This document shows positions 1-64,000 of a stretch of 64,000 nucleotides of DNA, piece by piece (position 1 is the stretch's first letter; each line of letters opens with the position of its first letter). Under the pieces are notes generated by a model. That model made no database searches. It was not told the DNA's origin and saw nothing but the letters and a program-made list of their open reading frames with translations. The DNA is from Paracrocinitomix mangrovi (lineage in GTDB: Bacteria; Bacteroidota; Bacteroidia; Flavobacteriales_D; Crocinitomicaceae). Position numbers and translations under genes: made by a program. The stretch spans positions 2,418,001 to 2,482,000 of the forward strand of contig NZ_CP091819.1 in the NCBI RefSeq assembly GCF_019740355.2, in the 5' to 3' direction.

Positions 1-2
1 GC

Positions 3-2300
3 ATTGCGAAAATGCATAACAATATAGGAATCGTTAATGATAAATGTGAAAATATCCCAAAAGCGCTAGATCATCATTTCAAATCATTAGAAATTAAAAA
101 ACGCCTAGGCTATAACAGATTTACCGGCAGCTCTTATAACAATATTGGTTTAATATACTATCGTCAAAACAACTACGATTTAGCCATCAAATACCTTGAT
201 TCATGCATGTTATACTACGAAAAAGGTGCCACAGCTTTTCAAATAGCTTCTGTTCTGAATAATCTAGCAACTATTTTTCTTGCGCAAGATAATTTAGATA
301 GTGCGAAAGCTTATTACAACAAAAGTTTGAAAATCTATACCGATAATAAAAATCAACAAGGAGAAAGTGTAGTACTTAATAATCTGGCTAAAATTTATAC
401 AAAAGAAAATCAGTTTGAACAGGCGGATCAAAACTTCAAAAAAGTATTGGATATGAAAAAATCTATACAGGATAAAGAAGGTCAGATTAACGCTTTGAAC
501 AATTATGCCATTATGTTTTTGAAGCAAAAAGAACAGGCAAATGCGAGAAAATTAGCCTTCGAATCTCTAGAGATTGCCAATGAAATCAAAATCAAAAAAC
601 TTCAAAACAAAGCTTCTCAAATTTTGATTCAAACTTTTGAACAAAAGGATTCAATTGATTTTAGACATGATCTTTTCCAAAAAATCAATCAAAATACTAA
701 AGATTTAGTTTTTACCAATTTTCCCATACAATCAGAGAAAGAGAAAGAATTATTTATCAATCCAATTGTAAAATCTAATGAAATATTCTTTGCATTTGCA
801 TTGGAAAATTATAAAGACAAACCTGCAATTACAGAGGACGTTTTTAATCTAGTCATTTTGTACAAGAGTATTCTATTAAAAAGTTCTACAGCTATTAGGA
901 TGTCTATTTATAACAGTAAAGACAAGGGTTTGATTGAACAATATGAGCATTGGCTTAAACTAAAAAAAGAATTGGCTAAAAAATATTTAAAAGGCGGTGA
1001 ATACATGGAATTAGAAAATGAAGTTACCGCTTTAGAAAAGCAAATTGTACAAAAATCAAATTTATTGAATGATGTATCAAAACTTCAAAATTTCAATTGG
1101 AAAGACATTCAAAATTCTTTAAAGAAAGATGAAGCGGTTATAGAATTTATACATTTTGATCCTGACCTACAGCAATCCGGTGAAAACGTGGTTTATTGTG
1201 CATTAATAGTGGATAAGAAATGTGAATATCCCAAAATAATCCAACTGTGCCTTGAAAAAGATTTGTTAGATATAATAGGGCAATTTCCCGGGAATAATAA
1301 AAATTATGTGGAATCAATTTATGGGAAGAAAAATAAATTAAATAATAAAATGTACAATCTTATTTGGCAACCAATTGAGAATGAAATTGATGATTTACAA
1401 AAAGTATACATTTGTCCTTCCGGCTTACTACATAAAATCTCCTTTGATGCTTTGAGTTTAGATAATAAAACTTATTTATCTGATAAAATAGAAATCAGGT
1501 ATAATAACAGTTCAACATCCATACTAAATTCAAACAATCAAGAAGATTTTAGCTTTAAAAAAGCTGCCATTTTTGGGGGGATAACTTATTCCAATAAATC
1601 TTCACAAAGAGAAGTATGGCCATACCTTGAAGGGTCTGCCAAAGAAGCTGAATCAATCTCTAAAATCTTGAAATCCCATAAAAAGGAGGTGGATTTATTC
1701 ATGGACCAAATAGCAACTGAAGAAAAGTTCAGAGAAGTTTCAAATGATGCAGAAATTATTCATATTGCTACACATGGATTCTTTTTTGATAATCCAGAAA
1801 AAATAAAAAACGAGCTGGAAATAAATGAAACAGCTAATATTACTTTTAGAGGAACTGATTATGCTTATGCGTATTCAAAATTCATCAATACAGAAAATCC
1901 CCTTCTGCGTTCAGGTATAGTATTTGCCAATGCAAACGAAATTTGGACAGAAGAAAAACCATTAGAAAAAGATGGATTATTAACTGCTGAAGAAGTATCG
2001 CTTTTAAACCTAAACCAAACCGAACTGGTAGTGCTTTCAGCATGCGAAACAGGATTAGGTGACATAGTTGGAGCAGAAGGTGTATACGGCTTACAACGCT
2101 CATTCAAAATGGCGGGAACAAAAAATTTAATCATGACCTTGTGGCAAGTACCGGATAAAGAATCAGCAGAATTTATGATGCTTTTTTACAAATACTTAGC
2201 TCAGACCAACAGCATTGAAGATTCCTTTAGAAAAGCACAATCTAAAATGAAAAAGAATTATGACCCCTATTATTGGGCTGCTTTTGTCTTATTGAATTAA
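3..2300 (+). CDS. TPR-CHAT protein (caspase-like protease domain), 5' partial
   Basis: The first two hundred residues are tetratricopeptide repeats with recurring NNIG/NNLA motifs. The last third is a CHAT domain (caspase HetF associated with TPRs). The caspase-type dyad is visible: His in IATHGFF (residue 588 counted from the ATG at 12) and Cys in LSACETGLG (residue 678). CHAT proteins are predicted or proven cysteine proteases triggered through their TPR part. The frame is open through the codons before the ATG at 12 and the first repeat looks cut, so the true start probably lies left of the window. The stop overlaps the convergent hemerythrin-like gene by 4 bp. The domain call is firm; the substrate is unknown. 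Confidence 0.88.
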   Translation: MAKMHNNIGIVNDKCENIPKALDHHFKSLEIKKRLGYNRFTGSSYNNIGLIYYRQNNYDLAIKYLDSCMLYYEKGATAFQIASVLNNLATIFLAQDNLDSAKAYYNKSLKIYTDNKNQQGESVVLNNLAKIYTKENQFEQADQNFKKVLDMKKSIQDKEGQINALNNYAIMFLKQKEQANARKLAFESLEIANEIKIKKLQNKASQILIQTFEQKDSIDFRHDLFQKINQNTKDLVFTNFPIQSEKEKELFINPIVKSNEIFFAFALENYKDKPAITEDVFNLVILYKSILLKSSTAIRMSIYNSKDKGLIEQYEHWLKLKKELAKKYLKGGEYMELENEVTALEKQIVQKSNLLNDVSKLQNFNWKDIQNSLKKDEAVIEFIHFDPDLQQSGENVVYCALIVDKKCEYPKIIQLCLEKDLLDIIGQFPGNNKNYVESIYGKKNKLNNKMYNLIWQPIENEIDDLQKVYICPSGLLHKISFDALSLDNKTYLSDKIEIRYNNSSTSILNSNNQEDFSFKKAAIFGGITYSNKSSQREVWPYLEGSAKEAESISKILKSHKKEVDLFMDQIATEEKFREVSNDAEIIHIATHGFFFDNPEKIKNELEINETANITFRGTDYAYAYSKFINTENPLLRSGIVFANANEIWTEEKPLEKDGLLTAEEVSLLNLNQTELVVLSACETGLGDIVGAEGVYGLQRSFKMAGTKNLIMTLWQVPDKESAEFMMLFYKYLAQTNSIEDSFRKAQSKMKKNYDPYYWAAFVLLN

Positions 2301-2926
2301 GAGCAAAATTTCAAAATTCTTGGCACAAACACATGATCTTCAATCAAGCCATGCACCAATAAATCTCTTTGAAAAATACTCAACTGATTGAATAGTATCT
2401 CTACTATCAATTGATCTTTCAACTCAGCATTTATAGACAACAAATCCTCTTTAAGTTCAACTAATTTTATAATTATATTGTCGTCATGATTATTTATAAA
2501 GTGTTGAACTATCATGGTCTGCTGTTCGTCATTGGCTTGATTGTTTAAAAGTCTTTTTACAAAACTAAATAACACCAACTCTTCGTCTTCAATGTGCTCT
2601 TTTAACTCAATTTTATATGCACTGATAAATAGAGATAATAATTTTACCGACCAATAATCATTTCCTAAATGCTGATACAATTGATGTAAAGTATTTTCAA
2701 TTTTTGGAAGACTTACTTCTAAATAATATTGGTGACTGTAGTTTAGATAATCAAAAATTTCTCGCAACTCAAAACCATTAAATTGCTCTGCATCAAATAG
2801 TTTTGGATCACGCATTAAAGAGGTAATTAATGATTTTAATTCTACAGATATTGAAGCATCTGCATACCTTCTTTCAATTTCTTGAGATAGTTGATATGAT
2901 GAGGCAATTTGAAAATATTGATCCAT
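2297..2926 (-). CDS. Hemerythrin-like (HHE/RIC-type) di-iron protein
   Basis: This 209-residue helical protein carries His residues spaced as in HHE hemerythrin domains: His65 (NYSHQYY), His111 with Glu114/Glu116 (EHIEDEE), His147 (NNHDDN) and His192/His198 (VHGLIEDHVF). The arrangement resembles the RIC/YtfE/ScdA family, which binds a di-iron centre and repairs nitrosatively or oxidatively damaged iron-sulfur clusters. No N-terminal ScdA domain is present. The gene is cytoplasmic, with no signal peptide, and is convergent with the CHAT gene. Family membership is inferred from the His pattern only; a role in cluster repair is possible but unproven. Confidence 0.7.
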   Translation of the reverse strand: MDQYFQIASSYQLSQEIERRYADASISVELKSLITSLMRDPKLFDAEQFNGFELREIFDYLNYSHQYYLEVSLPKIENTLHQLYQHLGNDYWSVKLLSLFISAYKIELKEHIEDEELVLFSFVKRLLNNQANDEQQTMIVQHFINNHDDNIIIKLVELKEDLLSINAELKDQLIVEILFNQLSIFQRDLLVHGLIEDHVFVPRILKFCS

Positions 2927-3025
2927 AACAAAGTATTTGAAGACACAATATTATGGCTAAAAACTACTTGAAACAATACCTTAAAAACGGTAATTAGCCG
3001 AGGAATTAATAACTATATAAATAGT

Positions 3026-4087
3026 TTATTTAGTCCAAATCCATTTCATTCCGGCTACTTTCATCTCTAATACCATTTCGTTTGACAGCAAGGATGTCAT
3101 CTCAAAAATCTCAGTACTATTACTACCGTCATTAAAATATTTTTTAATAATCCAAGATACCGGAGGATCCGATCCCTCAGCGTGTTCTCCCAATTCATAC
3201 TCCCACTGAGCATAAGAGATATTATTTTTATCACTATAACCTTTCAAATAAATCACCGATCCATCATCCATTAAAACCATTTTTGTAAGCATTGAGTATT
3301 CTTCACCGGCCAAATATTCATCAGTTTTATCTTTCCCGTTATCATAAACGGCCTTTATCTTCCATGTACCAACAAAATGGCTATACTCATCAGGATAAGA
3401 AGTATTGTTAATCATTCCATCAACCTCACTATCTGCCTCTTCACCTTCTACTTCTTCAGCAGCTTCTTCACCTTCATATTCTTCTGCAGTTTCTCCTTCC
3501 TCAGTTTCTAATTCGGTTTCAACCTGACCTTCTGAAAAATCTCCACCAGCTTCTTCCTCAGCCTCTCCTTCATTTGGATATCTCCAAGCATGATATTTAT
3601 CAACCATTTCCTGCATATCTACACCTTGAAAACCAATACCTCTTCCAATAAACCAAGACATATTTGTTCTGATACACTGCTCTAGAATTAAATCAAATTT
3701 CTTTCCCTGATACTCACAATGGATAACAATATCAGCTACCTTGACCGTTTTATATTCTTTTTCTCTCTTTAATTCATAGCCTTTGAAAGCTCTATAGACT
3801 TTATGATCATTCAACCATTTCATTTGTGCACTCACATTTGCCGTATCTCTTTGAATCCGTTTAATAATTTTTTCTTTGCTATCATCAGAAATAGCAGCCA
3901 CGAAATCAATCCCTTCCTCATCAATTGTGATTCGAGGCAACTGACTTGGAGCAAAACACAACAATGCCTTTTTAGCAAATTTCTTTGGGTCATAAGTTTT
4001 ATTAGGTTTTTGACTAAAACCACTAACTGCCAATGACACAGTTAAAAAAGCAAACAACAGATACTTTAGATTGATATTCAACGACAT
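3026..4087 (-). CDS. Secreted protein with acidic linker and lipocalin-like C-terminal domain
   Basis: The 353-residue product starts with a clear signal peptide ending near VSGFSQ. Residues around 40-170 form a globular region that I do not recognise. A very acidic low-complexity linker of Glu, Ala and Gly follows at about residues 175-225. The last 115 residues begin with FVGTWKIKAVYDNG and alternate beta-strand-like stretches, as in lipocalin-like DUFs of Bacteroidota. It is probably periplasmic or outer-membrane associated. It stands alone on the minus strand, divergent from the SlyD-type gene. Function unknown. Confidence 0.6.
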   Translation of the reverse strand: MSLNINLKYLLFAFLTVSLAVSGFSQKPNKTYDPKKFAKKALLCFAPSQLPRITIDEEGIDFVAAISDDSKEKIIKRIQRDTANVSAQMKWLNDHKVYRAFKGYELKREKEYKTVKVADIVIHCEYQGKKFDLILEQCIRTNMSWFIGRGIGFQGVDMQEMVDKYHAWRYPNEGEAEEEAGGDFSEGQVETELETEEGETAEEYEGEEAAEEVEGEEADSEVDGMINNTSYPDEYSHFVGTWKIKAVYDNGKDKTDEYLAGEEYSMLTKMVLMDDGSVIYLKGYSDKNNISYAQWEYELGEHAEGSDPPVSWIIKKYFNDGSNSTEIFEMTSLLSNEMVLEMKVAGMKWIWTK

Positions 4088-4192
4088 ACTCTACATTTTT
4101 GTGGATGCTATATTATCAATTATTTGAAAACAAATCAAATATGATCCCGCTTAGTCCAATTATTCACACTAACTTTGAACTTTACTTTTATT

Positions 4193-4675
4193 ATGAAAAT
4201 TGCACAACATAGCGTAGTTACGCTGAACTACACACTTAAAAACAGCAAAGGAGAATTATTGGATACGTCAGAAGGAAGAGAGCCATTAGTTTATTTACAT
4301 GGTGTGGGAGGATTAATCCCGGGACTTGAAAAAGAACTAGATGACAAAGTAACAGGAGATAAGTTTACAGCTGTTATCCCACCAGAAGAAGCTTACGGAA
4401 CAAGAAGAGAAGAATTATTGAAATTGGTTTCTAAAGATGGATTCCAGGGTGATGAAGAAATTCAAGTTGGAATGCAAGTTCAATTGCAAACTGAGCATGG
4501 ACCTGCTATTGCAGTGATTACTAAAATTGATGGTAATGATGTGACTTTGGATTTGAATCATCCTTTGGCAGACATGACTTTACATTTTGACGTTGCAGTT
4601 GAAGATGTTAGAGAAGCAACTGAAGAAGAGATTGCTCACGGTCACGTGCACGGACCTGGAGGACATCAGCACTAG
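4193..4675 (+). CDS. slyD: FKBP-type peptidyl-prolyl isomerase, SlyD family
   Basis: The product is a 160-residue cytoplasmic prolyl isomerase and chaperone of the SlyD class. The FKBP part has the DTSEGREPLVYLHGVGGLIPGLE signature (written here as DTSEGREPLV followed by a GLIPGLE turn), then the inserted flap domain, then NHPLADMTLHFDVAVEDVR. The C-terminus is rich in His (GHVHGPGGHQH), the usual metal-binding tail of SlyD. I chose ATG 4193 because family members begin MKI(A/S)...; an upstream in-frame TTG at 4175 would add six unrelated residues. The stop overlaps the convergent gene by 4 bp. Confidence 0.9.
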   Translation: MKIAQHSVVTLNYTLKNSKGELLDTSEGREPLVYLHGVGGLIPGLEKELDDKVTGDKFTAVIPPEEAYGTRREELLKLVSKDGFQGDEEIQVGMQVQLQTEHGPAIAVITKIDGNDVTLDLNHPLADMTLHFDVAVEDVREATEEEIAHGHVHGPGGHQH

Positions 4676-5595
4676 TCTAAAGGCAAACGATAAATAAAAC
4701 GGGCTTCAAACGAAAGGCTGTTTTTAAATAATACAGGTACCGCTTTAGGATCATCATTATTGCGGTCATCATGAACATTGAATGGACCTACTTTTAGGTC
4801 CATTTTTTCTTCTAGCTGAAAGAATCTGTATTTTCTTAGAATAGAGTGACCTGCTCTCAAATTGATCCAACAATTTTTACCCAAATGAAATTCAGTAAAC
4901 AAATAAGCATTATTGTCTGCTTTGTCAATATATCTATTTGAATTGGGATCTCCGGGAATTAATTGATATCTGTAAGAAGCATTAAATCCATCAAAACGCA
5001 AACCGGTTCTGAACCAATTCTTTGGCATATATGCCAATTCTAAATTAAGAGGTGCTAACATTTTCCAACGCCACTTTTCTGATATGGCCCAATTAAATCC
5101 CACAATAGGAACTATCATAGGTCCAAATAACTCTCCATTGTAATAAGCTCCAAACATGAAAATAAAATCTTCACTTCGCTCTTTGCTAAACAAGGTTAAA
5201 CCACCCAATTGAAAATGACTGAAGTTTACTTGACTATAATCTGTATTCAATCTTGGCATCAACATGAACAAAGTTTTAAAAGATGTATTCCACTTATGTT
5301 CATAGCCTAATTGCAACATATGCGAAGCAAAACGATAAGCAGGAAAAATACCGGGATTGTTAGAAGTAATGGTGTTGTATTGATACTCTATTCCAAATAG
5401 CAAAAGGTTTTTGTCATCCAATACAATTGGCGCCTTGACATCCATGATATAAGTATTGAAATGGCGTTTTTCAGAAGAACCTTCAATTTTTGCCGAAGGG
5501 GAAGTCCTCCAATACACATTCGCCAAATCAAACCACTTTTGACCAAAAGAAGGTTGTACCGCAAAGAAAATCAGGATAATAAGGAACCTAATCAT
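4672..5595 (-). CDS. Predicted outer-membrane beta-barrel protein (DUF6268-like)
   Basis: A 307-residue protein with a signal peptide (ends AVQPSFGQ) and many alternating amphipathic strands rich in Tyr, Trp and Asn, for example LLFGIEYQYN and FHLGKNCWINLRAGHSIL, ending in a strand with aromatic residues. This is the composition of small outer-membrane barrels in Bacteroidota; DUF6268 is the family it most resembles, but I cannot verify this. It lies tail to tail with slyD. No operon partner is visible. Confidence 0.6.
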   Translation of the reverse strand: MIRFLIILIFFAVQPSFGQKWFDLANVYWRTSPSAKIEGSSEKRHFNTYIMDVKAPIVLDDKNLLLFGIEYQYNTITSNNPGIFPAYRFASHMLQLGYEHKWNTSFKTLFMLMPRLNTDYSQVNFSHFQLGGLTLFSKERSEDFIFMFGAYYNGELFGPMIVPIVGFNWAISEKWRWKMLAPLNLELAYMPKNWFRTGLRFDGFNASYRYQLIPGDPNSNRYIDKADNNAYLFTEFHLGKNCWINLRAGHSILRKYRFFQLEEKMDLKVGPFNVHDDRNNDDPKAVPVLFKNSLSFEARFIYRLPLD

Positions 5596-5717
5596 GAATA
5601 GGCAAGATAGACAATTTTGTTAAATATTTCTTAATATCCTGTTTTTGGCATTTGTTGGCACGGAAACTGCAATTTCCCTATCTGAATTAGACTAATTGAT
5701 TCGTGGATTTTGGGTTT

Positions 5718-5761
5718 AACCGGGAGATCTCCAAACGTGGAGGGTCCCGGTTTCTTTTTTT
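5718..5761 (+). terminator. Rho-independent terminator-like hairpin, copy 1
   Basis: AACCGGGA pairs with TCCCGGTT around an inner CTCC/GGAG stem and is followed by TTTCTTTTTTT. It is the first of three identical structures spaced 113 bp apart. Confidence 0.7.
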
Positions 5762-5804
5762 GGTCTAATTCAGTTTTGTACAGGACGACTAATTGATTGC
5801 GTGG

Positions 5805-5822
5805 TCCCGATAGCTATCGGGA
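5805..5822. repeat. 18-bp perfect palindrome TCCCGATAGCTATCGGGA
   Basis: A perfect palindrome inside tandem copy 2, also at 5918-5935 in copy 3. Copy 1 has the same flanks (CGTGG and TTGGG) without it, so it behaves as an insertion into an existing site. Confidence 0.85.
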
Positions 5823-5830
5823 TTGGGTTT

Positions 5831-5874
5831 AACCGGGAGATCTCCAAACGTGGAGGGTCCCGGTTTCTTTTTTT
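5831..5874 (+). terminator. Rho-independent terminator-like hairpin, copy 2
   Basis: Same stem-loop and T-run as the copy 113 bp upstream. Identity of both arms and loop across copies argues for recent tandem duplication. Confidence 0.7.
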
Positions 5875-5917
5875 GGTCTAATTCAGTTTTGTACAGGACG
5901 ACTAATTGATTGCGTGG

Positions 5918-5935
5918 TCCCGATAGCTATCGGGA
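5918..5935. repeat. 18-bp perfect palindrome TCCCGATAGCTATCGGGA
   Basis: Identical to the copy at 5805-5822; it was probably duplicated together with the 113-bp unit rather than inserted a second time. Confidence 0.85.
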
Positions 5936-5943
5936 TTGGGTTT

Positions 5944-5986
5944 AACCGGGAGATCTCCAAACGTGGAGGGTCCCGGTTTCTTTTTT
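5944..5986 (+). terminator. Rho-independent terminator-like hairpin, copy 3
   Basis: Third copy of the same hairpin with a run of T, ending about 100 bp before the MORN-repeat gene. Confidence 0.7.
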
Positions 5987-6084
5987 CATAGAAAATAAAA
6001 TAATTGATACCCAATCACTTACGAATATACAACTCCTAATCCCTTACAAATACTCACAATTTCGTATTTTTGCAAGAAAAACTG

Positions 6085-7341
6085 ATGCTACTTCGATTCA
6101 CATTTATTTCCTTTTTACTTCTTATTATATCCAATGGCTTTTCACAAGAAAAATATGTGAAACGCCACGAAAATGGTAATATAGCTTTTGAAGGTAGTTT
6201 TGACGCCAATGGAAAACATGAGGGACTATGGAAAGCATATTACGAAAATGGAAAACCAAAATCTACTTTCACCTATAAAAATGGTCTTTTGCAAGGGCCA
6301 GCATCTATTTACTACCCAGAAAGTGGTAAAATCTCTGCCAAAGTAAATTATATAAATGACAAAAAAGAAGGAGAAGAAATATGGTATAATGAAGATGGCA
6401 CAATAGACTATATTCAGCATTTTAAAAATGATATTCTAGAAGGAGATTATAAATCCTATTTTTCAAATGGTGAAGTGAATGTAGAAGGTCAATATCTTAA
6501 TGGAAAAAAAACAGGGAAATGGATAAGCTATTCAAAAAAGGAGAATAGAGATGGAGATATATTCAAAATTGAAAATTTCTTAGCCGGTGAAAAACATGGT
6601 GTTCAAAAAACATATTTACCAGCCAAAGAGAAGGAAGGTAATTATTTGTGGCATGTTTCAACTTACGAAAATGGAAAAGAAATTGGTGAATCAACATTCT
6701 ATCATGAAAATGGACAAATCCATGAAATAATCTTTTATAAAAACTATGAAAAAGATCATTTTCAATCATTTAACAAAGAAGGGAAAATAATAGAAGAAGG
6801 TAAATATCTCAATGATATGAAAACAGGGATTTGGAAAAACTATGTCTACCCTGAAAATGGAAACAAATACATAGGAAGATCAAGACTTTACAAAAATGAT
6901 GTTTTCGTTATTGACTCAATATTCTATGAAAATGGTCAACTTCAACAGTTAATGTTAAATGATGGAAATGGTAATTTACAATCAAAGGAATATTATCAAT
7001 CCGGATCACTTTTAAGAGAAGGAGAATATAAAAACTTCAAAAAGGAAGGTATTTGGAAAGAGTATTTTGACAATTCAACGCAACTAAAAATAAGTATTCC
7101 CTATTCCAATAACATGTTAAACGGGATTTATATTAGCTATCACCTCAACGGTAAAGTATTTTACAAAATAGAATTTGAACAAAACAAAATGATGGAGATT
7201 CTACTATTGCTGGATAAAGAAGGTAAACCCTTAGATAAGGGAACTTTGGTAAATGGTAACGGAACTTACAATGATTATAATTACCAGGGAGAGCTAATAA
7301 ACACCTTTACTATTGAAAATGGAACTATGAAAAAGAAGTAA
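6085..7341 (+). CDS. Secreted MORN-repeat (YwqK-like) protein
   Basis: The 418-residue product has a signal peptide ending at NGFSQ and then about a dozen repeats of the type ENGNIAFEGSF / NGKHEGLWKAYYENGKP / DGTIDYIQHFKND. These are MORN-variant repeats as found in the YwqK family, often annotated as antitoxin-like in Bacteroidota although most are simply extracellular repeat proteins. ATG 6085 gives a clean signal peptide; the upstream in-frame TTG at 6070 adds five polar residues and is less likely. No C-terminal T9SS domain is seen. Stand-alone gene. Confidence 0.75.
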   Translation: MLLRFTFISFLLLIISNGFSQEKYVKRHENGNIAFEGSFDANGKHEGLWKAYYENGKPKSTFTYKNGLLQGPASIYYPESGKISAKVNYINDKKEGEEIWYNEDGTIDYIQHFKNDILEGDYKSYFSNGEVNVEGQYLNGKKTGKWISYSKKENRDGDIFKIENFLAGEKHGVQKTYLPAKEKEGNYLWHVSTYENGKEIGESTFYHENGQIHEIIFYKNYEKDHFQSFNKEGKIIEEGKYLNDMKTGIWKNYVYPENGNKYIGRSRLYKNDVFVIDSIFYENGQLQQLMLNDGNGNLQSKEYYQSGSLLREGEYKNFKKEGIWKEYFDNSTQLKISIPYSNNMLNGIYISYHLNGKVFYKIEFEQNKMMEILLLLDKEGKPLDKGTLVNGNGTYNDYNYQGELINTFTIENGTMKKK

Positions 7342-7435
7342 CTATTTGACTTCTTGTAATTAATGATCATTATCATTTTATACAATTCTTAATTTCATTA
7401 TCTTGCCCAAATCGTGACAATTCATTCTTGGGGAA

Positions 7436-9154
7436 GTGACTGAATTGAATATATTTTATAAGGTACTAAGGGCTTGTATCAAACCTTTCTTGACTAGATA
7501 TGTCTGGTCAATAGCACTTCTTTTTGTTTCATTTAATATAAAAGCACAACAATTAAGTTGGGTTTCGTCAGTTGGTGGAGGCAGTTTAACTGATGCCTTA
7601 GATTTTTGCGTAGACGACTCCGGAAATACAGTAATTATTGGAACCTTCAACGGAACAGCAGATTTTGATCCCGGTCCAAACTCCATGTTGGTAAATGCCA
7701 ACGGACAAGATGACTTATTTGTTTTAAAACTAAATGATTTGGGTGAGTTGATTTGGGTTAAAAGTATTGGTAGTTCTCATCTGGTACAAGCTTCTAACAT
7801 AGCTCTTGATCAAAACAATGATATTATAATTTCAGGTTCATTTTCAGGCACTGTTGATTTTAATCCAGACGCAGGAGATTCTACAATTACTTCAAACGGT
7901 AATTACGATATTTTTATTCTTAAGCTTAATTCCATAGGTGAATTCCAATGGGTCAAACAAACAGGAGGTACAGATTCAGAAGTTTCTTTAAGCATGGTGA
8001 CTGATTTAGAAGGAAACATCATCATTGTAGGTTTTTTTCAAGGACAAATAGACTCCAGCACTGATCAAAGTGGAATTTATTTAAATGCTTCCGGAAACTA
8101 TGACACTTTCATCTGCAAATATGATGTGGATGGCAATCTTATATGGGCGCAAAGAATTGGGGGTGATGGATTAGACACTGCTTATGATGTAGACATTGAT
8201 AGTAGCAATGCTTTGGTAATATGCGGATCATTTGCAGGTATAGTGGATTTTGACAACAGCGCTCAAACAACTCAATTAACCTCAAACGGAGATCAAGATG
8301 CTTATGTATTAAAATTAGATGCAGATGGGAATTAATTATGGGTAGAACAATTTGGTGGGATTGATTTGGACTATGCTAAATCCATTTCGATAAACCATCT
8401 CAATCAAATAGTAATAACAGGAAGTTACATGTCTGATGCACAATACAGTGGTGACTCTTTCAACCAAACATTGAGTTCTGCGGGCCTATTTGATTGCTTT
8501 TTAATTAAAACAGATGAAAACGGGCAGATGTTATGGGCCAACTCATATGGCTCGAATCAAACCGACTCTGGATATGCTATAGATGTTGACGACAATGGAA
8601 ATATCACTTTAACAGGAATCTTTAAAAATACAGTTGATTTTGACCTTGGAACAGGAGTACACGAATTAAGCTCAAATGGAGCCTTTGATGTCTTTGTTAT
8701 CACCCTTAATTCAGATGGTTTATTGAGTTGGTCACATCACATAGGCGGCGCAAATTCTGAAATTGTCAATAACCTAAAAATCTATGGCCAGGATATGTAC
8801 ATGGTTGGAAGTTTTTCTGGGCAATCAAACTTCAACATTTTAGGTGCCGGGCATATTAAAAATTCAAATGGAACAAGAGATGGTTATATTTTAAAGTTGG
8901 ATTTTTCTTCTGTCGGATTTCATCCAAACACATCAAGCGAATTTACTTTGTACCCAAATCCTGTCAATAGCTATTTAAACATTACAAAAAGCCCTGATAC
9001 AATTCAGCATATTGTGGTTCTAAATTCAATTGGTCAAAAGGTTTTGGAATCAAGTTCGTTTCCAATTGATATCTCTCATTTAGCGGAAGGCACCTATAAT
9101 GTTCGGATATTGAGTAATCATCAAACATTTTCTTATTCAATCATCAAGTTTTAA
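7436..9154 (+). pseudogene. SBBP beta-propeller protein with T9SS sorting domain, interrupted by an in-frame TAA
   Basis: Two open frames, 7436-8335 and 8366-9154, lie in the same reading frame and together form one 570-residue protein. It has a signal sequence (ends FNIKAQ), many SBBP-type propeller repeats (GNTVIIGTFNGTADFDPG and similar) and a type A T9SS C-terminal domain starting at LYPNPVNSYLN. The only break is TAA at 8333-8335, inside the repeat motif G-N-x-L-W-V. Sister repeats there read GELIWVK, GNLIWAQ and GQMLWAN, so a CAA or similar codon mutated to TAA is likely. The truncated first part would lack the sorting signal and so would not reach the surface. A base-call error is the other explanation. 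Start is GTG 7436, as no ATG precedes the signal peptide. Confidence 0.75.
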
Positions 9155-9160
9155 AAAACG

Positions 9161-9196
9161 AAAAAGGCCCAACACTCGCTTGCGTAAAGGCCTTTT
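9161..9196. terminator. Bidirectional terminator hairpin
   Basis: AAAAAGGCC and GGCCTTTT form a stem around the loop CAACACTCGCTTGCGTAAA, between the propeller gene and the minus-strand gene at 9221. A and T runs flank both sides, so it can serve both strands. Confidence 0.6.
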
Positions 9197-9220
9197 CCTA
9201 CTTCAGTCAACATGTTTCAG

Positions 9221-9481
9221 TTAGAAGTGAAACATACTCTTTGGAATTGCGTGATAACCCAGTGATTTAATCAGATTTTGAATTTCTCTGACTTCTACAA
9301 TGGCTGTGGTTCTTACTGTTATTTCTCTTGGAAATATTTCAGTATTCACCACTATGTCTTTAATCCCTTTTAATCGTATTAAAGACAACATAATGCGTTG
9401 CAATTCCATGCCTGATTTGGCATTAGTTCCAAACGTTTTTCCGTGATTTCCTGGAATCACATTTTCTGATAAGAAGCTCAT
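9221..9481 (-). CDS. Small HMA-like protein lacking the CxxC metal motif
   Basis: This 86-residue protein has a beta-alpha-beta-beta-alpha-beta layout typical of heavy-metal-associated domains: LKGIKDIVVNTEIFPREITV, then IVEVREIQNLIKSLGYHAIP. The first loop lacks the CxxC metal-binding pair, so metal carriage is doubtful. I chose the Met at 9479-9481 because the residues before it in the longer frame look non-coding. It sits next to a stress-protein gene and nhaD, all on the minus strand, which may form one transcript. Confidence 0.55.
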   Translation of the reverse strand: MSFLSENVIPGNHGKTFGTNAKSGMELQRIMLSLIRLKGIKDIVVNTEIFPREITVRTTAIVEVREIQNLIKSLGYHAIPKSMFHF

Positions 9482-9515
9482 AGTTTTTATAGATTTTAGT
9501 GAATAGATGTTTTTA

Positions 9516-10001
9516 TTAGTTAGACATATGAACATGTGTTCCGTGACTATTAAGAATGTCTTCTGCTAAAGAAATATCTTCTTTACTTCCATTAACAATC
9601 ACTAAAAACTGCCCATCATGTAGGTGAGATTCATATTTCACCACTTCATCCTCTTTCAAGCCTATCGTCATTAACAAGGTTCCTAACCCTCCTCCGATAA
9701 TTCCAAAATCCAATCCTGCCAAAGCACCAATTACGGCACCTGAACCATATAAAAATCCAAATCCCGGAATGGTAAATACTCCAATACCTGAAAGTAAACC
9801 TACTATAGTTCCAGCTCCGGCACCTACCAAAGCTGGGACATTGGCATTTTTGTCATTTGATTTTACATGAATATCATCTTTTACTACTTCAGATTTTCCG
9901 AGTAAAGAGACTTCATTCATTGGAAAGTGATGGTGAGATAATTTTTTGATTGCCTCTACGGCTTTTTCATCTGTTTCATATGTTGCGACTATTGCTTTCA
10001 T
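9516..10001 (-). CDS. General-stress-protein-like (YflT/17M-type) with glycine-rich membrane segment
   Basis: The 161-residue product begins MKAIVATYETDEKAVEAIKKL, the start of YflT/general stress protein 17M domains (written here in two parts: MKAIVATY and ETDEKAVEAIKKL). The middle is Gly-rich and hydrophobic (ALVGAGAGTIVGLLSGIGV... GIIGGGLGTLLMTIGL), like a glycine zipper inserted in membranes. The end, HDGQFLVIVNG, matches the last strand of such domains. Family members are stress-induced with unclear biochemistry. It lies about 30 bp downstream of nhaD and is probably co-transcribed. Confidence 0.65.
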   Translation of the reverse strand: MKAIVATYETDEKAVEAIKKLSHHHFPMNEVSLLGKSEVVKDDIHVKSNDKNANVPALVGAGAGTIVGLLSGIGVFTIPGFGFLYGSGAVIGALAGLDFGIIGGGLGTLLMTIGLKEDEVVKYESHLHDGQFLVIVNGSKEDISLAEDILNSHGTHVHMSN

Positions 10002-10031
10002 AATTGATAAATTTTTTGTGATTAATAATGA

Positions 10032-11321
10032 TTAAAGGGAGCTCATTAACCAAAAGGTCAATATCCCTGACAAGTATCCTACTAAAGCCAGTAAACTGAT
10101 CTTTTTTAGATACCACATAAATTCTATTTTTAGGATGCCCATAATGGCTACCCCGGCAGCTGAACCTATAATTAGCACCGAACCTCCGGTACCAGCACAA
10201 TAGGCCAATAATTCCCAAAAAGTATGGTCTTGTGGATACACGGATAAATCATACATACCTATTGAACCTGCTACTAACGGAACGTTGTCAATGATTGAAG
10301 AAAATAATCCTACCAGGATATTTATTATCCAGATATTACCAAAATTCTCATCCAACATTGTGGCTAATTGTGTTAAATGTCCGGCAGTTTGCAGTGCAGC
10401 CACCGCGAGCAAAATCCCAAGAAAAAATAGAATGCTGACAGTATCCACTTTTTCCAAAACCTTGCTAATGGATAGTTGTTTACGCGTACTATCTGCTTTG
10501 CTTTTATGTAAAAACTCAGTAATTGTCCACAAAATCCCCAGGCCAAACATGATGCCTAAAAAAGGAGGTAAATGGGTAAAAGTTTTAAAAACCGGTACAA
10601 AGAGCAGTGCCGCCAAGCCTGCTCCCAGTACCAGTTTTTGTTCCCGAACATGAACTTTTAGAGAACCCGCTTCCTCTTCATTAATTTCAGGAACGGCCAC
10701 ATTCCCCCTCATTTTATAAACCATTATAGTTAATGGAACAGCCAGGCATACTATACTTGGCACAAGTAATTTCAAAATGATATTTACAACTGTAACCTGT
10801 CCACCAACCCACAGCATAATGGTTGTGACATCACCAATTGGCGACCAGGCACCACCTGCATTTGCAGCAATTATTATCATCCCGGCAAATAGCCATAAGT
10901 CTTTTTTATCATCTATTAATTTTCTCAATAATGCAGCCATTATAATAGATGTGGTTAGGTTGTCCAAAGCCGCACTCATCAAAAAAGTGGTCACTGAAAG
11001 AATAATTAAAAGGGTGCTTTTCTTGGTTGTTTTAATGCGTTGTGTTATTAATGAAAACCCATCATGAGTATCAATTAATTCAACTATTGTCATGGCACCT
11101 AAAAGGAAAAATAGAATTCCGGCTATATCTCCAAGATGGTGCATCAAATTAGTTTCAATCACCTCAACTGACCCTTCAACTGATGATTGACCAAATACAT
11201 AAAGCACCCAACATACGGCAGCTGTAATTAAAGCGGATGCTGCCTTATTTACCTTAATTTTGTGCTCAAAAATGATGGCCAAAAATCCAAGTGTAAATGT
11301 CAAAGCCATTGCTGTGTACAT
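10032..11321 (-). CDS. nhaD: NhaD-type Na+/H+ antiporter
   Basis: A 429-residue inner-membrane protein with about 11-12 hydrophobic segments. It contains the conserved motif GGAWSPIGDVTTIMLW and ALDNLTTSI of the NhaD branch of the ArsB/NhaD ion-transporter superfamily. It should exchange cytoplasmic Na+ (or Li+) for external H+ for sodium and pH homeostasis. The length is typical for the family. The gene heads a minus-strand run with the YflT-like and HMA-like genes. Family call strong, ion specificity inferred. Confidence 0.88.
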   Translation of the reverse strand: MYTAMALTFTLGFLAIIFEHKIKVNKAASALITAAVCWVLYVFGQSSVEGSVEVIETNLMHHLGDIAGILFFLLGAMTIVELIDTHDGFSLITQRIKTTKKSTLLIILSVTTFLMSAALDNLTTSIIMAALLRKLIDDKKDLWLFAGMIIIAANAGGAWSPIGDVTTIMLWVGGQVTVVNIILKLLVPSIVCLAVPLTIMVYKMRGNVAVPEINEEEAGSLKVHVREQKLVLGAGLAALLFVPVFKTFTHLPPFLGIMFGLGILWTITEFLHKSKADSTRKQLSISKVLEKVDTVSILFFLGILLAVAALQTAGHLTQLATMLDENFGNIWIINILVGLFSSIIDNVPLVAGSIGMYDLSVYPQDHTFWELLAYCAGTGGSVLIIGSAAGVAIMGILKIEFMWYLKKISLLALVGYLSGILTFWLMSSL

Positions 11322-11457
11322 ATCTTATTTCTTTTAAAATTTTAAATTGTTTTGATCGACTTTAGCGGCGATCAGATAAAAAATAATGGAAAAGCAAACA
11401 GAGAATTATCCTCTGAAAAGCTTGAAAAGAAGGCTAATTGCCTAAAGAAATAAGGAA

Positions 11458-11817
11458 TCAAATTCTGAACACCTCAAAGTACAAGTACAACTTTGTGGTG
11501 CAATTAAAGTAGCCATTTAAATATGGACTAATTGATTTTGCATTTACAGCAATTTCTCTTGAACTACAATCTGTAAAATAATCAGACTTTAAAGGGAGTG
11601 ACAGCCTTTTTTGATCTTCATCTTCCTCTGCATCACTTTCAATTAAAAACTCAAATTCCGATAAAGGATTTAGTTTTTGAAAAGTTGCATTAGACGGAAT
11701 ACTGTAAATACTAATGGCATGAGCGTAATGATCCGCAATAACGGTTTCCTTTGCAATGTTAGCAGAAGCGCCAACTGAAAAAAGGACAGCAAATATGAAT
11801 GTGACCAAAAATCTCAT
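11458..11817 (-). CDS. Small secreted protein of unknown function
   Basis: A 119-residue product with a signal peptide ending GASA and a mature part with an acidic patch (ESDAEEDEDQ). Two Cys residues near the end (FTDCSS, GYFNCTT) could form a disulfide. I do not recognise a family. It lies just upstream of nhaD on the same strand but with a 136-bp gap, so it may be separate. Confidence 0.5.
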   Translation of the reverse strand: MRFLVTFIFAVLFSVGASANIAKETVIADHYAHAISIYSIPSNATFQKLNPLSEFEFLIESDAEEDEDQKRLSLPLKSDYFTDCSSREIAVNAKSISPYLNGYFNCTTKLYLYFEVFRI

Positions 11818-11988
11818 TTCATTGGGTTACGCATCAATTAAATTTAAAACTAAATATTGGGAATAGCAATGAGAATTTTTGATATTAAGTAAAATTTAAC
11901 ACATTCTGAGCATAATAAAATAGCCCCTTTAATAAGACTTTACAAAAAATGAGGCCCCATATTAACAGGACCTCACCTCACGGAACAA

Positions 11989-12019
11989 AAAAACCGATAC
12001 CCAATAAGGATACCGGTTT
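11989..12019 (-). terminator. Rho-independent terminator for the minus-strand lipoprotein gene
   Basis: Read on the minus strand, ACCGGTATCC and GGGTATCGGT form a stem with a TTATT loop, followed by TTTTTTTG. It lies about 20 bp after the stop of the lipoprotein gene at 12038. Confidence 0.75.
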
Positions 12020-12037
12020 AATTTGAATTTTGAAAGA

Positions 12038-13264
12038 CTAGTAAAAGAAAACTCCACAACCACTTGTGCAATTTGCATCCGCACCGCTTCCATTTGAACT
12101 AAACGTATTATTACTTTCTACTGTAGCAGCATCAGTTGTTACCGCTCCTCCACTTTTAATTGTAGTAGAAGATGATACATACATCCCCCAGCTATTTGCA
12201 TTAGATACTGAGCAATCATCTATTTCTAAACTACCTGATACATATATGTTGGCATATTCATATCCCCAGTACTGACCTCCATCTTTCACCTGTAAATAAC
12301 TAAAGATGTTGTTTGGATTGTTTGATGCTATTTTGATTCCGCCCCAAAAACCTGCACTGGCGTATCTTCCTTGAATTACTATATTATCAGTTGAAGTTCC
12401 TACTGCATTTAAATATCCAGTAGATGTTACATCAATAACTTGATTTGCTTCAACCATCATCTGCAATCCTGGACTTAAGCTCAGTCCGGCATTAACATCC
12501 AAACCATGCAATAATAGTGGTGCAGACAATTTACTCCAGGTAGTATTTGTGGTAATGTCTCCATCAAGAACGTGAATAAATGCATTGTCGTTTCCTGTTA
12601 AATAATCAGATGATAAATCCAACATATCAACATTGTCAACTCCTATCATCAAACCGGTTTGGCTGTTAGAGAAAGTGTTGTTTCCAAATCCTGAAATAGT
12701 TGAAGATGTGCTTACATACATACCCACTTGCTCACTATTATCAATAGTAGAATTTTGAATATCAAATTTGGCACTGGCTTTTACAAAAACGTTTGCGTAT
12801 TCATATCCCCAATATGATCCTGCATCCTTAACTGTTACATAATTAAATTGATTTAATGGATTGTTGGATTTAATAGCTATACCTTCCCAGAATCCAGGAG
12901 AAGAAGTTTCTCCTTTGATTACAATAGGATTTGAAGACGTTCCAATAGCCGATATTGAACCTGTTTCAGTAATAACCAAAGATGCACCCGCACACATTTC
13001 TAAAACAGCTCCCGGAGAAATTTCCAATTCGGCTAAAACATCAATGTCTCCACAAACCTTGGTAACGCCTGAACCAATAATAGTATTTGTTGTAATGTCT
13101 TCAGTAATTTCACCTGAAATTACATTACTGTCATACAAACAAGATCCGTCATCTTTCTCTGCTTCTGTTTGATAATTTGTTGCTAATGGATCTGTACATC
13201 CCTTTTTCTTACATGCTGACAACACCAAGGTTGATGCCGCCAATAAAATAATTGTTTTTTTCAT
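12038..13264 (-). CDS. Lipoprotein with right-handed parallel beta-helix repeats
   Basis: The 408-residue product has a lipoprotein signal with lipobox LSAC (Cys18). A short Cys module CTDPLATNY...DDGSC follows; this is common after lipoprotein anchors in Bacteroidota. The rest is a parallel beta-helix with an internal duplication: the motif GFW-G-I-SNNP-N-F-Y-VKD-G-YWGYEYAN occurs twice, at about residues 125-165 and 305-345. It is probably a surface or periplasmic lipoprotein; no catalytic residues of a polysaccharide lyase can be pointed to. Followed by a clear terminator. Confidence 0.7.
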   Translation of the reverse strand: MKKTIILLAASTLVLSACKKKGCTDPLATNYQTEAEKDDGSCLYDSNVISGEITEDITTNTIIGSGVTKVCGDIDVLAELEISPGAVLEMCAGASLVITETGSISAIGTSSNPIVIKGETSSPGFWEGIAIKSNNPLNQFNYVTVKDAGSYWGYEYANVFVKASAKFDIQNSTIDNSEQVGMYVSTSSTISGFGNNTFSNSQTGLMIGVDNVDMLDLSSDYLTGNDNAFIHVLDGDITTNTTWSKLSAPLLLHGLDVNAGLSLSPGLQMMVEANQVIDVTSTGYLNAVGTSTDNIVIQGRYASAGFWGGIKIASNNPNNIFSYLQVKDGGQYWGYEYANIYVSGSLEIDDCSVSNANSWGMYVSSSTTIKSGGAVTTDAATVESNNTFSSNGSGADANCTSGCGVFFY

Positions 13265-13345
13265 TTGTTCCTGTGATTAAAAGTTCAGAACAAAATTCAA
13301 ACAAAGCCTCTTGGTCTTTTATAGGGATTTCCCTGTATTTATAAT

Positions 13346-13957
13346 TTATTGATCTAAAAGATTGAGTAGAATAGATTTTTTAACTAATCCCGTAACGTTT
13401 TTCACATCTAACTTCAGAAACAAATTACTGCGGTGCATCTCAACCGTTTTTTCAGAAATATGCAGCTGTTCAGCTATCTGTTTAATTGACTTTTCTTCTA
13501 ATATAACGGCTAACACCTCTTTTTCTCTTGGTGTAAGTATTATGTCATTTGAATCACCTTCCAATTTCTCTTGTACTTCGGCACTGAAATATACTTCACC
13601 TTTTATCACTTTATCTACTCCATTTAAAATATCAACAATAGAATCAGATTTAATAATATAACCCTGTACTCCTGCATTGACAAAAAACTGAATAGTGTAT
13701 TGGTCATCCAAACTAGATAAAATCAACACTTTTAGCTGATGATACTTTTGCATCAACTCCTTAATAAAACCCTTGGCATTACTTTGCCCAAATTTGATAT
13801 CCAAAATCAGCAAATCATATGAATTGAGATTTAGAAAATAATCTAACTCTGATTTTAATGAGGCCGTATCAATCTCCGCATCACTATATTTTCCTGCAAT
13901 GGCGTTTTTTAAGCCATCCACAATTAAATCATGATCATCCGCTATTAAAAATCTCAT
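13346..13957 (-). CDS. NarL/LuxR-family response regulator
   Basis: The 203-residue protein has a receiver domain with acidic pocket Asp7/Asp8 and phospho-acceptor Asp53 (LLILDIKFG), and a conserved Lys in GYIIKSD. A C-terminal LuxR-type helix-turn-helix follows (LTPREKEVLAVI...SEKTVEMHRSNLFLKLDV). It should be phosphorylated by the histidine kinase encoded just upstream; the two genes overlap by 4 bp (13954-13957), so they are translationally coupled. Targets are unknown. Confidence 0.92.
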   Translation of the reverse strand: MRFLIADDHDLIVDGLKNAIAGKYSDAEIDTASLKSELDYFLNLNSYDLLILDIKFGQSNAKGFIKELMQKYHQLKVLILSSLDDQYTIQFFVNAGVQGYIIKSDSIVDILNGVDKVIKGEVYFSAEVQEKLEGDSNDIILTPREKEVLAVILEEKSIKQIAEQLHISEKTVEMHRSNLFLKLDVKNVTGLVKKSILLNLLDQ

Positions 13958-15795
13958 TCAGTCAAATTTAAATAAATGCTCACCAGGGTTCCCTTATCTT
14001 TTGCACTCTCAAAAATTATTTCGCCGCCTAAATTTTCTACTCGTTTTTGGATACTAACAATGCCAATACCATCAACGTTATCATCCAAATCAAAACCTAT
14101 TCCATCATCTTCAACTGAAAGCACAATTTTATTATTGTCCATTAACAGTTGGACAAAACAATTACGCGCCTTTGCATGCTTTTGAACATTATTAATTAGC
14201 TCTTGCACCCATCTGTAAATCATTTTAGCTTTTGTAGCTTGTACCTTTTTATCACCAAGATTCGAAGTGAAATGAATGACTAATTTATCTGAACTATTCC
14301 CTTTGCAATATAATTTCAAAGTATCTTCAAGATTGCGTTCATCAAAATCAACCGGCATTAAATTGTGCGATATGCGTCTAACATCCAAATGAGTTTTATT
14401 TATTTGATTTAAAACTTCATTTAGATTGATTTCTTTATTACTTGCTAAAAGTTCTAATTGGATTTTGGCTGCAGTAAGTGAAGATGCAACACCATCATGC
14501 AGATCAGCTGCAACTCTTTCTCTTTCTTTTTCTTCTCCTAAAACAGCCGCTTTGGCAATCTTATGTTCCTGAACTAATTTCAAACGTTGGATGCGGTTCA
14601 CAGAAGATCTTCTTAAAAAGTAAAGCAAAATTGCCAAGACAAGAACCCCTGAGGCTAACAGCAATATCCACCAATTTCTATTGGCTAATTTCTGTTCACT
14701 TTTTAAACTTTTTAGTTGTTCTTCTGCCAATGCACGTTCCTTTTTCTCAGTTTCATACTTCACCATCATCTCATTGATAATTTCTCTACTCTCAATTCCG
14801 GCAAATTCAACATATAATTCATTCGCCAATGCCATATTTTCAAAGGCTTTTTTAAACTCTCCTTTACCGGCATATGCATATCCTAATTGCTTATGAATTG
14901 AATACAATGTATTGTCATTGTTTTGCGATTTTGAAAGCTTGAGCGCTTCTTCACCACTTACTATTGCTTCATTAAAAAGTTGGAGTTCTGAATAAGCATG
15001 TAACAAGGCAATGTGGTTGAGCATAACGTAGTGGGTTTGTCCAAACTGCCGACTTAAGATCATTGAACGATCATACATATCAACAGCTTCTTTAACACTG
15101 TCCTTTTTTTGAAGCAATTCTCCTTTTGCATAAAAGGCGATAATTTGACCGATAGGATTATTGTATTGTATGGCATTATTGAGTGCTTCCTGACTTAATT
15201 CTTCTCCTTGTTCAATGCTGTCCAATTTAATTGCTGATACGGCTGCAATTGATGCTACAGAGGAGTAATATATTGTGTCATTAATTTCTGATAAATAGTT
15301 GTAGGCAGAAAAGGCATATTGGTATGATGATTCATATTGTTTTAGACTAAAAAATACATTTGCCAAATTATTTTCTATAATCGCAGCCTTGTAATGATCG
15401 CCATTCTTTTCATAAATAACTTTTGCTTTCAACATCTGTTCAATGGCCACATCATAATCACCCTTTACACTAAATGCTGATCCAACCAAATTATAATACT
15501 TGGCTGCTTCTGTTTCAGATACATTTGGAATAGCTTGATTTGCGTATAAAATGACACTGTCTACTTGAGATGTCATAAAGAAATACCTACACAAATGATA
15601 TTGATAAACATCTTTTAATCGCGGGGTTTGTGCTACTTGTCTATTGGTGTTTTTTATTGAATCTATATCTGAAAGTCCCATTGTTGCTTTAAGGAAATTT
15701 TGAGCAATCATTGTGGAGTCAGCTTTGTAATCCTCTTGGGAATGCACAAAAGAAGCAAATAGAAAAAACATGAAAAGTACCAGACTTCTTTTCAT
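13954..15795 (-). CDS. TPR-containing sensor histidine kinase (HisKA_3/NarX type)
   Basis: A 613-residue kinase with a signal sequence (ends FVHSQ), a periplasmic array of TPR repeats to about residue 330, a coiled coil, one membrane span at 374-394 and a cytoplasmic HisKA_3 domain with phospho-His433 in AADLHDGVASSL. An HATPase_c domain follows with the N-box IYRWVQELINNVQKHA and the DDGIGFD box. This layout is common for Bacteroidota kinases paired with LuxR-type regulators. It overlaps its cognate regulator gene by 4 bp. The signal sensed is unknown. Confidence 0.92.
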   Translation of the reverse strand: MKRSLVLFMFFLFASFVHSQEDYKADSTMIAQNFLKATMGLSDIDSIKNTNRQVAQTPRLKDVYQYHLCRYFFMTSQVDSVILYANQAIPNVSETEAAKYYNLVGSAFSVKGDYDVAIEQMLKAKVIYEKNGDHYKAAIIENNLANVFFSLKQYESSYQYAFSAYNYLSEINDTIYYSSVASIAAVSAIKLDSIEQGEELSQEALNNAIQYNNPIGQIIAFYAKGELLQKKDSVKEAVDMYDRSMILSRQFGQTHYVMLNHIALLHAYSELQLFNEAIVSGEEALKLSKSQNNDNTLYSIHKQLGYAYAGKGEFKKAFENMALANELYVEFAGIESREIINEMMVKYETEKKERALAEEQLKSLKSEQKLANRNWWILLLASGVLVLAILLYFLRRSSVNRIQRLKLVQEHKIAKAAVLGEEKERERVAADLHDGVASSLTAAKIQLELLASNKEINLNEVLNQINKTHLDVRRISHNLMPVDFDERNLEDTLKLYCKGNSSDKLVIHFTSNLGDKKVQATKAKMIYRWVQELINNVQKHAKARNCFVQLLMDNNKIVLSVEDDGIGFDLDDNVDGIGIVSIQKRVENLGGEIIFESAKDKGTLVSIYLNLTE

Positions 15796-15975
15796 AAAAT
15801 GAGATTCAAATAGAGGAACTAAAAAGTTAAGACTAAATTAATAAATCCATTTGACAAGTAGGTCGTGGCTGTATTTGCAGAACAAACAACATTCACTAAA
15901 AATAAGTGTATCATCAAATTTCCTATATCATTAATTTTCAGCTCCTTTATCTATTTATTTTATTACTTTTCCGCA

Positions 15976-16395
15976 GTGTTTGTTTCTGAAATTACAAAAA
16001 AGCATATTAGAACTTCTGCAGCTGATCTCAAGCTAATAGATGATAACATCATTCTTTTTAGTACGCACAAAAATGCGGTATTTGGCTTAAATGAAATGCT
16101 AGAAGTACGAGAGGCCAATATCATCCTATCTGAAGGAAGGCCTTATTGCGTAATAATGGAAGCAGGTGAGTTTACCGAATTTACAGCAGAAGCAAAAACT
16201 GCCAGCGCCAGTGAGGAGCATACAAAAAACAGAATCGCTCTTGCACTTATCAAAAAGAATCTGGCCACCAAAATCATTGTTGATTTATACCTCAAACTTC
16301 AAAAGCCCGTTGGTAAAACCAAATCTTTTACCACCAGAAAAGAAGGCCTTAATTGGTTAAAAAAAATGCGGGATGCCTACTACAATGATTTATAA
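15976..16395 (+). CDS. STAS/SpoIIAA-like small protein
   Basis: The 139-residue product (from GTG 15976) has short strands and helices such as DDNIILFSTHKNAVF, NIILSEGRPYCVIMEAG and a C-terminal KEGLNWLKKM, resembling the SpoIIAA/STAS-like DUFs of Bacteroidota (DUF7793-type). The open frame extends upstream to a GTG at 15865. That extension is AT-rich, resembles promoter DNA and would add an odd hydrophobic segment, so I prefer the shorter form. Divergent from the histidine kinase gene. Family call tentative. Confidence 0.5.
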   Translation: MFVSEITKKHIRTSAADLKLIDDNIILFSTHKNAVFGLNEMLEVREANIILSEGRPYCVIMEAGEFTEFTAEAKTASASEEHTKNRIALALIKKNLATKIIVDLYLKLQKPVGKTKSFTTRKEGLNWLKKMRDAYYNDL

Positions 16396-16938
16396 TTAAT
16401 GGTTCCATTCCCATTTTAACAAGGAGTAACAATCAGAATCTTCATATTTATCGTTCACCAGATAATCTTCTCTCATGGTTCCTTCCTTGGTGAATCCATA
16501 ATAATGTACCAGTTTTACTGAAGGCGTATTCCAATCAGCTACCAAAGCTTCAATTCTATGCAGGTTCATTGAAGTAAAACCGAAATTCAACACTTCATTT
16601 AAGGCTTCTTTAGCATACCCTTTTCTCCTGTTTTCTTCTGATCTGATTTTATAAAACAACTCTGCTCTTTGGTGATTTTTATTCCAGGTATGAAATCCAC
16701 ACTCTCCTATTGGCAGGTTGCTTTGTTTATCTATAAGCAAGAAAAATAATACGGAAATATTATAGGTCTCAATTCCTTTTTCATGCTGTAACTTGAACTT
16801 CTCGTAATCCACCTCATCAAATCCAAAATAATCCATGATTTCAGCCTTAGATTTTGTATTGTAAAAATCATGAATCAAAGCGGGATTTACACTTTTAAGG
16901 ATCAAACGGTCGGTATGTAATATGTGTTGCGAATTCAC
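16396..16938 (-). CDS. GNAT acetyltransferase, RimJ/RimL-like
   Basis: A 180-residue GNAT-fold protein. It begins LHTDRLILKSVNPAL, typical of RimJ/RimL-like acetyltransferases. The acetyl-CoA loop reads RSEENRRKGYAKEAL, followed by MNLHRIEALVADWNTPSVKL. It should transfer acetyl from acetyl-CoA to an amino group, perhaps of a protein N-terminus; the substrate is unknown. Same strand as the next two small genes, separated by only 6 bp from the lipoprotein-like gene at 16945, so probably one operon. Confidence 0.85.
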   Translation of the reverse strand: MNSQHILHTDRLILKSVNPALIHDFYNTKSKAEIMDYFGFDEVDYEKFKLQHEKGIETYNISVLFFLLIDKQSNLPIGECGFHTWNKNHQRAELFYKIRSEENRRKGYAKEALNEVLNFGFTSMNLHRIEALVADWNTPSVKLVHYYGFTKEGTMREDYLVNDKYEDSDCYSLLKWEWNH

Positions 16939-16944
16939 TGTATG

Positions 16945-17334
16945 CTATTTAACACTGGCAATTTTATAATTAATTCCGGTGGGATTATAAATTACGTAGG
17001 TGTATTTATAAAATACCGGACAGTACTGTTCTCCGGTCATGGTAATTTCTCTATCTAAAAAAATGGTTTCATCCTTAATTTCAATAATGCCTCTTGAAGA
17101 ATCAACACAATGTTCATGCATAAGCGTAGTAACAAACAAAGTATCCTCTTTTTCTTCTATTGAAAAGTAATCTTTGATAAAATTCTGGTGATCATCAAAG
17201 TACAGCTCTTCATTTTCCAATCCTTCCATTACGTATTCTTTAGACCAACGAACTAAATATGCATGAGGCACAGTGCAAGCGTTGATAAAGAATGACAAAA
17301 ATGTAATTGAAACTAAAATGACTGTATTCTTCAT
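16945..17334 (-). CDS. Small putative lipoprotein
   Basis: A 129-residue protein with an N-terminal hydrophobic segment ending in a lipobox-like INAC (Cys20). The mature part has alternating charged and strand-like stretches and Cys residues in EHCVDSS and GEQYCPVFY. No family recognised. It lies 13 bp from the membrane protein gene at 17348 and 6 bp from the GNAT gene. Confidence 0.55.
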   Translation of the reverse strand: MKNTVILVSITFLSFFINACTVPHAYLVRWSKEYVMEGLENEELYFDDHQNFIKDYFSIEEKEDTLFVTTLMHEHCVDSSRGIIEIKDETIFLDREITMTGEQYCPVFYKYTYVIYNPTGINYKIASVK

Positions 17335-17347
17335 AAATCGACCCTTA

Positions 17348-17914
17348 TTAATGAATCCTAAAATGATCTTCTGTTAAGTAGTAAAAGCATAGAAACAGCA
17401 TAATCAAGGATAAAAATATGCCAATTATTTTTTTGGGTTTTGACGTTAATTTGTACAGAAATATTTTGAACAAAGTGGCCAAAATCAAGCCACCTAATAT
17501 TCCTATTTGCATATACTTTGTTCCGTCATCCAATCCGTATGATATTACACCCGTCCAGGTTCCAAACAAAAGCAGAGCTGACGCTAAAACGAAAATAAAA
17601 AATACTGTGTCGTATACTTTTTGGACAAATGAATTACTGGTAGATCTGGAAATCAAAATGATGGTGAGGTGAACCAAAGTTAAAAACCAATGCAGCCATA
17701 TGGTAAACATCCAAAATACCAGCACTGACAAAACAACACCTCCCGGTCCGGCATTGAAGAATGAAACAATAAAAAATACCGAATAAGCAATTTGAATTCC
17801 CAGATTAATCCATAAAACAGGCTTCTTTTTCTTCTTGGTGACAATTAATACCAATGCCAAAACAACCCATTGAAATAGATAGCTGCCTAAAATCAATTGA
17901 AAGTCTTCACTCAT
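17348..17914 (-). CDS. Multi-pass membrane protein of unknown function
   Basis: The 188-residue product has five or six hydrophobic segments (for example YLFQWVVLALVLIVT and VFFIFVLASALLLFGTW) separated by short charged loops. No transporter motif is visible. First gene of the minus-strand trio with the putative lipoprotein and GNAT genes. Confidence 0.6.
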   Translation of the reverse strand: MSEDFQLILGSYLFQWVVLALVLIVTKKKKKPVLWINLGIQIAYSVFFIVSFFNAGPGGVVLSVLVFWMFTIWLHWFLTLVHLTIILISRSTSNSFVQKVYDTVFFIFVLASALLLFGTWTGVISYGLDDGTKYMQIGILGGLILATLFKIFLYKLTSKPKKIIGIFLSLIMLFLCFYYLTEDHFRIH

Positions 17915-18024
17915 TCTATTTATTTGACATTAAAATAAAGTGCAGCATATATACTACACATCCTAAAAGCACAATGCCTTTAAAAATTGATTAACTAAAA
18001 TAAGAAAAAGTAAGGAGGGTCAAA

Positions 18025-18315
18025 TTACTTGCTTAAAACCTTCGCAATTTTGAAGTAATCTGAATCTTTGTTTGGTGCATTCTTCAATGCTTCTTCTTGA
18101 GTGATTGTTACCTTGGCAACATCTTCACGCAATACATTAATTGAATCTGTCATGAAAATCAATGGCTCAACACCTTCAGTATCCACTTGATTTAATTGAT
18201 CAACAAAGTCAATCATTTTAATTAAATCTGCTTTGATGGCTTCTTTCTTTTCTCCTTCAAACTCAAGCCTTGCAAGGTGAGCAATGTGATCTACCAATTC
18301 ATCTTTGATTTCCAT
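18025..18315 (-). CDS. gatC: Asp-tRNA(Asn)/Glu-tRNA(Gln) amidotransferase subunit C
   Basis: This 96-residue protein matches GatC in length and motifs: VDHIAHLARLEF at the start, IDFVDQLNQVDTEGVEPL in the middle and LREDV. GatC stabilises the GatA-GatB complex that converts mischarged Glu-tRNA(Gln), and in some species Asp-tRNA(Asn), to the correct aminoacyl-tRNA. It is separated by one base from the plsC-like gene upstream, so the two are probably co-transcribed. gatA and gatB are not in the window. Confidence 0.92.
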   Translation of the reverse strand: MEIKDELVDHIAHLARLEFEGEKKEAIKADLIKMIDFVDQLNQVDTEGVEPLIFMTDSINVLREDVAKVTITQEEALKNAPNKDSDYFKIAKVLSK

Positions 18316-18316
18316 A

Positions 18317-19084
18317 CTACAGTTTATCTATCACTTTTTTGTTGTATTCAAGCAATGGACCATTGATTACATCAAAGGTTTGCTGACGCAAATTTACTAA
18401 ATCTTTCTTTTCTAAACCTTTTGTTGGTATAGGGTCATGAATAACTACTCTTGAAATACCGGGACGTGCCCAGGCTGTTAAAGGCGGATCAGTTGCAAAA
18501 AGCTTCCAGGTATCAATCAAAGTAATGGGTAAAATTGGCACCTGTTCTTCAATAGCCATCTTAAAAGCACCTGATTTAAAGAGGTTCAGCTTTGGGTTAT
18601 TGTGCGGAATTTTACCTTCTGGATAAATGACGATTGACCATCCTCTTTGAATTTCTTTTTTAGCCCTGATAATAGATTTCATGGCTGAATGTCTCTTTTC
18701 ACGGTTTACGCCTATGTCCATGTTCTTAAAAAAGATACTGATGACAGGCCATCTCAATAATTCTGCTTTACCAATAAACATGAACTTGGTTTTTGGTAAA
18801 ATCGGATACATTAAAATGATGTCCAAATAAGAACAATGATTGGCACAAATTACATAAGGCCCTTCCGGTAAATTGTCCGGCATTTTAATTCTCTTGAGAA
18901 AAATAAAATCCAAAAACAAAATAATCCGTGAAGTGAAAACCTTAAGCTTAAATACTTTTTCAAAGTTTTTGTCTTTGAGCAACATCACCCAAAACACAGG
19001 ATACAGCAAGGTTAGAACCACAAAAAATATTATGGCGAAATATATGCGATAAACGATAACTAATGGTAAAAGCAAATATTTCAT
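18317..19084 (-). CDS. plsC: 1-acyl-sn-glycerol-3-phosphate acyltransferase
   Basis: A 255-residue PlsC/LPLAT-type acyltransferase with the catalytic NHCSYLD motif (His83, Asp88; the NHx4D box) and the substrate motif IYPEGKIP. Two hydrophobic N-terminal segments anchor it to the inner membrane. It transfers an acyl chain to lysophosphatidic acid in phospholipid synthesis; related LPLATs act on other lysolipids, so exact substrate is inferred. Directly upstream of gatC and divergent from trpS. Confidence 0.85.
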   Translation of the reverse strand: MKYLLLPLVIVYRIYFAIIFFVVLTLLYPVFWVMLLKDKNFEKVFKLKVFTSRIILFLDFIFLKRIKMPDNLPEGPYVICANHCSYLDIILMYPILPKTKFMFIGKAELLRWPVISIFFKNMDIGVNREKRHSAMKSIIRAKKEIQRGWSIVIYPEGKIPHNNPKLNLFKSGAFKMAIEEQVPILPITLIDTWKLFATDPPLTAWARPGISRVVIHDPIPTKGLEKKDLVNLRQQTFDVINGPLLEYNKKVIDKL

Positions 19085-19129
19085 TGTATCAAAAATAACT
19101 ACTTTTATCCTTCATAACTTAAAAAGCAA

Positions 19130-20098
19130 ATGGCAAGAATACTTACAGGTATACAAAGTACAGGAACTCCACACTTAGGAAACATACTTGGGGCTATATT
19201 ACCGGCCATAGAAATGGCAGAAGACGATAAAAATGATTCGTTTTTATTTATTGCAGATCTACACTCTTTGACGCAGATTAAAAATGCCGAAGAAATGAGA
19301 GAAAACACTTACAGTGTGGCTGCAACCTGGTTAGCTTGCGGATTAGATGTAAGTAAATCAACTTTTTATCGCCAAAGTGACCGACCTGAAACTGCTGAGT
19401 TAACCTGGTATTTGTCTTGCTTTTTCCCTTTTTCAAGATTAAATCTGGCGCATTCATTTAAGGATAAAGCAGATAGATTGGAAGATGTTAATGCCGGTCT
19501 ATTCTCTTATCCTATGCTGATGGCTGCAGATATTTTGTTGTATGATGCCGAATTTGTTCCGGTTGGAAAAGATCAGGAACAGCATCTTGAATTCACAAGA
19601 GACGTAGCCCGCAGAATGAATAATGAAATGGGTGAAATGTTTGTAATGCCTGAGGCCAGACACAATGAAAACACCATGAAAGTTCCAGGAACTGATGGTG
19701 AAAAAATGTCTAAGTCAAGAGGGAATTTCATCAACATCTTTTTACCTGAAAAGCAGTTAAAAAAACAAATCAACAGCATTGTTACCGATAGCTTAGAATT
19801 AGAAGAGCCTAAAGATCCGGATACTTGTAATGCATTTGCCATTTACGCCTTATTGGCCAGTGATGATCAAATTGCTGAAATGCGCAACAATTATACAGCC
19901 GGTGGATGGGGATATGGTCATACTAAAAAAGCTATTTTGGATTTGATCCTTGACAAATTTGGTCCTGCCAGAGAAAAGTACACTTACTACATGGAAAATA
20001 AAAGTGAGTTAGACAAGGTACTGAATGAAGGTGCAGCTAAGGCTAAAGTTATTGCGGATGACGTAATAAAAAGAGTTCGAGAAAAAGTAGGTTACTAA
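19130..20098 (+). CDS. trpS: Tryptophan--tRNA ligase
   Basis: The 322-residue product is a class I synthetase with the HIGH-like motif TPHLGNILGA near the N-terminus, the Trp/Tyr-type segment YPMLMAADILLYDA, VPVGKDQEQHLEFTRDVA, and the KMSKS loop GEKMSKSRGN. It charges tRNA-Trp. Length is typical for the bacterial enzyme. Divergent from plsC with a 45-bp gap that must hold both promoters. Confidence 0.96.
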   Translation: MARILTGIQSTGTPHLGNILGAILPAIEMAEDDKNDSFLFIADLHSLTQIKNAEEMRENTYSVAATWLACGLDVSKSTFYRQSDRPETAELTWYLSCFFPFSRLNLAHSFKDKADRLEDVNAGLFSYPMLMAADILLYDAEFVPVGKDQEQHLEFTRDVARRMNNEMGEMFVMPEARHNENTMKVPGTDGEKMSKSRGNFINIFLPEKQLKKQINSIVTDSLELEEPKDPDTCNAFAIYALLASDDQIAEMRNNYTAGGWGYGHTKKAILDLILDKFGPAREKYTYYMENKSELDKVLNEGAAKAKVIADDVIKRVREKVGY

Positions 20099-20236
20099 GT
20101 TTACCAGGCATTTTAATAGATTTTTGTTGCTTTTACTTAGGATACAAGAAGTGTCCTTTCAATTTAGCATGCCCAACTAAATAATGCTCCCAACTTTTTG
20201 ATGCTCAATGTCGTCATAACTGTACCCCAGAACATT

Positions 20237-20962
20237 ATGAAGCCACAAGTCAAAATTTTAATACTCCTTTTGATAAGTACATTAAGTGCTTGTGGATTCT
20301 ACAATTTTCAACGTCAAAAATTTACCAACTTAAAACCGTTGGATCCTGCTAAAGTTGAGTCAGTTGCTATTGATCAATACAATTATTTGCCTCCGGATAC
20401 TTTAATTGCGGACAGCATTAAGGACCTTTACATCAGAACGGAAAGGGGTTATTATTATGTGGATGGACCTGAATTTGACACCTTGCAAAAGATTATTTAT
20501 GGTTATGAAATTACACCCACTGACGAACCATTTAACAGAGAAAACATTGTTGTCATTAAAATTACCGAGCGCAATTTCAACCTAATTGATGCAGTAGACC
20601 TGGACCGAGTAGATGGGGTTTACATCAATGATGAAGTTATACCTAAAGAAGACGTTCAGCTATACGTTCCCATTAAAAGCGAATCTAAAAAAGCAGATTT
20701 AAAAAGGGTAGAGAAAGATAAAACAGCCAAAGGACTTCAAATCTCGGCTATTATTCTGGGCATTCTTTCTGTTGTTTCGTTTATCGTAATGATGCTCACC
20801 TACAATGCTTATCAAAACAGCAATAAATCAGGATGCATAAACGCCTTTTTCGCCGCAACAGTTTACGGTGTATTCCTCTTATATGCCTATGCTACAGGCA
20901 TCCTATTCCTCTTATTTTTAGCTACCTTTATCGGCTATTTAGTAGTTAAAAAAAGAAAGTAA
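20237..20962 (+). CDS. Putative lipoprotein with two C-terminal membrane segments
   Basis: From ATG 20237 the product is 241 residues with lipobox LSAC (Cys19) after a short hydrophobic signal. The central part (about 30-150) is a hydrophilic domain I do not recognise. Two hydrophobic segments follow after residue 165 (LQISAIILGILSVVSFIVMML and a second near the end, here cited in part). The longer frame from 20198 adds residues that spoil the signal peptide. The next gene starts 8 bp downstream, so they may be co-transcribed. Confidence 0.55.
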   Translation: MKPQVKILILLLISTLSACGFYNFQRQKFTNLKPLDPAKVESVAIDQYNYLPPDTLIADSIKDLYIRTERGYYYVDGPEFDTLQKIIYGYEITPTDEPFNRENIVVIKITERNFNLIDAVDLDRVDGVYINDEVIPKEDVQLYVPIKSESKKADLKRVEKDKTAKGLQISAIILGILSVVSFIVMMLTYNAYQNSNKSGCINAFFAATVYGVFLLYAYATGILFLLFLATFIGYLVVKKRK

Positions 20963-20970
20963 TCTGCCTA

Positions 20971-21546
20971 ATGGCTGAACATCATCATTACATCTTACAT
21001 AAACCATTTGGCTACATCAGTCAATTCATCTCCAATGCACCTAAAAGTCATAAACAAAAATTTTTAGGCGAATTGTATGACTTTGCAGAAGGCACCATGA
21101 GTATTGGCAGATTGGATCAAAAATCTGAAGGATTATTGTTGCTAAGTACAGATGGAAAACTAAGTGCCGAAATTACCGGTAGAGGTTATGAAAAGGAATA
21201 TTATGTTCAGTTAGATGGTTTAATTACTGAAGAAGCCATAGCTCAATTACAACAACCAATGACCATTAATGTTAATGGTGACATGATAAATGTTGCTCCG
21301 GCAAAAGCCAGAATAATTGAAGACCCCGGATTTGAAGAAAGAGAGCCTAAAGTTAGAGATGACAGACATGGCCCTACCAGCTGGGCTTCCATTATTATCA
21401 ATGAAGGCAAATACAGACAGGTACGCAAAATGTGTGCAGCTGTTAATTTTCCTGTTCTTAGATTGGTAAGAGTACGTATTGGAAAATTGGAGTTAGGGAA
21501 TTTAAAAAATGGAGAAGTGATTGAGGTAGATCAATTATTGGTTTAA
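20971..21546 (+). CDS. rluE: RsuA/RluB/E-family pseudouridine synthase
   Basis: The 191-residue enzyme has the family motif SIGRLDQKSEGLLLLSTDG with catalytic Asp49, then KEYYVQLDG and EGKYRQVRKMCAAVNFPVLRLVR (cited in parts). The missing S4 domain and short length fit RluE, which modifies one uridine in 23S rRNA, rather than RsuA or RluB. The exact target is inferred from length. Follows the lipoprotein gene closely. Confidence 0.85.
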   Translation: MAEHHHYILHKPFGYISQFISNAPKSHKQKFLGELYDFAEGTMSIGRLDQKSEGLLLLSTDGKLSAEITGRGYEKEYYVQLDGLITEEAIAQLQQPMTINVNGDMINVAPAKARIIEDPGFEEREPKVRDDRHGPTSWASIIINEGKYRQVRKMCAAVNFPVLRLVRVRIGKLELGNLKNGEVIEVDQLLV

Positions 21547-21603
21547 TCAAACAACTAACTTTATCATTCAACGTCTACAACTTACATTTCTTAAACCCAA
21601 AAC

Positions 21604-24600
21604 ATGAGAAAGATATTTGCATTATTAATTCTATCAATTACAAGCCTTAATTCTCAGGCACAATCATTTTCAGCCACAACAGATCCCAATTATCATCAGC
21701 CTGCTGGCGGACCCTGTGGTGAAGTTATTTGTAATGGCCTTTTTGCCATAATAATTGGAAATGGTACTCCACCTTATACCATCAGTGTATCTAACGGAAC
21801 AACATTTACAACAACTTATAATTATGTAACAATAGACAGTTTATGTGCAGGAACCTACAGTTATACTGTAACAGATGACATTGCGCAAACAGTTACAAAT
21901 AGCGTCACTATTGATCAAACAGTAGGAGCAATTGTTGGCGTTGACACTGTAATAGACGCTATATGTCCTGGCTCTCAAACAGGAATGATCTCGGTTATTC
22001 CATTAGCAGGAGAACCTCCTTTTTTATTTTCAATTGACAACTTCGCTACATCACAAAGCAGTGGAATTTTTGAACAACTTTTTTCAGGTGGTTATCAAGT
22101 AATGGTCAAAGATGGCAATGATTGTATAAATACGATATCTCTTGGAGTTCTTGATTCATTTCCTCCTATTAATTCAAATCCTTCAGTCCAAACTACCTGC
22201 AATAGTTGTAGTGGTCAAATTACTGTTAACTCATTTGGGGGAAGTCAACCTCATGTATATTCAATTGATCAGGGTTTCAACTTTCAGAGTTCAGATGTAT
22301 TTTCAAATTTATGCCCAAATACATATAACATTTTGGTCAAAGATTTAAATGGCTGTTTGTACATCACCAACGTAGTTGTAACAGAAACTTCTTCTCCATT
22401 AGCAATGTCATTGTCCTCAACAGATGGCAGCTGTGAAAATTTGTTAGATGGAGCTATCACAGCAACTGTCACCGGAGGAGCAGCTCCATATACCTATAGT
22501 ATGGACGGCGGACCACAACAAGCTTCACCTAATTTTCCAAATGTAAGTCCAGGGCTTCATGAAATTACCGCAATAGATGCCAATGGTTGTCAGATTATTG
22601 ACACTATAACTGTCAATTACATTTCTCCCTTTACCTTCATCTATGTATATAACAATCCCGCCAATTGTGGTTTGAATGATGGAGCTTTTGAAGTAGCTGC
22701 TGTAAGTGGAGTTGCGCCTTATGTTTATGATCTAAATGGCACTTTGCAAGTAAATAATGGTAATTTTTTAAATGTTCCCGCAGGTATACATCAAGTTTTT
22801 GTAACAGATGCCAATGGCTGTACAGATAGTTATTTTATAGCTGTCTCCAATAATAACGTCACAAGCCAAATAGATAATTTTTCGGATTCAAATTGCAACA
22901 ACTCATGTGATGGAACAGTTTCAGTGAGTGCTACAAGTGGAACCAGCCCTTTCACCTATTCTTTGGATTTAAATGGTACTCCGCAATCAAGTGGAACATT
23001 TACAGGATTATGTGCCGGACAACATTTTGTAACTGTTGAAGATGACAACGCTTGTATTACAATACAGGAAATAAATATCCAAGAACCCGATACTATTGAT
23101 TATAACCTAATTGTAACAGATCCTTTATGTTTTGGTGGAACTGATGGAACTGTTTCTTTTAACAATGTTAGTGGCGGTAATGGCGGACCTTACGGATATT
23201 CACTTAATTCGGGACCAATCCAATCATCCGGCACTTTTAACGGATTACCAGCCGGTAATTACACTGGTGAGATCCATGATATTGTTGGTTGTATAGCTTC
23301 AATCAATTTCACTATTAATGAACCAACACCCGTACTTTGTATCATTGATGAAACAAATCCACTTTGTTTTGGTGGAAACAATGGAGCTATTCAAGTTTAT
23401 GGTGATGGTGGAACACCTAACTATACTTATACAGTTAATGGTAACACTAATACAGGCGGATTCTTTCCATCTTTAACAGCAGGCAGCTACAATGTTTCAG
23501 TAACAGATGCTAATGGCTGTACTTGTATGTCAACAGTAAATATTACTGACCCACCTCAACTAACACTGAACGTTAACACAACTACCAACCCCATTTGTAA
23601 TGGAGATTTGAATGGATCAATTGAGTTGGTTGCAAGTGGTGGAACACCCTATTATTCCTATAGCGTTGAAGGACCGGGAACCGAATTTACAAGCGGTGAC
23701 TTCATATTTGTTGGGGACGGAACTTATACGGCAACTGTAACAGACATCAACGGTTGCACCACCTCCATTCCGGGAATCAGCATTATTGAACCTTCAGCAT
23801 TACAAATAGACACTACCAATATGGTAAACGCCAATTGTAACGGAGTTTGTACCGGAATAATTGATATCAGCATGAGTAGCGGAAGTTCGCTTTACACTAT
23901 TATAACTTCATCAGGTAATATTAGCTGGCAAAGTTTAATTGATTTTCAAATTGACTCTATTTGCGAAGGTGCACAAAGTATTTATGTAGCAGATGACAAC
24001 GGTTGCAAGGATACGGTTGATTTTGTAATGGGATCACTTAGCAACATTGCCATAGATACATCCAACTACATTTTACCTACTTGTAATGGATTTTGTGATG
24101 CCGCAATAATTGTTGATTTATCCAATGGAACAGCTCCATACACTGTTAATTCAAACAATGGAACAGCAAATAGCATTAGTGGAACGCAATTTTCAATTAA
24201 CGGCATTTGTCCTGGAGCTACAACTATTGTTGCAACAGATGACAATGGATGTATCATCAATTTTTCAATGAATGTAGCTGATCCTTTAGCCATTTCAACA
24301 AGTGTAAATACCACTGCCACACTTGTATGTAATGGAGATTGCAATGGAGAAGCAACTGTGGATATTAACAATGGAACTGCACCTTATACAGTAACAAGTT
24401 CAAGCGGAACAGTTTCAACTGTTAACAGTACGCAATTTTTAATCAGTGATTTGTGTGCCGGAACAATAAACATAGATGCGACAGATGCCAATGGTTGCAC
24501 ATTTGCCAATAGCATAACTTTGACAGAACCAACTGCTGTAGCCTTTTCATTGACTATGAATAATGAAGCGAGCTGCACAGCTTGTAATGACGGCTCGGCT

Positions 24601-25020
24601 CAATTGACCATTACAGGTGGAACAGCTCCATATACTGTTGATTGGTCAGATTTTGGATCAGCCACAACCGGTGATTCAGCTTCCGATTTAATGGGAGGTG
24701 ATGGAATTGTTTGTGTTACAGATGCTGAAGGATGCGAAGTTTGTGATAGTGTTCACATTGATTTTATAGATGATATTGGATGGAATGAATGGGAACAACA
24801 ACTGAATATTTATCCAAATCCGGCTAATGAAATTTTAAATATTGATGGATTGACAAAAAATTTCAGTGTGAAAATTTACAATGTGTTGGGAGAGCTTATT
24901 TGGCAAAATTCAGACAAAACTGCCTATATAATTAAGACAGAGCAGTGGTCAAGCGGAATTTATTCAGTAGAGATTGAAGTTCAGAATCAACTAATTAGAA
25001 AAAGAGTTGTGCTGAATTAA
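21604..25020 (+). CDS. SprB-repeat adhesin-like protein with T9SS sorting domain
   Basis: A 1138-residue secreted protein with a signal peptide (ends NSQAQ) and about a dozen SprB-type repeats of 75-90 residues. Each has a Cys near its start, G-G-x-x-P-Y-T-Y-S, G-x-F-x-x-L-x-x-G and ends V-T-D-x-N-G-C. The C-terminus is a T9SS type A domain (YPNPANEILN to RKRVVLN). SprB repeats occur in cell-surface gliding adhesins and other large surface proteins of Bacteroidota. Gliding is not proven by this gene alone. It sits directly upstream of tRNA-Asn. Confidence 0.88.
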   Translation: MRKIFALLILSITSLNSQAQSFSATTDPNYHQPAGGPCGEVICNGLFAIIIGNGTPPYTISVSNGTTFTTTYNYVTIDSLCAGTYSYTVTDDIAQTVTNSVTIDQTVGAIVGVDTVIDAICPGSQTGMISVIPLAGEPPFLFSIDNFATSQSSGIFEQLFSGGYQVMVKDGNDCINTISLGVLDSFPPINSNPSVQTTCNSCSGQITVNSFGGSQPHVYSIDQGFNFQSSDVFSNLCPNTYNILVKDLNGCLYITNVVVTETSSPLAMSLSSTDGSCENLLDGAITATVTGGAAPYTYSMDGGPQQASPNFPNVSPGLHEITAIDANGCQIIDTITVNYISPFTFIYVYNNPANCGLNDGAFEVAAVSGVAPYVYDLNGTLQVNNGNFLNVPAGIHQVFVTDANGCTDSYFIAVSNNNVTSQIDNFSDSNCNNSCDGTVSVSATSGTSPFTYSLDLNGTPQSSGTFTGLCAGQHFVTVEDDNACITIQEINIQEPDTIDYNLIVTDPLCFGGTDGTVSFNNVSGGNGGPYGYSLNSGPIQSSGTFNGLPAGNYTGEIHDIVGCIASINFTINEPTPVLCIIDETNPLCFGGNNGAIQVYGDGGTPNYTYTVNGNTNTGGFFPSLTAGSYNVSVTDANGCTCMSTVNITDPPQLTLNVNTTTNPICNGDLNGSIELVASGGTPYYSYSVEGPGTEFTSGDFIFVGDGTYTATVTDINGCTTSIPGISIIEPSALQIDTTNMVNANCNGVCTGIIDISMSSGSSLYTIITSSGNISWQSLIDFQIDSICEGAQSIYVADDNGCKDTVDFVMGSLSNIAIDTSNYILPTCNGFCDAAIIVDLSNGTAPYTVNSNNGTANSISGTQFSINGICPGATTIVATDDNGCIINFSMNVADPLAISTSVNTTATLVCNGDCNGEATVDINNGTAPYTVTSSSGTVSTVNSTQFLISDLCAGTINIDATDANGCTFANSITLTEPTAVAFSLTMNNEASCTACNDGSAQLTITGGTAPYTVDWSDFGSATTGDSASDLMGGDGIVCVTDAEGCEVCDSVHIDFIDDIGWNEWEQQLNIYPNPANEILNIDGLTKNFSVKIYNVLGELIWQNSDKTAYIIKTEQWSSGIYSVEIEVQNQLIRKRVVLN

Positions 25021-25038
25021 ATATTTTTTTTCTGAGTG

Positions 25039-25070
25039 TTTTGCTATTATTTATAAAAGATTTATATTTG
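25039..25070 (+). promoter_or_regulatory. Bacteroidota-type promoter of tRNA-Asn
   Basis: TTTTG (25039-25043) and TATATTTG (25063-25070) are separated by 19 bases, an exact fit to the Bacteroidota sigma-ABfr consensus TTTG-N19-TAnnTTTG, and lie 31 bases before the tRNA. Confidence 0.75.
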
Positions 25071-25100
25071 CGTCCGCTTTGATGAAAGCATCAAGCAAAT

Positions 25101-25174
25101 TCCTCCTTAGCTCAGCTGGTTAGAGCATCTGACTGTTAATCAGAGGGTCCTTGGTTCAAGTCCAAGAGGGGGAG
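25101..25174 (+). tRNA. tRNA-Asn (GTT)
   Basis: A complete cloverleaf is readable. The acceptor stem is TCCTCCT/AGGGGGA with one T-G pair. The anticodon stem-loop is TCTGA-CTGTTAA-TCAGA with anticodon GTT at 25135-25137, and the T-arm is CTTGG-TTCAAGT-CCAAG. The discriminator is G and CCA is not encoded. It is the landmark immediately left of the cassette array. Confidence 0.96.
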
Positions 25175-25179
25175 CGAGA

Positions 25180-25216
25180 GAAAGCCTCAGCATTAGCTGG
25201 GGCTTTTCGTTTTTAT
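25180..25216 (+). terminator. Terminator of tRNA-Asn
   Basis: AAGCCTCAGC and GCTGGGGCTT pair around ATTA, followed by TTCGTTTTT. It lies just after the tRNA. A degenerate copy of its 3' flank recurs at 25360-25384. Confidence 0.7.
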
Positions 25217-25222
25217 ATCGTT

Positions 25223-25267
25223 GCTCCTTGGTTCATCCCGATAGCTATCGGGACCAAGAGGGGGAGC
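25223..25267 (+). repeat. Duplicated tRNA-Asn 3' end interrupted by an 18-bp palindrome
   Basis: TCCTTGGTTCA (25225-25235) and CCAAGAGGGGGAGC (25254-25267) repeat the T-arm and acceptor end of the tRNA. Between them, where the tRNA has AGT, stands TCCCGATAGCTATCGGGA (25236-25253). Duplicated tRNA 3' ends usually mark site-specific integration into a tRNA gene, here possibly an old event. The gap 25,175-25,447 holds this element, two terminators and a direct repeat; I see no gene. Confidence 0.8.
25236..25253. repeat. 18-bp perfect palindrome TCCCGATAGCTATCGGGA
   Basis: Third perfect copy in the window, placed in the T-loop position of the duplicated tRNA end. The intact tRNA gives the empty version of the same site. 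Confidence 0.85.
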
Positions 25268-25271
25268 CCAG

Positions 25272-25310
25272 AAACTCAGTAACTACATAGTTGCTGAGTT
25301 TTTTTGTTTT
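25272..25310 (+). terminator. Rho-independent terminator
   Basis: AAACTCAGTAACT and AGTTGCTGAGTTT pair around ACAT, followed by TTTTTTTGTTTT. It lies between the duplicated tRNA end and the first cassette and would insulate the array from the tRNA promoter. Confidence 0.75.
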
Positions 25311-25407
25311 ATACATGATTCATTACTTATACATCATATATTCTGCATCCTTAGATCCTGGGCTTTTCGTTTTTATATAGTTGCAATTCAGTCAATGTGC
25401 TTTATTC

Positions 25408-25453
25408 CTTTTATATAGGGATAAAGTTTATTAACTTTATTTGTACGTTAGGG
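25408..25453 (+). repeat. S0: first array boundary, atypical short attC- or attI-like site
   Basis: GTTAGGG (25447-25453) is preceded by a perfect hairpin ATAAAGTT-TATT-AACTTTAT (25421-25440). No proper R'' box is seen; CCTTTTA lies at the expected place. It could be a worn attC or an attI-like site. Confidence 0.5.
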
Positions 25454-25470
25454 TGCATTAAGATTAGCAA

Positions 25471-25764
25471 ATGTCTACAAAGCATAAAGAGAAACTTGTA
25501 CTTCTACTGGAAAATCCATTAAATTCCGAAACCGACCATTTGGAAATATTGCATGATTTATATTTCGAATGGCGTGACGGATACGAATATCTAGAACCTG
25601 TTGCCAAGTATTACATAAACGGATTGGACGAATTACCTGGTTTAAAGGTCAAGAATTTATGGAATGAGGATAAGTTCAATGAATCTCGGAAGCCTTTTAC
25701 AGACAGTTATCCAGAGCTTCACGCTATTGTATTGGGTATCTTGCAAAAAGAAAACGCACCCTAA
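25471..25764 (+). CDS. Cassette 1 protein, unknown function
   Basis: A 97-residue acidic, soluble protein with aromatic-rich stretches (LYFEWRDGYEYLEPVAKYYING). No family recognised and no signal peptide. It starts 18 bases after boundary S0. Its stop codon TAA (25762-25764) is the TAA inside the R'' box CCCTAAC of site S1. The cassette start box GTTAGGG and its end box CCCTAAC are exact complements. Confidence 0.7.
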   Translation: MSTKHKEKLVLLLENPLNSETDHLEILHDLYFEWRDGYEYLEPVAKYYINGLDELPGLKVKNLWNEDKFNESRKPFTDSYPELHAIVLGILQKENAP

Positions 25765-25950
25765 CACAGTAAGCAAAGCTCACGTCCTACACTTTGTCCA
25801 CGCGCAAAAGCGCCCATTACTTGTACAAATCCGGGCAGCCATCTCACGGTCGGACAGCCAAAGTCCGGGGTTTTCTTGCCAGCGCACTTCGCACGTGTTT
25901 TGCACTTGCTGCGCAAGCAGCAAATCACTAGCTTTGCTCAAACGTTAGGC
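25759..25950 (+). repeat. S1: attC-like site, 192 bp
   Basis: R'' CCCTAAC, L'' AGCAAAGCT, L' AGCTTTGCT (a perfect complement of L'') and R' GTTAGGC (25944-25950). The central part belongs to the long family also seen in S8, S10, S11 and S12 (ATCCGGGCAGCC, CGGTCGGACAGCC, TCCGGGGTTTT). Confidence 0.85.
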
Positions 25951-25957
25951 TGAATTA

Positions 25958-26392
25958 GTGGATAAGCAGATAAAATATTTCAAATGGAATCCGGATCGAA
26001 TAGATTTGAATATTCACTTAGGACAAGAAATTCAACCATTAATTGAGTCAAAAATAGTATCTCAAGTCTCAGATGAGGATGATTACACCTATATTCTTCA
26101 GTCCAACAATAGCATAAAGGTTAGCACTGAGCAGGGTCTAATCACTCGAATTTCAATTTCGAACCAACCAAAAATGTCGTTTTTCAAAATTCTTAAACAA
26201 GAAATTTCAGTACCCTCTTCACAGGAACTTAAAACTTTGGAATTTGTGGTTAATGAACTTGGAAAGCAATTCGAATCAATGCCAGATCCACCTACAGAAA
26301 ATGGTCGACTTGTATTGCCGACTGGTGAAATTCTAATGCAAGTGTTCAGAGATTGGCAACCAATTGTCACTTTTATCATAAAGAAAAACTAA
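25958..26392 (+). CDS. Cassette 2 protein, unknown function
   Basis: A 144-residue soluble protein from GTG 25958, 8 bases after R' of S1; no better ATG exists. Its strand-rich N-terminal half (SNNSIKVSTEQGLITRISIS) and C-terminal ending (VFRDWQPIVTFIIKK) recall small immunity-type proteins, but I cannot name a family. The stop precedes R'' of S2 directly. Start box GTTAGGC and end box GCCTAAA agree except for one base. Confidence 0.6.
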   Translation: MDKQIKYFKWNPDRIDLNIHLGQEIQPLIESKIVSQVSDEDDYTYILQSNNSIKVSTEQGLITRISISNQPKMSFFKILKQEISVPSSQELKTLEFVVNELGKQFESMPDPPTENGRLVLPTGEILMQVFRDWQPIVTFIIKKN

Positions 26393-26479
26393 GCCTAAAA
26401 CAGTCCTAAAGCTTACGTCTGAAACTTGACCGCCGCACTTGCTCCTCAATAAATTGCTATTTTTACTCAAACGTTAGGT
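26393..26479 (+). repeat. S2: attC-like site, 87 bp
   Basis: R'' GCCTAAA, L'' CCTAAAGC, R' GTTAGGT (26473-26479). A short form with CCGCACTTGCTCCTCAATAAATTGCTA in the centre, of the same family as S13 and S25. Confidence 0.75.
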
Positions 26480-26491
26480 TTAATTGACGAT

Positions 26492-26995
26492 ATGACTGAA
26501 AAAAAAGATCTCTCTATTTACACTATTTGTATGGGCAACTTTGAAAGATCTGTCATATGGGATAAATGTGAAGCTAAGTTTTCGCGCATATTTAAAGAAC
26601 CAGAACTTTTTCCTCAAATCTTTGCAGAATTTCGAATTAATAACAACGAGGAAGAATTACCGATTTGTTGCTGTAAAATAGACGATAAAAACTGGAGCCT
26701 TTTAACAACTCGAAAACTGTTCACTTCTAAAGCTGGAATTATCAACATTATTGACATGGAAACTGCACAATTGGACAGTTACCGAAACCCTCATAATTTT
26801 AACGAACCCTATACTCTAGGACTACTAATAACTCATGACGGAAATGACCATGAGTTTTTCATTGAAAACGGATATTGTTGTCAAGTAATGGTTTCTGCCA
26901 TTCATGAAAGGTTAATTCTTCAAAAAAATTCAGAGGAGGAAAATCAACGGAAAATTAAAATGTTAATTCGGAGAGGGTTTCTAGAGGAAAACTAA
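26492..26995 (+). CDS. Cassette 3 protein, unknown function
   Basis: A 167-residue soluble protein with an unusual Cys triplet (ELPICCCKIDDKNW) and a second pair (NGYCCQVMV). It has no signal peptide and no family I recognise. It begins 13 bases after S2 with ATG 26492; its stop lies just before R'' of S3. Confidence 0.65.
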   Translation: MTEKKDLSIYTICMGNFERSVIWDKCEAKFSRIFKEPELFPQIFAEFRINNNEEELPICCCKIDDKNWSLLTTRKLFTSKAGIINIIDMETAQLDSYRNPHNFNEPYTLGLLITHDGNDHEFFIENGYCCQVMVSAIHERLILQKNSEEENQRKIKMLIRRGFLEEN

Positions 26996-26996
26996 A

Positions 26997-27103
26997 GCTA
27001 ATACAGTAGCTAAAGCTAAGCGTCCGCACTTCAAGACGGCATTCTACTTCAGCTTCGCTTCCGTAGAACAAGGTAAATGCCTAATTTTACCCAAACGTTA
27101 GGT
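26997..27103 (+). repeat. S3: attC-like site, 107 bp
   Basis: R'' AGCTAAT, L'' GCTAAAG, L' TTTTACC and R' GTTAGGT (27097-27103). The stem region holds the hairpin TTCTAC-TTCAGCTTCGCTTCC-GTAGAA, shared with S10 and S12. Confidence 0.8.
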
Positions 27104-27122
27104 GTCATTAATCCCAAATCCA

Positions 27123-27539
27123 ATGAAACTAATTAATTATTATGCAGCTGGAGCATTATTACCTGGACTTATAGGAGCAATAGTGATGTTGATAATTTCT
27201 TCTCAAATCAATTCTGACTACAAGAGCGAATGGCTTACAAAAGAATCAGCAATCGGAATGGACTTAATGATTTCATTTATATTTTCCATTGGTTATGCTA
27301 TTGCTGGACTTACATTATTTCTGAACAAATTTGAAAATGTTAGAAATAAACCTTTGACAAGTTTTCTTGCATGGAATTTACTCCCTTTTATTTGGGTTGG
27401 AATAACAGTTTATATGTTTGCTAGATCAGGGGCACTTCAAGAAATTGAAGTGAAAATTTACGTATCTGCATTAACAATTCCTTATGCAATCTGTTTCGTT
27501 TCTTCATACTTAGTTTTCAGGAAGAAAAACGCTACCTAA
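27123..27539 (+). CDS. Cassette 4 membrane protein, four predicted spans
   Basis: From ATG 27123 the product has 138 residues and four hydrophobic segments, starting AAGALLPGLIGAIVMLIISS and ending YAICFVSSYLVF, with a short Lys-rich tail. An upstream in-frame GTG at 27102 lies inside the R' box of S3 and is rejected. Its stop TAA is the TAA of the R'' box ACCTAAC of S4. Start box GTTAGGT and end box ACCTAAC are exact complements. No family recognised. Confidence 0.7.
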   Translation: MKLINYYAAGALLPGLIGAIVMLIISSQINSDYKSEWLTKESAIGMDLMISFIFSIGYAIAGLTLFLNKFENVRNKPLTSFLAWNLLPFIWVGITVYMFARSGALQEIEVKIYVSALTIPYAICFVSSYLVFRKKNAT

Positions 27540-27671
27540 CACAATAGGTAAAGCGCATGTCCTTCCCTTTTTTGCCAACTATCCCAACAGCTATCGGGAT
27601 CACACCCAATTCAACTACAATTTCATTTTCGTTGAACAAAGTAAATGCCTAACTTTAGTCAAGCGTTACAG
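27534..27671 (+). repeat. S4: attC-like site, 138 bp
   Basis: R'' ACCTAAC, L'' GGTAAAG, L' ACTTTAGTC, R' GTTACAG (27665-27671, non-canonical). The centre holds a degenerate palindrome TCCCAACAGCTATCGGGA (27582-27599) and the hairpin TTCAAC/GTTGAA. Confidence 0.8.
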
Positions 27672-27686
27672 CTAATTCCTTCAAGA

Positions 27687-28079
27687 ATGAATGACCAAAC
27701 TCATCTTTTGGATCAAAAATCAATCTTTGATCTACTTATAGCTAGTTCAAACTGTTTCAATGAATCTATGAAGGAAGTTAGAAAAGATTACGACAATTAT
27801 GAAATAGAAAGATTGGACTACATTGACATAGTTGAACCTGTAAAAAATTTAGTTACAGAATTTGAAAAAGGGAACGAAGAACCTGTCCGTAATTTATTCA
27901 AAACTATCGAAAGAAATTTTCAAAATTGCGACCAGAACGCGAGCAATTTTATTCAATCCGGAATATTAGAAACCCTCCAGAATGCTACTTCTACAGCTGG
28001 ACTTGATTTAAGAACTTGTTACAAAATGCTCATGAATCAAAATGTTCTCCGTATCTGGAATAGAGTCTTGCAGGGGTAG
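27687..28079 (+). CDS. Cassette 5 helical protein, unknown function
   Basis: A 130-residue, mostly alpha-helical soluble protein (IFDLLIASSNCFNESMKEVR, IERLDYIDIVEPVKNLV). The open frame extends to 27645, but that part is inside S4; ATG 27687 lies 16 bases after the R' box, as in the other cassettes. No family recognised. Confidence 0.6.
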   Translation: MNDQTHLLDQKSIFDLLIASSNCFNESMKEVRKDYDNYEIERLDYIDIVEPVKNLVTEFEKGNEEPVRNLFKTIERNFQNCDQNASNFIQSGILETLQNATSTAGLDLRTCYKMLMNQNVLRIWNRVLQG

Positions 28080-28087
28080 AAAACGTG

Positions 28088-28197
28088 AGCTAAAACAATA
28101 TGTAAAGCCTGCGCCCAAGAGCTACGCAAATACAATTCAACAGACATTTCATTTTCATTGAACGAAGTAATTTGCTAGCTTTACTCAAACGTTATGT
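28088..28197 (+). repeat. S5: attC-like site, 110 bp
   Basis: R'' AGCTAAA, spacer AACAATA, L'' TGTAAAG, L' CTTTACTC, R' GTTATGT (28191-28197), with the TTCAAC/TTGAAC hairpin in the stem. Confidence 0.75.
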
Positions 28198-28218
28198 GTT
28201 ATTACAATATTGCCAAAA

Positions 28219-28533
28219 ATGGACTTTACGTTATGGTTGGAATTTGAGGAAGTTGACCCAAAAAGTTGGAACAAAGACAATGACTTTGCCAATATTCGCA
28301 TTGAACTTAATGACGGAAGGGCTTACGGGTTGAATGTTTGGACTTTCCAATTCTTAGAAACTTGTAGAACAGAACTTCAGGAATCGGGCGAAAACTTAGG
28401 CGGAATTTTCATGAAACCACCAGATCTATTAGTCCAAGAATTGACCAGAGATTGTATCGAAAAAACAATCGAACAATTACTCAAAGAAGGAAACTTGGAG
28501 GACACCCTTAATCCCTCAATTGTTGCCGAATAA
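28219..28533 (+). CDS. Cassette 6 protein, unknown function
   Basis: A 104-residue acidic soluble protein (WLEFEEVDPKSWNKDNDFANIRIEL at the start, cited in parts as WLEFEEVDP and FANIRIEL). It ends with a helix containing IEKTIEQLLKEG. ATG 28219 lies 22 bases after R' of S5; a TTG at 28210 is less likely. About 50 untranslated bases separate the stop from S6. No family recognised. Confidence 0.6.
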   Translation: MDFTLWLEFEEVDPKSWNKDNDFANIRIELNDGRAYGLNVWTFQFLETCRTELQESGENLGGIFMKPPDLLVQELTRDCIEKTIEQLLKEGNLEDTLNPSIVAE

Positions 28534-28581
28534 AAAATCATTACTTGTACATGCTGGAAGTGTTACGTCTAGAAAAATGCC

Positions 28582-28685
28582 ACACAACACAATAGCTAAA
28601 GTCCGAAACTTGTTCACACACAATTCAACCACAATTTCATTTTCGTTGAACAAAGTAAATTGCTAGCTTTAGCCAAACGTTAGCT
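28582..28685 (+). repeat. S6: attC-like site, 104 bp
   Basis: R'' ACACAAC, spacer ACAATA, L'' GCTAAAG, L' CTTTAGC (perfect complement), R' GTTAGCT (28679-28685), hairpin TTCAAC/GTTGAA. Confidence 0.85.
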
Positions 28686-28697
28686 GTCATTGACAAT

Positions 28698-29078
28698 ATG
28701 AGTGAATTAATTGATGAAAATGAAAAGTTCGGAACTAAGCATCAATTTATTTTCGGACAGAACTCAATGACAATTCGTGAAAGAAAGCTAACTGGAAGTC
28801 GTACGGTTATTGAAATACCTTTAAATGACATTCAGGAAATCAATTACATAAAACCGAGAATTTCGACAATTGCTATTCTACTTTCTATTTTGTTATTTCC
28901 AATTATATTCATTTTTGAATTCGGAATTTTCGGACCAATATTTCAAAAGTCTATAGTGCAAATCAAATATAATGTTGGAGGTGAATTGGCTATCGGAAAC
29001 TACATTTCCAAAATCAGCAAGAAAGACTTGCAGGAAATGAAATCCCTAGTAAAAAACGGTACCTATCACAATAGGTAA
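28698..29078 (+). CDS. Cassette 7 membrane-anchored protein, PH-like
   Basis: A 126-residue protein. A strand-rich start (HQFIFGQNSMTIRERKL, EIPLNDIQEINYI) is followed by a hydrophobic pair of segments at about residues 57-80 and then VQIKYNVGGELAIGNYIS. The pattern recalls bacterial PH-like membrane proteins, tentatively. The R'' box of S7 has mutated from CTAAC to CTATC, so translation runs on through HNR and stops at the in-frame TAA of L''. Confidence 0.6.
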   Translation: MSELIDENEKFGTKHQFIFGQNSMTIRERKLTGSRTVIEIPLNDIQEINYIKPRISTIAILLSILLFPIIFIFEFGIFGPIFQKSIVQIKYNVGGELAIGNYISKISKKDLQEMKSLVKNGTYHNR

Positions 29079-29198
29079 AGCGCATGTTCTACCCTTTTTT
29101 GCCAATCCTCCCAATAGCTATCGGGATCGCACGCAATTCAACTACAATTTTATTTTCGTTGAACAAAGTAAATTGCTAGCTTTAGCCACACGTTAGCA
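29062..29198 (+). repeat. S7: attC-like site, 137 bp
   Basis: R'' ACCTATC (mutated), L'' GGTAAAG, L' CTTTAGCC with one extra base, R' GTTAGCA (29192-29198). It holds a degenerate palindrome TCCCAATAGCTATCGGGA (29109-29126) and the TTCAAC/GTTGAA hairpin. Confidence 0.8.
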
Positions 29199-29209
29199 TC
29201 AATTACAAT

Positions 29210-30142
29210 ATGACTAAAGTAATATTTACAATATTTCTTTTTGTTGGAATTTCTTGTCATTGTCAAATTGATTTAACGAATTCAACTTGGATCACCACCC
29301 ATAAGACAACCTTTAAATTCTTCGACAAGTCGGTTCAGGCATCTCATCTAGACTATTTATCTGAATATGAAATTAATGGTGACACCTTACATTTTATCCA
29401 TGATTTTTCAGTAGTTGAAAGTGTAACTGTTGGAAAGAAGAAAATCCCAAGAAGAGATTTTGAATTACCAGATTCATATTTCATTATGAGTCAATCAAAT
29501 CCTGACTCTTTAATTTTGACCGCTATAAATCCGACAGCCATTCATCTTGTCAATGAATTAAAAGGCAGTTTTGGTTATTACCTTACGGACAAGGAAGCAA
29601 TTAAATGGGAAAAATCAGGAAATCCTCCCCAAAATTTACCTAAACAACTGGACAGAACCTTAACTTTTTGGAATATCAATACTATTAAAAAAGACCGCCA
29701 AATTCATTCAATAGACATGTCAACAGTTTCTTATGGGTGGACAGGAATACATTATTTTGATATCAAATTTGATAGCAGCTTGAATTATTCCTGTCGCAGA
29801 ATAGTTCAAGACTACAATAGCAAAGAAAAAATTGAAACATTCTACTTCAATGGGAGATTTGATCAATACCAGTTTGACAAAATTGAAAGATTATTTGGAT
29901 TATCAGATTTACCTGACTCGGGTTCAACTAAATTCAACAGAGTAATGGCAACACATGACTCAAATTTTAGTCTAACTGTTAAACACAATCTTGGTATTTC
30001 ATCAATGGCAGGAAATCGAGCTTCCCTGCCTGATTACGTTCGAGATTTCTTTGACTCTATTCACAGATATTTTCCATTAGAAGAGGATGAAACAGAAATT
30101 GAACAAACCGATTTTCCTGAATCCATGTTTGTAAAAAACTGA
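29210..30142 (+). CDS. Cassette 8 secreted protein, unknown function
   Basis: A 310-residue protein with a signal peptide (VIFTIFLFVGISCHCQ). The N-terminal part begins with the lipocalin-like phrase LTNSTWITTHKTTFKFF; the second half (from about residue 150) is strand rich. Cys16 or Cys18 could be a lipidation site, but the signal is not classical. It starts 12 bases after S7. The cassette ends GTTAGCA/TGCTAAC are exact complements. Function unknown. Confidence 0.65.
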   Translation: MTKVIFTIFLFVGISCHCQIDLTNSTWITTHKTTFKFFDKSVQASHLDYLSEYEINGDTLHFIHDFSVVESVTVGKKKIPRRDFELPDSYFIMSQSNPDSLILTAINPTAIHLVNELKGSFGYYLTDKEAIKWEKSGNPPQNLPKQLDRTLTFWNINTIKKDRQIHSIDMSTVSYGWTGIHYFDIKFDSSLNYSCRRIVQDYNSKEKIETFYFNGRFDQYQFDKIERLFGLSDLPDSGSTKFNRVMATHDSNFSLTVKHNLGISSMAGNRASLPDYVRDFFDSIHRYFPLEEDETEIEQTDFPESMFVKN

Positions 30143-30304
30143 TGCTAACACAGTAGGTTAAGTTCATGCCCGACACTCTGGCCACGCTTTTCCCTCCCAG
30201 TACGTGTACATATCCGGGCTGCCATCTCCCAATAGCTATCGGACCGGGGTTTTGGCCACCGCACTCGCATACGATAAATTGTTAGCTTTGCTTAAACGTT
30301 ATGT
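30143..30304 (+). repeat. S8: attC-like site, 162 bp
   Basis: R'' TGCTAAC, L'' GGTTAAG, L' GCTTTGCTT, R' GTTATGT (30298-30304). Long-family centre (ATCCGGGCTGCC) in which the CGGTCGGAC segment is replaced by a degenerate palindrome TCCCAATAGCTATCGGA (30227-30243). Confidence 0.8.
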
Positions 30305-30320
30305 ACCATTCGCTAGACTT

Positions 30321-30827
30321 ATGGCAAATTGCCCTCATTGTGGAGAAAAATTAGGATTTTGGAAAGTCATCTCATTGAAACCTGAGACAAATCTTATCGA
30401 GTGCCATAATTGTAATTATAACTTGAAGGCAGAAATCCATTACTTGTATCACAAAGTCCTTACAATTTTAATTGTAGCCGTTGCAGGTATTAGATTATCG
30501 AAATGGATCAAAGATGAAATGATACCCGGAAGTAATCTTGTTCTTATTCTATCCATTTTAATTTTTATTGTCGGACTGAGATATTTCTATAACAAAGTAA
30601 CTCTGGTTGTATACAATACGGGAGAAAAATCAATAGGAGATATTTATCAGGAAATAAACCAAACAAAATTAGAGGCTGCAAAAATCAAGGAAATAAAGAA
30701 ATTTAAAGAACAATATTTCAACATGAAAAACTCTGAACTGGAGGAAATCGCAACTCAAAACGGCTGGCAAGAAACTGCTAAGATTGCTGCCCAAGAAATT
30801 CTGAGTGCAAGGAAAAATGATACCTAA
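30321..30827 (+). CDS. Cassette 9 zinc-ribbon-like membrane protein
   Basis: The 168-residue protein starts with CPHCGEKLGFW and continues with IECHNCNYNLK, a CxxC/CxxC zinc ribbon. Two membrane spans (VLTILIVAVAGIRL and LVLILSILIFIVGLRYFY) and a Lys/Glu-rich helical tail follow. The open frame continues up to 30204, but that part is S8; ATG 30321 is 17 bases after R'. The stop TAA sits in an ACCTAAA box, the remnant of an otherwise missing site (S9). Confidence 0.7.
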   Translation: MANCPHCGEKLGFWKVISLKPETNLIECHNCNYNLKAEIHYLYHKVLTILIVAVAGIRLSKWIKDEMIPGSNLVLILSILIFIVGLRYFYNKVTLVVYNTGEKSIGDIYQEINQTKLEAAKIKEIKKFKEQYFNMKNSELEEIATQNGWQETAKIAAQEILSARKNDT

Positions 30828-30834
30828 AGGTAAC
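30822..30834 (+). repeat. S9: remnant left half of an attC-like site
   Basis: ACCTAAAGGTAAC looks like R'' fused to L''. No right half follows, and the next gene starts 31 bases later. This suggests a deletion that fused two cassettes. Confidence 0.45.
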
Positions 30835-30865
30835 TTCCAATAGGATTAGTATTATATTAAAAGAA

Positions 30866-31696
30866 ATGAGATTATTAATTATTTGTTTAGCGTTTTTTAA
30901 TCTAATCACAACTAATTGGTTACTTAGTCAAGACAGTACACAATTTTATTCCATTACAGATTCTGTAATTACATATTCTTATGGGAAGGAATCCTATAAT
31001 TATCTGGTCAAAAAGGAATTTAATGTTGTTGAAAACCCATATGAATTAGTCAATCTTTCTGCAAATGCTTCGAGTTATAAATTTCCAGGTCACGAGAATA
31101 ATGTTTACCTACATGTAGCTTATGTCTATCAATTAAGCTTCATGGGACAAATTCAAATCGACTTTCTATTTGAAACAGATTCTGAAAACAAAAAAGTTGT
31201 AAATATCTACTCAAGAAAAACTCATTTCTCTTTTTTATTTAATTCAAATAATTATACACAATTAAACCAACTTTTAACAAAAGGTGAAATTTTACAGATT
31301 GTAAATTCAAACTTAGGAGTGAAAACCGATAGTATTAGAAATATTGGAAATCAGAAATTCCCAGTTTTAATGTGTATAGGTAAGGACACCTTACTAGGAG
31401 ACAAAAATTTCCTAATACATTTGGCTGTGATCAAGACGAAAGAAAAAACGGACAGCTGTTCCAGTCAGATCATTACAAAAGACAATTCATTTATTTCTAC
31501 CAAAGAGCTTGCAAACAAAAACTATTCACCTGCACTTTTAATATATACGACTGAACAGTTCCTTCCCAAAAAGGAAAGAAATGAATATAATGAATGGTTA
31601 ACACACAGAAGAGAAATTGTATTTGACCTTAACAAAATGAGAATAATACAAGACCATTATCTATCGTCTTGGGATAGCCCTGTACACCGAAAGTAG
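30866..31696 (+). CDS. Cassette 9/10 secreted protein, unknown function
   Basis: A 276-residue protein with a signal peptide (LLIICLAFFNLITTNWLLSQ). The mature part is strand rich with several Tyr-rich stretches; no family recognised. It lacks an R' box directly upstream, in line with loss of most of site S9. It stops before S10. Confidence 0.6.
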   Translation: MRLLIICLAFFNLITTNWLLSQDSTQFYSITDSVITYSYGKESYNYLVKKEFNVVENPYELVNLSANASSYKFPGHENNVYLHVAYVYQLSFMGQIQIDFLFETDSENKKVVNIYSRKTHFSFLFNSNNYTQLNQLLTKGEILQIVNSNLGVKTDSIRNIGNQKFPVLMCIGKDTLLGDKNFLIHLAVIKTKEKTDSCSSQIITKDNSFISTKELANKNYSPALLIYTTEQFLPKKERNEYNEWLTHRREIVFDLNKMRIIQDHYLSSWDSPVHRK

Positions 31697-31704
31697 AAAA
31701 CTAC

Positions 31705-31902
31705 ACCTAACACAGTAGGTAAAATTCATAGCCATCACTTTGGCCGCGCTTTCCCTCTCAGTACTCGTACATATCCGGGTGGCCACTACTCGGTCGGACA
31801 GCCAGAGCACGGGTTTTGGCCACCGCACTTCAAGACGGCATTCTACTTCAGCTTCGCTTCCGTAGAACAAGGTAAATGCCTAACTTTACGCAAACTTTAG
31901 CA
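31705..31902 (+). repeat. S10: attC-like site, 198 bp
   Basis: R'' ACCTAAC, L'' GGTAAAATT, L' AACTTTACG, R' TTTAGCA (31896-31902; the first G, where cleavage occurs in integrons, is T). Nearly identical over its length to S12. Confidence 0.8.
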
Positions 31903-31915
31903 TTAATTAAGGCAA

Positions 31916-32416
31916 ATGTATAGCTATAAGGAATTTCCAGAACAAGTTAAGAATGCAGCTCCAAAATCACTGAGTCAATTTGGATTCCATTTAACTGAAG
32001 AAGTTGAAGATCATTGCCTACGTTATAAAAATGATAAATGGCAAATCAGTTTTATCTGTGATCATGGGGCTATTGACGTTTATCTAGTGAATCTGTTTGA
32101 CAAAAACAAATACTACTTGCCTAAAGTATTGCAATTTTGGTTCCCTCAATCGGAAAAAGCACAGAAATTCCCAGAGTTCTTCTGGGGTTCAGAAAAATCA
32201 GTCAATTATCAAGTCGAAATTCTAGCAGAGTTTTATGCAGAATTCGACAAAAAATATGAGGACCTGAAAAACAATTTCAGGCAAAATAAAGAATACAATC
32301 AGAAAATATTCCAATTCATGATAAAACAAGGTTCCAAAGAACTGAAGGAGCTCTTTGAAAATGGTGATCCAAATTGGAAGAAACTGGCTCTAGAAGAAAT
32401 GAAACAAAACAGCTGA
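31916..32416 (+). CDS. Cassette 11 protein, possible immunity-type fold
   Basis: A 166-residue soluble protein. The pattern QFGFHLTEEVEDHCLRYKND...WQISFICDHGAIDVYL, a GF motif followed by a strand pair, recalls DUF4304- or immunity-like small proteins, but this is weak. The C-terminal third is helical. It begins 14 bases after S10; cassette ends TTTAGCA/TGCTAAC match. Confidence 0.6.
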   Translation: MYSYKEFPEQVKNAAPKSLSQFGFHLTEEVEDHCLRYKNDKWQISFICDHGAIDVYLVNLFDKNKYYLPKVLQFWFPQSEKAQKFPEFFWGSEKSVNYQVEILAEFYAEFDKKYEDLKNNFRQNKEYNQKIFQFMIKQGSKELKELFENGDPNWKKLALEEMKQNS

Positions 32417-32428
32417 ATAAAAAACTAA

Positions 32429-32628
32429 TGCTAACACAGTAAGCAAAGCTCACGTCCACCCTTGGCCAGCACACTTGCTCCCAGTTGCGTGTACAAAATC
32501 CTGGTTTGGCCTAACACGGTGGACAGCCAGAGTCCGGGGTTTTGGCTTACGTACTTTCGCACGCAATTCAACTACAATTTTATTTTCGTTGAACAAAGTA
32601 AATTGCTAGCTTTAGCCAAACGTTAGGT
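32429..32628 (+). repeat. S11: attC-like site, 200 bp, chimeric
   Basis: R'' TGCTAAC and L'' AGCAAAGCT match S1, but the right end (GTTGAACAAAGTAAATTGCTAGCTTTAGCC, here as GTTGAA...CTTTAGCC) matches S6/S7. The L arms therefore pair poorly. R' GTTAGGT is 32622-32628. Confidence 0.75.
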
Positions 32629-32655
32629 TTAATTAATAGTTACCTTGAATTGTTG

Positions 32656-33459
32656 ATGACATCAATTGGTAAATACTTATTTGCAGTGCTTAGGTTTATA
32701 TTCTTTTTTCTTTTATTCGGTTCAAATAGTTTATTTGGTCAAGTTTGGCCATCAAAAGGTATCAGCAATTTAAAGGGTAATGTTCTTCAAATTCGAGAAA
32801 CGACAATGACGCCCGTAAAATCGAAAAAAGAACTTGGAATATGCGACACGAATTCAATTTCGATATACGTACTGAATAACCAAGGAACTTTATCCAGAGA
32901 TACTTTTATAATTTGGCCTTTTGACATTTGGCCAAACATGGACACTTCGATTACGGAGTATTTCTATAGTGACTCTGGACTTTTGATATCAGAGCACTAT
33001 TGTGATCTTGGAAATGACTTTTGCAACGACAATATTTATGAGTTTAATCAAAATGGTCAACCATCAGCTGTAATTGTTTATTCTGCAAAAGGTGACTCTA
33101 TTAGCAGAATAGAATATGACTATAATACTGATGGATTAGAAATTGAAAGAAGAATTTATAGTGCCTTTGTGATCGGAGGTAATCTACTCTACACTTATCA
33201 GTTTGAATATAATTCAAATCGTGAGATTACTAGCAGAAGATATTTTACAGCAGATGGAAAGGTTAAATCATACAATGTATTTGAATATCAGAACGGACTT
33301 TATATAAAATCCATTGTAGATCCTATTAAAGGAAAAAAAATTATTGAAGAAATATCCTATGTATTTGACGAAGTCGGAAATTGGGTTTCAAAAACTTCAA
33401 GAGTGAATGGAAAAATAACGGGCTTTGTGACTCGTGAAATCATATATAAGAAAAACTAA
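32656..33459 (+). CDS. Cassette 12 secreted YD-repeat-like protein
   Basis: From ATG 32656 the product has 267 residues, with a signal peptide (FFFLLFGSNSLFGQ) and then repeats of the RHS/YD type: YEFNQNGQPSAVIVYSAKG, YDYNTDGLEIERRIY, FEYNSNREITSRRYF. Its C-terminal strand YVFDEVGNWVSKTSR resembles that of the cassette gene at 36629. A TTG at 32650 is a less likely start. Probably periplasmic or surface-located; role unknown. Confidence 0.7.
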   Translation: MTSIGKYLFAVLRFIFFFLLFGSNSLFGQVWPSKGISNLKGNVLQIRETTMTPVKSKKELGICDTNSISIYVLNNQGTLSRDTFIIWPFDIWPNMDTSITEYFYSDSGLLISEHYCDLGNDFCNDNIYEFNQNGQPSAVIVYSAKGDSISRIEYDYNTDGLEIERRIYSAFVIGGNLLYTYQFEYNSNREITSRRYFTADGKVKSYNVFEYQNGLYIKSIVDPIKGKKIIEEISYVFDEVGNWVSKTSRVNGKITGFVTREIIYKKN

Positions 33460-33660
33460 ACCTTACACAGTAGGTAAAGTTCAAGCCCGACACTCTGGCC
33501 ACGCTTTTCCCTCCCAGTGCGTGTACATATCCGGGCTGCCATCTCTCGGTCGGACAAACCAGAATCCGGGGTTTTGGCCACCGCACATCAAGACGGCATT
33601 CTACTTCAGCTTCGCTTCCGTAGAACAAGGTAAATGCCTAACTTTACCCAAACGTTAGCA
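33460..33660 (+). repeat. S12: attC-like site, 201 bp
   Basis: R'' ACCTTAC, spacer ACAGTA, L'' GGTAAAGTT, L' AACTTTACC (perfect complement), R' GTTAGCA (33654-33660). Contains the TTCTAC/GTAGAA hairpin and the long-family centre. Confidence 0.88.
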
Positions 33661-33668
33661 TTAATTAG

Positions 33669-34409
33669 GTGAGCATATTCAGTAGACTTTTTCAAAAATC
33701 TAATCAAATTGAGAAACCCTACAATTTGGACTCTCTTGATGAAGTACGCGCTGAGAAACGAATTGAAATTTTTGAAGAATTAGTTTCACCTGTTATGAGC
33801 TCAATAGGTCTAAACAATTGGAATGGCAAATACCTTTGGTTTAGTGACTTTAATTCTGAAGGAATTAAATTTGTGGTTGAGTACCAAGTTTTCAAGGGTT
33901 TTGGCGGTTCTTTCGCTTTCGGAATATGCTACGAAAATGTACCAACCGTCTCAAATTGGAAAAAACTGGTTAATCACAAAACTGACAAGTCAACTAAAAT
34001 ACATTATTACAAGAGGCTTGAGGGATGGCAAGCAAGCTATGACGGAACTGACCGCACTTCAGGTCGTGACATAGTTAGCCATTGGAATGAAGTTGATTTT
34101 CGAAAGACGCTCTTTACAATTTTAGAAAGCTTGCCGTCAAGATTAGAGCCGTGGTTCAAAGCAAGATCAAATAGGGACCAAAACATTCTGGAACTACAAA
34201 ATGAAATCAAAGGAAACACAGAGTTTGTTCGCAGAATAGTGAATCCCGATTATATACTTTGCTTTCTGAACGCCGAAAAGGGTGATCTTGAAAAAAGTAA
34301 AGTACATTTCTCCAAGTACTTTGATGAGAAACTTGCTATATCAAAAGAATTCGAGCCTATGCAGGAACTTATCTCAAAGCGAATTGAAAAACTAACCCTA
34401 ACACAGTAG
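33669..34409 (+). CDS. Cassette 13 protein, unknown function
   Basis: A 246-residue soluble protein from GTG 33669, 9 bases after S12. The first half (ELVSPVMSSIGLNNWNGKYL, KFVVEYQVFKGFGGSFAFGI) resembles DUF4304-like folds; the second half is helical and TPR-like (FLNAEKGDLEKSKVHFSKYF). The last residues LTQ are encoded by site S13 itself (CTAACACAG) and the stop is the TAG of its spacer. Confidence 0.65.
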   Translation: MSIFSRLFQKSNQIEKPYNLDSLDEVRAEKRIEIFEELVSPVMSSIGLNNWNGKYLWFSDFNSEGIKFVVEYQVFKGFGGSFAFGICYENVPTVSNWKKLVNHKTDKSTKIHYYKRLEGWQASYDGTDRTSGRDIVSHWNEVDFRKTLFTILESLPSRLEPWFKARSNRDQNILELQNEIKGNTEFVRRIVNPDYILCFLNAEKGDLEKSKVHFSKYFDEKLAISKEFEPMQELISKRIEKLTLTQ

Positions 34410-34484
34410 GTAAAGCTAAGCGTCCACACTTGGCCGGCGCACTTGGATCCTCAATAAATTGCTAACTTTAACCAAACGTTAGGT
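34396..34484 (+). repeat. S13: attC-like site, 89 bp
   Basis: R'' CCCTAAC, spacer ACAGTA, L'' GGTAAAG, L' CTTTAACC with one extra base, R' GTTAGGT (34478-34484). Short family with GGCGCACTTGGATCCTCAATAAATTGCTA. Confidence 0.8.
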
Positions 34485-34502
34485 AGCATTACGATTTGAC
34501 CC

Positions 34503-35531
34503 ATGGGACTGTTCAAGAAAAAAAAATCAGCTAATTCAGGTAATCACACAAAAATCAGAAGAAAGGTTGAAATTGAAGGTCTGTCAATACCTGGAATAAT
34601 ATTTAATCTCGATTATCACATCATAGATCTAAAAGTTTATTCTGATGGAATAGTTGATTGTTGGGAAATGGTCGACCTTCCAATTTTTCAAGAAAAGCTT
34701 AAGAAAAATTGGGTTGTAACGAGCATTCCAGAAGGAGGTGAAATTTCAATCTTCGAATTGGGACGTTGGAAAATCAAAAACGGCAATTGGAATTTTAATC
34801 AACAGACATATTTTGATTTTGTTAAAAGTCTTGTTAAGGAGCTAAATCCAAAGATGGAAAACCTCTATAACATGCATGGAACCACTTCATTAAAAGTGAA
34901 TGGCGTGAACACCTTTAAACTTGGAATTTCTTCACCAGAACCTTACTACGTGGCAAATGAAATTGGAATACACAAAGAAACTTTTGCTGGAAAGAAATTC
35001 TCGGTTTTCTTTCGTGACGAAGATGACCAATTCTACTTTTCTCAAATGAGCATTTTCAAAGATGGACTTGTACAATTAAATGACATACCAAATAGTAAAA
35101 CATACAAATTTGAGGACATAAGAAAACTAATTGATTCCAAGACAATTCTTTCTGAAATTCCAAACGGCAATCGTGTTAACCTTGGAAACCTTGGGTCATT
35201 TGAATTAGAATCTGGCTATGGTGTTGACATTGAAGAAAAATACCTTGATTTTCAAGATCAGTTCAACGTGCTACAAGGAAAAGAAGACTCATTGAGAAAA
35301 TGCATTCGTATTTTCAAAGAGTTCATGGAACAGCCAACTGCCAGCAAGAAGGAAGAATTGAAAGTTGCATACGAAACTATTCCGAAACATAAAAGGATGT
35401 ACGTTGGAGATATGGACACCAAAGACTTTCATTTGAAGCTGATTCTGTATGGTGAAGCTACTAAGCAAGAATGGGAAGAACGTTATGGTTACCCTATGCC
35501 TGATTTTAAAGTACCTGAATTGCTTGATTGA
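34503..35531 (+). CDS. Cassette 14 protein, internally duplicated, unknown function
   Basis: A 342-residue soluble protein and one of the largest in the array. Two similar halves are visible: DLKVYSDGIVDCWEMVDLPIF...TSIPEGGEISIFELGRWKI and SQMSIFKDGLVQLNDIPN...LSEIPNGNRVNLGNLGSFEL (cited in parts). Each ends in S-I/E-I-P-x-G followed by an N/E-rich strand, so the gene arose by internal duplication. No known family name is certain. It starts with ATG 34503, 19 bases after S13. Confidence 0.65.
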   Translation: MGLFKKKKSANSGNHTKIRRKVEIEGLSIPGIIFNLDYHIIDLKVYSDGIVDCWEMVDLPIFQEKLKKNWVVTSIPEGGEISIFELGRWKIKNGNWNFNQQTYFDFVKSLVKELNPKMENLYNMHGTTSLKVNGVNTFKLGISSPEPYYVANEIGIHKETFAGKKFSVFFRDEDDQFYFSQMSIFKDGLVQLNDIPNSKTYKFEDIRKLIDSKTILSEIPNGNRVNLGNLGSFELESGYGVDIEEKYLDFQDQFNVLQGKEDSLRKCIRIFKEFMEQPTASKKEELKVAYETIPKHKRMYVGDMDTKDFHLKLILYGEATKQEWEERYGYPMPDFKVPELLD

Positions 35532-35538
35532 AAACGCT

Positions 35539-35642
35539 ACATAACACAATAGGTAAAGTCCGAAACTTGTTCACACTCAAGTTAACTACAATTTCATTTT
35601 CTTTCAACAAAGTAAATTACTAGTTTTAAGTAAACTTTAGAT
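35539..35642 (+). repeat. S14: attC-like site, 104 bp
   Basis: R'' ACATAAC, spacer ACAATA, L'' GGTAAAG, L' TTTTAAG, R' TTTAGAT (35636-35642; first G is T). The stem hairpin arms are worn (TTAAC/TTTCAAC). Confidence 0.65.
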
Positions 35643-36432
35643 GAAATACAGAAACAAAATGATCAAAGGAATAATTTACCCCCTTATTAGATTACTTTCT
35701 TTCCTAATAATATTTGGAGTTTACACTTCGCATTCTCAGTCAGAACAGCAAGAAACAATAGATAAAAGAAAGTTAGCTACATCAATGGGGGTTCCGATTT
35801 TTTATACTGGAATTGACCAGATAGAACTTGAAGTACACCAATTAAAGGGTGAGTATAAAAAATTCAACTTATCTATTAAAAAGCATTTAGGTGATGGTAA
35901 TTACAAAACATTATCACGTTTTAATTTCAATGGAAAAGTACCAGAATCATATGTTGTCAATGACTCTTTACAAATTATTGAGGTAAAAGACAGGAATGGT
36001 TATTCATATCTGAGGTGTAGCTATGATTCTTTGGGTCGTTTAACCTCAAAAAGATACTACAAAAAAACAGGGGAACTTAATCAGATTCGTAAATACGAAT
36101 ATAACGAAACTCAAAGAGCCTGCTTTATTACAGAAAGAAACGTTTCTAAAAATGAATTTGTAGAGCGTGATACAATTCATTATGATGAGTTCGGAAGAAC
36201 TGAATCTCGTGTATTATTGAAATACGAAAAATACAAACAGGTGCATTCATATTCTTACAACACGAACAATCTAATAGATACAATTTTTGTTGACAATATA
36301 GGGGGTGACAAAAACGGCTATGCTTTTAAATATGAACTGAACAACTCAATGGACTGGGTTAAAATGTCAATTTATGACTTTACATCAGAAGGAGAATATC
36401 CTGATTATATAATTACAAGAATTTTGGAGTAG
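35641..36432 (+). CDS. Cassette 15 secreted YD-repeat protein
   Basis: A 263-residue protein with a signal peptide (LLSFLIIFGVYTSHSQ) and clear YD-type repeats (YDSLGRLTSKRYYKKTGEL, YDEFGRTESRVL). Related in layout to the cassette genes at 32656 and 36629. ATG 35641 overlaps the R' box of S14 (TTTAGATG); an internal ATG at 35659 would also keep the signal peptide. Confidence 0.7.
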   Translation: MKYRNKMIKGIIYPLIRLLSFLIIFGVYTSHSQSEQQETIDKRKLATSMGVPIFYTGIDQIELEVHQLKGEYKKFNLSIKKHLGDGNYKTLSRFNFNGKVPESYVVNDSLQIIEVKDRNGYSYLRCSYDSLGRLTSKRYYKKTGELNQIRKYEYNETQRACFITERNVSKNEFVERDTIHYDEFGRTESRVLLKYEKYKQVHSYSYNTNNLIDTIFVDNIGGDKNGYAFKYELNNSMDWVKMSIYDFTSEGEYPDYIITRILE

Positions 36433-36448
36433 AAATCTATTTAAATTC

Positions 36449-36611
36449 TTATAACAACTTAGTAAAAAACTGAGCGCTAGATTATAAATTAAGCATAGAC
36501 ACTTCCCTCTTTTGCCAACTCTTCAGATAGCTTTCGGGATCACACGCAATTCAACTACAATTTCATTTTCGTTGAACAAAGTAAATTGTTAGTTTTAAGT
36601 AAACGTTAGCT
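36449..36611 (+). repeat. S15: attC-like site, 163 bp
   Basis: R'' TTATAAC and L'' TAGTAAAAAAC are worn; L' GTTTTAAG and R' GTTAGCT (36605-36611) are clear. It contains a degenerate palindrome TTCAGATAGCTTTCGGGA (36522-36539) and the TTCAAC/GTTGAA hairpin. Confidence 0.65.
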
Positions 36612-36628
36612 ATAATTGGAGACATATC

Positions 36629-37405
36629 ATGAAATCATTCATCTCAACTTGCATTTTTTTCTTTTCACTGCAAATTTCTGGTTTCTCTCAGGTTTCTATT
36701 GACGAACTAAAAAGTCATAAGACTTATGGCACTGTCAAGGAAATAACTTTGACCACAAGCCTTGCTGATAAGAAGGGTAATTTAACTTTTGAATCGCAAG
36801 GCGTTTATAAGTATAATAAGTCAGGAAAATTGAAGCAAGAACTCTGGAGCTTTTCGAACCCTGATAGCTTGAGTTGTAGTTACTTATATGAGTACACCGA
36901 AAACAAACCTTTTTATTCTGTCAAGTACAGTGATTACGAAAACAAATTCACTCATCATATCGAATACAAATTGGACAGTTTGAATAGAATAGTATTCATT
37001 ACGACATTATCTGAATCAAGCGATTCACTTCAACAATTAAGCTATACGTACTCTAATGAAACATGGAGACAAGTTCATGAATTCAATTACTCTTTAGTAC
37101 TTGGACGAAAACTTCTATCACAAACTACATATCTCTACAATGAAAAAGGAATATTAACTGGTCTCTGGACTCACTTCCTGACCGGCACTATCAAGTCACA
37201 AACCATGTACAAATATGATGAACAAGATGTTTTGGTTTCAAGATTTACGCTTTCTTCAAAAAATGAAAATAAAGCCATGAAAAAAATTGAAGATTTAACC
37301 TTCAAGTATGAATTTGACAAGCTTGGGAATTGGATCAAAAGGACGGCCTATGAAAAAAAGAAAATAGTTTACTTAGAAGAAAGAGCAATTACTTATTTTG
37401 AGTAA
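36629..37405 (+). CDS. Cassette 16 secreted YD-repeat-like protein
   Basis: A 258-residue protein with a signal peptide (STCIFFFSLQISGFSQ) and repeats such as GVYKYNKSGKLKQELW, EYKLDSLNRIVFITTL and YLYNEKGILTGLWTHF. The C-terminal FDKLGNWIKRTAYEKKK parallels the gene at 32656. Starts 18 bases after S15. Unknown role. Confidence 0.7.
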   Translation: MKSFISTCIFFFSLQISGFSQVSIDELKSHKTYGTVKEITLTTSLADKKGNLTFESQGVYKYNKSGKLKQELWSFSNPDSLSCSYLYEYTENKPFYSVKYSDYENKFTHHIEYKLDSLNRIVFITTLSESSDSLQQLSYTYSNETWRQVHEFNYSLVLGRKLLSQTTYLYNEKGILTGLWTHFLTGTIKSQTMYKYDEQDVLVSRFTLSSKNENKAMKKIEDLTFKYEFDKLGNWIKRTAYEKKKIVYLEERAITYFE

Positions 37406-37413
37406 TTATAATG

Positions 37414-37515
37414 GCATAAACACAATAGCTAAAGTCCGAAACTTGTGCACAAGCAATTCAACAGACATTTCATTTTCTTTCAACAAAGTAAATTGCTAGT
37501 TTTAGTCATAATTAA
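37414..37515 (+). repeat. S16: attC-like site with lost R' box
   Basis: R'' GCATAAA, spacer CACAATA, L'' GCTAAAG, stem hairpin TTCAAC/TTTCAAC, L' GTTTTAGT. The expected GTTAG is missing; CATAATTAATTGC follows instead. Right edge approximate. Confidence 0.6.
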
Positions 37516-37562
37516 TTGCAATCGTAACGCTTTAAATTAAGAACGTTATCATCAAAAAACCC

Positions 37563-38759
37563 ATGCCAAAGTTCACTTTATTAGTAGGTCTTTTATTAAT
37601 CTTGAGTGGTAAATCATTGGCATGCAGCTGTGAAACTAGGTCAAAAGTCAAAGAAGAAATGGAACAAGCTGAGTACGTTGTATACGGAAAAGTACTGGAC
37701 GTCACATTTGTTCCTGGATACTACTTTCATGAACTTATTACGAAAGACTCAAGCGAAATTCATAAAGAAGATCAGCCACCAAATGCAGAGTTTCTCAAAG
37801 CAACTTTTGTAATTACTCATACATTCAAAGGTAAATCTGAGCTTGACACTATTACTGTTTATACGGATGAGAGTGAACGATCATGCGGTGTTGCATTCCA
37901 AGCAGGAGAAGAATATGTGATTTATGGATGGAGCCGGGAATATTTAGTAGAACGCTATAATCATATATGGCATCCACTAGAAGAACCAGAAGAAATTGGA
38001 TCTATTTGGACGAACTTGTGCACAAGAACAACAAAAGAAGTAAGGTCAGAATTGGCTCAATTAGAAGCCTATTTTACTGAAAATAGAACTACTCAAGTTG
38101 AGCGCTATCGCAGTACCATTAGTCTTACTGAAAATAGAATCTTATTCTGGAATGTCAAAAACCCTGTTGAGTTTGTGGGCCCTGCTAAATATGATTCTCT
38201 TACGATTTTGGTTAATGGTGGAGAATTCTATTCAACAGGATCAAGCACAGGCTACATCATTCCAACAAAAAAGGAAATGCGTTCAATTAAAGTTGATGTA
38301 ATTGGCTTTCTAAATGGGCAAAAAGAATCACTTCTAGCCTTTGATTACAAAGTATTGAGGTTACCTGATCCATCTATTTATATCGGCAATTTTGATCTAA
38401 CATCTGATCTAAATCGACTTAATGATCAATCTCTATTTCAAGAGTTTAGGTTCACTGCTAGATATGATTACACAACAAACTATTTGATAGGAATAACAGA
38501 CTGCAATTTCTCAATAAAAAAATGGACTATACAAGTAGGTAAGCAAGAGATTGTAGGCTCAAACAAAGCGGACTATGATCAACTATTCATAGCTATTACC
38601 AATGCAAAAAAAGGAACTGAAATAAGGTTTCAATCTTTTGAAATAGCAGGACCTGATGGGGCTATGCGAACAATTGATGTGAATACAACCTACCTTAAAA
38701 AAGGCAAAAAAAATGAAGTCATTAAACGCAATTTTTGGAGTCTATCTCCATCTGAATGA
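37563..38759 (+). CDS. Cassette 17 secreted protein: TIMP-like N-terminus and GldM-like C-terminus
   Basis: This 398-residue protein is the largest cargo. After the signal peptide the mature chain starts CSC (Cys21, Cys23), then YVVYGKVLDVTF, strands and further Cys. This is the pattern of the TIMP/netrin-like OB fold. Residues from about 185 resemble the GldM C-terminal domains of the T9SS motor protein: NRILFWNVKNPVEFVGPA, GYIIPTKK, FDYKVLRLPDPSIYIG, and a final KKGKKNEVIKRNFWSL. The fusion is inferred from motifs. It lacks the GldM N-terminal membrane helix, so it is not the motor subunit itself. Confidence 0.65.
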   Translation: MPKFTLLVGLLLILSGKSLACSCETRSKVKEEMEQAEYVVYGKVLDVTFVPGYYFHELITKDSSEIHKEDQPPNAEFLKATFVITHTFKGKSELDTITVYTDESERSCGVAFQAGEEYVIYGWSREYLVERYNHIWHPLEEPEEIGSIWTNLCTRTTKEVRSELAQLEAYFTENRTTQVERYRSTISLTENRILFWNVKNPVEFVGPAKYDSLTILVNGGEFYSTGSSTGYIIPTKKEMRSIKVDVIGFLNGQKESLLAFDYKVLRLPDPSIYIGNFDLTSDLNRLNDQSLFQEFRFTARYDYTTNYLIGITDCNFSIKKWTIQVGKQEIVGSNKADYDQLFIAITNAKKGTEIRFQSFEIAGPDGAMRTIDVNTTYLKKGKKNEVIKRNFWSLSPSE

Positions 38760-38767
38760 TAAAGTTG

Positions 38768-38877
38768 TGCTAGCTCATGAGGTAAAGTGAATGTCTGAAA
38801 CTTGTTCGCGCACAATTCCACTACAATTTCATTTTCGTTGGATAATGTAAATTGTTAGTTTTAGGCAAATGATAATT
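38768..38877 (+). repeat. S17: attC-like site, degenerate, 110 bp
   Basis: R'' TGCTAGC, L'' GGTAAAG, stem AATTCCACTACAATTTCATT, L' GTTTTAGGC, R' GATAATT (38871-38877). Boxes are mutated but the layout is kept. Confidence 0.6.
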
Positions 38878-38881
38878 AAGT

Positions 38882-39649
38882 ATGACCCAAAAGACTTCAG
38901 TGTTAATATCCTTTGCTTTTTTGATTTCGTGTGGAACGAAAACGAGTCCTGAATCTGGAACACATGACCTACAAGAATCTAATTTAGCTGACTCAGTAAT
39001 TACTGAAATGGAAGCAATGACGGACACATCTGAGTTTGAAATTCTTTATTCCGACTCATGTCAATTGCAAGTAAATGTTCTGTACGATTATAACGAGAAT
39101 TTATACTCGAGAGAAGTTGAAGATAGTTTGGAATTACTCTATGAAAAACAAGGGAAATTTCAATTCTATGACAGAAACATTCCAGAAGAAGAAAACTATC
39201 CAGAAACCATTCTTCCCGGTAAGTTGAAACTTCTCCAAGGCGGAGTTAAAGCTTCATTATGCCCAAAATTAGAATTTGAATTTATGAACGGAATTCTTCA
39301 AGTTTCAAATGATACTTGCATAAGTAAAAACCCGCATAATTTAAGCACTAGTTTCAGTTCAGCATTTAAAACTGATGAGACAACTATAAATAATCGTATC
39401 TATCAAGATATTGGCTATATCTACATTACACCCACTAAGGACTATCATGAATGTGAAGACATACAAATTAGATCCTTCAAATGGCAAACTTGGTCGCACG
39501 GAAGTGTTGAAATTAAAGGCTTACGTAATTTCGAAATGTTTCTTGTTGATGCTGACGGAGATGACATAGATGAAATCTACCTTATCACATTTGATCAGCT
39601 GCACTACCTTGAAAAAGTTGTGAGCTTAAAACTGCGCCTAACACAGTAG
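38882..39649 (+). CDS. Cassette 18 lipoprotein, unknown function
   Basis: A 255-residue protein with lipobox LISC (Cys17) after a short hydrophobic stretch. The mature part is acidic at first (SPESGTHDLQESNLADS) and ends with VDADGDDIDEIYLITF, a Ca-binding-like acidic loop. The last residues LTQ and the TAG stop are encoded by the R''/spacer of S18, as in cassette 13. Starts 5 bases after S17. No family recognised. Confidence 0.65.
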   Translation: MTQKTSVLISFAFLISCGTKTSPESGTHDLQESNLADSVITEMEAMTDTSEFEILYSDSCQLQVNVLYDYNENLYSREVEDSLELLYEKQGKFQFYDRNIPEEENYPETILPGKLKLLQGGVKASLCPKLEFEFMNGILQVSNDTCISKNPHNLSTSFSSAFKTDETTINNRIYQDIGYIYITPTKDYHECEDIQIRSFKWQTWSHGSVEIKGLRNFEMFLVDADGDDIDEIYLITFDQLHYLEKVVSLKLRLTQ

Positions 39650-39737
39650 CTAAAGTCCGAAACTTGTGCACAAGCAATTCAACAGACATTTCTTTTTCGT
39701 TGAACAAAGTAAATTGCTAGTTTTAGGTAAACATGAG
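39636..39737 (+). repeat. S18: attC-like site, R' worn
   Basis: R'' GCCTAAC, spacer ACAGTA, L'' GCTAAAG, TTCAAC/GTTGAA hairpin, L' GTTTTAGG. The R' position reads CATGAGT and supplies a possible start codon. Right edge approximate. Confidence 0.65.
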
Positions 39738-39786
39738 TAATAATAACTTAGTCGTTACTTTATTCAGTTTTTGCGTTTTAGCAACA

Positions 39787-40416
39787 ATGAAATTTTTTCT
39801 ACTTATATCACCATTTTTTGTACTTCTTAGCTGTAATAATGTGAATTTGAGTGAAGAACCTAAGTCAAATGAAGGTTTATTTTACCCTGATACTGTTCAA
39901 TTCGAACAAATTAGCACTAAAATTCTACTGGATGACAATGATATTTTTGATACTATTTACACAACTTACTCATCAACTTTTTGCGGATTACAATGGCGAG
40001 GAATTAAGCTTTCCAATAGCAACTATTTTAATGAAGACACTATAAAAAGTTGGCAATTTCATCAATTAGATTCAATGCATTTTATGGTATTCGATTATTC
40101 AATTGGACATTCTGAATTCATTAACACTCACATGATGTCAAGCATAAATGCAAAAACTGAAGCATTTTTAGTTACCTGGGATAGTAATATTAAAGATATG
40201 GATACTATATGGACAGAACACTTATACGGATTTCCATGTGGTAATTATCTATTAGAAACAGAATTGGACAATTCTTATGATCTTATATATTACAAGAAAA
40301 TAGCACAAATAGACACCATAAGTTTTGGAGTTAGTTGCATATATAAAGGAAATAACACAAAAGACAAGTTAGATCAGTTTACAAATATTATTGAAAGTGT
40401 AGTTATTAGAAATTGA
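39787..40416 (+). CDS. Cassette 19 lipoprotein, unknown function
   Basis: From ATG 39787 the product is a 209-residue lipoprotein with lipobox LLSC (residue 16) directly after a clean hydrophobic signal. The longer frame from 39733 starts inside the worn R' of S18 and adds 18 residues that weaken the signal. Contains several Trp and Cys residues (STFCGLQWRG, GFPCGNYLL). No family recognised. Confidence 0.6.
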   Translation: MKFFLLISPFFVLLSCNNVNLSEEPKSNEGLFYPDTVQFEQISTKILLDDNDIFDTIYTTYSSTFCGLQWRGIKLSNSNYFNEDTIKSWQFHQLDSMHFMVFDYSIGHSEFINTHMMSSINAKTEAFLVTWDSNIKDMDTIWTEHLYGFPCGNYLLETELDNSYDLIYYKKIAQIDTISFGVSCIYKGNNTKDKLDQFTNIIESVVIRN

Positions 40417-40437
40417 ACTTAAGACAATTGTAAAGCG
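40417..40437 (+). repeat. S19: remnant left half of an attC-like site
   Basis: TTAAGAC-AATTG-TAAAGCG after the stop of cassette 19 keeps the R''/L'' spacing, but no L' or R' follows before the reversed gene. Confidence 0.4.
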
Positions 40438-40515
40438 ATTATTCTGGGGATTTTTATAAAACATAAATCACCTTGGCATATACCTTTCTTTGTTCAGATG
40501 TCATGGTTAACTCAG

Positions 40516-41121
40516 TTATCTGCCTATTAATTTTGAAAGAATCCAGTCTGTTGACCAATAAGCAGTGAGCATTGTTTTGGACAACATGAAATACATCCTT
40601 CTTTGTTCATCCAAATAATTATCTCTTGTTTCAGTTGTGGGATAGCCTACACCATACATTTTTAAAACGCGAAGAATTAAATCCTTGTCAATGATATCAC
40701 TTTCTTGAATCATCTTTACGTATTCCTTATAATCTACATCAAAATGTCCCTTGTGAGCATACAGCTCACGTTTCCCTTTATAAACTTGAAAGACAGAATC
40801 TTTGAGAGTTATATAGTATTTGTTCAGAACAGGAGAAATTAATTGAAAAGAAGGTTCAATTGCCCATTTACCATTTTTTTTAATGATACCGTACCGATTC
40901 GAAGTGTCAGCCACTGTAGTTAAATTACAATTAAAACCAAAAGCTTTGCGAAACTGGGCACCAACTATTATTCTCTCATTTTTTTTAAACCCTGTTAAAT
41001 TATTTGAATCCATGAAAATAGTTGGTTTAGAGACACTGATGTAAGAAGAATCCGTGTATTTCTGGGTTAAGGAATAGTGAACCGATAAAACAGAAAGTAG
41101 TATTAGCAAAATCCTATACAT
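40516..41121 (-). CDS. Cassette 20 secreted WG-repeat-like protein, reversed
   Basis: The only gene in the array on the minus strand. The 201-residue product has a signal peptide (ILLILLSVLSVHYSLTQ) and one WG-like repeat (RYGIIKKNGKWAIEPSFQLI). WG repeats occur in secreted proteins of Bacteroidota; role unknown. It reads against the array and ends near the S19 remnant, which suggests inversion or insertion of a non-cassette piece, or a cassette with its gene reversed. Confidence 0.65.
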   Translation of the reverse strand: MYRILLILLSVLSVHYSLTQKYTDSSYISVSKPTIFMDSNNLTGFKKNERIIVGAQFRKAFGFNCNLTTVADTSNRYGIIKKNGKWAIEPSFQLISPVLNKYYITLKDSVFQVYKGKRELYAHKGHFDVDYKEYVKMIQESDIIDKDLILRVLKMYGVGYPTTETRDNYLDEQRRMYFMLSKTMLTAYWSTDWILSKLIGR

Positions 41122-41141
41122 TGCATAAATTTAAAAACTAA

Positions 41142-41266
41142 TGCCAACAAAATAACTAAAGCGAATACCTTACTTTTGTACCAACTCTCCCGATAGCTAT
41201 CGGGATCGCACGCATTTTCATTTTCGTTGAACAAAGTAAATTGCTAGTTTTAGGTAAACGTTAGCA
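41142..41266 (+). repeat. S20: attC-like site, 125 bp
   Basis: R'' TGCCAAC, spacer AAAATA, L'' ACTAAAG, L' GTTTTAGG, R' GTTAGCA (41260-41266). The loop contains a perfect TCCCGATAGCTATCGGGA at 41188-41205. Confidence 0.75.
41188..41205. repeat. 18-bp perfect palindrome TCCCGATAGCTATCGGGA
   Basis: Fourth perfect copy, inside the variable part of S20. Degenerate copies occupy the same part of S4, S7, S8 and S15. Confidence 0.85.
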
Positions 41267-41276
41267 ATAATTGGAT

Positions 41277-41717
41277 ATGAATAAACGGACTGGCATTATA
41301 TTAAGATCATTTGCTAGAGTTTCTGTCTTACCAATTCTTGTATTTTCTATTACTTCATGGTTGATATTAAAATTTGTCGAACCTGGAACTTACCATTCTG
41401 GTTGTTTAGATTCTCCTGAGGAAACTCGAACAGATTTGGTTGAAGCCATATTCTTGGTGCTAATTTATCTAGGGACAACACCCTTAGTTTTATTGAATTT
41501 CAGCGAAAAAATAGTTACAAAACAAACCATACGGATCTCAGTATTATTGATGCCATTAATTCCGGTATTGATAGGGCTTTTTTCAATAACAGTTCCACAG
41601 TTAATTTATTATGATGCAAGAGTTTTTATGTATCTGTCAATTTCTGCCGTCATAACTACTATCATCATTCTCTGGAATGCCAGATCAGTAAATCGGGAAC
41701 TGAAAAAAATCCGCTAA
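41277..41717 (+). CDS. Cassette 21 membrane protein, four predicted spans
   Basis: A 146-residue protein with four hydrophobic segments (VSVLPILVFSITSWLILKF, AIFLVLIYLGTTPLVLL, LLMPLIPVLIGLFSI, YLSISAVITTIIILW), similar in plan to cassette 4. ATG 41277 follows R' of S20 by 11 bases. The stop is the TAA inside the R'' box CGCTAAC of S21. Cassette ends GTTAGCA/CGCTAAC differ at one base. No family recognised. Confidence 0.65.
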   Translation: MNKRTGIILRSFARVSVLPILVFSITSWLILKFVEPGTYHSGCLDSPEETRTDLVEAIFLVLIYLGTTPLVLLNFSEKIVTKQTIRISVLLMPLIPVLIGLFSITVPQLIYYDARVFMYLSISAVITTIIILWNARSVNRELKKIR

Positions 41718-41791
41718 CCTATTAGGTAATTCAATTGCTATTTCATTTTCGTTGAACGAAGTAAATTGTTAGTTTTAGGTAAAAGTTAGCA
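41712..41791 (+). repeat. S21: attC-like site, 80 bp
   Basis: R'' CGCTAAC, spacer CTATTA, L'' GGTAA, a shortened stem, L' GTTTTAGG, R' GTTAGCA (41785-41791). The shortest full site. Confidence 0.75.
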
Positions 41792-41805
41792 TTCATTAGC
41801 CCAAT

Positions 41806-42759
41806 ATGAAAAAGATCAATATATACATACTTCTTACTGTCTTGCTATTTGCTTGTTCAAATGCCACAAATGATAATAATGAAACGGAAAAAGAAAAACT
41901 AGGTGAGAACACTTACGAGCATGACCTTAGTTCTTTCAAATCCAAAATCAAGCAAAATGGTTTCGTCTCGGACGGAAAAACACCAGAACCACCTAGCGAG
42001 CTATTCAGTTTAGTTAAATATGAATCTGAAGTTGGTTCATTAGATGCTTACCTCAGTGCTAATGTCGATACAAGTCGTAAAAACCCGATAATTATTTGGG
42101 CACATGGTGGATTCGGTGGTATTGGAAGCTGGTTTTGGGAATATGGAAGTTACACCCAGCCCTTTGTTGATGCTCAAATACCTGTTATGTGTCCATCTTG
42201 GAGAGGCGAAAACGAAAATCCCGGAGAATATGAAATGTTTTTGGGTGAGGTTCATGATTTTAAAATGGCAATTGATTATGCAAAAGAATTACCATATGTT
42301 GACACTAACCGAATATATGTGGCCGGTCATAGTACTGGCGGAACTCTTGCAATTTTAGTTTCACTTTTATCTAATGATATTCGTGCAACATTTTCGTTTG
42401 GTGGTGCTCCAGACATTTACGCAGTTGTTGAAAATGGAGAAGGGTATGGAAATACTCCTTTTAAATATTCTAACAAAGATGAATCATTCGTGAGATCCTC
42501 TATTAATTATGTCAAAGACATCAAAAATTCAATTTTCTATTTTGAAGGCGAGGAGTCATTTTATCCAGAATATGCTAATGAAATGGAATCAAAAGCCACA
42601 GCATTGAACAAACCATTTAATTCAATCATAATTCCCGGAGAGACTCATTTTAGCGTTGTTCTTCCTATAGAGGAACTTATTGTTCAAAAAATTCTATCTG
42701 ATACAACTCAGAAATTAACGATAGACTTTACTGATTCTGAAGTGTTAGAACTGTTTTGA
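41806..42759 (+). CDS. Cassette 22 alpha/beta-hydrolase lipoprotein (S9 peptidase-like)
   Basis: The 317-residue protein is a lipoprotein (lipobox FACS, Cys17) with an alpha/beta-hydrolase fold. The oxyanion motif is AHGG (residues 99-102), the nucleophile elbow is GHSTGG (Ser176) and the catalytic His is probably His281 in PGETHFS. The acidic member may lie in FEGEESF. The layout matches prolyl-oligopeptidase-like S9 enzymes and esterases; substrate unknown. One of the few cassette genes with a recognisable enzyme fold. Confidence 0.8.
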   Translation: MKKINIYILLTVLLFACSNATNDNNETEKEKLGENTYEHDLSSFKSKIKQNGFVSDGKTPEPPSELFSLVKYESEVGSLDAYLSANVDTSRKNPIIIWAHGGFGGIGSWFWEYGSYTQPFVDAQIPVMCPSWRGENENPGEYEMFLGEVHDFKMAIDYAKELPYVDTNRIYVAGHSTGGTLAILVSLLSNDIRATFSFGGAPDIYAVVENGEGYGNTPFKYSNKDESFVRSSINYVKDIKNSIFYFEGEESFYPEYANEMESKATALNKPFNSIIIPGETHFSVVLPIEELIVQKILSDTTQKLTIDFTDSEVLELF

Positions 42760-42767
42760 AAAACTTC

Positions 42768-42877
42768 ACCTAACATATTAGTAAAAGCTAAGGTTCGAAA
42801 CTTTTTCAAAAGCAACATAACTACTATTTCATTTTCGTTGAACAAAGTAAATTGCTAGTTTTAGGTAAAAGATAACC
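42768..42877 (+). repeat. S22: attC-like site, 110 bp
   Basis: R'' ACCTAAC, spacer ATATTA, L'' GTAAAAG, L' GTTTTAGG, R' GATAACC (42871-42877, T to A at position 2). Stem hairpin partly kept (GTTGAA only). Confidence 0.65.
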
Positions 42878-42894
42878 GTAACTACCCAAAACTG

Positions 42895-43581
42895 ATGAGA
42901 TTTTTATTATTTGCAACTTTTGGAATTGCCTTATTGCTAATCTCCTGTTCATCTGATCAACAGCAGAACAGGCGAGATTATTTTTATCAAATAGATGAGT
43001 TTAAAACACCAAAAGTACTGGTGTATGAACAAGAAAACAATCCATTCGGAACACAAAAACAATACTTCGTAATAAAACAAAAATCGGAGAGTGCTCTTGA
43101 CATTGAAATCATCCAAGAAGAATTAGGAACATTTCAGGAGTTAACGGATGAGTACACTGAAAAGGGAGTATCATTGTATAGTTCGGCACATTACTTCCCT
43201 GAAGGGAATAGAACTGAAGAAGAAATCATAATGAATCAAATATTTTCGTTTGATTCAGACACAATTGGAAATCTCAAAACTCAATTTCAGGACAAATACA
43301 CAAAGGAAATGGTAATCGACGAAACGTTCTGGATATTTAAGAGTTATGATCTAGATAGCATGAACAATGAAATTATGATTACCGAGGGACTTTATACACG
43401 AGAGAGAAAACTATATGACACTAGCAGTTACTGGCATCAAGAAATTCCATTGGAAATAATCTATACAAAAGGGATAGGTCCCACTCGAATTACCTACAAT
43501 GCAGGGCCCAAACAAACTCAGCTGCGCTATATCAAATCCATCACATTGAGCGAATTTGAAAAACTACAAGTAACTCAGTAG
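42895..43581 (+). CDS. Cassette 23 lipoprotein, unknown function
   Basis: A 228-residue protein with lipobox LISC (Cys18). The mature part is rich in Gln and Glu with several aromatic strands; no family recognised. The last residues VTQ and the TAG stop are encoded by R'' and spacer of S23 (GTAACTCAGTAG), the third case of this tail. Starts 18 bases after S22. Confidence 0.65.
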   Translation: MRFLLFATFGIALLLISCSSDQQQNRRDYFYQIDEFKTPKVLVYEQENNPFGTQKQYFVIKQKSESALDIEIIQEELGTFQELTDEYTEKGVSLYSSAHYFPEGNRTEEEIIMNQIFSFDSDTIGNLKTQFQDKYTKEMVIDETFWIFKSYDLDSMNNEIMITEGLYTRERKLYDTSSYWHQEIPLEIIYTKGIGPTRITYNAGPKQTQLRYIKSITLSEFEKLQVTQ

Positions 43582-43677
43582 GTAAAGTATACTTCTAACA
43601 TTTGTTTACATTCAACACAACTACAATAACAATTTCATAGAACAAAGTAAATTGTTAGCTTTAGCTTAACGTTATGC
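43568..43677 (+). repeat. S23: attC-like site, 110 bp
   Basis: R'' AAGTAAC, spacer TCAGTA, L'' GGTAAAG, L' CTTTAGC, R' GTTATGC (43671-43677). Confidence 0.7.
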
Positions 43678-43685
43678 ACTAGCGT

Positions 43686-44180
43686 ATGGACTTGATAGAA
43701 AGTATCGGAAATAGAAAAGTAGGTAGAAAATTGATTCATCCTATTGGTCCAAAACAAATTTCAGAATTGCTTGCTGGGATTCCTCAATTTACAGAAATGA
43801 CTATTTTCTTTAAAGACAATTTAGGTGATCCTATCGGAGAAAAAAGGCCTGGTTGGGAGCATAAAAAACTTAAAGGAAATTCTACAGTATATCTAAAATT
43901 CAGGAACCTAATAGATGTAAGCTATAATGGACTGACAGAGAATTGGGCTTTATACATGTTTCCGTTTCATATGGAACAGAGCAAGAAAGCCAAAAATTTT
44001 ATAGTTAAAACCGGACTAATTGTAGCGAAAAATTGGCTAGTAGAAAATCGTGAGGAAACATGGCGCGAAGGTCATAGACATTTAATAGTCGGAGTAACAG
44101 AAGACCTTTCCGAATTCTGCATTTTCGAAACACATGGAGAAAGGATTGTTAGCAAAGAAAAACATTATATAACCCTATAG
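43686..44180 (+). CDS. Cassette 24 protein, unknown function
   Basis: A 164-residue soluble protein, basic overall, with Trp-rich stretches (GLTENWALYMFPF, ETWREGHRHLIVGV). It has no signal peptide and no family I can name. It starts 9 bases after S23. The stop TAG and the last residues ITL come from R''/spacer of S24 (ATAACCCTATAG). Confidence 0.6.
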   Translation: MDLIESIGNRKVGRKLIHPIGPKQISELLAGIPQFTEMTIFFKDNLGDPIGEKRPGWEHKKLKGNSTVYLKFRNLIDVSYNGLTENWALYMFPFHMEQSKKAKNFIVKTGLIVAKNWLVENREETWREGHRHLIVGVTEDLSEFCIFETHGERIVSKEKHYITL

Positions 44181-44276
44181 GTAAAACGCACTTTCGACAC
44201 CTCTTCACACGCAACACAACTACAATTTCATTTTCGTTGAACAAAGTAAATTGCTATTTTTAGGTAAACGTTATGT
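44167..44276 (+). repeat. S24: attC-like site, 110 bp
   Basis: R'' ATATAAC, spacer CCTATA, L'' GGTAAAA, stem GCAACACAACTACAATTTCA, L' TTTTTAGG, R' GTTATGT (44270-44276). Confidence 0.7.
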
Positions 44277-44306
44277 AACATTTAGGATGTTTCAAGTTTT
44301 TTCAAA

Positions 44307-44888
44307 GTGAGTACTATTAAAAATATTATTGTTTTTATTCTATTATCCTTCCAATTTCCTTCATTTGGTCAAGAACGTGACAGTACCGATATTAAAAAAT
44401 ATCTTGAATTAAATGACTATCCATACATTGATACGGTATATTATTTTCAAGAAATAAAAAATAAGCGAGTAAAAAAAGAAGGTTGGAAAGTAATAGAATC
44501 AATAGGCCCAAAGTCACATTTTATTCAAAACAACGACACAACCTATACTGCAACTGGAGAGTATTATTTAGGAGTGTGGAAGTACTACTCGAATTCAGGT
44601 TTAATTGCGATTGACACAAATTTCTATGAAGATGGATATATGCTTTCAAAACAATACAAGTTTCGATCAAATGGTAAATACAAGTATATATTCGTAAAAA
44701 AGATATACTATCAAAAACCAAATGCCGAAAATATCTCAGAAGGCAAAATAAGACAATATGATTTTCATAATAAAGAAACTAAAACTTATTACAACCGGAA
44801 AGGTGTTTTGAAGAGGAAAATTATTTGGGAAAATGACGAAATTCTATTAGAAAAAAGGTTTAAAAGCAGTGCATTACATAATAGTTAA
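44307..44888 (+). CDS. Cassette 25 secreted MORN/YwqK-like protein
   Basis: A 193-residue protein from GTG 44307 with a signal peptide (IIVFILLSFQFPSFGQ). The mature part has MORN-like phrases (GVWKYYSNSGLIAID, YYNRKGVLKRKIIW), related in style to the larger gene at 6085. The stop TAA lies in the L'' box of S25, so the last residues are site-encoded. Start box GTTATGT and end box ACATAAT agree at six of seven positions. Confidence 0.65.
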   Translation: MSTIKNIIVFILLSFQFPSFGQERDSTDIKKYLELNDYPYIDTVYYFQEIKNKRVKKEGWKVIESIGPKSHFIQNNDTTYTATGEYYLGVWKYYSNSGLIAIDTNFYEDGYMLSKQYKFRSNGKYKYIFVKKIYYQKPNAENISEGKIRQYDFHNKETKTYYNRKGVLKRKIIWENDEILLEKRFKSSALHNS

Positions 44889-44960
44889 AGCTAACGTCCA
44901 ACCCTTTGACCTCCGCACTTGGCGCCGCAATAAATTACTAACTTCACCCAAAACTTAACA
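44876..44960 (+). repeat. S25: attC-like site, 85 bp
   Basis: R'' ACATAAT, L'' GTTAAAG, L' CTTCACCC, R' CTTAACA (44954-44960; first G is C). Short family like S2 and S13. Confidence 0.65.
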
Positions 44961-44967
44961 TTCACTT

Positions 44968-45162
44968 ATGGATGATAAAGTCTACAAATATTACCTTATG
45001 GACCTAGCTCCTTTAATTCGAGAAAAAATAATTCCCGAAAAGAAAGTAAACTGTCAATATGACTCTGGGTTCAATATGGCAATTGAACAAATTTTACATT
45101 TAATGGAAGAGCAAGCCATTTCCTTTGAAATTGATTTAAAAGAAATTAACCTAGACAAGTAA
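44968..45162 (+). CDS. Cassette 26 small protein, unknown function
   Basis: A 64-residue acidic protein with a helical C-terminal half (FNMAIEQILHLMEEQAISFE). It starts 8 bases after S25. The position and length fit a small single-gene cassette. No family recognised; coding status rests on its place in the array and its codon pattern. Confidence 0.5.
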   Translation: MDDKVYKYYLMDLAPLIREKIIPEKKVNCQYDSGFNMAIEQILHLMEEQAISFEIDLKEINLDK

Positions 45163-45195
45163 TTATCCGACCCTTCAAACTTTCGAATTGGTGAT

Positions 45196-45300
45196 TATTA
45201 ACTATAACCTAAAAAGAATGATTCTTGCTAGCGTTGTACACAACTGCCATTTCATTTTCGTTGAACAAAGTAAATTACTAGTTTTAGGTAAAGGTTAGAA
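45196..45300 (+). repeat. S26: attC-like site, 105 bp
   Basis: R'' is worn (ATTATTAAC); L'' CCTAAAAAG pairs with L' CTAGTTTTAGG; R' GTTAGAA is at 45294-45300. Stem contains CATTTCATTTTCGTTGAAC. Confidence 0.65.
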
Positions 45301-45302
45301 CA

Positions 45303-45854
45303 ATGAGATATCTTTTATCACTTTCTTTCATTATACTATGTCTTCATTTATCAATTGGTCAAATTGATAAAAAACATAATATATGCTACCATGGTTATAA
45401 TGAACTTGAAACTGAATTGAAACAATACAAAGACTCTGCAATTACGGATTTAAAAATATGGCTGCCACATTGTGATGTTAGTGACGAAACACTAAAAAGA
45501 TCTTGTTCAATTGACAGCATACCACCAGTAATTGGCTCATATGACTCACTTAAAACTTTACGTCTCTACAATGTATCAGGACTAGCTTCTTATGCTTTTA
45601 TAAAGAACATCAACAATCTTAGAAATCTTTCAATTGGAGGAACTTACAATATTGATTATAAAACCATTGGCAACTTAAATCAACTAGAAAATTTGACATT
45701 TATAGAAACAACCATTTCTGATGAGGATCTAAATCATTTTATCCAAATGAAAAATTTAAAAAGCCTCACCTTAATAGCCAATTTCAACATTACAGAATAC
45801 AATGTCTCTTTAATTCAACAAAAAATGCCTCATTGCAAAATAATTCTAGAGTAA
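45303..45854 (+). CDS. Cassette 27 secreted leucine-rich-repeat protein
   Basis: A 183-residue protein with a signal peptide (FIILCLHLSIGQ) and three or four leucine-rich repeats (YDSLKTLRLYNVSGL, INNLRNLSIGGTYN, LNQLENLTFIETTIS, MKNLKSLTLIANFN). Such LRR units usually bind proteins. The start codon is only 2 bases after the R' box of S26. No complete site follows; the gene is separated by 41 bp from the next. Confidence 0.75.
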   Translation: MRYLLSLSFIILCLHLSIGQIDKKHNICYHGYNELETELKQYKDSAITDLKIWLPHCDVSDETLKRSCSIDSIPPVIGSYDSLKTLRLYNVSGLASYAFIKNINNLRNLSIGGTYNIDYKTIGNLNQLENLTFIETTISDEDLNHFIQMKNLKSLTLIANFNITEYNVSLIQQKMPHCKIILE

Positions 45855-45895
45855 CCAATTTAAGCTAACTTTCGCTAATCTAAGATTCGTACAAA

Positions 45896-46246
45896 ATGAA
45901 GAGTTTATTACTATTTATTTTTCTAGCGCCTATATTCAGTCTGGCCCAAGAAAATAACATTTCTTGTGATGATTGCTGGGTAGAATATAAAGTTGAACCA
46001 CAATTGGAAGAATTACCTGAAGACTATTGTCCTTTAAGGATTTGTTCTGACGGAAGTATATGTTGCTTCTTAACAGAAGACAATGAAATCTTTAAAAATA
46101 CTCCTGGTTGGACAAAAATTGATGAAAATAGACTTCAAATAGTTGGGGATGAACCAAAGTTTTTCAAAATAATTAAATGGACCAAAAATGAAATAATTTT
46201 GGAATCAGAATCTAACCCTAAACATAAATGGTATTTTAAAAAATAA
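45896..46246 (+). CDS. Small secreted Cys-rich protein, unknown function
   Basis: A 116-residue product with a signal peptide (FIFLAPIFSLAQ). The mature part has Cys in CDDCW, DYCPLRICSDGSICCF, then a lipocalin-like ending (IKWTKNEIILESES...KWYFKK). It lies between two other exported genes with 17-41 bp gaps and no recognisable attC site, so this part of the array is either worn or not cassette DNA. Confidence 0.6.
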   Translation: MKSLLLFIFLAPIFSLAQENNISCDDCWVEYKVEPQLEELPEDYCPLRICSDGSICCFLTEDNEIFKNTPGWTKIDENRLQIVGDEPKFFKIIKWTKNEIILESESNPKHKWYFKK

Positions 46247-46262
46247 TTGATACTTAAAGCCT

Positions 46263-46898
46263 ATGCTTTCTCAAGAACCTATCAATAATTATATCCATTT
46301 ACTAATTCTAATTCTTTTAATAACCTCATGCACGAATACTGATAATGCTGAGATTAATTCAACAGTAGAACCCATTGAAATTACAAATGACATTGAAGGT
46401 GCTGCTGATTCTTCAACTTGTGATTGTAGTATTATTGATGAAAAAGTCATACAATCCTGCATTGAAGTGGCTTATCTTCAAGTAATTGGTAGTAAAAAAA
46501 TAATTGCCAATGAAAAACTTAGTTCTAAATGGATACACACAAGCCCTCAGACTTTTTTAGATCAAATAACTGCTAATGAATTTTCTAAAAATGGTGATGT
46601 ACAAGATTCCTTAATTGAGCAAGGTTTATTCATAGACTGGTGCGACAATAATTGGATGAAAGATCAGTCAGAAAATTATTCTGGACAATGGAGGTTTGAC
46701 AATTCATTTACTCAAAATTTTAAAGAAAGTACCCAAGACACAAGCTACCAATTTTCTATCCCTGTAATAAGTTGTAATCAGCATGTCTTTGCCATTTCAA
46801 TAATGAAAAAAGCTAACAATTATTCAGGTGGAAGTGAATATGTATTCTTTTTGAAAGATGGAAACTGGAAAATAGTTAGGAAAGGATCATTTGGATAA
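46263..46898 (+). CDS. Putative lipoprotein, unknown function
   Basis: A 211-residue protein with lipobox ITSC (Cys23). Its C-terminal part (FSIPVISCNQHVFAISIMKK, SEYVFFLKDGNWKIV) resembles that of the secreted protein at 48933, suggesting a shared domain. No family name known. It lies 16 bp after the previous gene. Confidence 0.6.
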   Translation: MLSQEPINNYIHLLILILLITSCTNTDNAEINSTVEPIEITNDIEGAADSSTCDCSIIDEKVIQSCIEVAYLQVIGSKKIIANEKLSSKWIHTSPQTFLDQITANEFSKNGDVQDSLIEQGLFIDWCDNNWMKDQSENYSGQWRFDNSFTQNFKESTQDTSYQFSIPVISCNQHVFAISIMKKANNYSGGSEYVFFLKDGNWKIVRKGSFG

Positions 46899-46980
46899 AA
46901 ATCTTATTTTATGTTAACTTTCTTTTGAAGAAGCAAATTTAATTCCTTTAAAACCCAACTTCATTTAAGAATATCCAACA

Positions 46981-47832
46981 TTGATCCAAAAAATAAATAA
47001 TATCATATATGCAGTTTTGATTATGTCATTGATCAGCTGTTCTCAATCTTCTGATAGTAAGCATTCAGAAACAAATTCTACATCAAAAAATGATGATGTT
47101 GATTCCACAATGCAAGTGGTTAATCATGAAAATGACCTAATAGATAAATCAGGAAGATTCAAATATTACAGAGCATTTGATTGGTTTAGTCAAAAAGGAA
47201 TTTCTGAATTAGATTCACTTTTAGAATATCCACATATAAAGATTGAAGAGAAAAATAGCACAACCATTGTAAACTGCGTTTTTAAGGGTTATGAAGATCC
47301 TTACTTGTTTGAGAATTCAAATTGGGAATCTGATTCTTCTCATTGGGATGATTCTGCTGCAGAATGGTTCAGACAAAAAATACAATTGAAAAAAGATACT
47401 GTTGAAATTTCCTTTTTTGTTGCGGAAGGATTTGCTGATACAATTGAAGGTAACTGGTGGTTTACCGATTGGATTTGTTTAACAAAAAACACAATTAAAT
47501 GGTATGAATTGACATCAAATAACATTGAATCAATTCCTCAGGAAATGAATGAAATGGAAGTGACATTGAATGAAAAATTTGAATTTGATGATGCAATAAG
47601 CATTCATGAAATTTTGACCATGAACAAGCCTTTTAGCTGGTCACCACCTTTTCCTACTTATAATTTAAGTTTTGATTTAAAACACAATTTTGATAAAATG
47701 TCAGAACTTGAAACTCAATCGGACATTCTATGCTGGCAAATTTTTGATCACTATTTAAGCTATCAAAGTACAAATTGTAGCCCTCCAAGAAAACTAGATA
47801 GTGATTATGAAATTGAATTAGGTAAACCTTAG
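46981..47832 (+). CDS. Lipoprotein, unknown function, ending in an attC remnant
   Basis: A 283-residue lipoprotein with lipobox LISC (Cys20). The start is TTG 46981; the next ATG would remove the signal. The mature part is acidic and Trp-rich. The coding frame runs into GGTAAACCTTAGCATTCATT, the right end of an attC-like site, and stops at the TAG of its R' core. Its end appears to have been generated by fusion to a truncated site. Confidence 0.6.
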   Translation: MIQKINNIIYAVLIMSLISCSQSSDSKHSETNSTSKNDDVDSTMQVVNHENDLIDKSGRFKYYRAFDWFSQKGISELDSLLEYPHIKIEEKNSTTIVNCVFKGYEDPYLFENSNWESDSSHWDDSAAEWFRQKIQLKKDTVEISFFVAEGFADTIEGNWWFTDWICLTKNTIKWYELTSNNIESIPQEMNEMEVTLNEKFEFDDAISIHEILTMNKPFSWSPPFPTYNLSFDLKHNFDKMSELETQSDILCWQIFDHYLSYQSTNCSPPRKLDSDYEIELGKP

Positions 47833-47840
47833 CATTCATT
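47817..47840 (+). repeat. S28: truncated attC-like right end
   Basis: TTAGGTAAACCTTAGCATTCATT matches the right end of S20-S22 (TTAGGTAAACGTTAGCATTCATT type, here cited in parts) with G to C in the core. No left half precedes it. Confidence 0.55.
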
Positions 47841-47901
47841 ACAATCATGCTCATCTGGAATTTAGGAATATACCACGTAAGCTTTTTCAATAGAAACAAC
47901 T

Positions 47902-48141
47902 ATGATCCAAATTCTGCTGATAAGAAAATTTGTCAGTGCCGCAGAAGACAAGATTTGCATACATAGCGAAGTTGAAATTTCACTTTACACAATTAACAGG
48001 CACAAATTATGGGCACATTGCGGAAAAGACATATTCACCACCCCAGAAGGAAAGGATGATTTTAAAATCGAAGGAGGTAAAATCTACGCAAAGGACTGGG
48101 AAGGTAATAGATATGTATTTGACTCAAAGGTCTCAGTATAA
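47902..48141 (+). CDS. Small protein, possibly a frameshifted remnant
   Basis: A 79-residue open frame with strand-like phrases (VEISLYTINRHKLWAHCGKD, GGKIYAKDWEGNRYVFD). A second frame upstream (ATG 47848, NRNNYDPNSADKK) joins it near 47930, so the cassette may contain an older frameshifted gene. It ends just before the S29 site. No family recognised. Confidence 0.4.
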   Translation: MIQILLIRKFVSAAEDKICIHSEVEISLYTINRHKLWAHCGKDIFTTPEGKDDFKIEGGKIYAKDWEGNRYVFDSKVSV

Positions 48142-48149
48142 AAAACAGC

Positions 48150-48244
48150 CTATAACACAATAGTTTAAGGGCAAGTACGGTGAATCAATTCAACTACCAT
48201 TTCGTTGGAATCTGCAAATTATATAACTTTAAGCAAACGCAATT
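48150..48244 (+). repeat. S29: attC-like site, degenerate
   Basis: R'' CTATAAC, spacer ACAATA, L'' GTTTAAG, stem TTCAACTACCATTTCGTTGGA, L' ACTTTAAGC. The R' core is lost (CGCAATT). Right edge approximate. Confidence 0.55.
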
Positions 48245-48259
48245 TTTTATTACTAATAC

Positions 48260-48706
48260 ATGTACAGATTCTATTTTTATTTTGGATTAATTATTTTAAT
48301 TGGATGTACCAATAACAATCAATCTACAAGAGAATCCAAACAACCTTCCATTTTAAAAAATAATACTTCCAAATATTTAGGACAATGGAAATTGGTAAGG
48401 AAAGCTCTAATTCTAAGAAATGAAATTAAAGCTGATTTAGATGCGAATAATGATTCAATATACAAGTACATAAATGAAACTTCAATTTGGACTTTTAAAC
48501 TAAATAATTGGTGTTCATCTCCCAAAAATTATCATATTGAAGGGGATAGTTTATTCAATTCGAATGGTGATCAATCTCAACAAATTACTTTGAAAAATGA
48601 TACAATGACAATCAAAACTCACATTAAAGATAATGATTACGATATTGAGGGCTATATAAGATCAAATATTAAACAAGAAGTTATTGATTCAATAATCAAA
48701 ATTTAA
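48260..48706 (+). CDS. Lipoprotein, unknown function (last cassette)
   Basis: A 148-residue lipoprotein with lipobox LIGC (Cys16). The mature part has a lipocalin-like start (LGQWKLVRKALIL) and ends in short strands. The stop precedes R'' of S30 directly. No family recognised. Confidence 0.65.
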   Translation: MYRFYFYFGLIILIGCTNNNQSTRESKQPSILKNNTSKYLGQWKLVRKALILRNEIKADLDANNDSIYKYINETSIWTFKLNNWCSSPKNYHIEGDSLFNSNGDQSQQITLKNDTMTIKTHIKDNDYDIEGYIRSNIKQEVIDSIIKI

Positions 48707-48768
48707 GCTTAACACAACTAGTAAAATTCAATGCTTGTACATCAATAATTAACTTTAAGCAAACATCA
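48707..48768 (+). repeat. S30: last attC-like site, short and worn
   Basis: R'' GCTTAAC, spacer ACAACTA, L'' GTAAAATTC, L' AATTAACTTTAAGC, R' position AACATCAAG. The array cannot be followed beyond this point; 48,769-48,932 holds no gene I can support. Confidence 0.5.
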
Positions 48769-48932
48769 AGTTCAAGAAGTACATATGCAATGTATAGATT
48801 GAAAAACTTCGTCTGGTATAATAGAAACGGAAAACTCAATCCTCATCAACAGGTAAACCAATAATTACCTTTTGTACATTTTTGCTTCCTATTTTATATG
48901 AAATGTACCTCAATTGTGCATCAAATAATTAT

Positions 48933-49484
48933 ATGAATCAACTTCTATTATTAATATTCCTCATCACTACACAACTTGTTTTTGGTCAACAATACTCAAG
49001 CTTAATAAGTGACAATGAAATTGAAAACTTTATTTCATTAGACATCTCAAACACAAAAAAACTAGATCATGAGCGCAAGGGTAAAAGAAGACTTTACAGA
49101 AAAATAATCAACTGGGACACGAGTATATTTACTGAACCAGTTAAAAATGCAAGTACCTGGGAGAAGTATGTTTATTTTTTTAAAACTCAAAATCAAATAG
49201 ACTCCTTGTTTAATCAAGACGACAAATTATTCATAGTAGAACAAATCAAAGCCCAAAAAGATACATTGTGGAACAGTGAATGGGAGAATATTAAAATTGA
49301 AAGACGTCCGAGAAAAAATCAATATTCTTTTTCAATCCCTTTATTTACAATTAACCGCCAAGTTGCTATTATCAATAAAATTTACTATTGCGGTAACCTT
49401 TGTGCTTATGGTGGTCATTTTATATATGTCAAAAGAGATGAGCAATGGTATTTATGGAAGACTATTAATGCCTGGATGAGCTAA
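48933..49484 (+). CDS. Small secreted protein, unknown function
   Basis: From ATG 48933 the product has 183 residues and a signal peptide (LLLLIFLITTQLVFGQ). The C-terminal half (YSFSIPLFTINRQVAIINKI, GGHFIYVKRDEQWYLW) parallels the lipoprotein at 46263. The longer frame from TTG 48882 spoils the signal. It lies just outside the recognisable array. Confidence 0.6.
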   Translation: MNQLLLLIFLITTQLVFGQQYSSLISDNEIENFISLDISNTKKLDHERKGKRRLYRKIINWDTSIFTEPVKNASTWEKYVYFFKTQNQIDSLFNQDDKLFIVEQIKAQKDTLWNSEWENIKIERRPRKNQYSFSIPLFTINRQVAIINKIYYCGNLCAYGGHFIYVKRDEQWYLWKTINAWMS

Positions 49485-49587
49485 ACAACCCCCCAATCTG
49501 CATTATTCACAAACAAATTAGCTGCACTGGCAAAATTCAATTTTATTTAGCCTGTACCATATTGTAATTTTAACCTAAATAGAACTT

Positions 49588-50046
49588 ATGAAACTCAAAC
49601 TAAGCTTGTTTTTTGTGCTTTTGTCTGCTACCCTTTTAGCACAAGATTTATACCTGAAAAATCCCAAATCAGGGAAAGAAAGATTGATTAAATCCGGACG
49701 TAAAATTTGCGTTTGGCAAAAAGATCAAACTGAAGCTATCAAAGGGCGCTATCAGGTTTTAAATGATTCTACTATCAGTATTGGAGACAAAAATGTTCCA
49801 CTCAATGAAATTGAAATTATCAGGGTGTCCACTAATCCTGAAAGAATTGGATCTATTATTGCCGGTATACTTCCTGCCATGCTCACCGCCTATGGTTTTT
49901 CAGCTTTGAGCTATAGTGATGATCAATTTGCCTGGTTTATGATTGGTTTTGGATCTGGAGCTCCACCCTTAACTGCCTCTATTCTGGGAATAGTGAACGG
50001 TAGAAAAAGAAAAGCAAGTAAGGGCTGGGAATTGAAAATTCAATAA
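49588..50046 (+). CDS. Small secreted/membrane protein, unknown function
   Basis: A 152-residue protein with a signal peptide (SLFFVLLSATLLAQ), an N-terminal beta domain (LIKSGRKICVWQKDQTEAIKGR...STISIGDKNVPLNEI) and a Gly/Ala-rich hydrophobic segment (IIAGILPAMLTAYGF). This plan is common in Bacteroidota stand-alone proteins of unknown role. Confidence 0.6.
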   Translation: MKLKLSLFFVLLSATLLAQDLYLKNPKSGKERLIKSGRKICVWQKDQTEAIKGRYQVLNDSTISIGDKNVPLNEIEIIRVSTNPERIGSIIAGILPAMLTAYGFSALSYSDDQFAWFMIGFGSGAPPLTASILGIVNGRKRKASKGWELKIQ

Positions 50047-50182
50047 AAGCTCATTCGCCACAAACTAACACTTAAACATCTGTATATCAGATCATAAATT
50101 TTAAGCCACTATTTTTCCGTTTACTTGTAGTGTTAAATAACACGCAAATTTGCTATCTTCAACAGAATCGCCGCTTGCTACC

Positions 50183-51391
50183 GTGAAAACATTTCTGAAT
50201 AAAATTCAGCATTTAGGGATATCTGATGAAACTGACCAAGGCCTGGTACAGATTATAAAATTGCTTAATTCAATTACCCTGGTAACCATTGGTTTTGGGA
50301 TTCTTTATTTCTTTATTTCACTAGGTATTGCACAATACAGCATGACATACATTGTCATCATTAATTCAATACTGATTTCCGGTGTTTTTATATTTAATAA
50401 TAAGAAGTATTACAAAACATCTCGCCTTTATTTTTTGTCTCTTGTCAATATAGGATTGGCCCTAAACTGTGTGTTTTTTGGAAAAGAATCTGGCATCCAT
50501 TTTTTCTACCTGGTTTCTGCCAGTTTACCCTTTATATTTTTTAGGAACTCTGAATTAAAATTGATAGTAATATCGGTATTGATGCCCACTACATTTTTTG
50601 TGCTTATTCAATTCAACGCTTTTCCTACAAATTACATTCAGCACATTGATAATCTGCAATTAATATTCAACATGAGTATGATTTCATCTTTTGTGTGGAC
50701 CATTATCAATTTCTATATCGTGGCACAAAAAAACCACAAATCAATGGTTGAAATCAATGATAAAAACCTGGAGATTAACAACGCATTAGATCAAAAAAGT
50801 ATCTTGTTACAAGAGGTTCATCACCGCGTTAAAAACAACCTTCAAATCATCATCAGCCTTTTAAATTTGCAATCTGTAAAAACAGAAGACGAAAAAACAA
50901 AACAATTACTGGAAGAAAGTTCCAACCGAATTAGATCAATTTCAAGTGTACATGAATTGCTTTATTCTACTAAGGATTTTTCTAACATCTCTGCTAAAAC
51001 TTACATTGAGCATTTAATTGAAAACATTGAATTATCACAGCTCAACAAAGAGGTAAGTACAGCCATCAACTATCACATTGAAGATGTGAGTTTATCTTTG
51101 GAAAAGGGAATTCCTTTGGGCTTAATCATTAATGAAATTGTAACCAATTCATTAAAACATGCCGTTGTTGAAAATGCCGTTAATATTGATATCCAATTAA
51201 ATTCAAACAACAATTCAATAGATGTTTTGATAAAGGATTCAGGGAAGGGATTTGACTTTGAAAGTCAATTACAAAACGACCATTCATTGGGCTTGTTTTT
51301 AATTAAAACCATCATTGAACAAATTGATGGAAATTTGGATACAGATATCAGTGAAAAGGGAACCCAATATCATATACAGTTTGAAAAATAG
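50183..51391 (+). CDS. Membrane sensor histidine kinase, HisKA_2 type
   Basis: The product is about 402 residues from GTG 50183. Six hydrophobic segments at about 25-190 form a membrane sensor without a periplasmic domain. The dimerisation/phosphoacceptor motif is LLQEVHHRVKNNLQIIISLL (HisKA_2, phospho-His in EVHHRVKNN). HATPase_c follows with INEIVTNSLKHA and KDSGKGFDF. The longer frame from TTG 50150 overlaps a likely -7 box (TATCTTCA), so GTG 50183 is preferred. No regulator gene is adjacent; such orphan kinases often signal to a distant partner. Confidence 0.85.
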   Translation: MKTFLNKIQHLGISDETDQGLVQIIKLLNSITLVTIGFGILYFFISLGIAQYSMTYIVIINSILISGVFIFNNKKYYKTSRLYFLSLVNIGLALNCVFFGKESGIHFFYLVSASLPFIFFRNSELKLIVISVLMPTTFFVLIQFNAFPTNYIQHIDNLQLIFNMSMISSFVWTIINFYIVAQKNHKSMVEINDKNLEINNALDQKSILLQEVHHRVKNNLQIIISLLNLQSVKTEDEKTKQLLEESSNRIRSISSVHELLYSTKDFSNISAKTYIEHLIENIELSQLNKEVSTAINYHIEDVSLSLEKGIPLGLIINEIVTNSLKHAVVENAVNIDIQLNSNNNSIDVLIKDSGKGFDFESQLQNDHSLGLFLIKTIIEQIDGNLDTDISEKGTQYHIQFEK

Positions 51392-51456
51392 GGATTAATC
51401 AATTATTGTGATGAAAAAGGCCATATCATCCATAAATATTATTACCCACTATTGAC

Positions 51457-51684
51457 ATGAATCAAAAAACTAAATTAAACAAGATACTCCGAACTATTCT
51501 CTTAGTTTATATTGGTATTTGGATTATTCTTGGCATTTATGGATTAATCGCAGATGTATATTATGAAGTGCCCTATGCTGGATACCTAACTGTGTATGCC
51601 ATAATCTTTGGCTTGTTTTTAGGTGGAGGATTTTGGTTAATTCTATACGCTTTTGATAGATATCGAAAGAGCTTGGAAAAATAG
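51457..51684 (+). CDS. Small membrane protein, two spans
   Basis: A 75-residue protein with two hydrophobic segments (ILLVYIGIWIILGIYGLIA and AIIFGLFLGGGFWLILYAF) and a basic tail. It follows the histidine kinase by 65 bp. No family recognised. The 275-base gap after it (51,685-51,959) holds only a doubtful short frame. Confidence 0.55.
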   Translation: MNQKTKLNKILRTILLVYIGIWIILGIYGLIADVYYEVPYAGYLTVYAIIFGLFLGGGFWLILYAFDRYRKSLEK

Positions 51685-51959
51685 ATTTAACTATTACAAA
51701 CTATCCCTCACTCCTTTTGGTTCCTTATCTCTTAAAATAATTCATACCTTAGTCATTCCAAAACTTATTAAATGAAAAGGTGGTATTTCAATTCTATCTG
51801 TATTATTCATTTATCATTTTATGATAATTACTTGAATCAAAACTCAAATTTTGCTTCAAATTCTACAGTGCAAATTAATAATGGCTTAAAATCACATAGA
51901 TCTAATTCTAGAACTCTTGCCATTTCATTTATAAGAATCATAATAATAAGTGATAGCTT

Positions 51960-52463
51960 ATGAAAATCCCAAGCTTAAAATTTAGTTTGTTTCTCTTTGT
52001 TATTCTAGTAATTCCTTATGCCATCAAACTGAAATTCAAAGAGCCATATCCGGCAGTTATTTTACCTAGCGGTCATTCTCAAATTGATGTAGATAATTCA
52101 ATCACAAGAAGTCAAGAATATCATGTTTTCGTATACAGCCAGGGAGCAGAAAAAGAAGTAACAGTATCTGACCTTTTCCCAACAATTCCAAAACACATAG
52201 CTTTCTATGTTGTCAAAGACAATCTTGGATTTCCCACAACAGAATTAAAAGAATCAGAACGCAATTCATTTAAAAATTATATCATACCGGGGAGACTCAA
52301 CAAGCATTTAAAACAGGATGAACTGAAAGAATATTACACAGAAAGTCTTGGGTATGCTATTGATTCAATTAAAACTACCAGAACGGAATATGTGAGAGAC
52401 TACATGCTAGAAAACCCAATTTTAGAAACAAACCTGATTGATTCATCAATTGTAATATTCTAA
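51960..52463 (+). CDS. Membrane-anchored protein, unknown function
   Basis: A 167-residue protein with one N-terminal membrane helix (FSLFLFVILVIPYAIKL) and an extracytoplasmic remainder (YPAVILPSGHSQI...). It is followed after 3 bp by an HTTM-like gene, then by a barrel protein, so the three likely form an operon. The pairing with an HTTM-like protein is typical of small Bacteroidota operons of unknown role. Confidence 0.65.
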   Translation: MKIPSLKFSLFLFVILVIPYAIKLKFKEPYPAVILPSGHSQIDVDNSITRSQEYHVFVYSQGAEKEVTVSDLFPTIPKHIAFYVVKDNLGFPTTELKESERNSFKNYIIPGRLNKHLKQDELKEYYTESLGYAIDSIKTTRTEYVRDYMLENPILETNLIDSSIVIF

Positions 52464-52466
52464 AGG

Positions 52467-53534
52467 ATGAAAAATTTATACAATAAACTTTGGACAAACA
52501 TCATCAACAATACGTCCAACGACCCAATTGCAATTCACAATTACAGATACATATTTATCTTCATATTTGTGTTCTATTTCATCCCTACAGACACTCTGTG
52601 GATTACTGACGCACCGGATGCCTTATATAACCCACCAAAGCTATCAATTGGTTCATTTTTCAGTGGTTTTCCTTCCTACACAGTTTTATTCATCATCAAT
52701 GTTTTAATCGTTGTGGGATTGTTCATGATAAGCTTGAACAAGTACAGTAATATTGCAGGTATAATTACTTTTCTATTAATAATAATAAACCTGAACTTTA
52801 AGTACAGTTTAGGAAAAATAGATCACGACATATTATTATACCTCACCTTACTTTGTTTCTCCCTTTGCAACTGGCGTTTTGATGTCTCCAAGGAAAATAA
52901 AATATTACCTATCCCACCTGAAACACTATTAGCCATTTTCATTGCATTTGGAATGTTTACAGCAGGTATTCAAAAAGCAACAAATTGGATAGATTTTGAT
53001 ATGCAAAAAAGTGGTTTCCTGGCTTGGTTTAACTCAGGCTATTACAATCAAAACAGAACACTTTTTCTTGCTTCCATGATTCCAAAACTCCCAATGGTAG
53101 TAATTGAATTAATGGATTATTTTACGGTAATTTTTGAATTGGCTCCTTTTCCTATTCTATTGTTTGGATCTAAAAAATTATGGAAAATGTGGCTTATCAC
53201 TGCCTGCCTTTTCCATATTGGCGTAATTCTGTTTCTTAACATTACATTCGTTCCACACATACTCGTTTACTTACCATTTTTAATTCCGGCTAAATTCTTT
53301 ACAAATTTTGGCAAAATTGGAAAAAGCGTTTTTATCAGTGCTATAGGTATTTGCGGAATTATCCAAATATATCTAATGACGAATAGTACTACCATCATGC
53401 GAGAAATAATTGGATCTAGAAGTATATTATTGATTGTTTCTTTGGTTCTATTATCTTCAGTAGTTGTAATTGGCATATATAGTATGTATTTGGATTCAAA
53501 AAAACCTGTACTTGAAACCAATCCAACTTCTTAA
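52467..53534 (+). CDS. HTTM-like multi-pass membrane protein
   Basis: A 355-residue inner-membrane protein with about nine hydrophobic segments. It resembles HTTM/DoxX-like proteins: IFIFIFVFYFIPTDTLW at the start, GIQKATNWIDFDMQKSG and a His-containing span (ACLFHIGVILFLNITFVPH). HTTM proteins are related to vitamin K gamma-carboxylase, but no catalytic residues can be assigned here. Overlaps the barrel gene by 1 bp and follows 51960 by 3 bp: an operon. Confidence 0.65.
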   Translation: MKNLYNKLWTNIINNTSNDPIAIHNYRYIFIFIFVFYFIPTDTLWITDAPDALYNPPKLSIGSFFSGFPSYTVLFIINVLIVVGLFMISLNKYSNIAGIITFLLIIINLNFKYSLGKIDHDILLYLTLLCFSLCNWRFDVSKENKILPIPPETLLAIFIAFGMFTAGIQKATNWIDFDMQKSGFLAWFNSGYYNQNRTLFLASMIPKLPMVVIELMDYFTVIFELAPFPILLFGSKKLWKMWLITACLFHIGVILFLNITFVPHILVYLPFLIPAKFFTNFGKIGKSVFISAIGICGIIQIYLMTNSTTIMREIIGSRSILLIVSLVLLSSVVVIGIYSMYLDSKKPVLETNPTS

Positions 53535-54142
53535 TGAAACAATTAGCATCTATTTTTTTAGTTTTTTTACTAAGTATTTCAAGCAAATCTTTGTATTCGC
53601 AAGATTATAGACACAGTATAGGTATTGGATATGCTTCAGCTTATCAATCTTTCTCAACCAGCACCGTTTCCAGTATAAATTTAACAAGTAGTATTGGCGT
53701 TAGATATATGGCAGCTTTGAAATGGGATATAAATGAAAAGGTAGATTTTGTTTCAAGTATTGATCCATTCATTTTTGCCTATCCATCAGTTTTTTCAAGT
53801 AATAATGCAATTTCGGGTTCAATTGACATTCCTTTAGACTTAAAATTCTACTTTGGAGGAATAGATAGAACTGCCTTCTTTCTGGGTGCCGGATTCAATT
53901 ACTTTTGGCTGAATTGGACAAGCAGTATTAAAACCGGTATCAGTTCATACGGACCACAAATTTGTTTAGGATTCAATAAAAAAATGCAGCATTTAGGTGT
54001 TGGCGCCAGAGCATCATACACACTAGGATTAACTCAACAAACCAGCAATTTAACCAACGTATCCGAACGCAATAATTTCTTTAGTATTGGTGTATTTATG
54101 TTACTTCCTTCTCCAGGTGAATTAAAGGAGAGAAATAATTAA
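53534..54142 (+). CDS. Outer-membrane beta-barrel-like protein
   Basis: The 202-residue product has a signal peptide (LVFLLSISSKSLYSQ) followed by alternating strands (HSIGIGYASAYQSF, SSIGVRYMAALKWDI, FFLGAGFNYFWLNW, LGVGARASYTLGL) as in the OmpW/OmpA-like small barrels. Last gene of the 51960-54142 operon. Confidence 0.65.
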   Translation: MKQLASIFLVFLLSISSKSLYSQDYRHSIGIGYASAYQSFSTSTVSSINLTSSIGVRYMAALKWDINEKVDFVSSIDPFIFAYPSVFSSNNAISGSIDIPLDLKFYFGGIDRTAFFLGAGFNYFWLNWTSSIKTGISSYGPQICLGFNKKMQHLGVGARASYTLGLTQQTSNLTNVSERNNFFSIGVFMLLPSPGELKERNN

Positions 54143-54153
54143 AAGACCAAAAA

Positions 54154-54573
54154 ATGATCCGCTTTAATCTACTTATTGGGCTATTTATCTTATCCTATCA
54201 AGCCCTTAGTCAGGATACCTCAGATGTTTACCGACTAAAAAATTTGGAATACATGAAATTAGCAAACCGGGTAAATTGCGATAGTACTACCGGTTCAAAT
54301 ATTGAACATAGAATCTGTCTAAATTTAGAATTTCAAGAAAAAGATGCTGTACTAAATGAAGTATACACCAACTTTATCAATACTTGCGAATCTGAAGAGC
54401 AAAAAACCATTTACCAATCTTATCATGATAATTGGATTATTTATAGAAGAAAAGCCAGCGAAATTGAATCAGAAGGACTTGAGAGCAATATGCTTGGTAT
54501 ATACTACCTTAGCACCATGATCAAACTCACAGAATTAAGAACCGAAGAATTAATATTTTTACAAGAATACTAA
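54154..54573 (+). CDS. LprI-like (DUF1311) secreted protein
   Basis: The 139-residue protein has a signal peptide (LIGLFILSYQALSQ) and a DUF1311/LprI-like domain: VNCDSTTGSNIEHRICLN, AVLNEVYTNFINTC, WIIYRRKASEIE. Proteins of this family include periplasmic lysozyme inhibitors, a function not established here. It lies 11 bp after the barrel gene. Confidence 0.7.
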   Translation: MIRFNLLIGLFILSYQALSQDTSDVYRLKNLEYMKLANRVNCDSTTGSNIEHRICLNLEFQEKDAVLNEVYTNFINTCESEEQKTIYQSYHDNWIIYRRKASEIESEGLESNMLGIYYLSTMIKLTELRTEELIFLQEY

Positions 54574-54583
54574 TACGTTGAAT

Positions 54584-55072
54584 ATGTTTCCAACCCAATC
54601 TGAAGCCAGCATTAAAAAAGGAACCTGGTTTGTTATCCACGATAATTCAAATACCATACATGTTTGGGGTTCCAACACCAACGGTAAAGAAAAGGTATAT
54701 CTCAATGAAAAACTGGTTTCTGAAAAAAGAAATTTGGGTAAAAAAAGTGAACATTCATTTGAAGACGATCAAGGAAACAATTATCATGTGCTTATCTATA
54801 CTGATAGTTATACAAGAGGTAGCTTAGTTTGTGAAGTGAGTAAAAATGAAGAGTTAATCAAAAGTTTTAAAACAAAGTTTGCAATAGGAAAGTTGTTTAA
54901 ATCTAAGGCCTTTTATTCACTCATTATTATATCGGCCTTATTTGGTGTAATAATGGGGATTTTTGAATTACCATCTTACGCACTTTTCATATTCATGGCA
55001 TGCATATTTCCTCTGTATATTAAAATGAGATCACCCGGAGATATTTCCATTATTGAAGATCCAGAAAACTAA
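54584..55072 (+). CDS. Membrane protein of unknown function
   Basis: A 162-residue protein with a beta-rich N-terminal half (WFVIHDNSNTIHVWGSNTNG, NNYHVLIYTDSYTRGSL) and two membrane spans (AFYSLIIISALFGVIMGIF and YALFIFMACIFPLYIKM). The start ATG 54584 follows a TTG at 54578. Its stop overlaps the convergent glycosyltransferase gene by 4 bp. Confidence 0.55.
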   Translation: MFPTQSEASIKKGTWFVIHDNSNTIHVWGSNTNGKEKVYLNEKLVSEKRNLGKKSEHSFEDDQGNNYHVLIYTDSYTRGSLVCEVSKNEELIKSFKTKFAIGKLFKSKAFYSLIIISALFGVIMGIFELPSYALFIFMACIFPLYIKMRSPGDISIIEDPEN

Positions 55073-56232
55073 GGTTCATTTCCTAGCATAAAGTCTACCA
55101 GGGATCTGGTGTCCCCTCTTTTACTGTAATAGTCATTATTTGGCTGGCTGCTAAATATCATCATCACCGCAATTCCAACCATCAAACCAATTTTTACCCA
55201 ACGATTTGTAGCTATGTAATTCACTGCAATTCCAATTGTCAAATAATAAGCAATGGAAATAAAAATTATGTAGCGTGCTATAAATACCGGTGTTATATAT
55301 GATAAAGCAAACAGCATGAGGTAAGGAACTATGAACCAAAAAATCACCATCTTAGTGTAAACATTTGGTTTTCTATCTTCTTGATTATCTGTGCTTTTAG
55401 ATTTCTTAATAAAATAAATACTTAAACCCAAAACCAATAGAAACAAGAACATAACAGTATTGAAAGGAGCGTTTGAAAACTTCCACAACATTCCATACAA
55501 ATTGATAGGACTAGGGTCTGGAGCGGCAAAAGTTTCTTTTTCATAACTATCTACAAACCTAAATGCCATAATTCCAATATATGGCAGATAAGCCAGAATG
55601 GTAATGATCACATTCAATACATACTTTTTAAAAATCTTTTCTCTAACATCCTTAAAAAATAGTACCGACACTCCTTGAATAAACAAAATTACAAAGGCCA
55701 AAAAGTGCCCATAAATATTAATAACATTAGCTAAAGCCAATATCACAAAATGCTTTTTGCTCGCAGGATTCCTAATTAAATGGAAAAAGGAATACATAGA
55801 CAAGGTAGATAAGAAAGTGAAAAGTGAATACACCCTTATATTGTGAGCATGATGAATATGTAGCGTAGAAAACGTAAAAATTGTACAGGCGATAATAGCT
55901 GTTTGAATATTAAAAAAGTCCTTGCCAATTTTATACAACACCAATACTGTTAAACAGCTAAAAATTGTGGGCAAGGCGCGCATTGCTTCAACTGAGTCGC
56001 CAAATACATTTACCCAATAATGCAAGATAATTTCAAAAAGAGGGGGATTATTACCTCTACTCATGGCCTCCACTATATAACTTACATCCTTATGTGCACA
56101 AAAAATGCTGAAAGGCTCGTCATGGCCTATCTCCATCACATTTAAAAATGCAATTTTAATGATGATGTTAAGGAGCAAGAATCCCGACATCCACAACAGA
56201 TCAATCTTATTCTTTACAATGAAGCTCTTCAT
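55069..56232 (-). CDS. GT39/ArnT-like membrane glycosyltransferase
   Basis: A 387-residue polytopic protein with the GT-C hallmarks: an acidic pair in the first luminal loop (GHDEPFSIF, as in the DE motif of family 39) and RGNNPPLFEIILHYW, the analogue of the PPL motif seen in PMT_2/ArnT enzymes. These transfer sugars from polyprenyl-phosphate donors to lipids or proteins. About nine spans. No neighbouring glycan genes, so the acceptor is unknown. Confidence 0.8.
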   Translation of the reverse strand: MKSFIVKNKIDLLWMSGFLLLNIIIKIAFLNVMEIGHDEPFSIFCAHKDVSYIVEAMSRGNNPPLFEIILHYWVNVFGDSVEAMRALPTIFSCLTVLVLYKIGKDFFNIQTAIIACTIFTFSTLHIHHAHNIRVYSLFTFLSTLSMYSFFHLIRNPASKKHFVILALANVINIYGHFLAFVILFIQGVSVLFFKDVREKIFKKYVLNVIITILAYLPYIGIMAFRFVDSYEKETFAAPDPSPINLYGMLWKFSNAPFNTVMFLFLLVLGLSIYFIKKSKSTDNQEDRKPNVYTKMVIFWFIVPYLMLFALSYITPVFIARYIIFISIAYYLTIGIAVNYIATNRWVKIGLMVGIAVMMIFSSQPNNDYYSKRGDTRSLVDFMLGNEP

Positions 56233-56342
56233 GTATGACGCAAAAGTATCTATTAAAATGATTTTCAGCTAAAACACCTAAAATTTAAGTCATTTAAATC
56301 CCTATATTTATTGGTCCCGCTAAAAACGATTAATAACAGTAA

Positions 56343-58523
<2,181 letters not shown>

Positions 58524-58539
58524 TCAGCACTTAATAATA

Positions 58540-58962
58540 TCAAAAGTATAGGGGCATCCAATCAAAGGGTGCCCTTATTGTTGGTATAAACCACATTAAA
58601 TTGATGAAAATAATGAGCGCAACTGTTCTGATACCAACGTCCAATTTAAAATCCTTTTGATCTACTCTATTCTTTTTATCGGTTAAACTGTATATAACGA
58701 AAGGCAACAACAGCAACAATGCCGAATAGATATAAGCATAAGATCCGCCATTAAATTCCACAATATTTACAATGTAAACAGCAAAAAATCCCCAAACATA
58801 GATTTCAAACCAGGTAAGAAAAATGCCTAAAACAGGTACACTTTTCTTGAAAATATTAGTGTTTTTTTGACTTCTCTTTACCAAATAAATGGCCTTAGCA
58901 AATCTCAATAAAAGGACTAATACAAAGTTTATTGATACGGCAATTGATATACTAACAATCAT
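58540..58962 (-). CDS. Multi-pass membrane protein, unknown function
   Basis: A 140-residue protein with four hydrophobic segments (ISIAVSINFVLVLLLRF, LGIFLTWFEIYVWGFFAVY, ALLLLLPFVIYSL, TVALIIFINLMWFIP). No family recognised. It lies tail to tail with katG. Confidence 0.55.
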   Translation of the reverse strand: MIVSISIAVSINFVLVLLLRFAKAIYLVKRSQKNTNIFKKSVPVLGIFLTWFEIYVWGFFAVYIVNIVEFNGGSYAYIYSALLLLLPFVIYSLTDKKNRVDQKDFKLDVGIRTVALIIFINLMWFIPTIRAPFDWMPLYF

Positions 58963-59072
58963 AATTTCTATTAATAGATCAAATATAACTAATGAATTCG
59001 TTTTCTAAATTATCTTCATTCTATTAATGATGTTTATTAATCAACTACATTAGCAAATCTAAGGCAAAGGCA

Positions 59073-59819
59073 TTGTTCGGTTTAAGAGATATCAGCTATA
59101 TATTTATACTTTTAGCAACCTTTGCTGAAATAGTAGGAACCATTGGAGGGTTTGGTTCTTCAGTATTCTTTGTCCCTATAGCTAATTTTTACTTTGATTT
59201 TCATTCAGTTTTAGGATTAACCGCTATCTATCATTTATCAAGCAATCTTAGTAAAATTGCATTATTCAACAAAGGCCTGGATAAAAAATTGCTATTAAAC
59301 ATTGGTGTTCCTTCAGTTGCATTTGTAATAATTGGAGGCTACCTGTCTAATTATGTTGAAACAAAATATCTTGAAGTAATATTGGGTGTATTTTTAGTAG
59401 CCCTCAGCCTATTGTTTTTAATAAGAAAAAACCTGTTTATCAATCCAAATCGTAAAAATGCAATTACCGGAGGAGTATTATCGGGTCTTTCTGCCGGAAT
59501 GCTAGGCACAGGTGGAGCAATTAGAGGACTTACCATGGCAGCATTTAATTTGGAGAAAAGTGCATTCATTGCCACCTCAGCGGTCATTGATTTTATGATT
59601 GACTTTTCAAGAACCTTTGTCTATTATCATAATGGTTACATCCATAAACATGATTTGATGTATCTACCATTTTTAATAGTGATAGGATTTGTAGGAACCT
59701 ACATAGGCAAAAGAATTTTAAAGCATATCCCACAAGAAAAATTCAAACTCATATCCCTAAGTTTGATTCTGCTAATAGGCTTGATCACTATTTCAAATAT
59801 TATCTATCGTCTGTTTTAA
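59073..59819 (+). CDS. TauE/SafE-family sulfite/sulfonate exporter-like permease
   Basis: A 248-residue inner-membrane protein with about eight spans and the family signature of Gly-rich half repeats: GTIGGFGSSVFFVPI near the start and SGLSAGMLGTGGAIRGL in the second half. TauE/SafE proteins move organosulfur compounds or sulfite across the membrane; the substrate is not evident. The start is TTG 59073 because no ATG is available upstream. Confidence 0.8.
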   Translation: MFGLRDISYIFILLATFAEIVGTIGGFGSSVFFVPIANFYFDFHSVLGLTAIYHLSSNLSKIALFNKGLDKKLLLNIGVPSVAFVIIGGYLSNYVETKYLEVILGVFLVALSLLFLIRKNLFINPNRKNAITGGVLSGLSAGMLGTGGAIRGLTMAAFNLEKSAFIATSAVIDFMIDFSRTFVYYHNGYIHKHDLMYLPFLIVIGFVGTYIGKRILKHIPQEKFKLISLSLILLIGLITISNIIYRLF

Positions 59820-59903
59820 TCAATTATAGGAATCCAATAGTATTTTGGATATGATTAGTGTTAGGGATGATAAATGAATACTTTAAATAAAAACCCTCAT
59901 CTT

Positions 59904-60524
59904 ATGAGAAAAGTATTCAAAATTGGTGTATCCACCGCAATCATATTCCTTGTTACGACTTGTTCAAAGGAAGAGTCATTTGAAAACAACATTGACAATC
60001 TGAATACTAGTGATCCAATAAAAATAATTGACTCGCCTAACGCTCGATTTGATTTTGATTATTATGACATTATAAGAGATGATTCCGTTCAGGTTTCATT
60101 ACGTACTAATTTTTTAGGCGATAATAAACATGAGTTAATTGCTGATATCCAAATGTTTGGAGGGGGATACATGCTCTCAGCAAATGAAAAAGAATATCCT
60201 TATGGCGCTACCTATTTTAAATTGGATAAAAATAGCTACATCCAATTTCAGGGTGATGTTAAAGAAAATCCAACTGCTGTTTTAAAATATGAAGATGGAA
60301 TTGAACCTTATAAGATTCAGAAAGAACATGTGGTTCTAACTCAGTTTTTTAAAATTCAAGACAATACTGATTTTATAGTATCGGGTGAATTATTTTTTGT
60401 GTATGAACCCATGTGTTCACCAAATAATATTTATTTTGATCTAATTCAAAAAAATGGTCAATTACAATTGAATGAAACAAAAAAAGTGCTTCCAAGAAAA
60501 GAGACCCCTTATAAGGAACTTTAG
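59904..60524 (+). CDS. Putative lipoprotein, unknown function
   Basis: From ATG 59904 the product has 206 residues with a lipobox TTC at Cys18 (FLVTTCSKEE). The mature domain is beta rich (VQVSLRTNFLGDN, IQMFGGGYML). The longer frame from 59874 adds a basic stretch before the signal. The next gene begins inside its 3' end (52-base overlap). Confidence 0.55.
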   Translation: MRKVFKIGVSTAIIFLVTTCSKEESFENNIDNLNTSDPIKIIDSPNARFDFDYYDIIRDDSVQVSLRTNFLGDNKHELIADIQMFGGGYMLSANEKEYPYGATYFKLDKNSYIQFQGDVKENPTAVLKYEDGIEPYKIQKEHVVLTQFFKIQDNTDFIVSGELFFVYEPMCSPNNIYFDLIQKNGQLQLNETKKVLPRKETPYKEL

Positions 60525-61017
60525 TATTTTGATTTCTTTCTTATTTCTAGCTTGTGGACAACAAGAATCTGAAGAAACTTCAAATGTCCATGATTCAATT
60601 ATTACAGAATCAACTGATACACTTTTTACCAATAAGATATCTTCTGAAATTGATTGGGATGTCGCTTTATCATTTATTAATGATTACAGGGATATGGAAG
60701 ATGTTTTACATGCCGAAGAAGAAAGATTAAACTGGGTTGATAATGACACTAGAACCTCAACAAACTTTAAACTTATTCACCGAAAAATGTATGAAGATGC
60801 CCGTAAAGCTGATGAATTAATGGGTTTGGATTATGTAGCAATTTTCAATGCTCAGGATTACCCCGATCAAGGTTTTGAAATAGCAGAAACTAATGAACAA
60901 GACAGTATTCTTATTGTAAGAGGAATAGATTGGACTACTTTTGAGGTACAGCTTAAACTGATATATGAAGAAGGGAGCTGGAAAGTTGATGGAGCCGGAG
61001 ATGTAAACATGCAATAA
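60472..61017 (+). CDS. Putative lipoprotein, unknown function, overlapping the previous gene
   Basis: A 181-residue product with a Lys/Arg-rich start, a hydrophobic segment and lipobox LACG (Cys28). The mature part is acidic with Trp residues (EIDWDVALSFINDYRDMEDV). Its start overlaps the previous gene by 52 bases; an internal TTG at 60529 leaves too short a signal. Coupled translation with the preceding lipoprotein is likely. Confidence 0.55.
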   Translation: MKQKKCFQEKRPLIRNFSILISFLFLACGQQESEETSNVHDSIITESTDTLFTNKISSEIDWDVALSFINDYRDMEDVLHAEEERLNWVDNDTRTSTNFKLIHRKMYEDARKADELMGLDYVAIFNAQDYPDQGFEIAETNEQDSILIVRGIDWTTFEVQLKLIYEEGSWKVDGAGDVNMQ

Positions 61018-61025
61018 TTTAATGA

Positions 61026-61661
61026 ATGAAAAATTTGCCAAATCCAAAAGTTGATGACTTTTTAGCAGAAGGCTGCGGAAGATGTAGCTTATATGGGACA
61101 CCGGAGTGTAAGGTTCATACCTGGCCGGAGGAATTGAGAAAATTAAGATCTATTGCATTAGCATCCGGACTAGATGAAGAAGTTAAATGGGGATTTCCAA
61201 CCTATACTTTAAAAGGCAAAAACATCTTTAATATTGGAGCATTTAAGCATTTTTGTTCCTTAAATTTTTTCAAAGGATCACTATTAAAAGATGAAGCCAA
61301 AATATTGGATAAAGCCGGTGAAAATTCAAATGTAAGCCGACTAGCCAAATTCACTTCCTTAAAAGAAATTGAAGCAGTAGAAGAAATTTTACATGCTTAC
61401 ATTGATGAAGCCATTGAAAATGAAAAGGCTGGTAAAAAAGTAGAATCTAAGTCCGTAAGTGAATACGAGGTACCTAAAGAATTTGAAGAGATTTTAAGTA
61501 AAAGAGCAGATGTAAAAACAGCTTTTAACGCACTTACACCAGGTAGACAAAAAGGCTATTTACTCTATTTTTCAGCACCAAAACAATCTAAAACCATTAT
61601 CAGTAGAATAGAAAAATACATCCCAAAAATATTAGATGGAAAAGGATTTCATGATAGATAA
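61026..61661 (+). CDS. DUF1801/YdeI-like protein
   Basis: The 211-residue protein has an N-terminal DUF1801-like domain (WPEELRKLRSIALASGLDEEVKWGFPTYTLKGKNIFNIG, cited from the region at residues 33-75) and a C-terminal YdeI-type tail (VPKEFEEILSKRADVKTAFNALTPGRQKGYLLYFS, as the ALTPGRQKGYL motif). Proteins of this family are small soluble proteins of uncertain function. A Cys cluster near the N-terminus (EGCGRCSLYGTPEC) may bind a metal. Confidence 0.75.
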   Translation: MKNLPNPKVDDFLAEGCGRCSLYGTPECKVHTWPEELRKLRSIALASGLDEEVKWGFPTYTLKGKNIFNIGAFKHFCSLNFFKGSLLKDEAKILDKAGENSNVSRLAKFTSLKEIEAVEEILHAYIDEAIENEKAGKKVESKSVSEYEVPKEFEEILSKRADVKTAFNALTPGRQKGYLLYFSAPKQSKTIISRIEKYIPKILDGKGFHDR

Positions 61662-61739
61662 GTCAATTTTATACTAATATTTTAGTTAGTAAATCAATTA
61701 GTTTAATTGCTACATTAGAAGTCACAAAATAATAGTCAA

Positions 61740-62546
61740 ATGAAAGCAGAGGGTAAAGTAATAGTAGTCACCGGTGGTGGAAGTGGAATTGGAAGAAATT
61801 TAGTTTATAATTTAATAAACAAAGGAGCTATTATTGCTGCTGCTGATATTCATCAAGAAGGACTGGATGAAACCAAGGCCAATATTAAACCGGAATTGCA
61901 AAAAAACCTTTCATTACACATTGTAGATATTTCGGACAGAAGCAGTGTAGAAGCATTTCCTGAACAAGTAATAGCAGCTCATGGAACGGTAGATGGAATA
62001 ATCAACTGTGCCGGAATCATACAGCCGTTTATTAAAGTATCAGACTTGACATACGAGCAAATTGAAAGGGTAATGAACATCAATTTCTACGGAACAGTTT
62101 ATATGACCAAGTCTTTTCTTCCGCATTTGTTAAAAAGACCAACGGCACATATTGTAAATATTGTCAGTATGGGCGGATTTTTACCTGTTCCAGGACAAAG
62201 TATCTATGGAGCCTCCAAAGCGGCTGTAAAATTGATGACAGAAGGGATGCATTCAGAGCTAATGGATACAAATGTTAATGTCACAGCCATTTTTCCGGGA
62301 GGTGTTGACACCAACATCATGGCCAATTCAGGTTTGAAAATTGACAATGATAAAAACGAAAGCAACAAAGAGCAAATGAAACCTTTACCGGCAGATGAAG
62401 CAGCTCGTCAAATAGTTGCTGCAATGGAAAAAAACAAAGTAAGAGCCTACGTAGGTAAAGATTCAAAAATGATGAATTTCTTATATCGTTTCAGCCCAGG
62501 AATGGCCTCTAAAATGATTTACAAAAAATTAGCCGATCGACTGTGA
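61740..62546 (+). CDS. SDR-family oxidoreductase
   Basis: A 268-residue classical short-chain dehydrogenase with the cofactor loop TGGGSGIGRN (residues 11-20), the structural NCAG motif, catalytic Ser in NIVSMGG and the Tyr-x-x-x-Lys pair in YGASKAA. It uses NAD(P)(H); the substrate is unknown. It overlaps the next gene by 4 bp. Confidence 0.88.
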   Translation: MKAEGKVIVVTGGGSGIGRNLVYNLINKGAIIAAADIHQEGLDETKANIKPELQKNLSLHIVDISDRSSVEAFPEQVIAAHGTVDGIINCAGIIQPFIKVSDLTYEQIERVMNINFYGTVYMTKSFLPHLLKRPTAHIVNIVSMGGFLPVPGQSIYGASKAAVKLMTEGMHSELMDTNVNVTAIFPGGVDTNIMANSGLKIDNDKNESNKEQMKPLPADEAARQIVAAMEKNKVRAYVGKDSKMMNFLYRFSPGMASKMIYKKLADRL

Positions 62547-62986
62547 AATTCGACTTTGATGGCATAACAGTTATACACGGTATTTTTTATTTGGTACTGC
62601 TAATCATTGTTTCGGCATTTGCAGATAAGTACCACAAACAGCTAAAAAAAATAAATCTCTTAAACAAAGCATCAGAAAGAGAAGGAGCCAAAAAAGATAA
62701 GATCAATTTGGAAGTAACATCAATTAGGCAATCTATTCATAGCTTAAGAAAGACAAGTCTAAAACAATTGGGAATAGTAGCTTTTGTTTTCTTTTTGTTC
62801 TGCCTCTTGAATTATAAAGGGAGTCGCAACTATCAGGACAGTCAACAAATTTTAAACTTGTTTAGCGCACCAGGAGGATTTATAGTTTCAGCACTTATTT
62901 TACAAGCTGTTTACTTTCTAAAAGGCAAAGGTGGAGGTATTCCTAGCAATCACATTATGGACAGATTTCCTACAGATAGATATTAA
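62543..62986 (+). CDS. Membrane protein with coiled coil, unknown function
   Basis: A 147-residue protein with three hydrophobic segments (GIFYLVLLIIVSAFA, LGIVAFVFFLFCLL, GFIVSALILQAVYFL) and a Lys/Glu-rich stretch between the first two. It starts at GTG 62543 inside the stop of the SDR gene, so the two are translationally coupled. Confidence 0.6.
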   Translation: MKFDFDGITVIHGIFYLVLLIIVSAFADKYHKQLKKINLLNKASEREGAKKDKINLEVTSIRQSIHSLRKTSLKQLGIVAFVFFLFCLLNYKGSRNYQDSQQILNLFSAPGGFIVSALILQAVYFLKGKGGGIPSNHIMDRFPTDRY

Positions 62987-62989
62987 AGG

Positions 62990-63430
62990 TTATTTCTTTT
63001 CGTAAGAAAAAGCTTCACCTTCTTCAAGATCTATAAATACATTATAAAGCTTTTCAGGAGGCGTTGTCAATTTTCGTTTATGCAAATCCATCCACGCTCC
63101 TACAACTGCAATGTGAGCCAGCCTATCGCCATTTTGATTGTACAAATCATGATACAACACCCAACGCGATCCGTCATCTGAAATTGGGCCTCTTTTCAAA
63201 TTCACAAACACTTGATCTTCTGCTTTTATCTCTTTTAAAAAATTCACTTCTTCTTTAAAAAGAATCGGACCTATACCCATGGCTCCCATTTCTTTAATAC
63301 CAAATCCGCTTTCAGTAAGGAATCTAGTTCTTACAAAAGCTCCATAGTCATTATAAGCTGAATGTCTAACGTGTCGGTTCAAATCCAAATCTGACCATCT
63401 TACTTCTACTTCTTTTTTATATGCGCGCAT
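62990..63430 (-). CDS. Acyl-CoA thioesterase, 4HBT hot-dog fold
   Basis: The 146-residue product has the 4-hydroxybenzoyl-CoA-thioesterase signature: EVEVRWSDLDLNRHVRHSAYNDY with the Asp of WSDLD and HVRHSAY. It should hydrolyse an acyl-CoA or acyl-ACP thioester. Length is typical. Convergent with the membrane-protein gene. Confidence 0.85.
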   Translation of the reverse strand: MRAYKKEVEVRWSDLDLNRHVRHSAYNDYGAFVRTRFLTESGFGIKEMGAMGIGPILFKEEVNFLKEIKAEDQVFVNLKRGPISDDGSRWVLYHDLYNQNGDRLAHIAVVGAWMDLHKRKLTTPPEKLYNVFIDLEEGEAFSYEKK

Positions 63431-63524
63431 AATTTTAATTGTAGCTTAAAGATAGTAATTAATGCAATCTATAAGCAGATGAAATCAAATTTAAATTGGA
63501 AAGTCATAAAATTTATATAATTTT

Positions 63525-63540
63525 ATATCGTGTACGATAT
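63525..63540. promoter_or_regulatory. Operator-like palindrome before the glutathione peroxidase gene
   Basis: ATATCGT-GT-ACGATAT, arms of 7 bases, lies 20 bases upstream of the start codon and directly beside the AT-rich TATATAATTTTATAT. Such a palindrome at a peroxidase promoter is a plausible redox-regulator site (MarR/OhrR or similar). Confidence 0.5.
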
Positions 63541-63560
63541 TTATTGAACCTAAAATTAAA

Positions 63561-64000
63561 ATGATGTCAGATAAATTTTATGAATTTGAAGCGCAAAACA
63601 TGCGCAATGAAACAGTTAAAATGAGTGATTATCAGGGCAAAACAGTCCTGGTAGTAAACACTGCCACTAAATGTGGATTAGCACCACAATTTGATGGCTT
63701 AGAAGATTTGTATCAAAAATATAAAGACAAGGATTTTGTGATTCTTGGTTTTCCCAGCAACCAATTTGCCAATCAAGAACCGGGAAATAATGATCAGATA
63801 GAGCAATCTTGCAGAATAAATTTCGGAGTTACATTTCCAATATTTCAAAAAATCAAGGTGAATGGAGACCAAACACATCCCATATTCAAATACTTAAAAT
63901 CAGAACTTAAAGATTTTTGGGGGCCTAGAATAAAATGGAATTTTACCAAGTTTTTAATTGGACCTGATGGCAAGCCGGTTAAGCGTTTTTCTCCACGTAC
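63561..64000 (+). CDS. Glutathione peroxidase-like protein, 3' partial
   Basis: The open frame runs from ATG 63561 to the window edge (about 146 residues). It has the peroxidase motif VVNTATKCGLAPQF with peroxidatic Cys38, then GFPSNQFANQEPG and the Trp/Asn motif IKWNFTKFLIGPDG. It is the non-selenium (Cys) form, which usually reduces peroxides with thioredoxin. An alternative start is the next ATG at 63564. Only a few residues are missing at the end. Confidence 0.92.
   Translation, partial: MMSDKFYEFEAQNMRNETVKMSDYQGKTVLVVNTATKCGLAPQFDGLEDLYQKYKDKDFVILGFPSNQFANQEPGNNDQIEQSCRINFGVTFPIFQKIKVNGDQTHPIFKYLKSELKDFWGPRIKWNFTKFLIGPDGKPVKRFSPR

Follow-up and report, generated by a model that had tools for sequence, protein, structure and literature searches.

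Cassette starts match their own ends in a cassette array of Paracrocinitomix mangrovi

Class 1 integron cassettes are established to move as circles. For ordinary cassettes, a passage of PMC2727003 already states that the ends self-pair over 9–11 bases. Own-end self-pairing is therefore known in kind from integrons, and the unusual part of what we describe is the system around it, namely its integrase, stems, attI and position 11. Surveys identify integron integrases by their additional domain (PMC8352920, PMC2426708), and within Bacteroidetes proper the IntegronFinder 2.0 paper names a single complete integron, that of Salinibacter ruber M1 (PMC9024848). A system such as the one described here would probably be overlooked or listed as CALIN, the term for attC clusters that lack an integrase. 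PMC4792948 speaks of a “chicken-egg paradox” in the joint origin of the domain and the extrahelical bases, a question that becomes testable with a cassette system lacking the domain.

We analysed 64,000 nucleotides of Paracrocinitomix mangrovi (“the window”; GCF_019740355.2, NZ_CP091819.1, 2,418,001–2,482,000, forward strand), numbered from the first letter as position 1; a preliminary description had examined 25,408–44,960. The cassette array found there is very probably a worn part of an integron-like system in which cassettes move as circles and their own ends pair into the R stem of the recombination site.

Own-end matching in the window array

The window array, referred to as E, spans 25447–44960 on the forward strand, as do all features given below, and holds 23 cassettes curated with both ends. 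At its head is a worn attI-like site (25418–25449), with palindromic arms followed by GTT, identified from its sequence and a weak blastn match of platform heads. The cassettes carry one gene each, mostly co-directional, the exception in the window being one reverse gene at 40516–41121, and the sole Rfam match at gathering scores is one tRNA. The attC-like sites are S1 (25759–25950), S2 (26393–26479), S3 (26996–27103), S4 (27534–27671), S5 (28088–28197), S6 (28582–28685), S7 (29061–29198), S8 (30143–30304), S10 (31705–31902), S11 (32429–32628), S12 (33460–33660), S13 (34396–34484) and S14 (35539–35642), followed by S15 (36475–36611) with a worn end box, S16 (37415–37517), worn and unsure at its right edge, S17 (38768–38877), also worn, S18 (39636–39739) with a worn start box, S20 (41142–41266), S21 (41712–41791), S22 (42768–42877), S23 (43568–43677), S24 (44167–44276) and S25 (44871–44960). 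The cassette that starts at 30298 has a probable remnant end box at 30813–30830, placed by eye; the remainder of its site has probably been lost, with fusion to the following gene.

The preliminary description proposed that the box starting a cassette is often the reverse complement of the cassette's own end box. Its three perfect 7-mer pairs (25447/25759, 27097/27534 and 29192/30143) were all recovered, as were six of seven pairs listed with one mismatch (26393, 28582, 32429, 33460, 35539 and 41712), while the last, given as 44876, lies at 44871 and has two mismatches (5/7). Adjacent boxes of one site are unlike, as it had also noted, with TGCTAAC at 30143 standing opposite GTTATGT at 30298 in S8. 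Own-end matching in the window extends to 10 bases, and is complete (10/10) in cassette 1 (25447–25765; start GTTAGGGTGC) and in the cassette at 29192–30149 (GTTAGCATCA). Across the 23 curated cassettes, own 7-mer identity is 7 in three, 6 in six, 5 in seven, 4 in one, 3 in four, 2 in one and 1 in one, and the match declines along the array.

The description's own test was an excess of own pairs over neighbour and shuffled pairs, and this excess is found. With 23 own and 22 neighbour pairs, leaving aside two cassettes that have no start box (ends 31705 and 41142), the mean 7-mer match is 4.65 for own, 4.41 for neighbour and 4.24 for shuffled pairs (p = 0.019), and over positions 5–10 the values are 3.17, 2.50 and 2.13 (p = 5e-5). 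A second test moved the remnant box at 30821 one base, as judged by eye; the 7-mer value was then equalled or exceeded in 162 of 20,000 shuffles, and the positions 5–10 value (own 3.30 of 6, shuffled 2.17) in 0 of 20,000. As the 7-mer p-values are weak and those for positions 5–10 strong, the 7-mer evidence from the window alone is modest and the strong signal lies in positions 5–10. Neighbour pairs are slightly above shuffled ones in the hand-curated set, and are not in an automatic parse of the same array (2.28 vs 2.29). Own-end matching in the window is thus confirmed.

Five arrays in one genome

Four related arrays (A–D) lie outside the window in the same genome. In all arrays read, 10/10 matches occur in 91 of 191 own pairs and 5 of 189 neighbour pairs, and over positions 5–10 own pairs match at 4.89 and neighbours at 2.33 of 6. 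The z-score for own matching is 11–14 in B, C and D, 3.3 in A and 4.2 in E. One could attribute the matching to chance and base composition, as the conserved GTTA and ATT raise all pairings and the 7-mer excess in the window is modest, but the shuffles preserve composition, and in every array with 8 or more cassettes no more than 6 of 5000 attain the positions 5–10 value that was observed, which leaves this explanation a negligible probability.

Arrays B, C and D are fresh, and in them neighbour pairs do not exceed shuffled ones in matching; neighbouring boxes have little in common beyond GTTA and ATT. There is no sign in these arrays that neighbour boxes are selected to be unlike, with 735, 3710 and 2161 of 5000 shuffles, respectively, as low or lower. 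Cassettes are shared among arrays, being identical in B and D and 99.6% identical in B and C, and the window cassette at 32622–33466 shares 98.2% identity with a cassette of the integrase array located at G000:C1:2356450, and has a single one-sided change, in the end box. Two diverged pairs among 18 homologous cassette pairs differ by compensated changes alone. The neighbour pairs, the cassettes common to arrays and the compensated changes all support the preliminary description's interpretation, excision as circles with a self-complementary attC, as the best reading; own-pair matching is what a self-pairing attC carried on a circle predicts.

In the mechanism we favour, a cassette would exit the array as a circle, placing its first ∼10–13 bases at the 3′ edge of its own recombination site, where they would pair with its last ∼10–13 bases to form the outer (R) stem of a bottom-strand hairpin. 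A tyrosine recombinase would recognise this hairpin and join it to attI or to another cassette's site. Cassettes with pairing ends would be the ones integrated, and such selection would keep each start matched to its own end, while in an old or idle array the match would decay, as in the window. Own-end match does fall with position along the arrays. Intact attI sites and well-matched cassettes stand at the heads of B and C, and these heads are not worn; array A and the window array resemble remnants. Own-end matching can detect cassettes without a site model, and its decay marks old arrays.

Site stems, position 11 and related systems

The architecture of attC, R″-L″ and L′-R′ with AAC and GTT edges, is present (189 sites; folds), and own ends are complementary over about 9–11 bases, as in integrons. 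Beyond these lies a fixed pair: position 11 is A in the start and G in the reverse complement of the end in 177 of 191 own pairs, and this combination is a wobble (T·G) only if the bottom strand folds. Among 127 cassettes preselected for 9 or more of 10 matching bases, the bottom strand of the circle form is more stable than the top in 126, and bottom-strand use is therefore suggested. The same bias holds in the array form (124/127) and so gives no support for circles, and the greater stability of the circle over the array form (121/127) is nearly built in, since these cassettes were picked by their matching ends. Single mismatches at positions 1–10 show no clear wobble bias toward the bottom strand (8 bottom, 5 top, 30 other); half of the 30 others (15) are one recurrent mismatch, and a mismatch at position 9 recurs. 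Within the array, R stems pair poorly, and the circle model therefore leaves the start of excision without explanation.

Pairing at the RNA level, with the start and end of a transcript forming a long-range stem that protects or ends the message, would account for complementary sequences on one strand; however, in RNA the position-11 pair would read A-C, and the top strand folds less stably, which makes this very improbable. Matching could instead be a by-product of copying, either by hairpin-mismatch repair in the circle or by fold-back synthesis at cassette genesis. Copying fits the frequency of exact matches across 10 bases whose sequence varies, and the fall of the match with place in the array, but repair should have removed both the top-strand mismatch at position 11 and the recurring one at position 9. 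These objections do not reach positions 5–10; overall we consider copying unlikely, and continue with circle-borne pairing as the preferred reading.

As a control, we used 16 class 1 cassettes, drawn from 8 among the 30 plasmid matches listed and handled by a method that takes no account of the match; some are mis-delimited (own match 4–6/10 in six), and one gene had no hairpin. Own pairs match at 3.69 and neighbours at 2.06 of 6, with own-end complementarity of up to 12–13 bases. These sites have the L″ bulge in 14/16 and the position-11 A/G in 0/16. They replaced an earlier yardstick of 20 IntI loci with flanks of 10 kb at most, which yielded two three-member chains in the own-match scan and one cassette in the hairpin scan; the 24 ten-base pairs there, none with A/G, did not exceed the density of array-free flanks (13 in 114 kb), so most are attributable to chance and tell us little.

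In this genus, sites are bulge-free in 106 of 127 fresh cases, with an L″ bulge in 7, and in 134 of all 189. Winogradskyella sites are bulge-free in 8/8, and bulges occur in 6/7 sites of G037 and 6/8 of Flavobacterium. An earlier bulge test, with gains of 3 or more in 11/189 sites and of 2 or more in 45/189, gave 0/19 in relatives, but it omitted G037 and could skip the spacer-near bulges that later scoring and folds show in Flavobacterium.

Downstream of related integrases, this matching rule recurs in Winogradskyella, Flavobacterium SM15 and the genomes G037, G056, G174 and G190, and is weaker in G254 and Saonia. A de novo own-match scan of 33 stretches of relatives (24 of 54 loci and 9 of 11 further stretches) and one control found chains obeying the position-11 rule in 6 of the 33, from five genomes (L014, L037, L121, L122, L123 and, weakly, L015), and no chains in the remaining stretches (including L016, L019, L021, L022 and L024); two-hit chains without the position-11 rule in L046 and L047 were taken as chance. 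Own-end pairs were also present in each of three more complete genomes that had been picked because they carry a close integrase.

Integrase, attI platforms and comparison with known systems

Whole-genome searches matched no integrase within the window; the one close integrase, at G000:C1:2329887–2331026, lies ∼113 kb away, directly beside a palindromic attI and the best-matched array. TIGR02249 matches this integrase in two pieces, below cut-off. Judged by alignment, from which three further rows were dropped for stops or length, it is without the IntI-specific additional domain: in the first stretch of the domain, 3 of 34 columns are filled in 28/28 integrases of this kind, and all 34 in 21/21 IntI. 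A tree places it outside the IntI clade: a branch with support 97/100 sets the 21 IntI rows apart, and 0 of 28 rows of this kind fall inside. A single clade for integrases of this kind appears in 26% of bootstrap trees and is unsupported. A relative was modelled with AlphaFold (pLDDT 80.5, pTM 0.53); the model, set aside for interpreting the N-terminal region, matches the fold of 5hxy first and then 2a3v. No Pfam match over cut-off was found for that region.

Beside the integrase, attI is palindromic: 8 of 17 loci show arms of at least 10 (mean 0.09 and maximum 1 after shuffling), and in 14 of 17 a GTT lies 3–6 bases past the palindrome. Arrays B, C and D each begin with an intact, exact copy, and the integrase may act in trans on the platforms of B and C. 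Terminal inverted repeats of a transposon family would likewise close each unit with about 10 inverted bases; against this, the repeats vary by cassette around a conserved inner site, units abut through one shared site, arrays begin at an attI-like site and one of these arrays adjoins a tyrosine recombinase, and a Pfam search of 27 genes, covering the window array together with its worn tail, finds no transposase. We find such an origin scarcely credible.

The system may represent a separate integron lineage, without the IntI additional domain, largely without extrahelical bases in this genus, choosing its strand by the position-11 T·G of the R stem and with one integrase feeding several distant palindromic attI platforms in trans. 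The bulges in relatives, overlooked by the earlier bulge test, lower our expectation, and we place it just short of an even chance. If true, the lineage would represent a stage before, or an alternative to, joint evolution of the domain and the extrahelical bases.

Compared with integrons, the system shares tandem cassettes, R″-L″ and L′-R′ arms with AAC/GTT edges, an attI-headed array, an adjoining tyrosine recombinase and own ends complementary over the 9–11 bases given in the passage of PMC2727003. It differs in its integrase (additional domain and clade), in L stems that are mostly bulge-free in this genus, in its palindromic attI, in the fixed position-11 A/G and in having several attI platforms for one close integrase; the integrase gene also points in the same direction as the cassettes, whereas in class 1 the orientation is opposite. 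As with CALIN, no close integrase adjoins the window array or arrays A, B and C, and the window array, with its worn match and worn attI, is decayed as a CALIN remnant would be. Unlike CALIN, B and C have intact attI and well-matched heads, and some of their cassettes recur in other arrays (B's in D, C's in B). With XerA and XerCD-dif the system shares its integrase's best solved relatives by sequence, the XerA-like 4a8e and 5hxy, followed by IntI 2a3v, but here the integrase adjoins cassette arrays and has an N-terminal extra region of about 105 residues.

Matching ends within cassettes

The preliminary description held that the box that starts a window cassette is often the reverse complement of that cassette's own end box. 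Its box positions are correct in the sequence, with three perfect own pairs (cassette start against the reverse complement of its own end) and six with one mismatch, while one further case listed as a single mismatch has two. In 23 window cassettes that were curated by hand and have both ends, own pairs match better than shuffled pairs, chiefly through positions 5-10 (counted from the cassette edge inward), a signal that lies partly outside the classical 7-base box.

The window spans G000:C1:2418001-2482000 on a single contig of 4.37 Mb. A right-half site model gave at least 148 matches in the genome (150 of 3721 candidates were scored), and all but two of those listed fall in five arrays: A (925-952 kb), B (1771-1803 kb), C (2127-2159 kb, minus strand), D (2331-2361 kb) and E, the array in the window. 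Weight matrices for starts and ends, scored separately over these arrays plus ten loci from two other genomes of the genus, yielded 191 own pairs and 189 neighbour pairs (boxes facing each other across one site). A 10/10 match occurred in 91 own and 5 neighbour pairs, a match of at least 9/10 in 134 and 8, respectively, and the mean match at positions 5-10 was 4.89 of 6 for own versus 2.33 for neighbour pairs. The own-end match itself is confirmed.

By array, own, neighbour and shuffled means at positions 5-10 were 5.07, 2.40 and 2.56 in B; 4.81, 2.45 and 2.39 in C; 5.44, 2.36 and 2.40 in D; 3.06, 2.22 and 2.07 in A; and, from an automatic parse of 18 cassettes, 3.67, 2.28 and 2.29 in E. Own match over positions 1-10 in the first and second halves of each array was 9.76 and 7.67 (B), 9.75 and 7.19 (C), 9.71 and 9.12 (D), 7.56 and 6.44 (E), and 6.88 and 5.88 (A). 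On these per-array and half-by-half figures, the window array is a worn array. One of its cassettes (window 32622-33466) is 98.2% identical to a cassette of array D, and the ends of the D copy are fully matched.

More worn half-sites lie past the previously described array end (window 45270-48771), for example a right half-site at position 45270, a sequence resembling a start, CTTAGCATTCATTAC, at 47828, and end boxes close to 48150 and 48707. A minus-strand gene with a WG-repeat match below the cut-off sits inside the array (window 40516-41121), and before it, close to 40416, lies what may be the remnant of an end box. Among 27 genes searched, from the array and the worn stretch that follows it, 3 had Pfam matches over the cut-off, to the families DUF7674, DUF7638/DUF7639 and alpha/beta hydrolase.

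Proposed cassette circles and own-end pairing

As a circle, a cassette would carry its start at the R′ edge of its own attC-like site (circle form), where the array has the neighbour's start (array form). We folded 127 cassettes picked for an own match of at least 9/10, and the bottom strand was predicted to be stabler than the top in 126 as circle form and in 124 as array form. On the bottom strand, the circle form was stabler than the array form in 121 of 127, by a mean of 5.1 kcal/mol, a difference nearly built in by the selection of the cassettes.

Homologous cassette pairs, which are not independent of one another, have the same ends in 15/18 cases, and a one-sided end change appears in one of the 18, a window cassette. 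The two most diverged pairs (73% and 77% identity) show two-sided changes only, at 3 positions and 1 position, respectively. Some cassettes are identical between arrays B and D, others are 99.6% identical between B and C, and this sharing fits movement as single units. The earlier reading, in which the own-end match would come from cassette circles, is supported.

Integrase, attI and platforms

Array D has a close integrase of 380 residues, whose stop lies ∼50 bases upstream of the first cassette; it is the one close integrase found in the genome (search to E 1e-60). Relatives occur at this threshold in 30/59 near genomes and at 1e-100 in 4/296 genomes drawn from the phylum, own genome included in both counts. 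In several draft genomes the contig stops directly past the integrase, a break that repeats would cause. The integrase lies shortly downstream of a tRNA-Ala (L008:7197-7271, on the stretch with this integrase), and the window array shortly downstream of a tRNA-Asn (window 25101-25175). A small minus-strand gene (L008:7415-7807) is divergent from the integrase, and a corresponding stretch is alignable upstream of the integrase of the relative G003.

Downstream of integrases of the array D kind, palindrome arms of at least 10 bases were found in 8/17 loci (shuffled mean 0.09, maximum 1) and of at least 7 in 14/17 (shuffled mean 2.4, maximum 7), with GTT 3-6 bases past the palindrome in 14/17; G042, G190 and Flavobacterium L037 show this attI signal weakly or not at all. 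One of the titles cited by PMC2727003 calls the attI of ordinary integrons non-palindromic. Our genome contains three mismatch-free copies of the pattern, at D, B and C, and a worn copy at E; in G003 one copy lies next to the integrase and a second on a different contig. Each of these two genomes has one close integrase, and 305 bases upstream of B and C are in common at 81%. We read this as one integrase serving several platforms; a recent loss of local integrases would present the same picture. A ∼75-base stretch upstream of B, C and D (contig positions ∼1769750, 2160400 and 2329350) is 92% identical between B and D, with an altered version, judged by eye, at C, and may be an outer end mark of the platforms.

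Site architecture and relation to integrons

At position 11 the start usually carries A and the end C, which do not pair on the top strand and form a T·G wobble on the bottom. This A/G pair (end reverse-complemented) is found in 177/191 own pairs of the genus arrays versus 0/16 in class 1 integrons, and in 0/13 ten-base pairs from array-free flanks of the genome. Among relatives, where ten-base own pairs were found without a site model and include chance pairs, it occurs in 9/13 (Winogradskyella), 14/20 (G037), 6/6 (G056), 9/12 (Flavobacterium SM15) and 1/3 (Saonia). Read along the strand of the array, the same-sense pair occurs in 8/14 (G174), 8/11 (G190) and 2/7 (G254); the opposite-sense pair is absent from the own pairs of these eight. 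The match picks up again past position 11 in Flavobacterium, up to 15/16. The detected array is ∼12 kb from the integrase in G056 and ∼9 kb in G254. At position 9, a recurrent mismatch sets a start pyrimidine against a purine of the end (reverse-complemented), and C follows at position 10 (15 of 43 single-mismatch own pairs; for example G000:C1:2337093, 2340736 and L110:3512), and in G254 and G190 the end often seems, by eye, one base longer there.

With all sites measured alike, 106/127 fresh genus sites have an L stem free of bulges (L″ bulge in 7, L′ bulge in 14), as do 134/189 sites overall and 8/8 of Winogradskyella, unlike class 1 integrons, where 14/16 sites have an L″ bulge. Bulges in 6/7 sites of G037 and L′ bulges in 6/8 of Flavobacterium speak against a bulge-free stem as a general rule; the remaining relatives have bulges in 1/3 (G056), 2/6 (G174), 1/1 (G254), 0/3 (G190) and 0/1 (Saonia).

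Own-end pairing over 9-11 bases is stated for ordinary cassettes in a passage of PMC2727003 that cites Rowe-Magnus 2003 and Sundstrom 1991. In a class 1 control of 16 cassettes, with sites located from hairpins alone, positions 5-10 matched at 3.69 for own versus 2.06 for neighbour pairs, ten cassettes had an own match of at least 8/10, and match length reached 12-13 in aadA2, GES-5, aadB, aac(6′)-Ib4 and catB3. Given this passage and control, the own-end match, length included, is a known kind of thing.

The enzyme differs. Aligned with IntI1, the array D integrase lacks both IntI1 insertions, and the first is absent from 28/28 integrases of its kind (own, two same-genus, two further and 23 of 54 relative loci; three rows dropped) and present in 21/21 IntI. 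In the tree, IntI rows separate with 97/100 support and include none of the 28, for which a single clade is not supported. True IntI matches TIGR02249 as one piece over the cut-off, whereas the array D integrase matches in two pieces below it. PMC9668308, PMC8618304 and PMC2426708 report integrons from Bacteroidota or the Bacteroidetes/Chlorobi group, the first and last requiring or noting the additional domain; PMC9024848 gives In0 as an earlier finding and a single complete integron for Bacteroidetes proper, and PMC4792948 presents the additional domain and extrahelical bases as co-evolved. In the open-access literature searched, we came across no description of cassette arrays served by a domain-less integrase. 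What is new, as a variant, is the system that bears the own-end match. It falls outside integrons sensu IntI on its enzyme (additional domain and clade), and the description that it works like an integron stands, with circles and recombination inferred.
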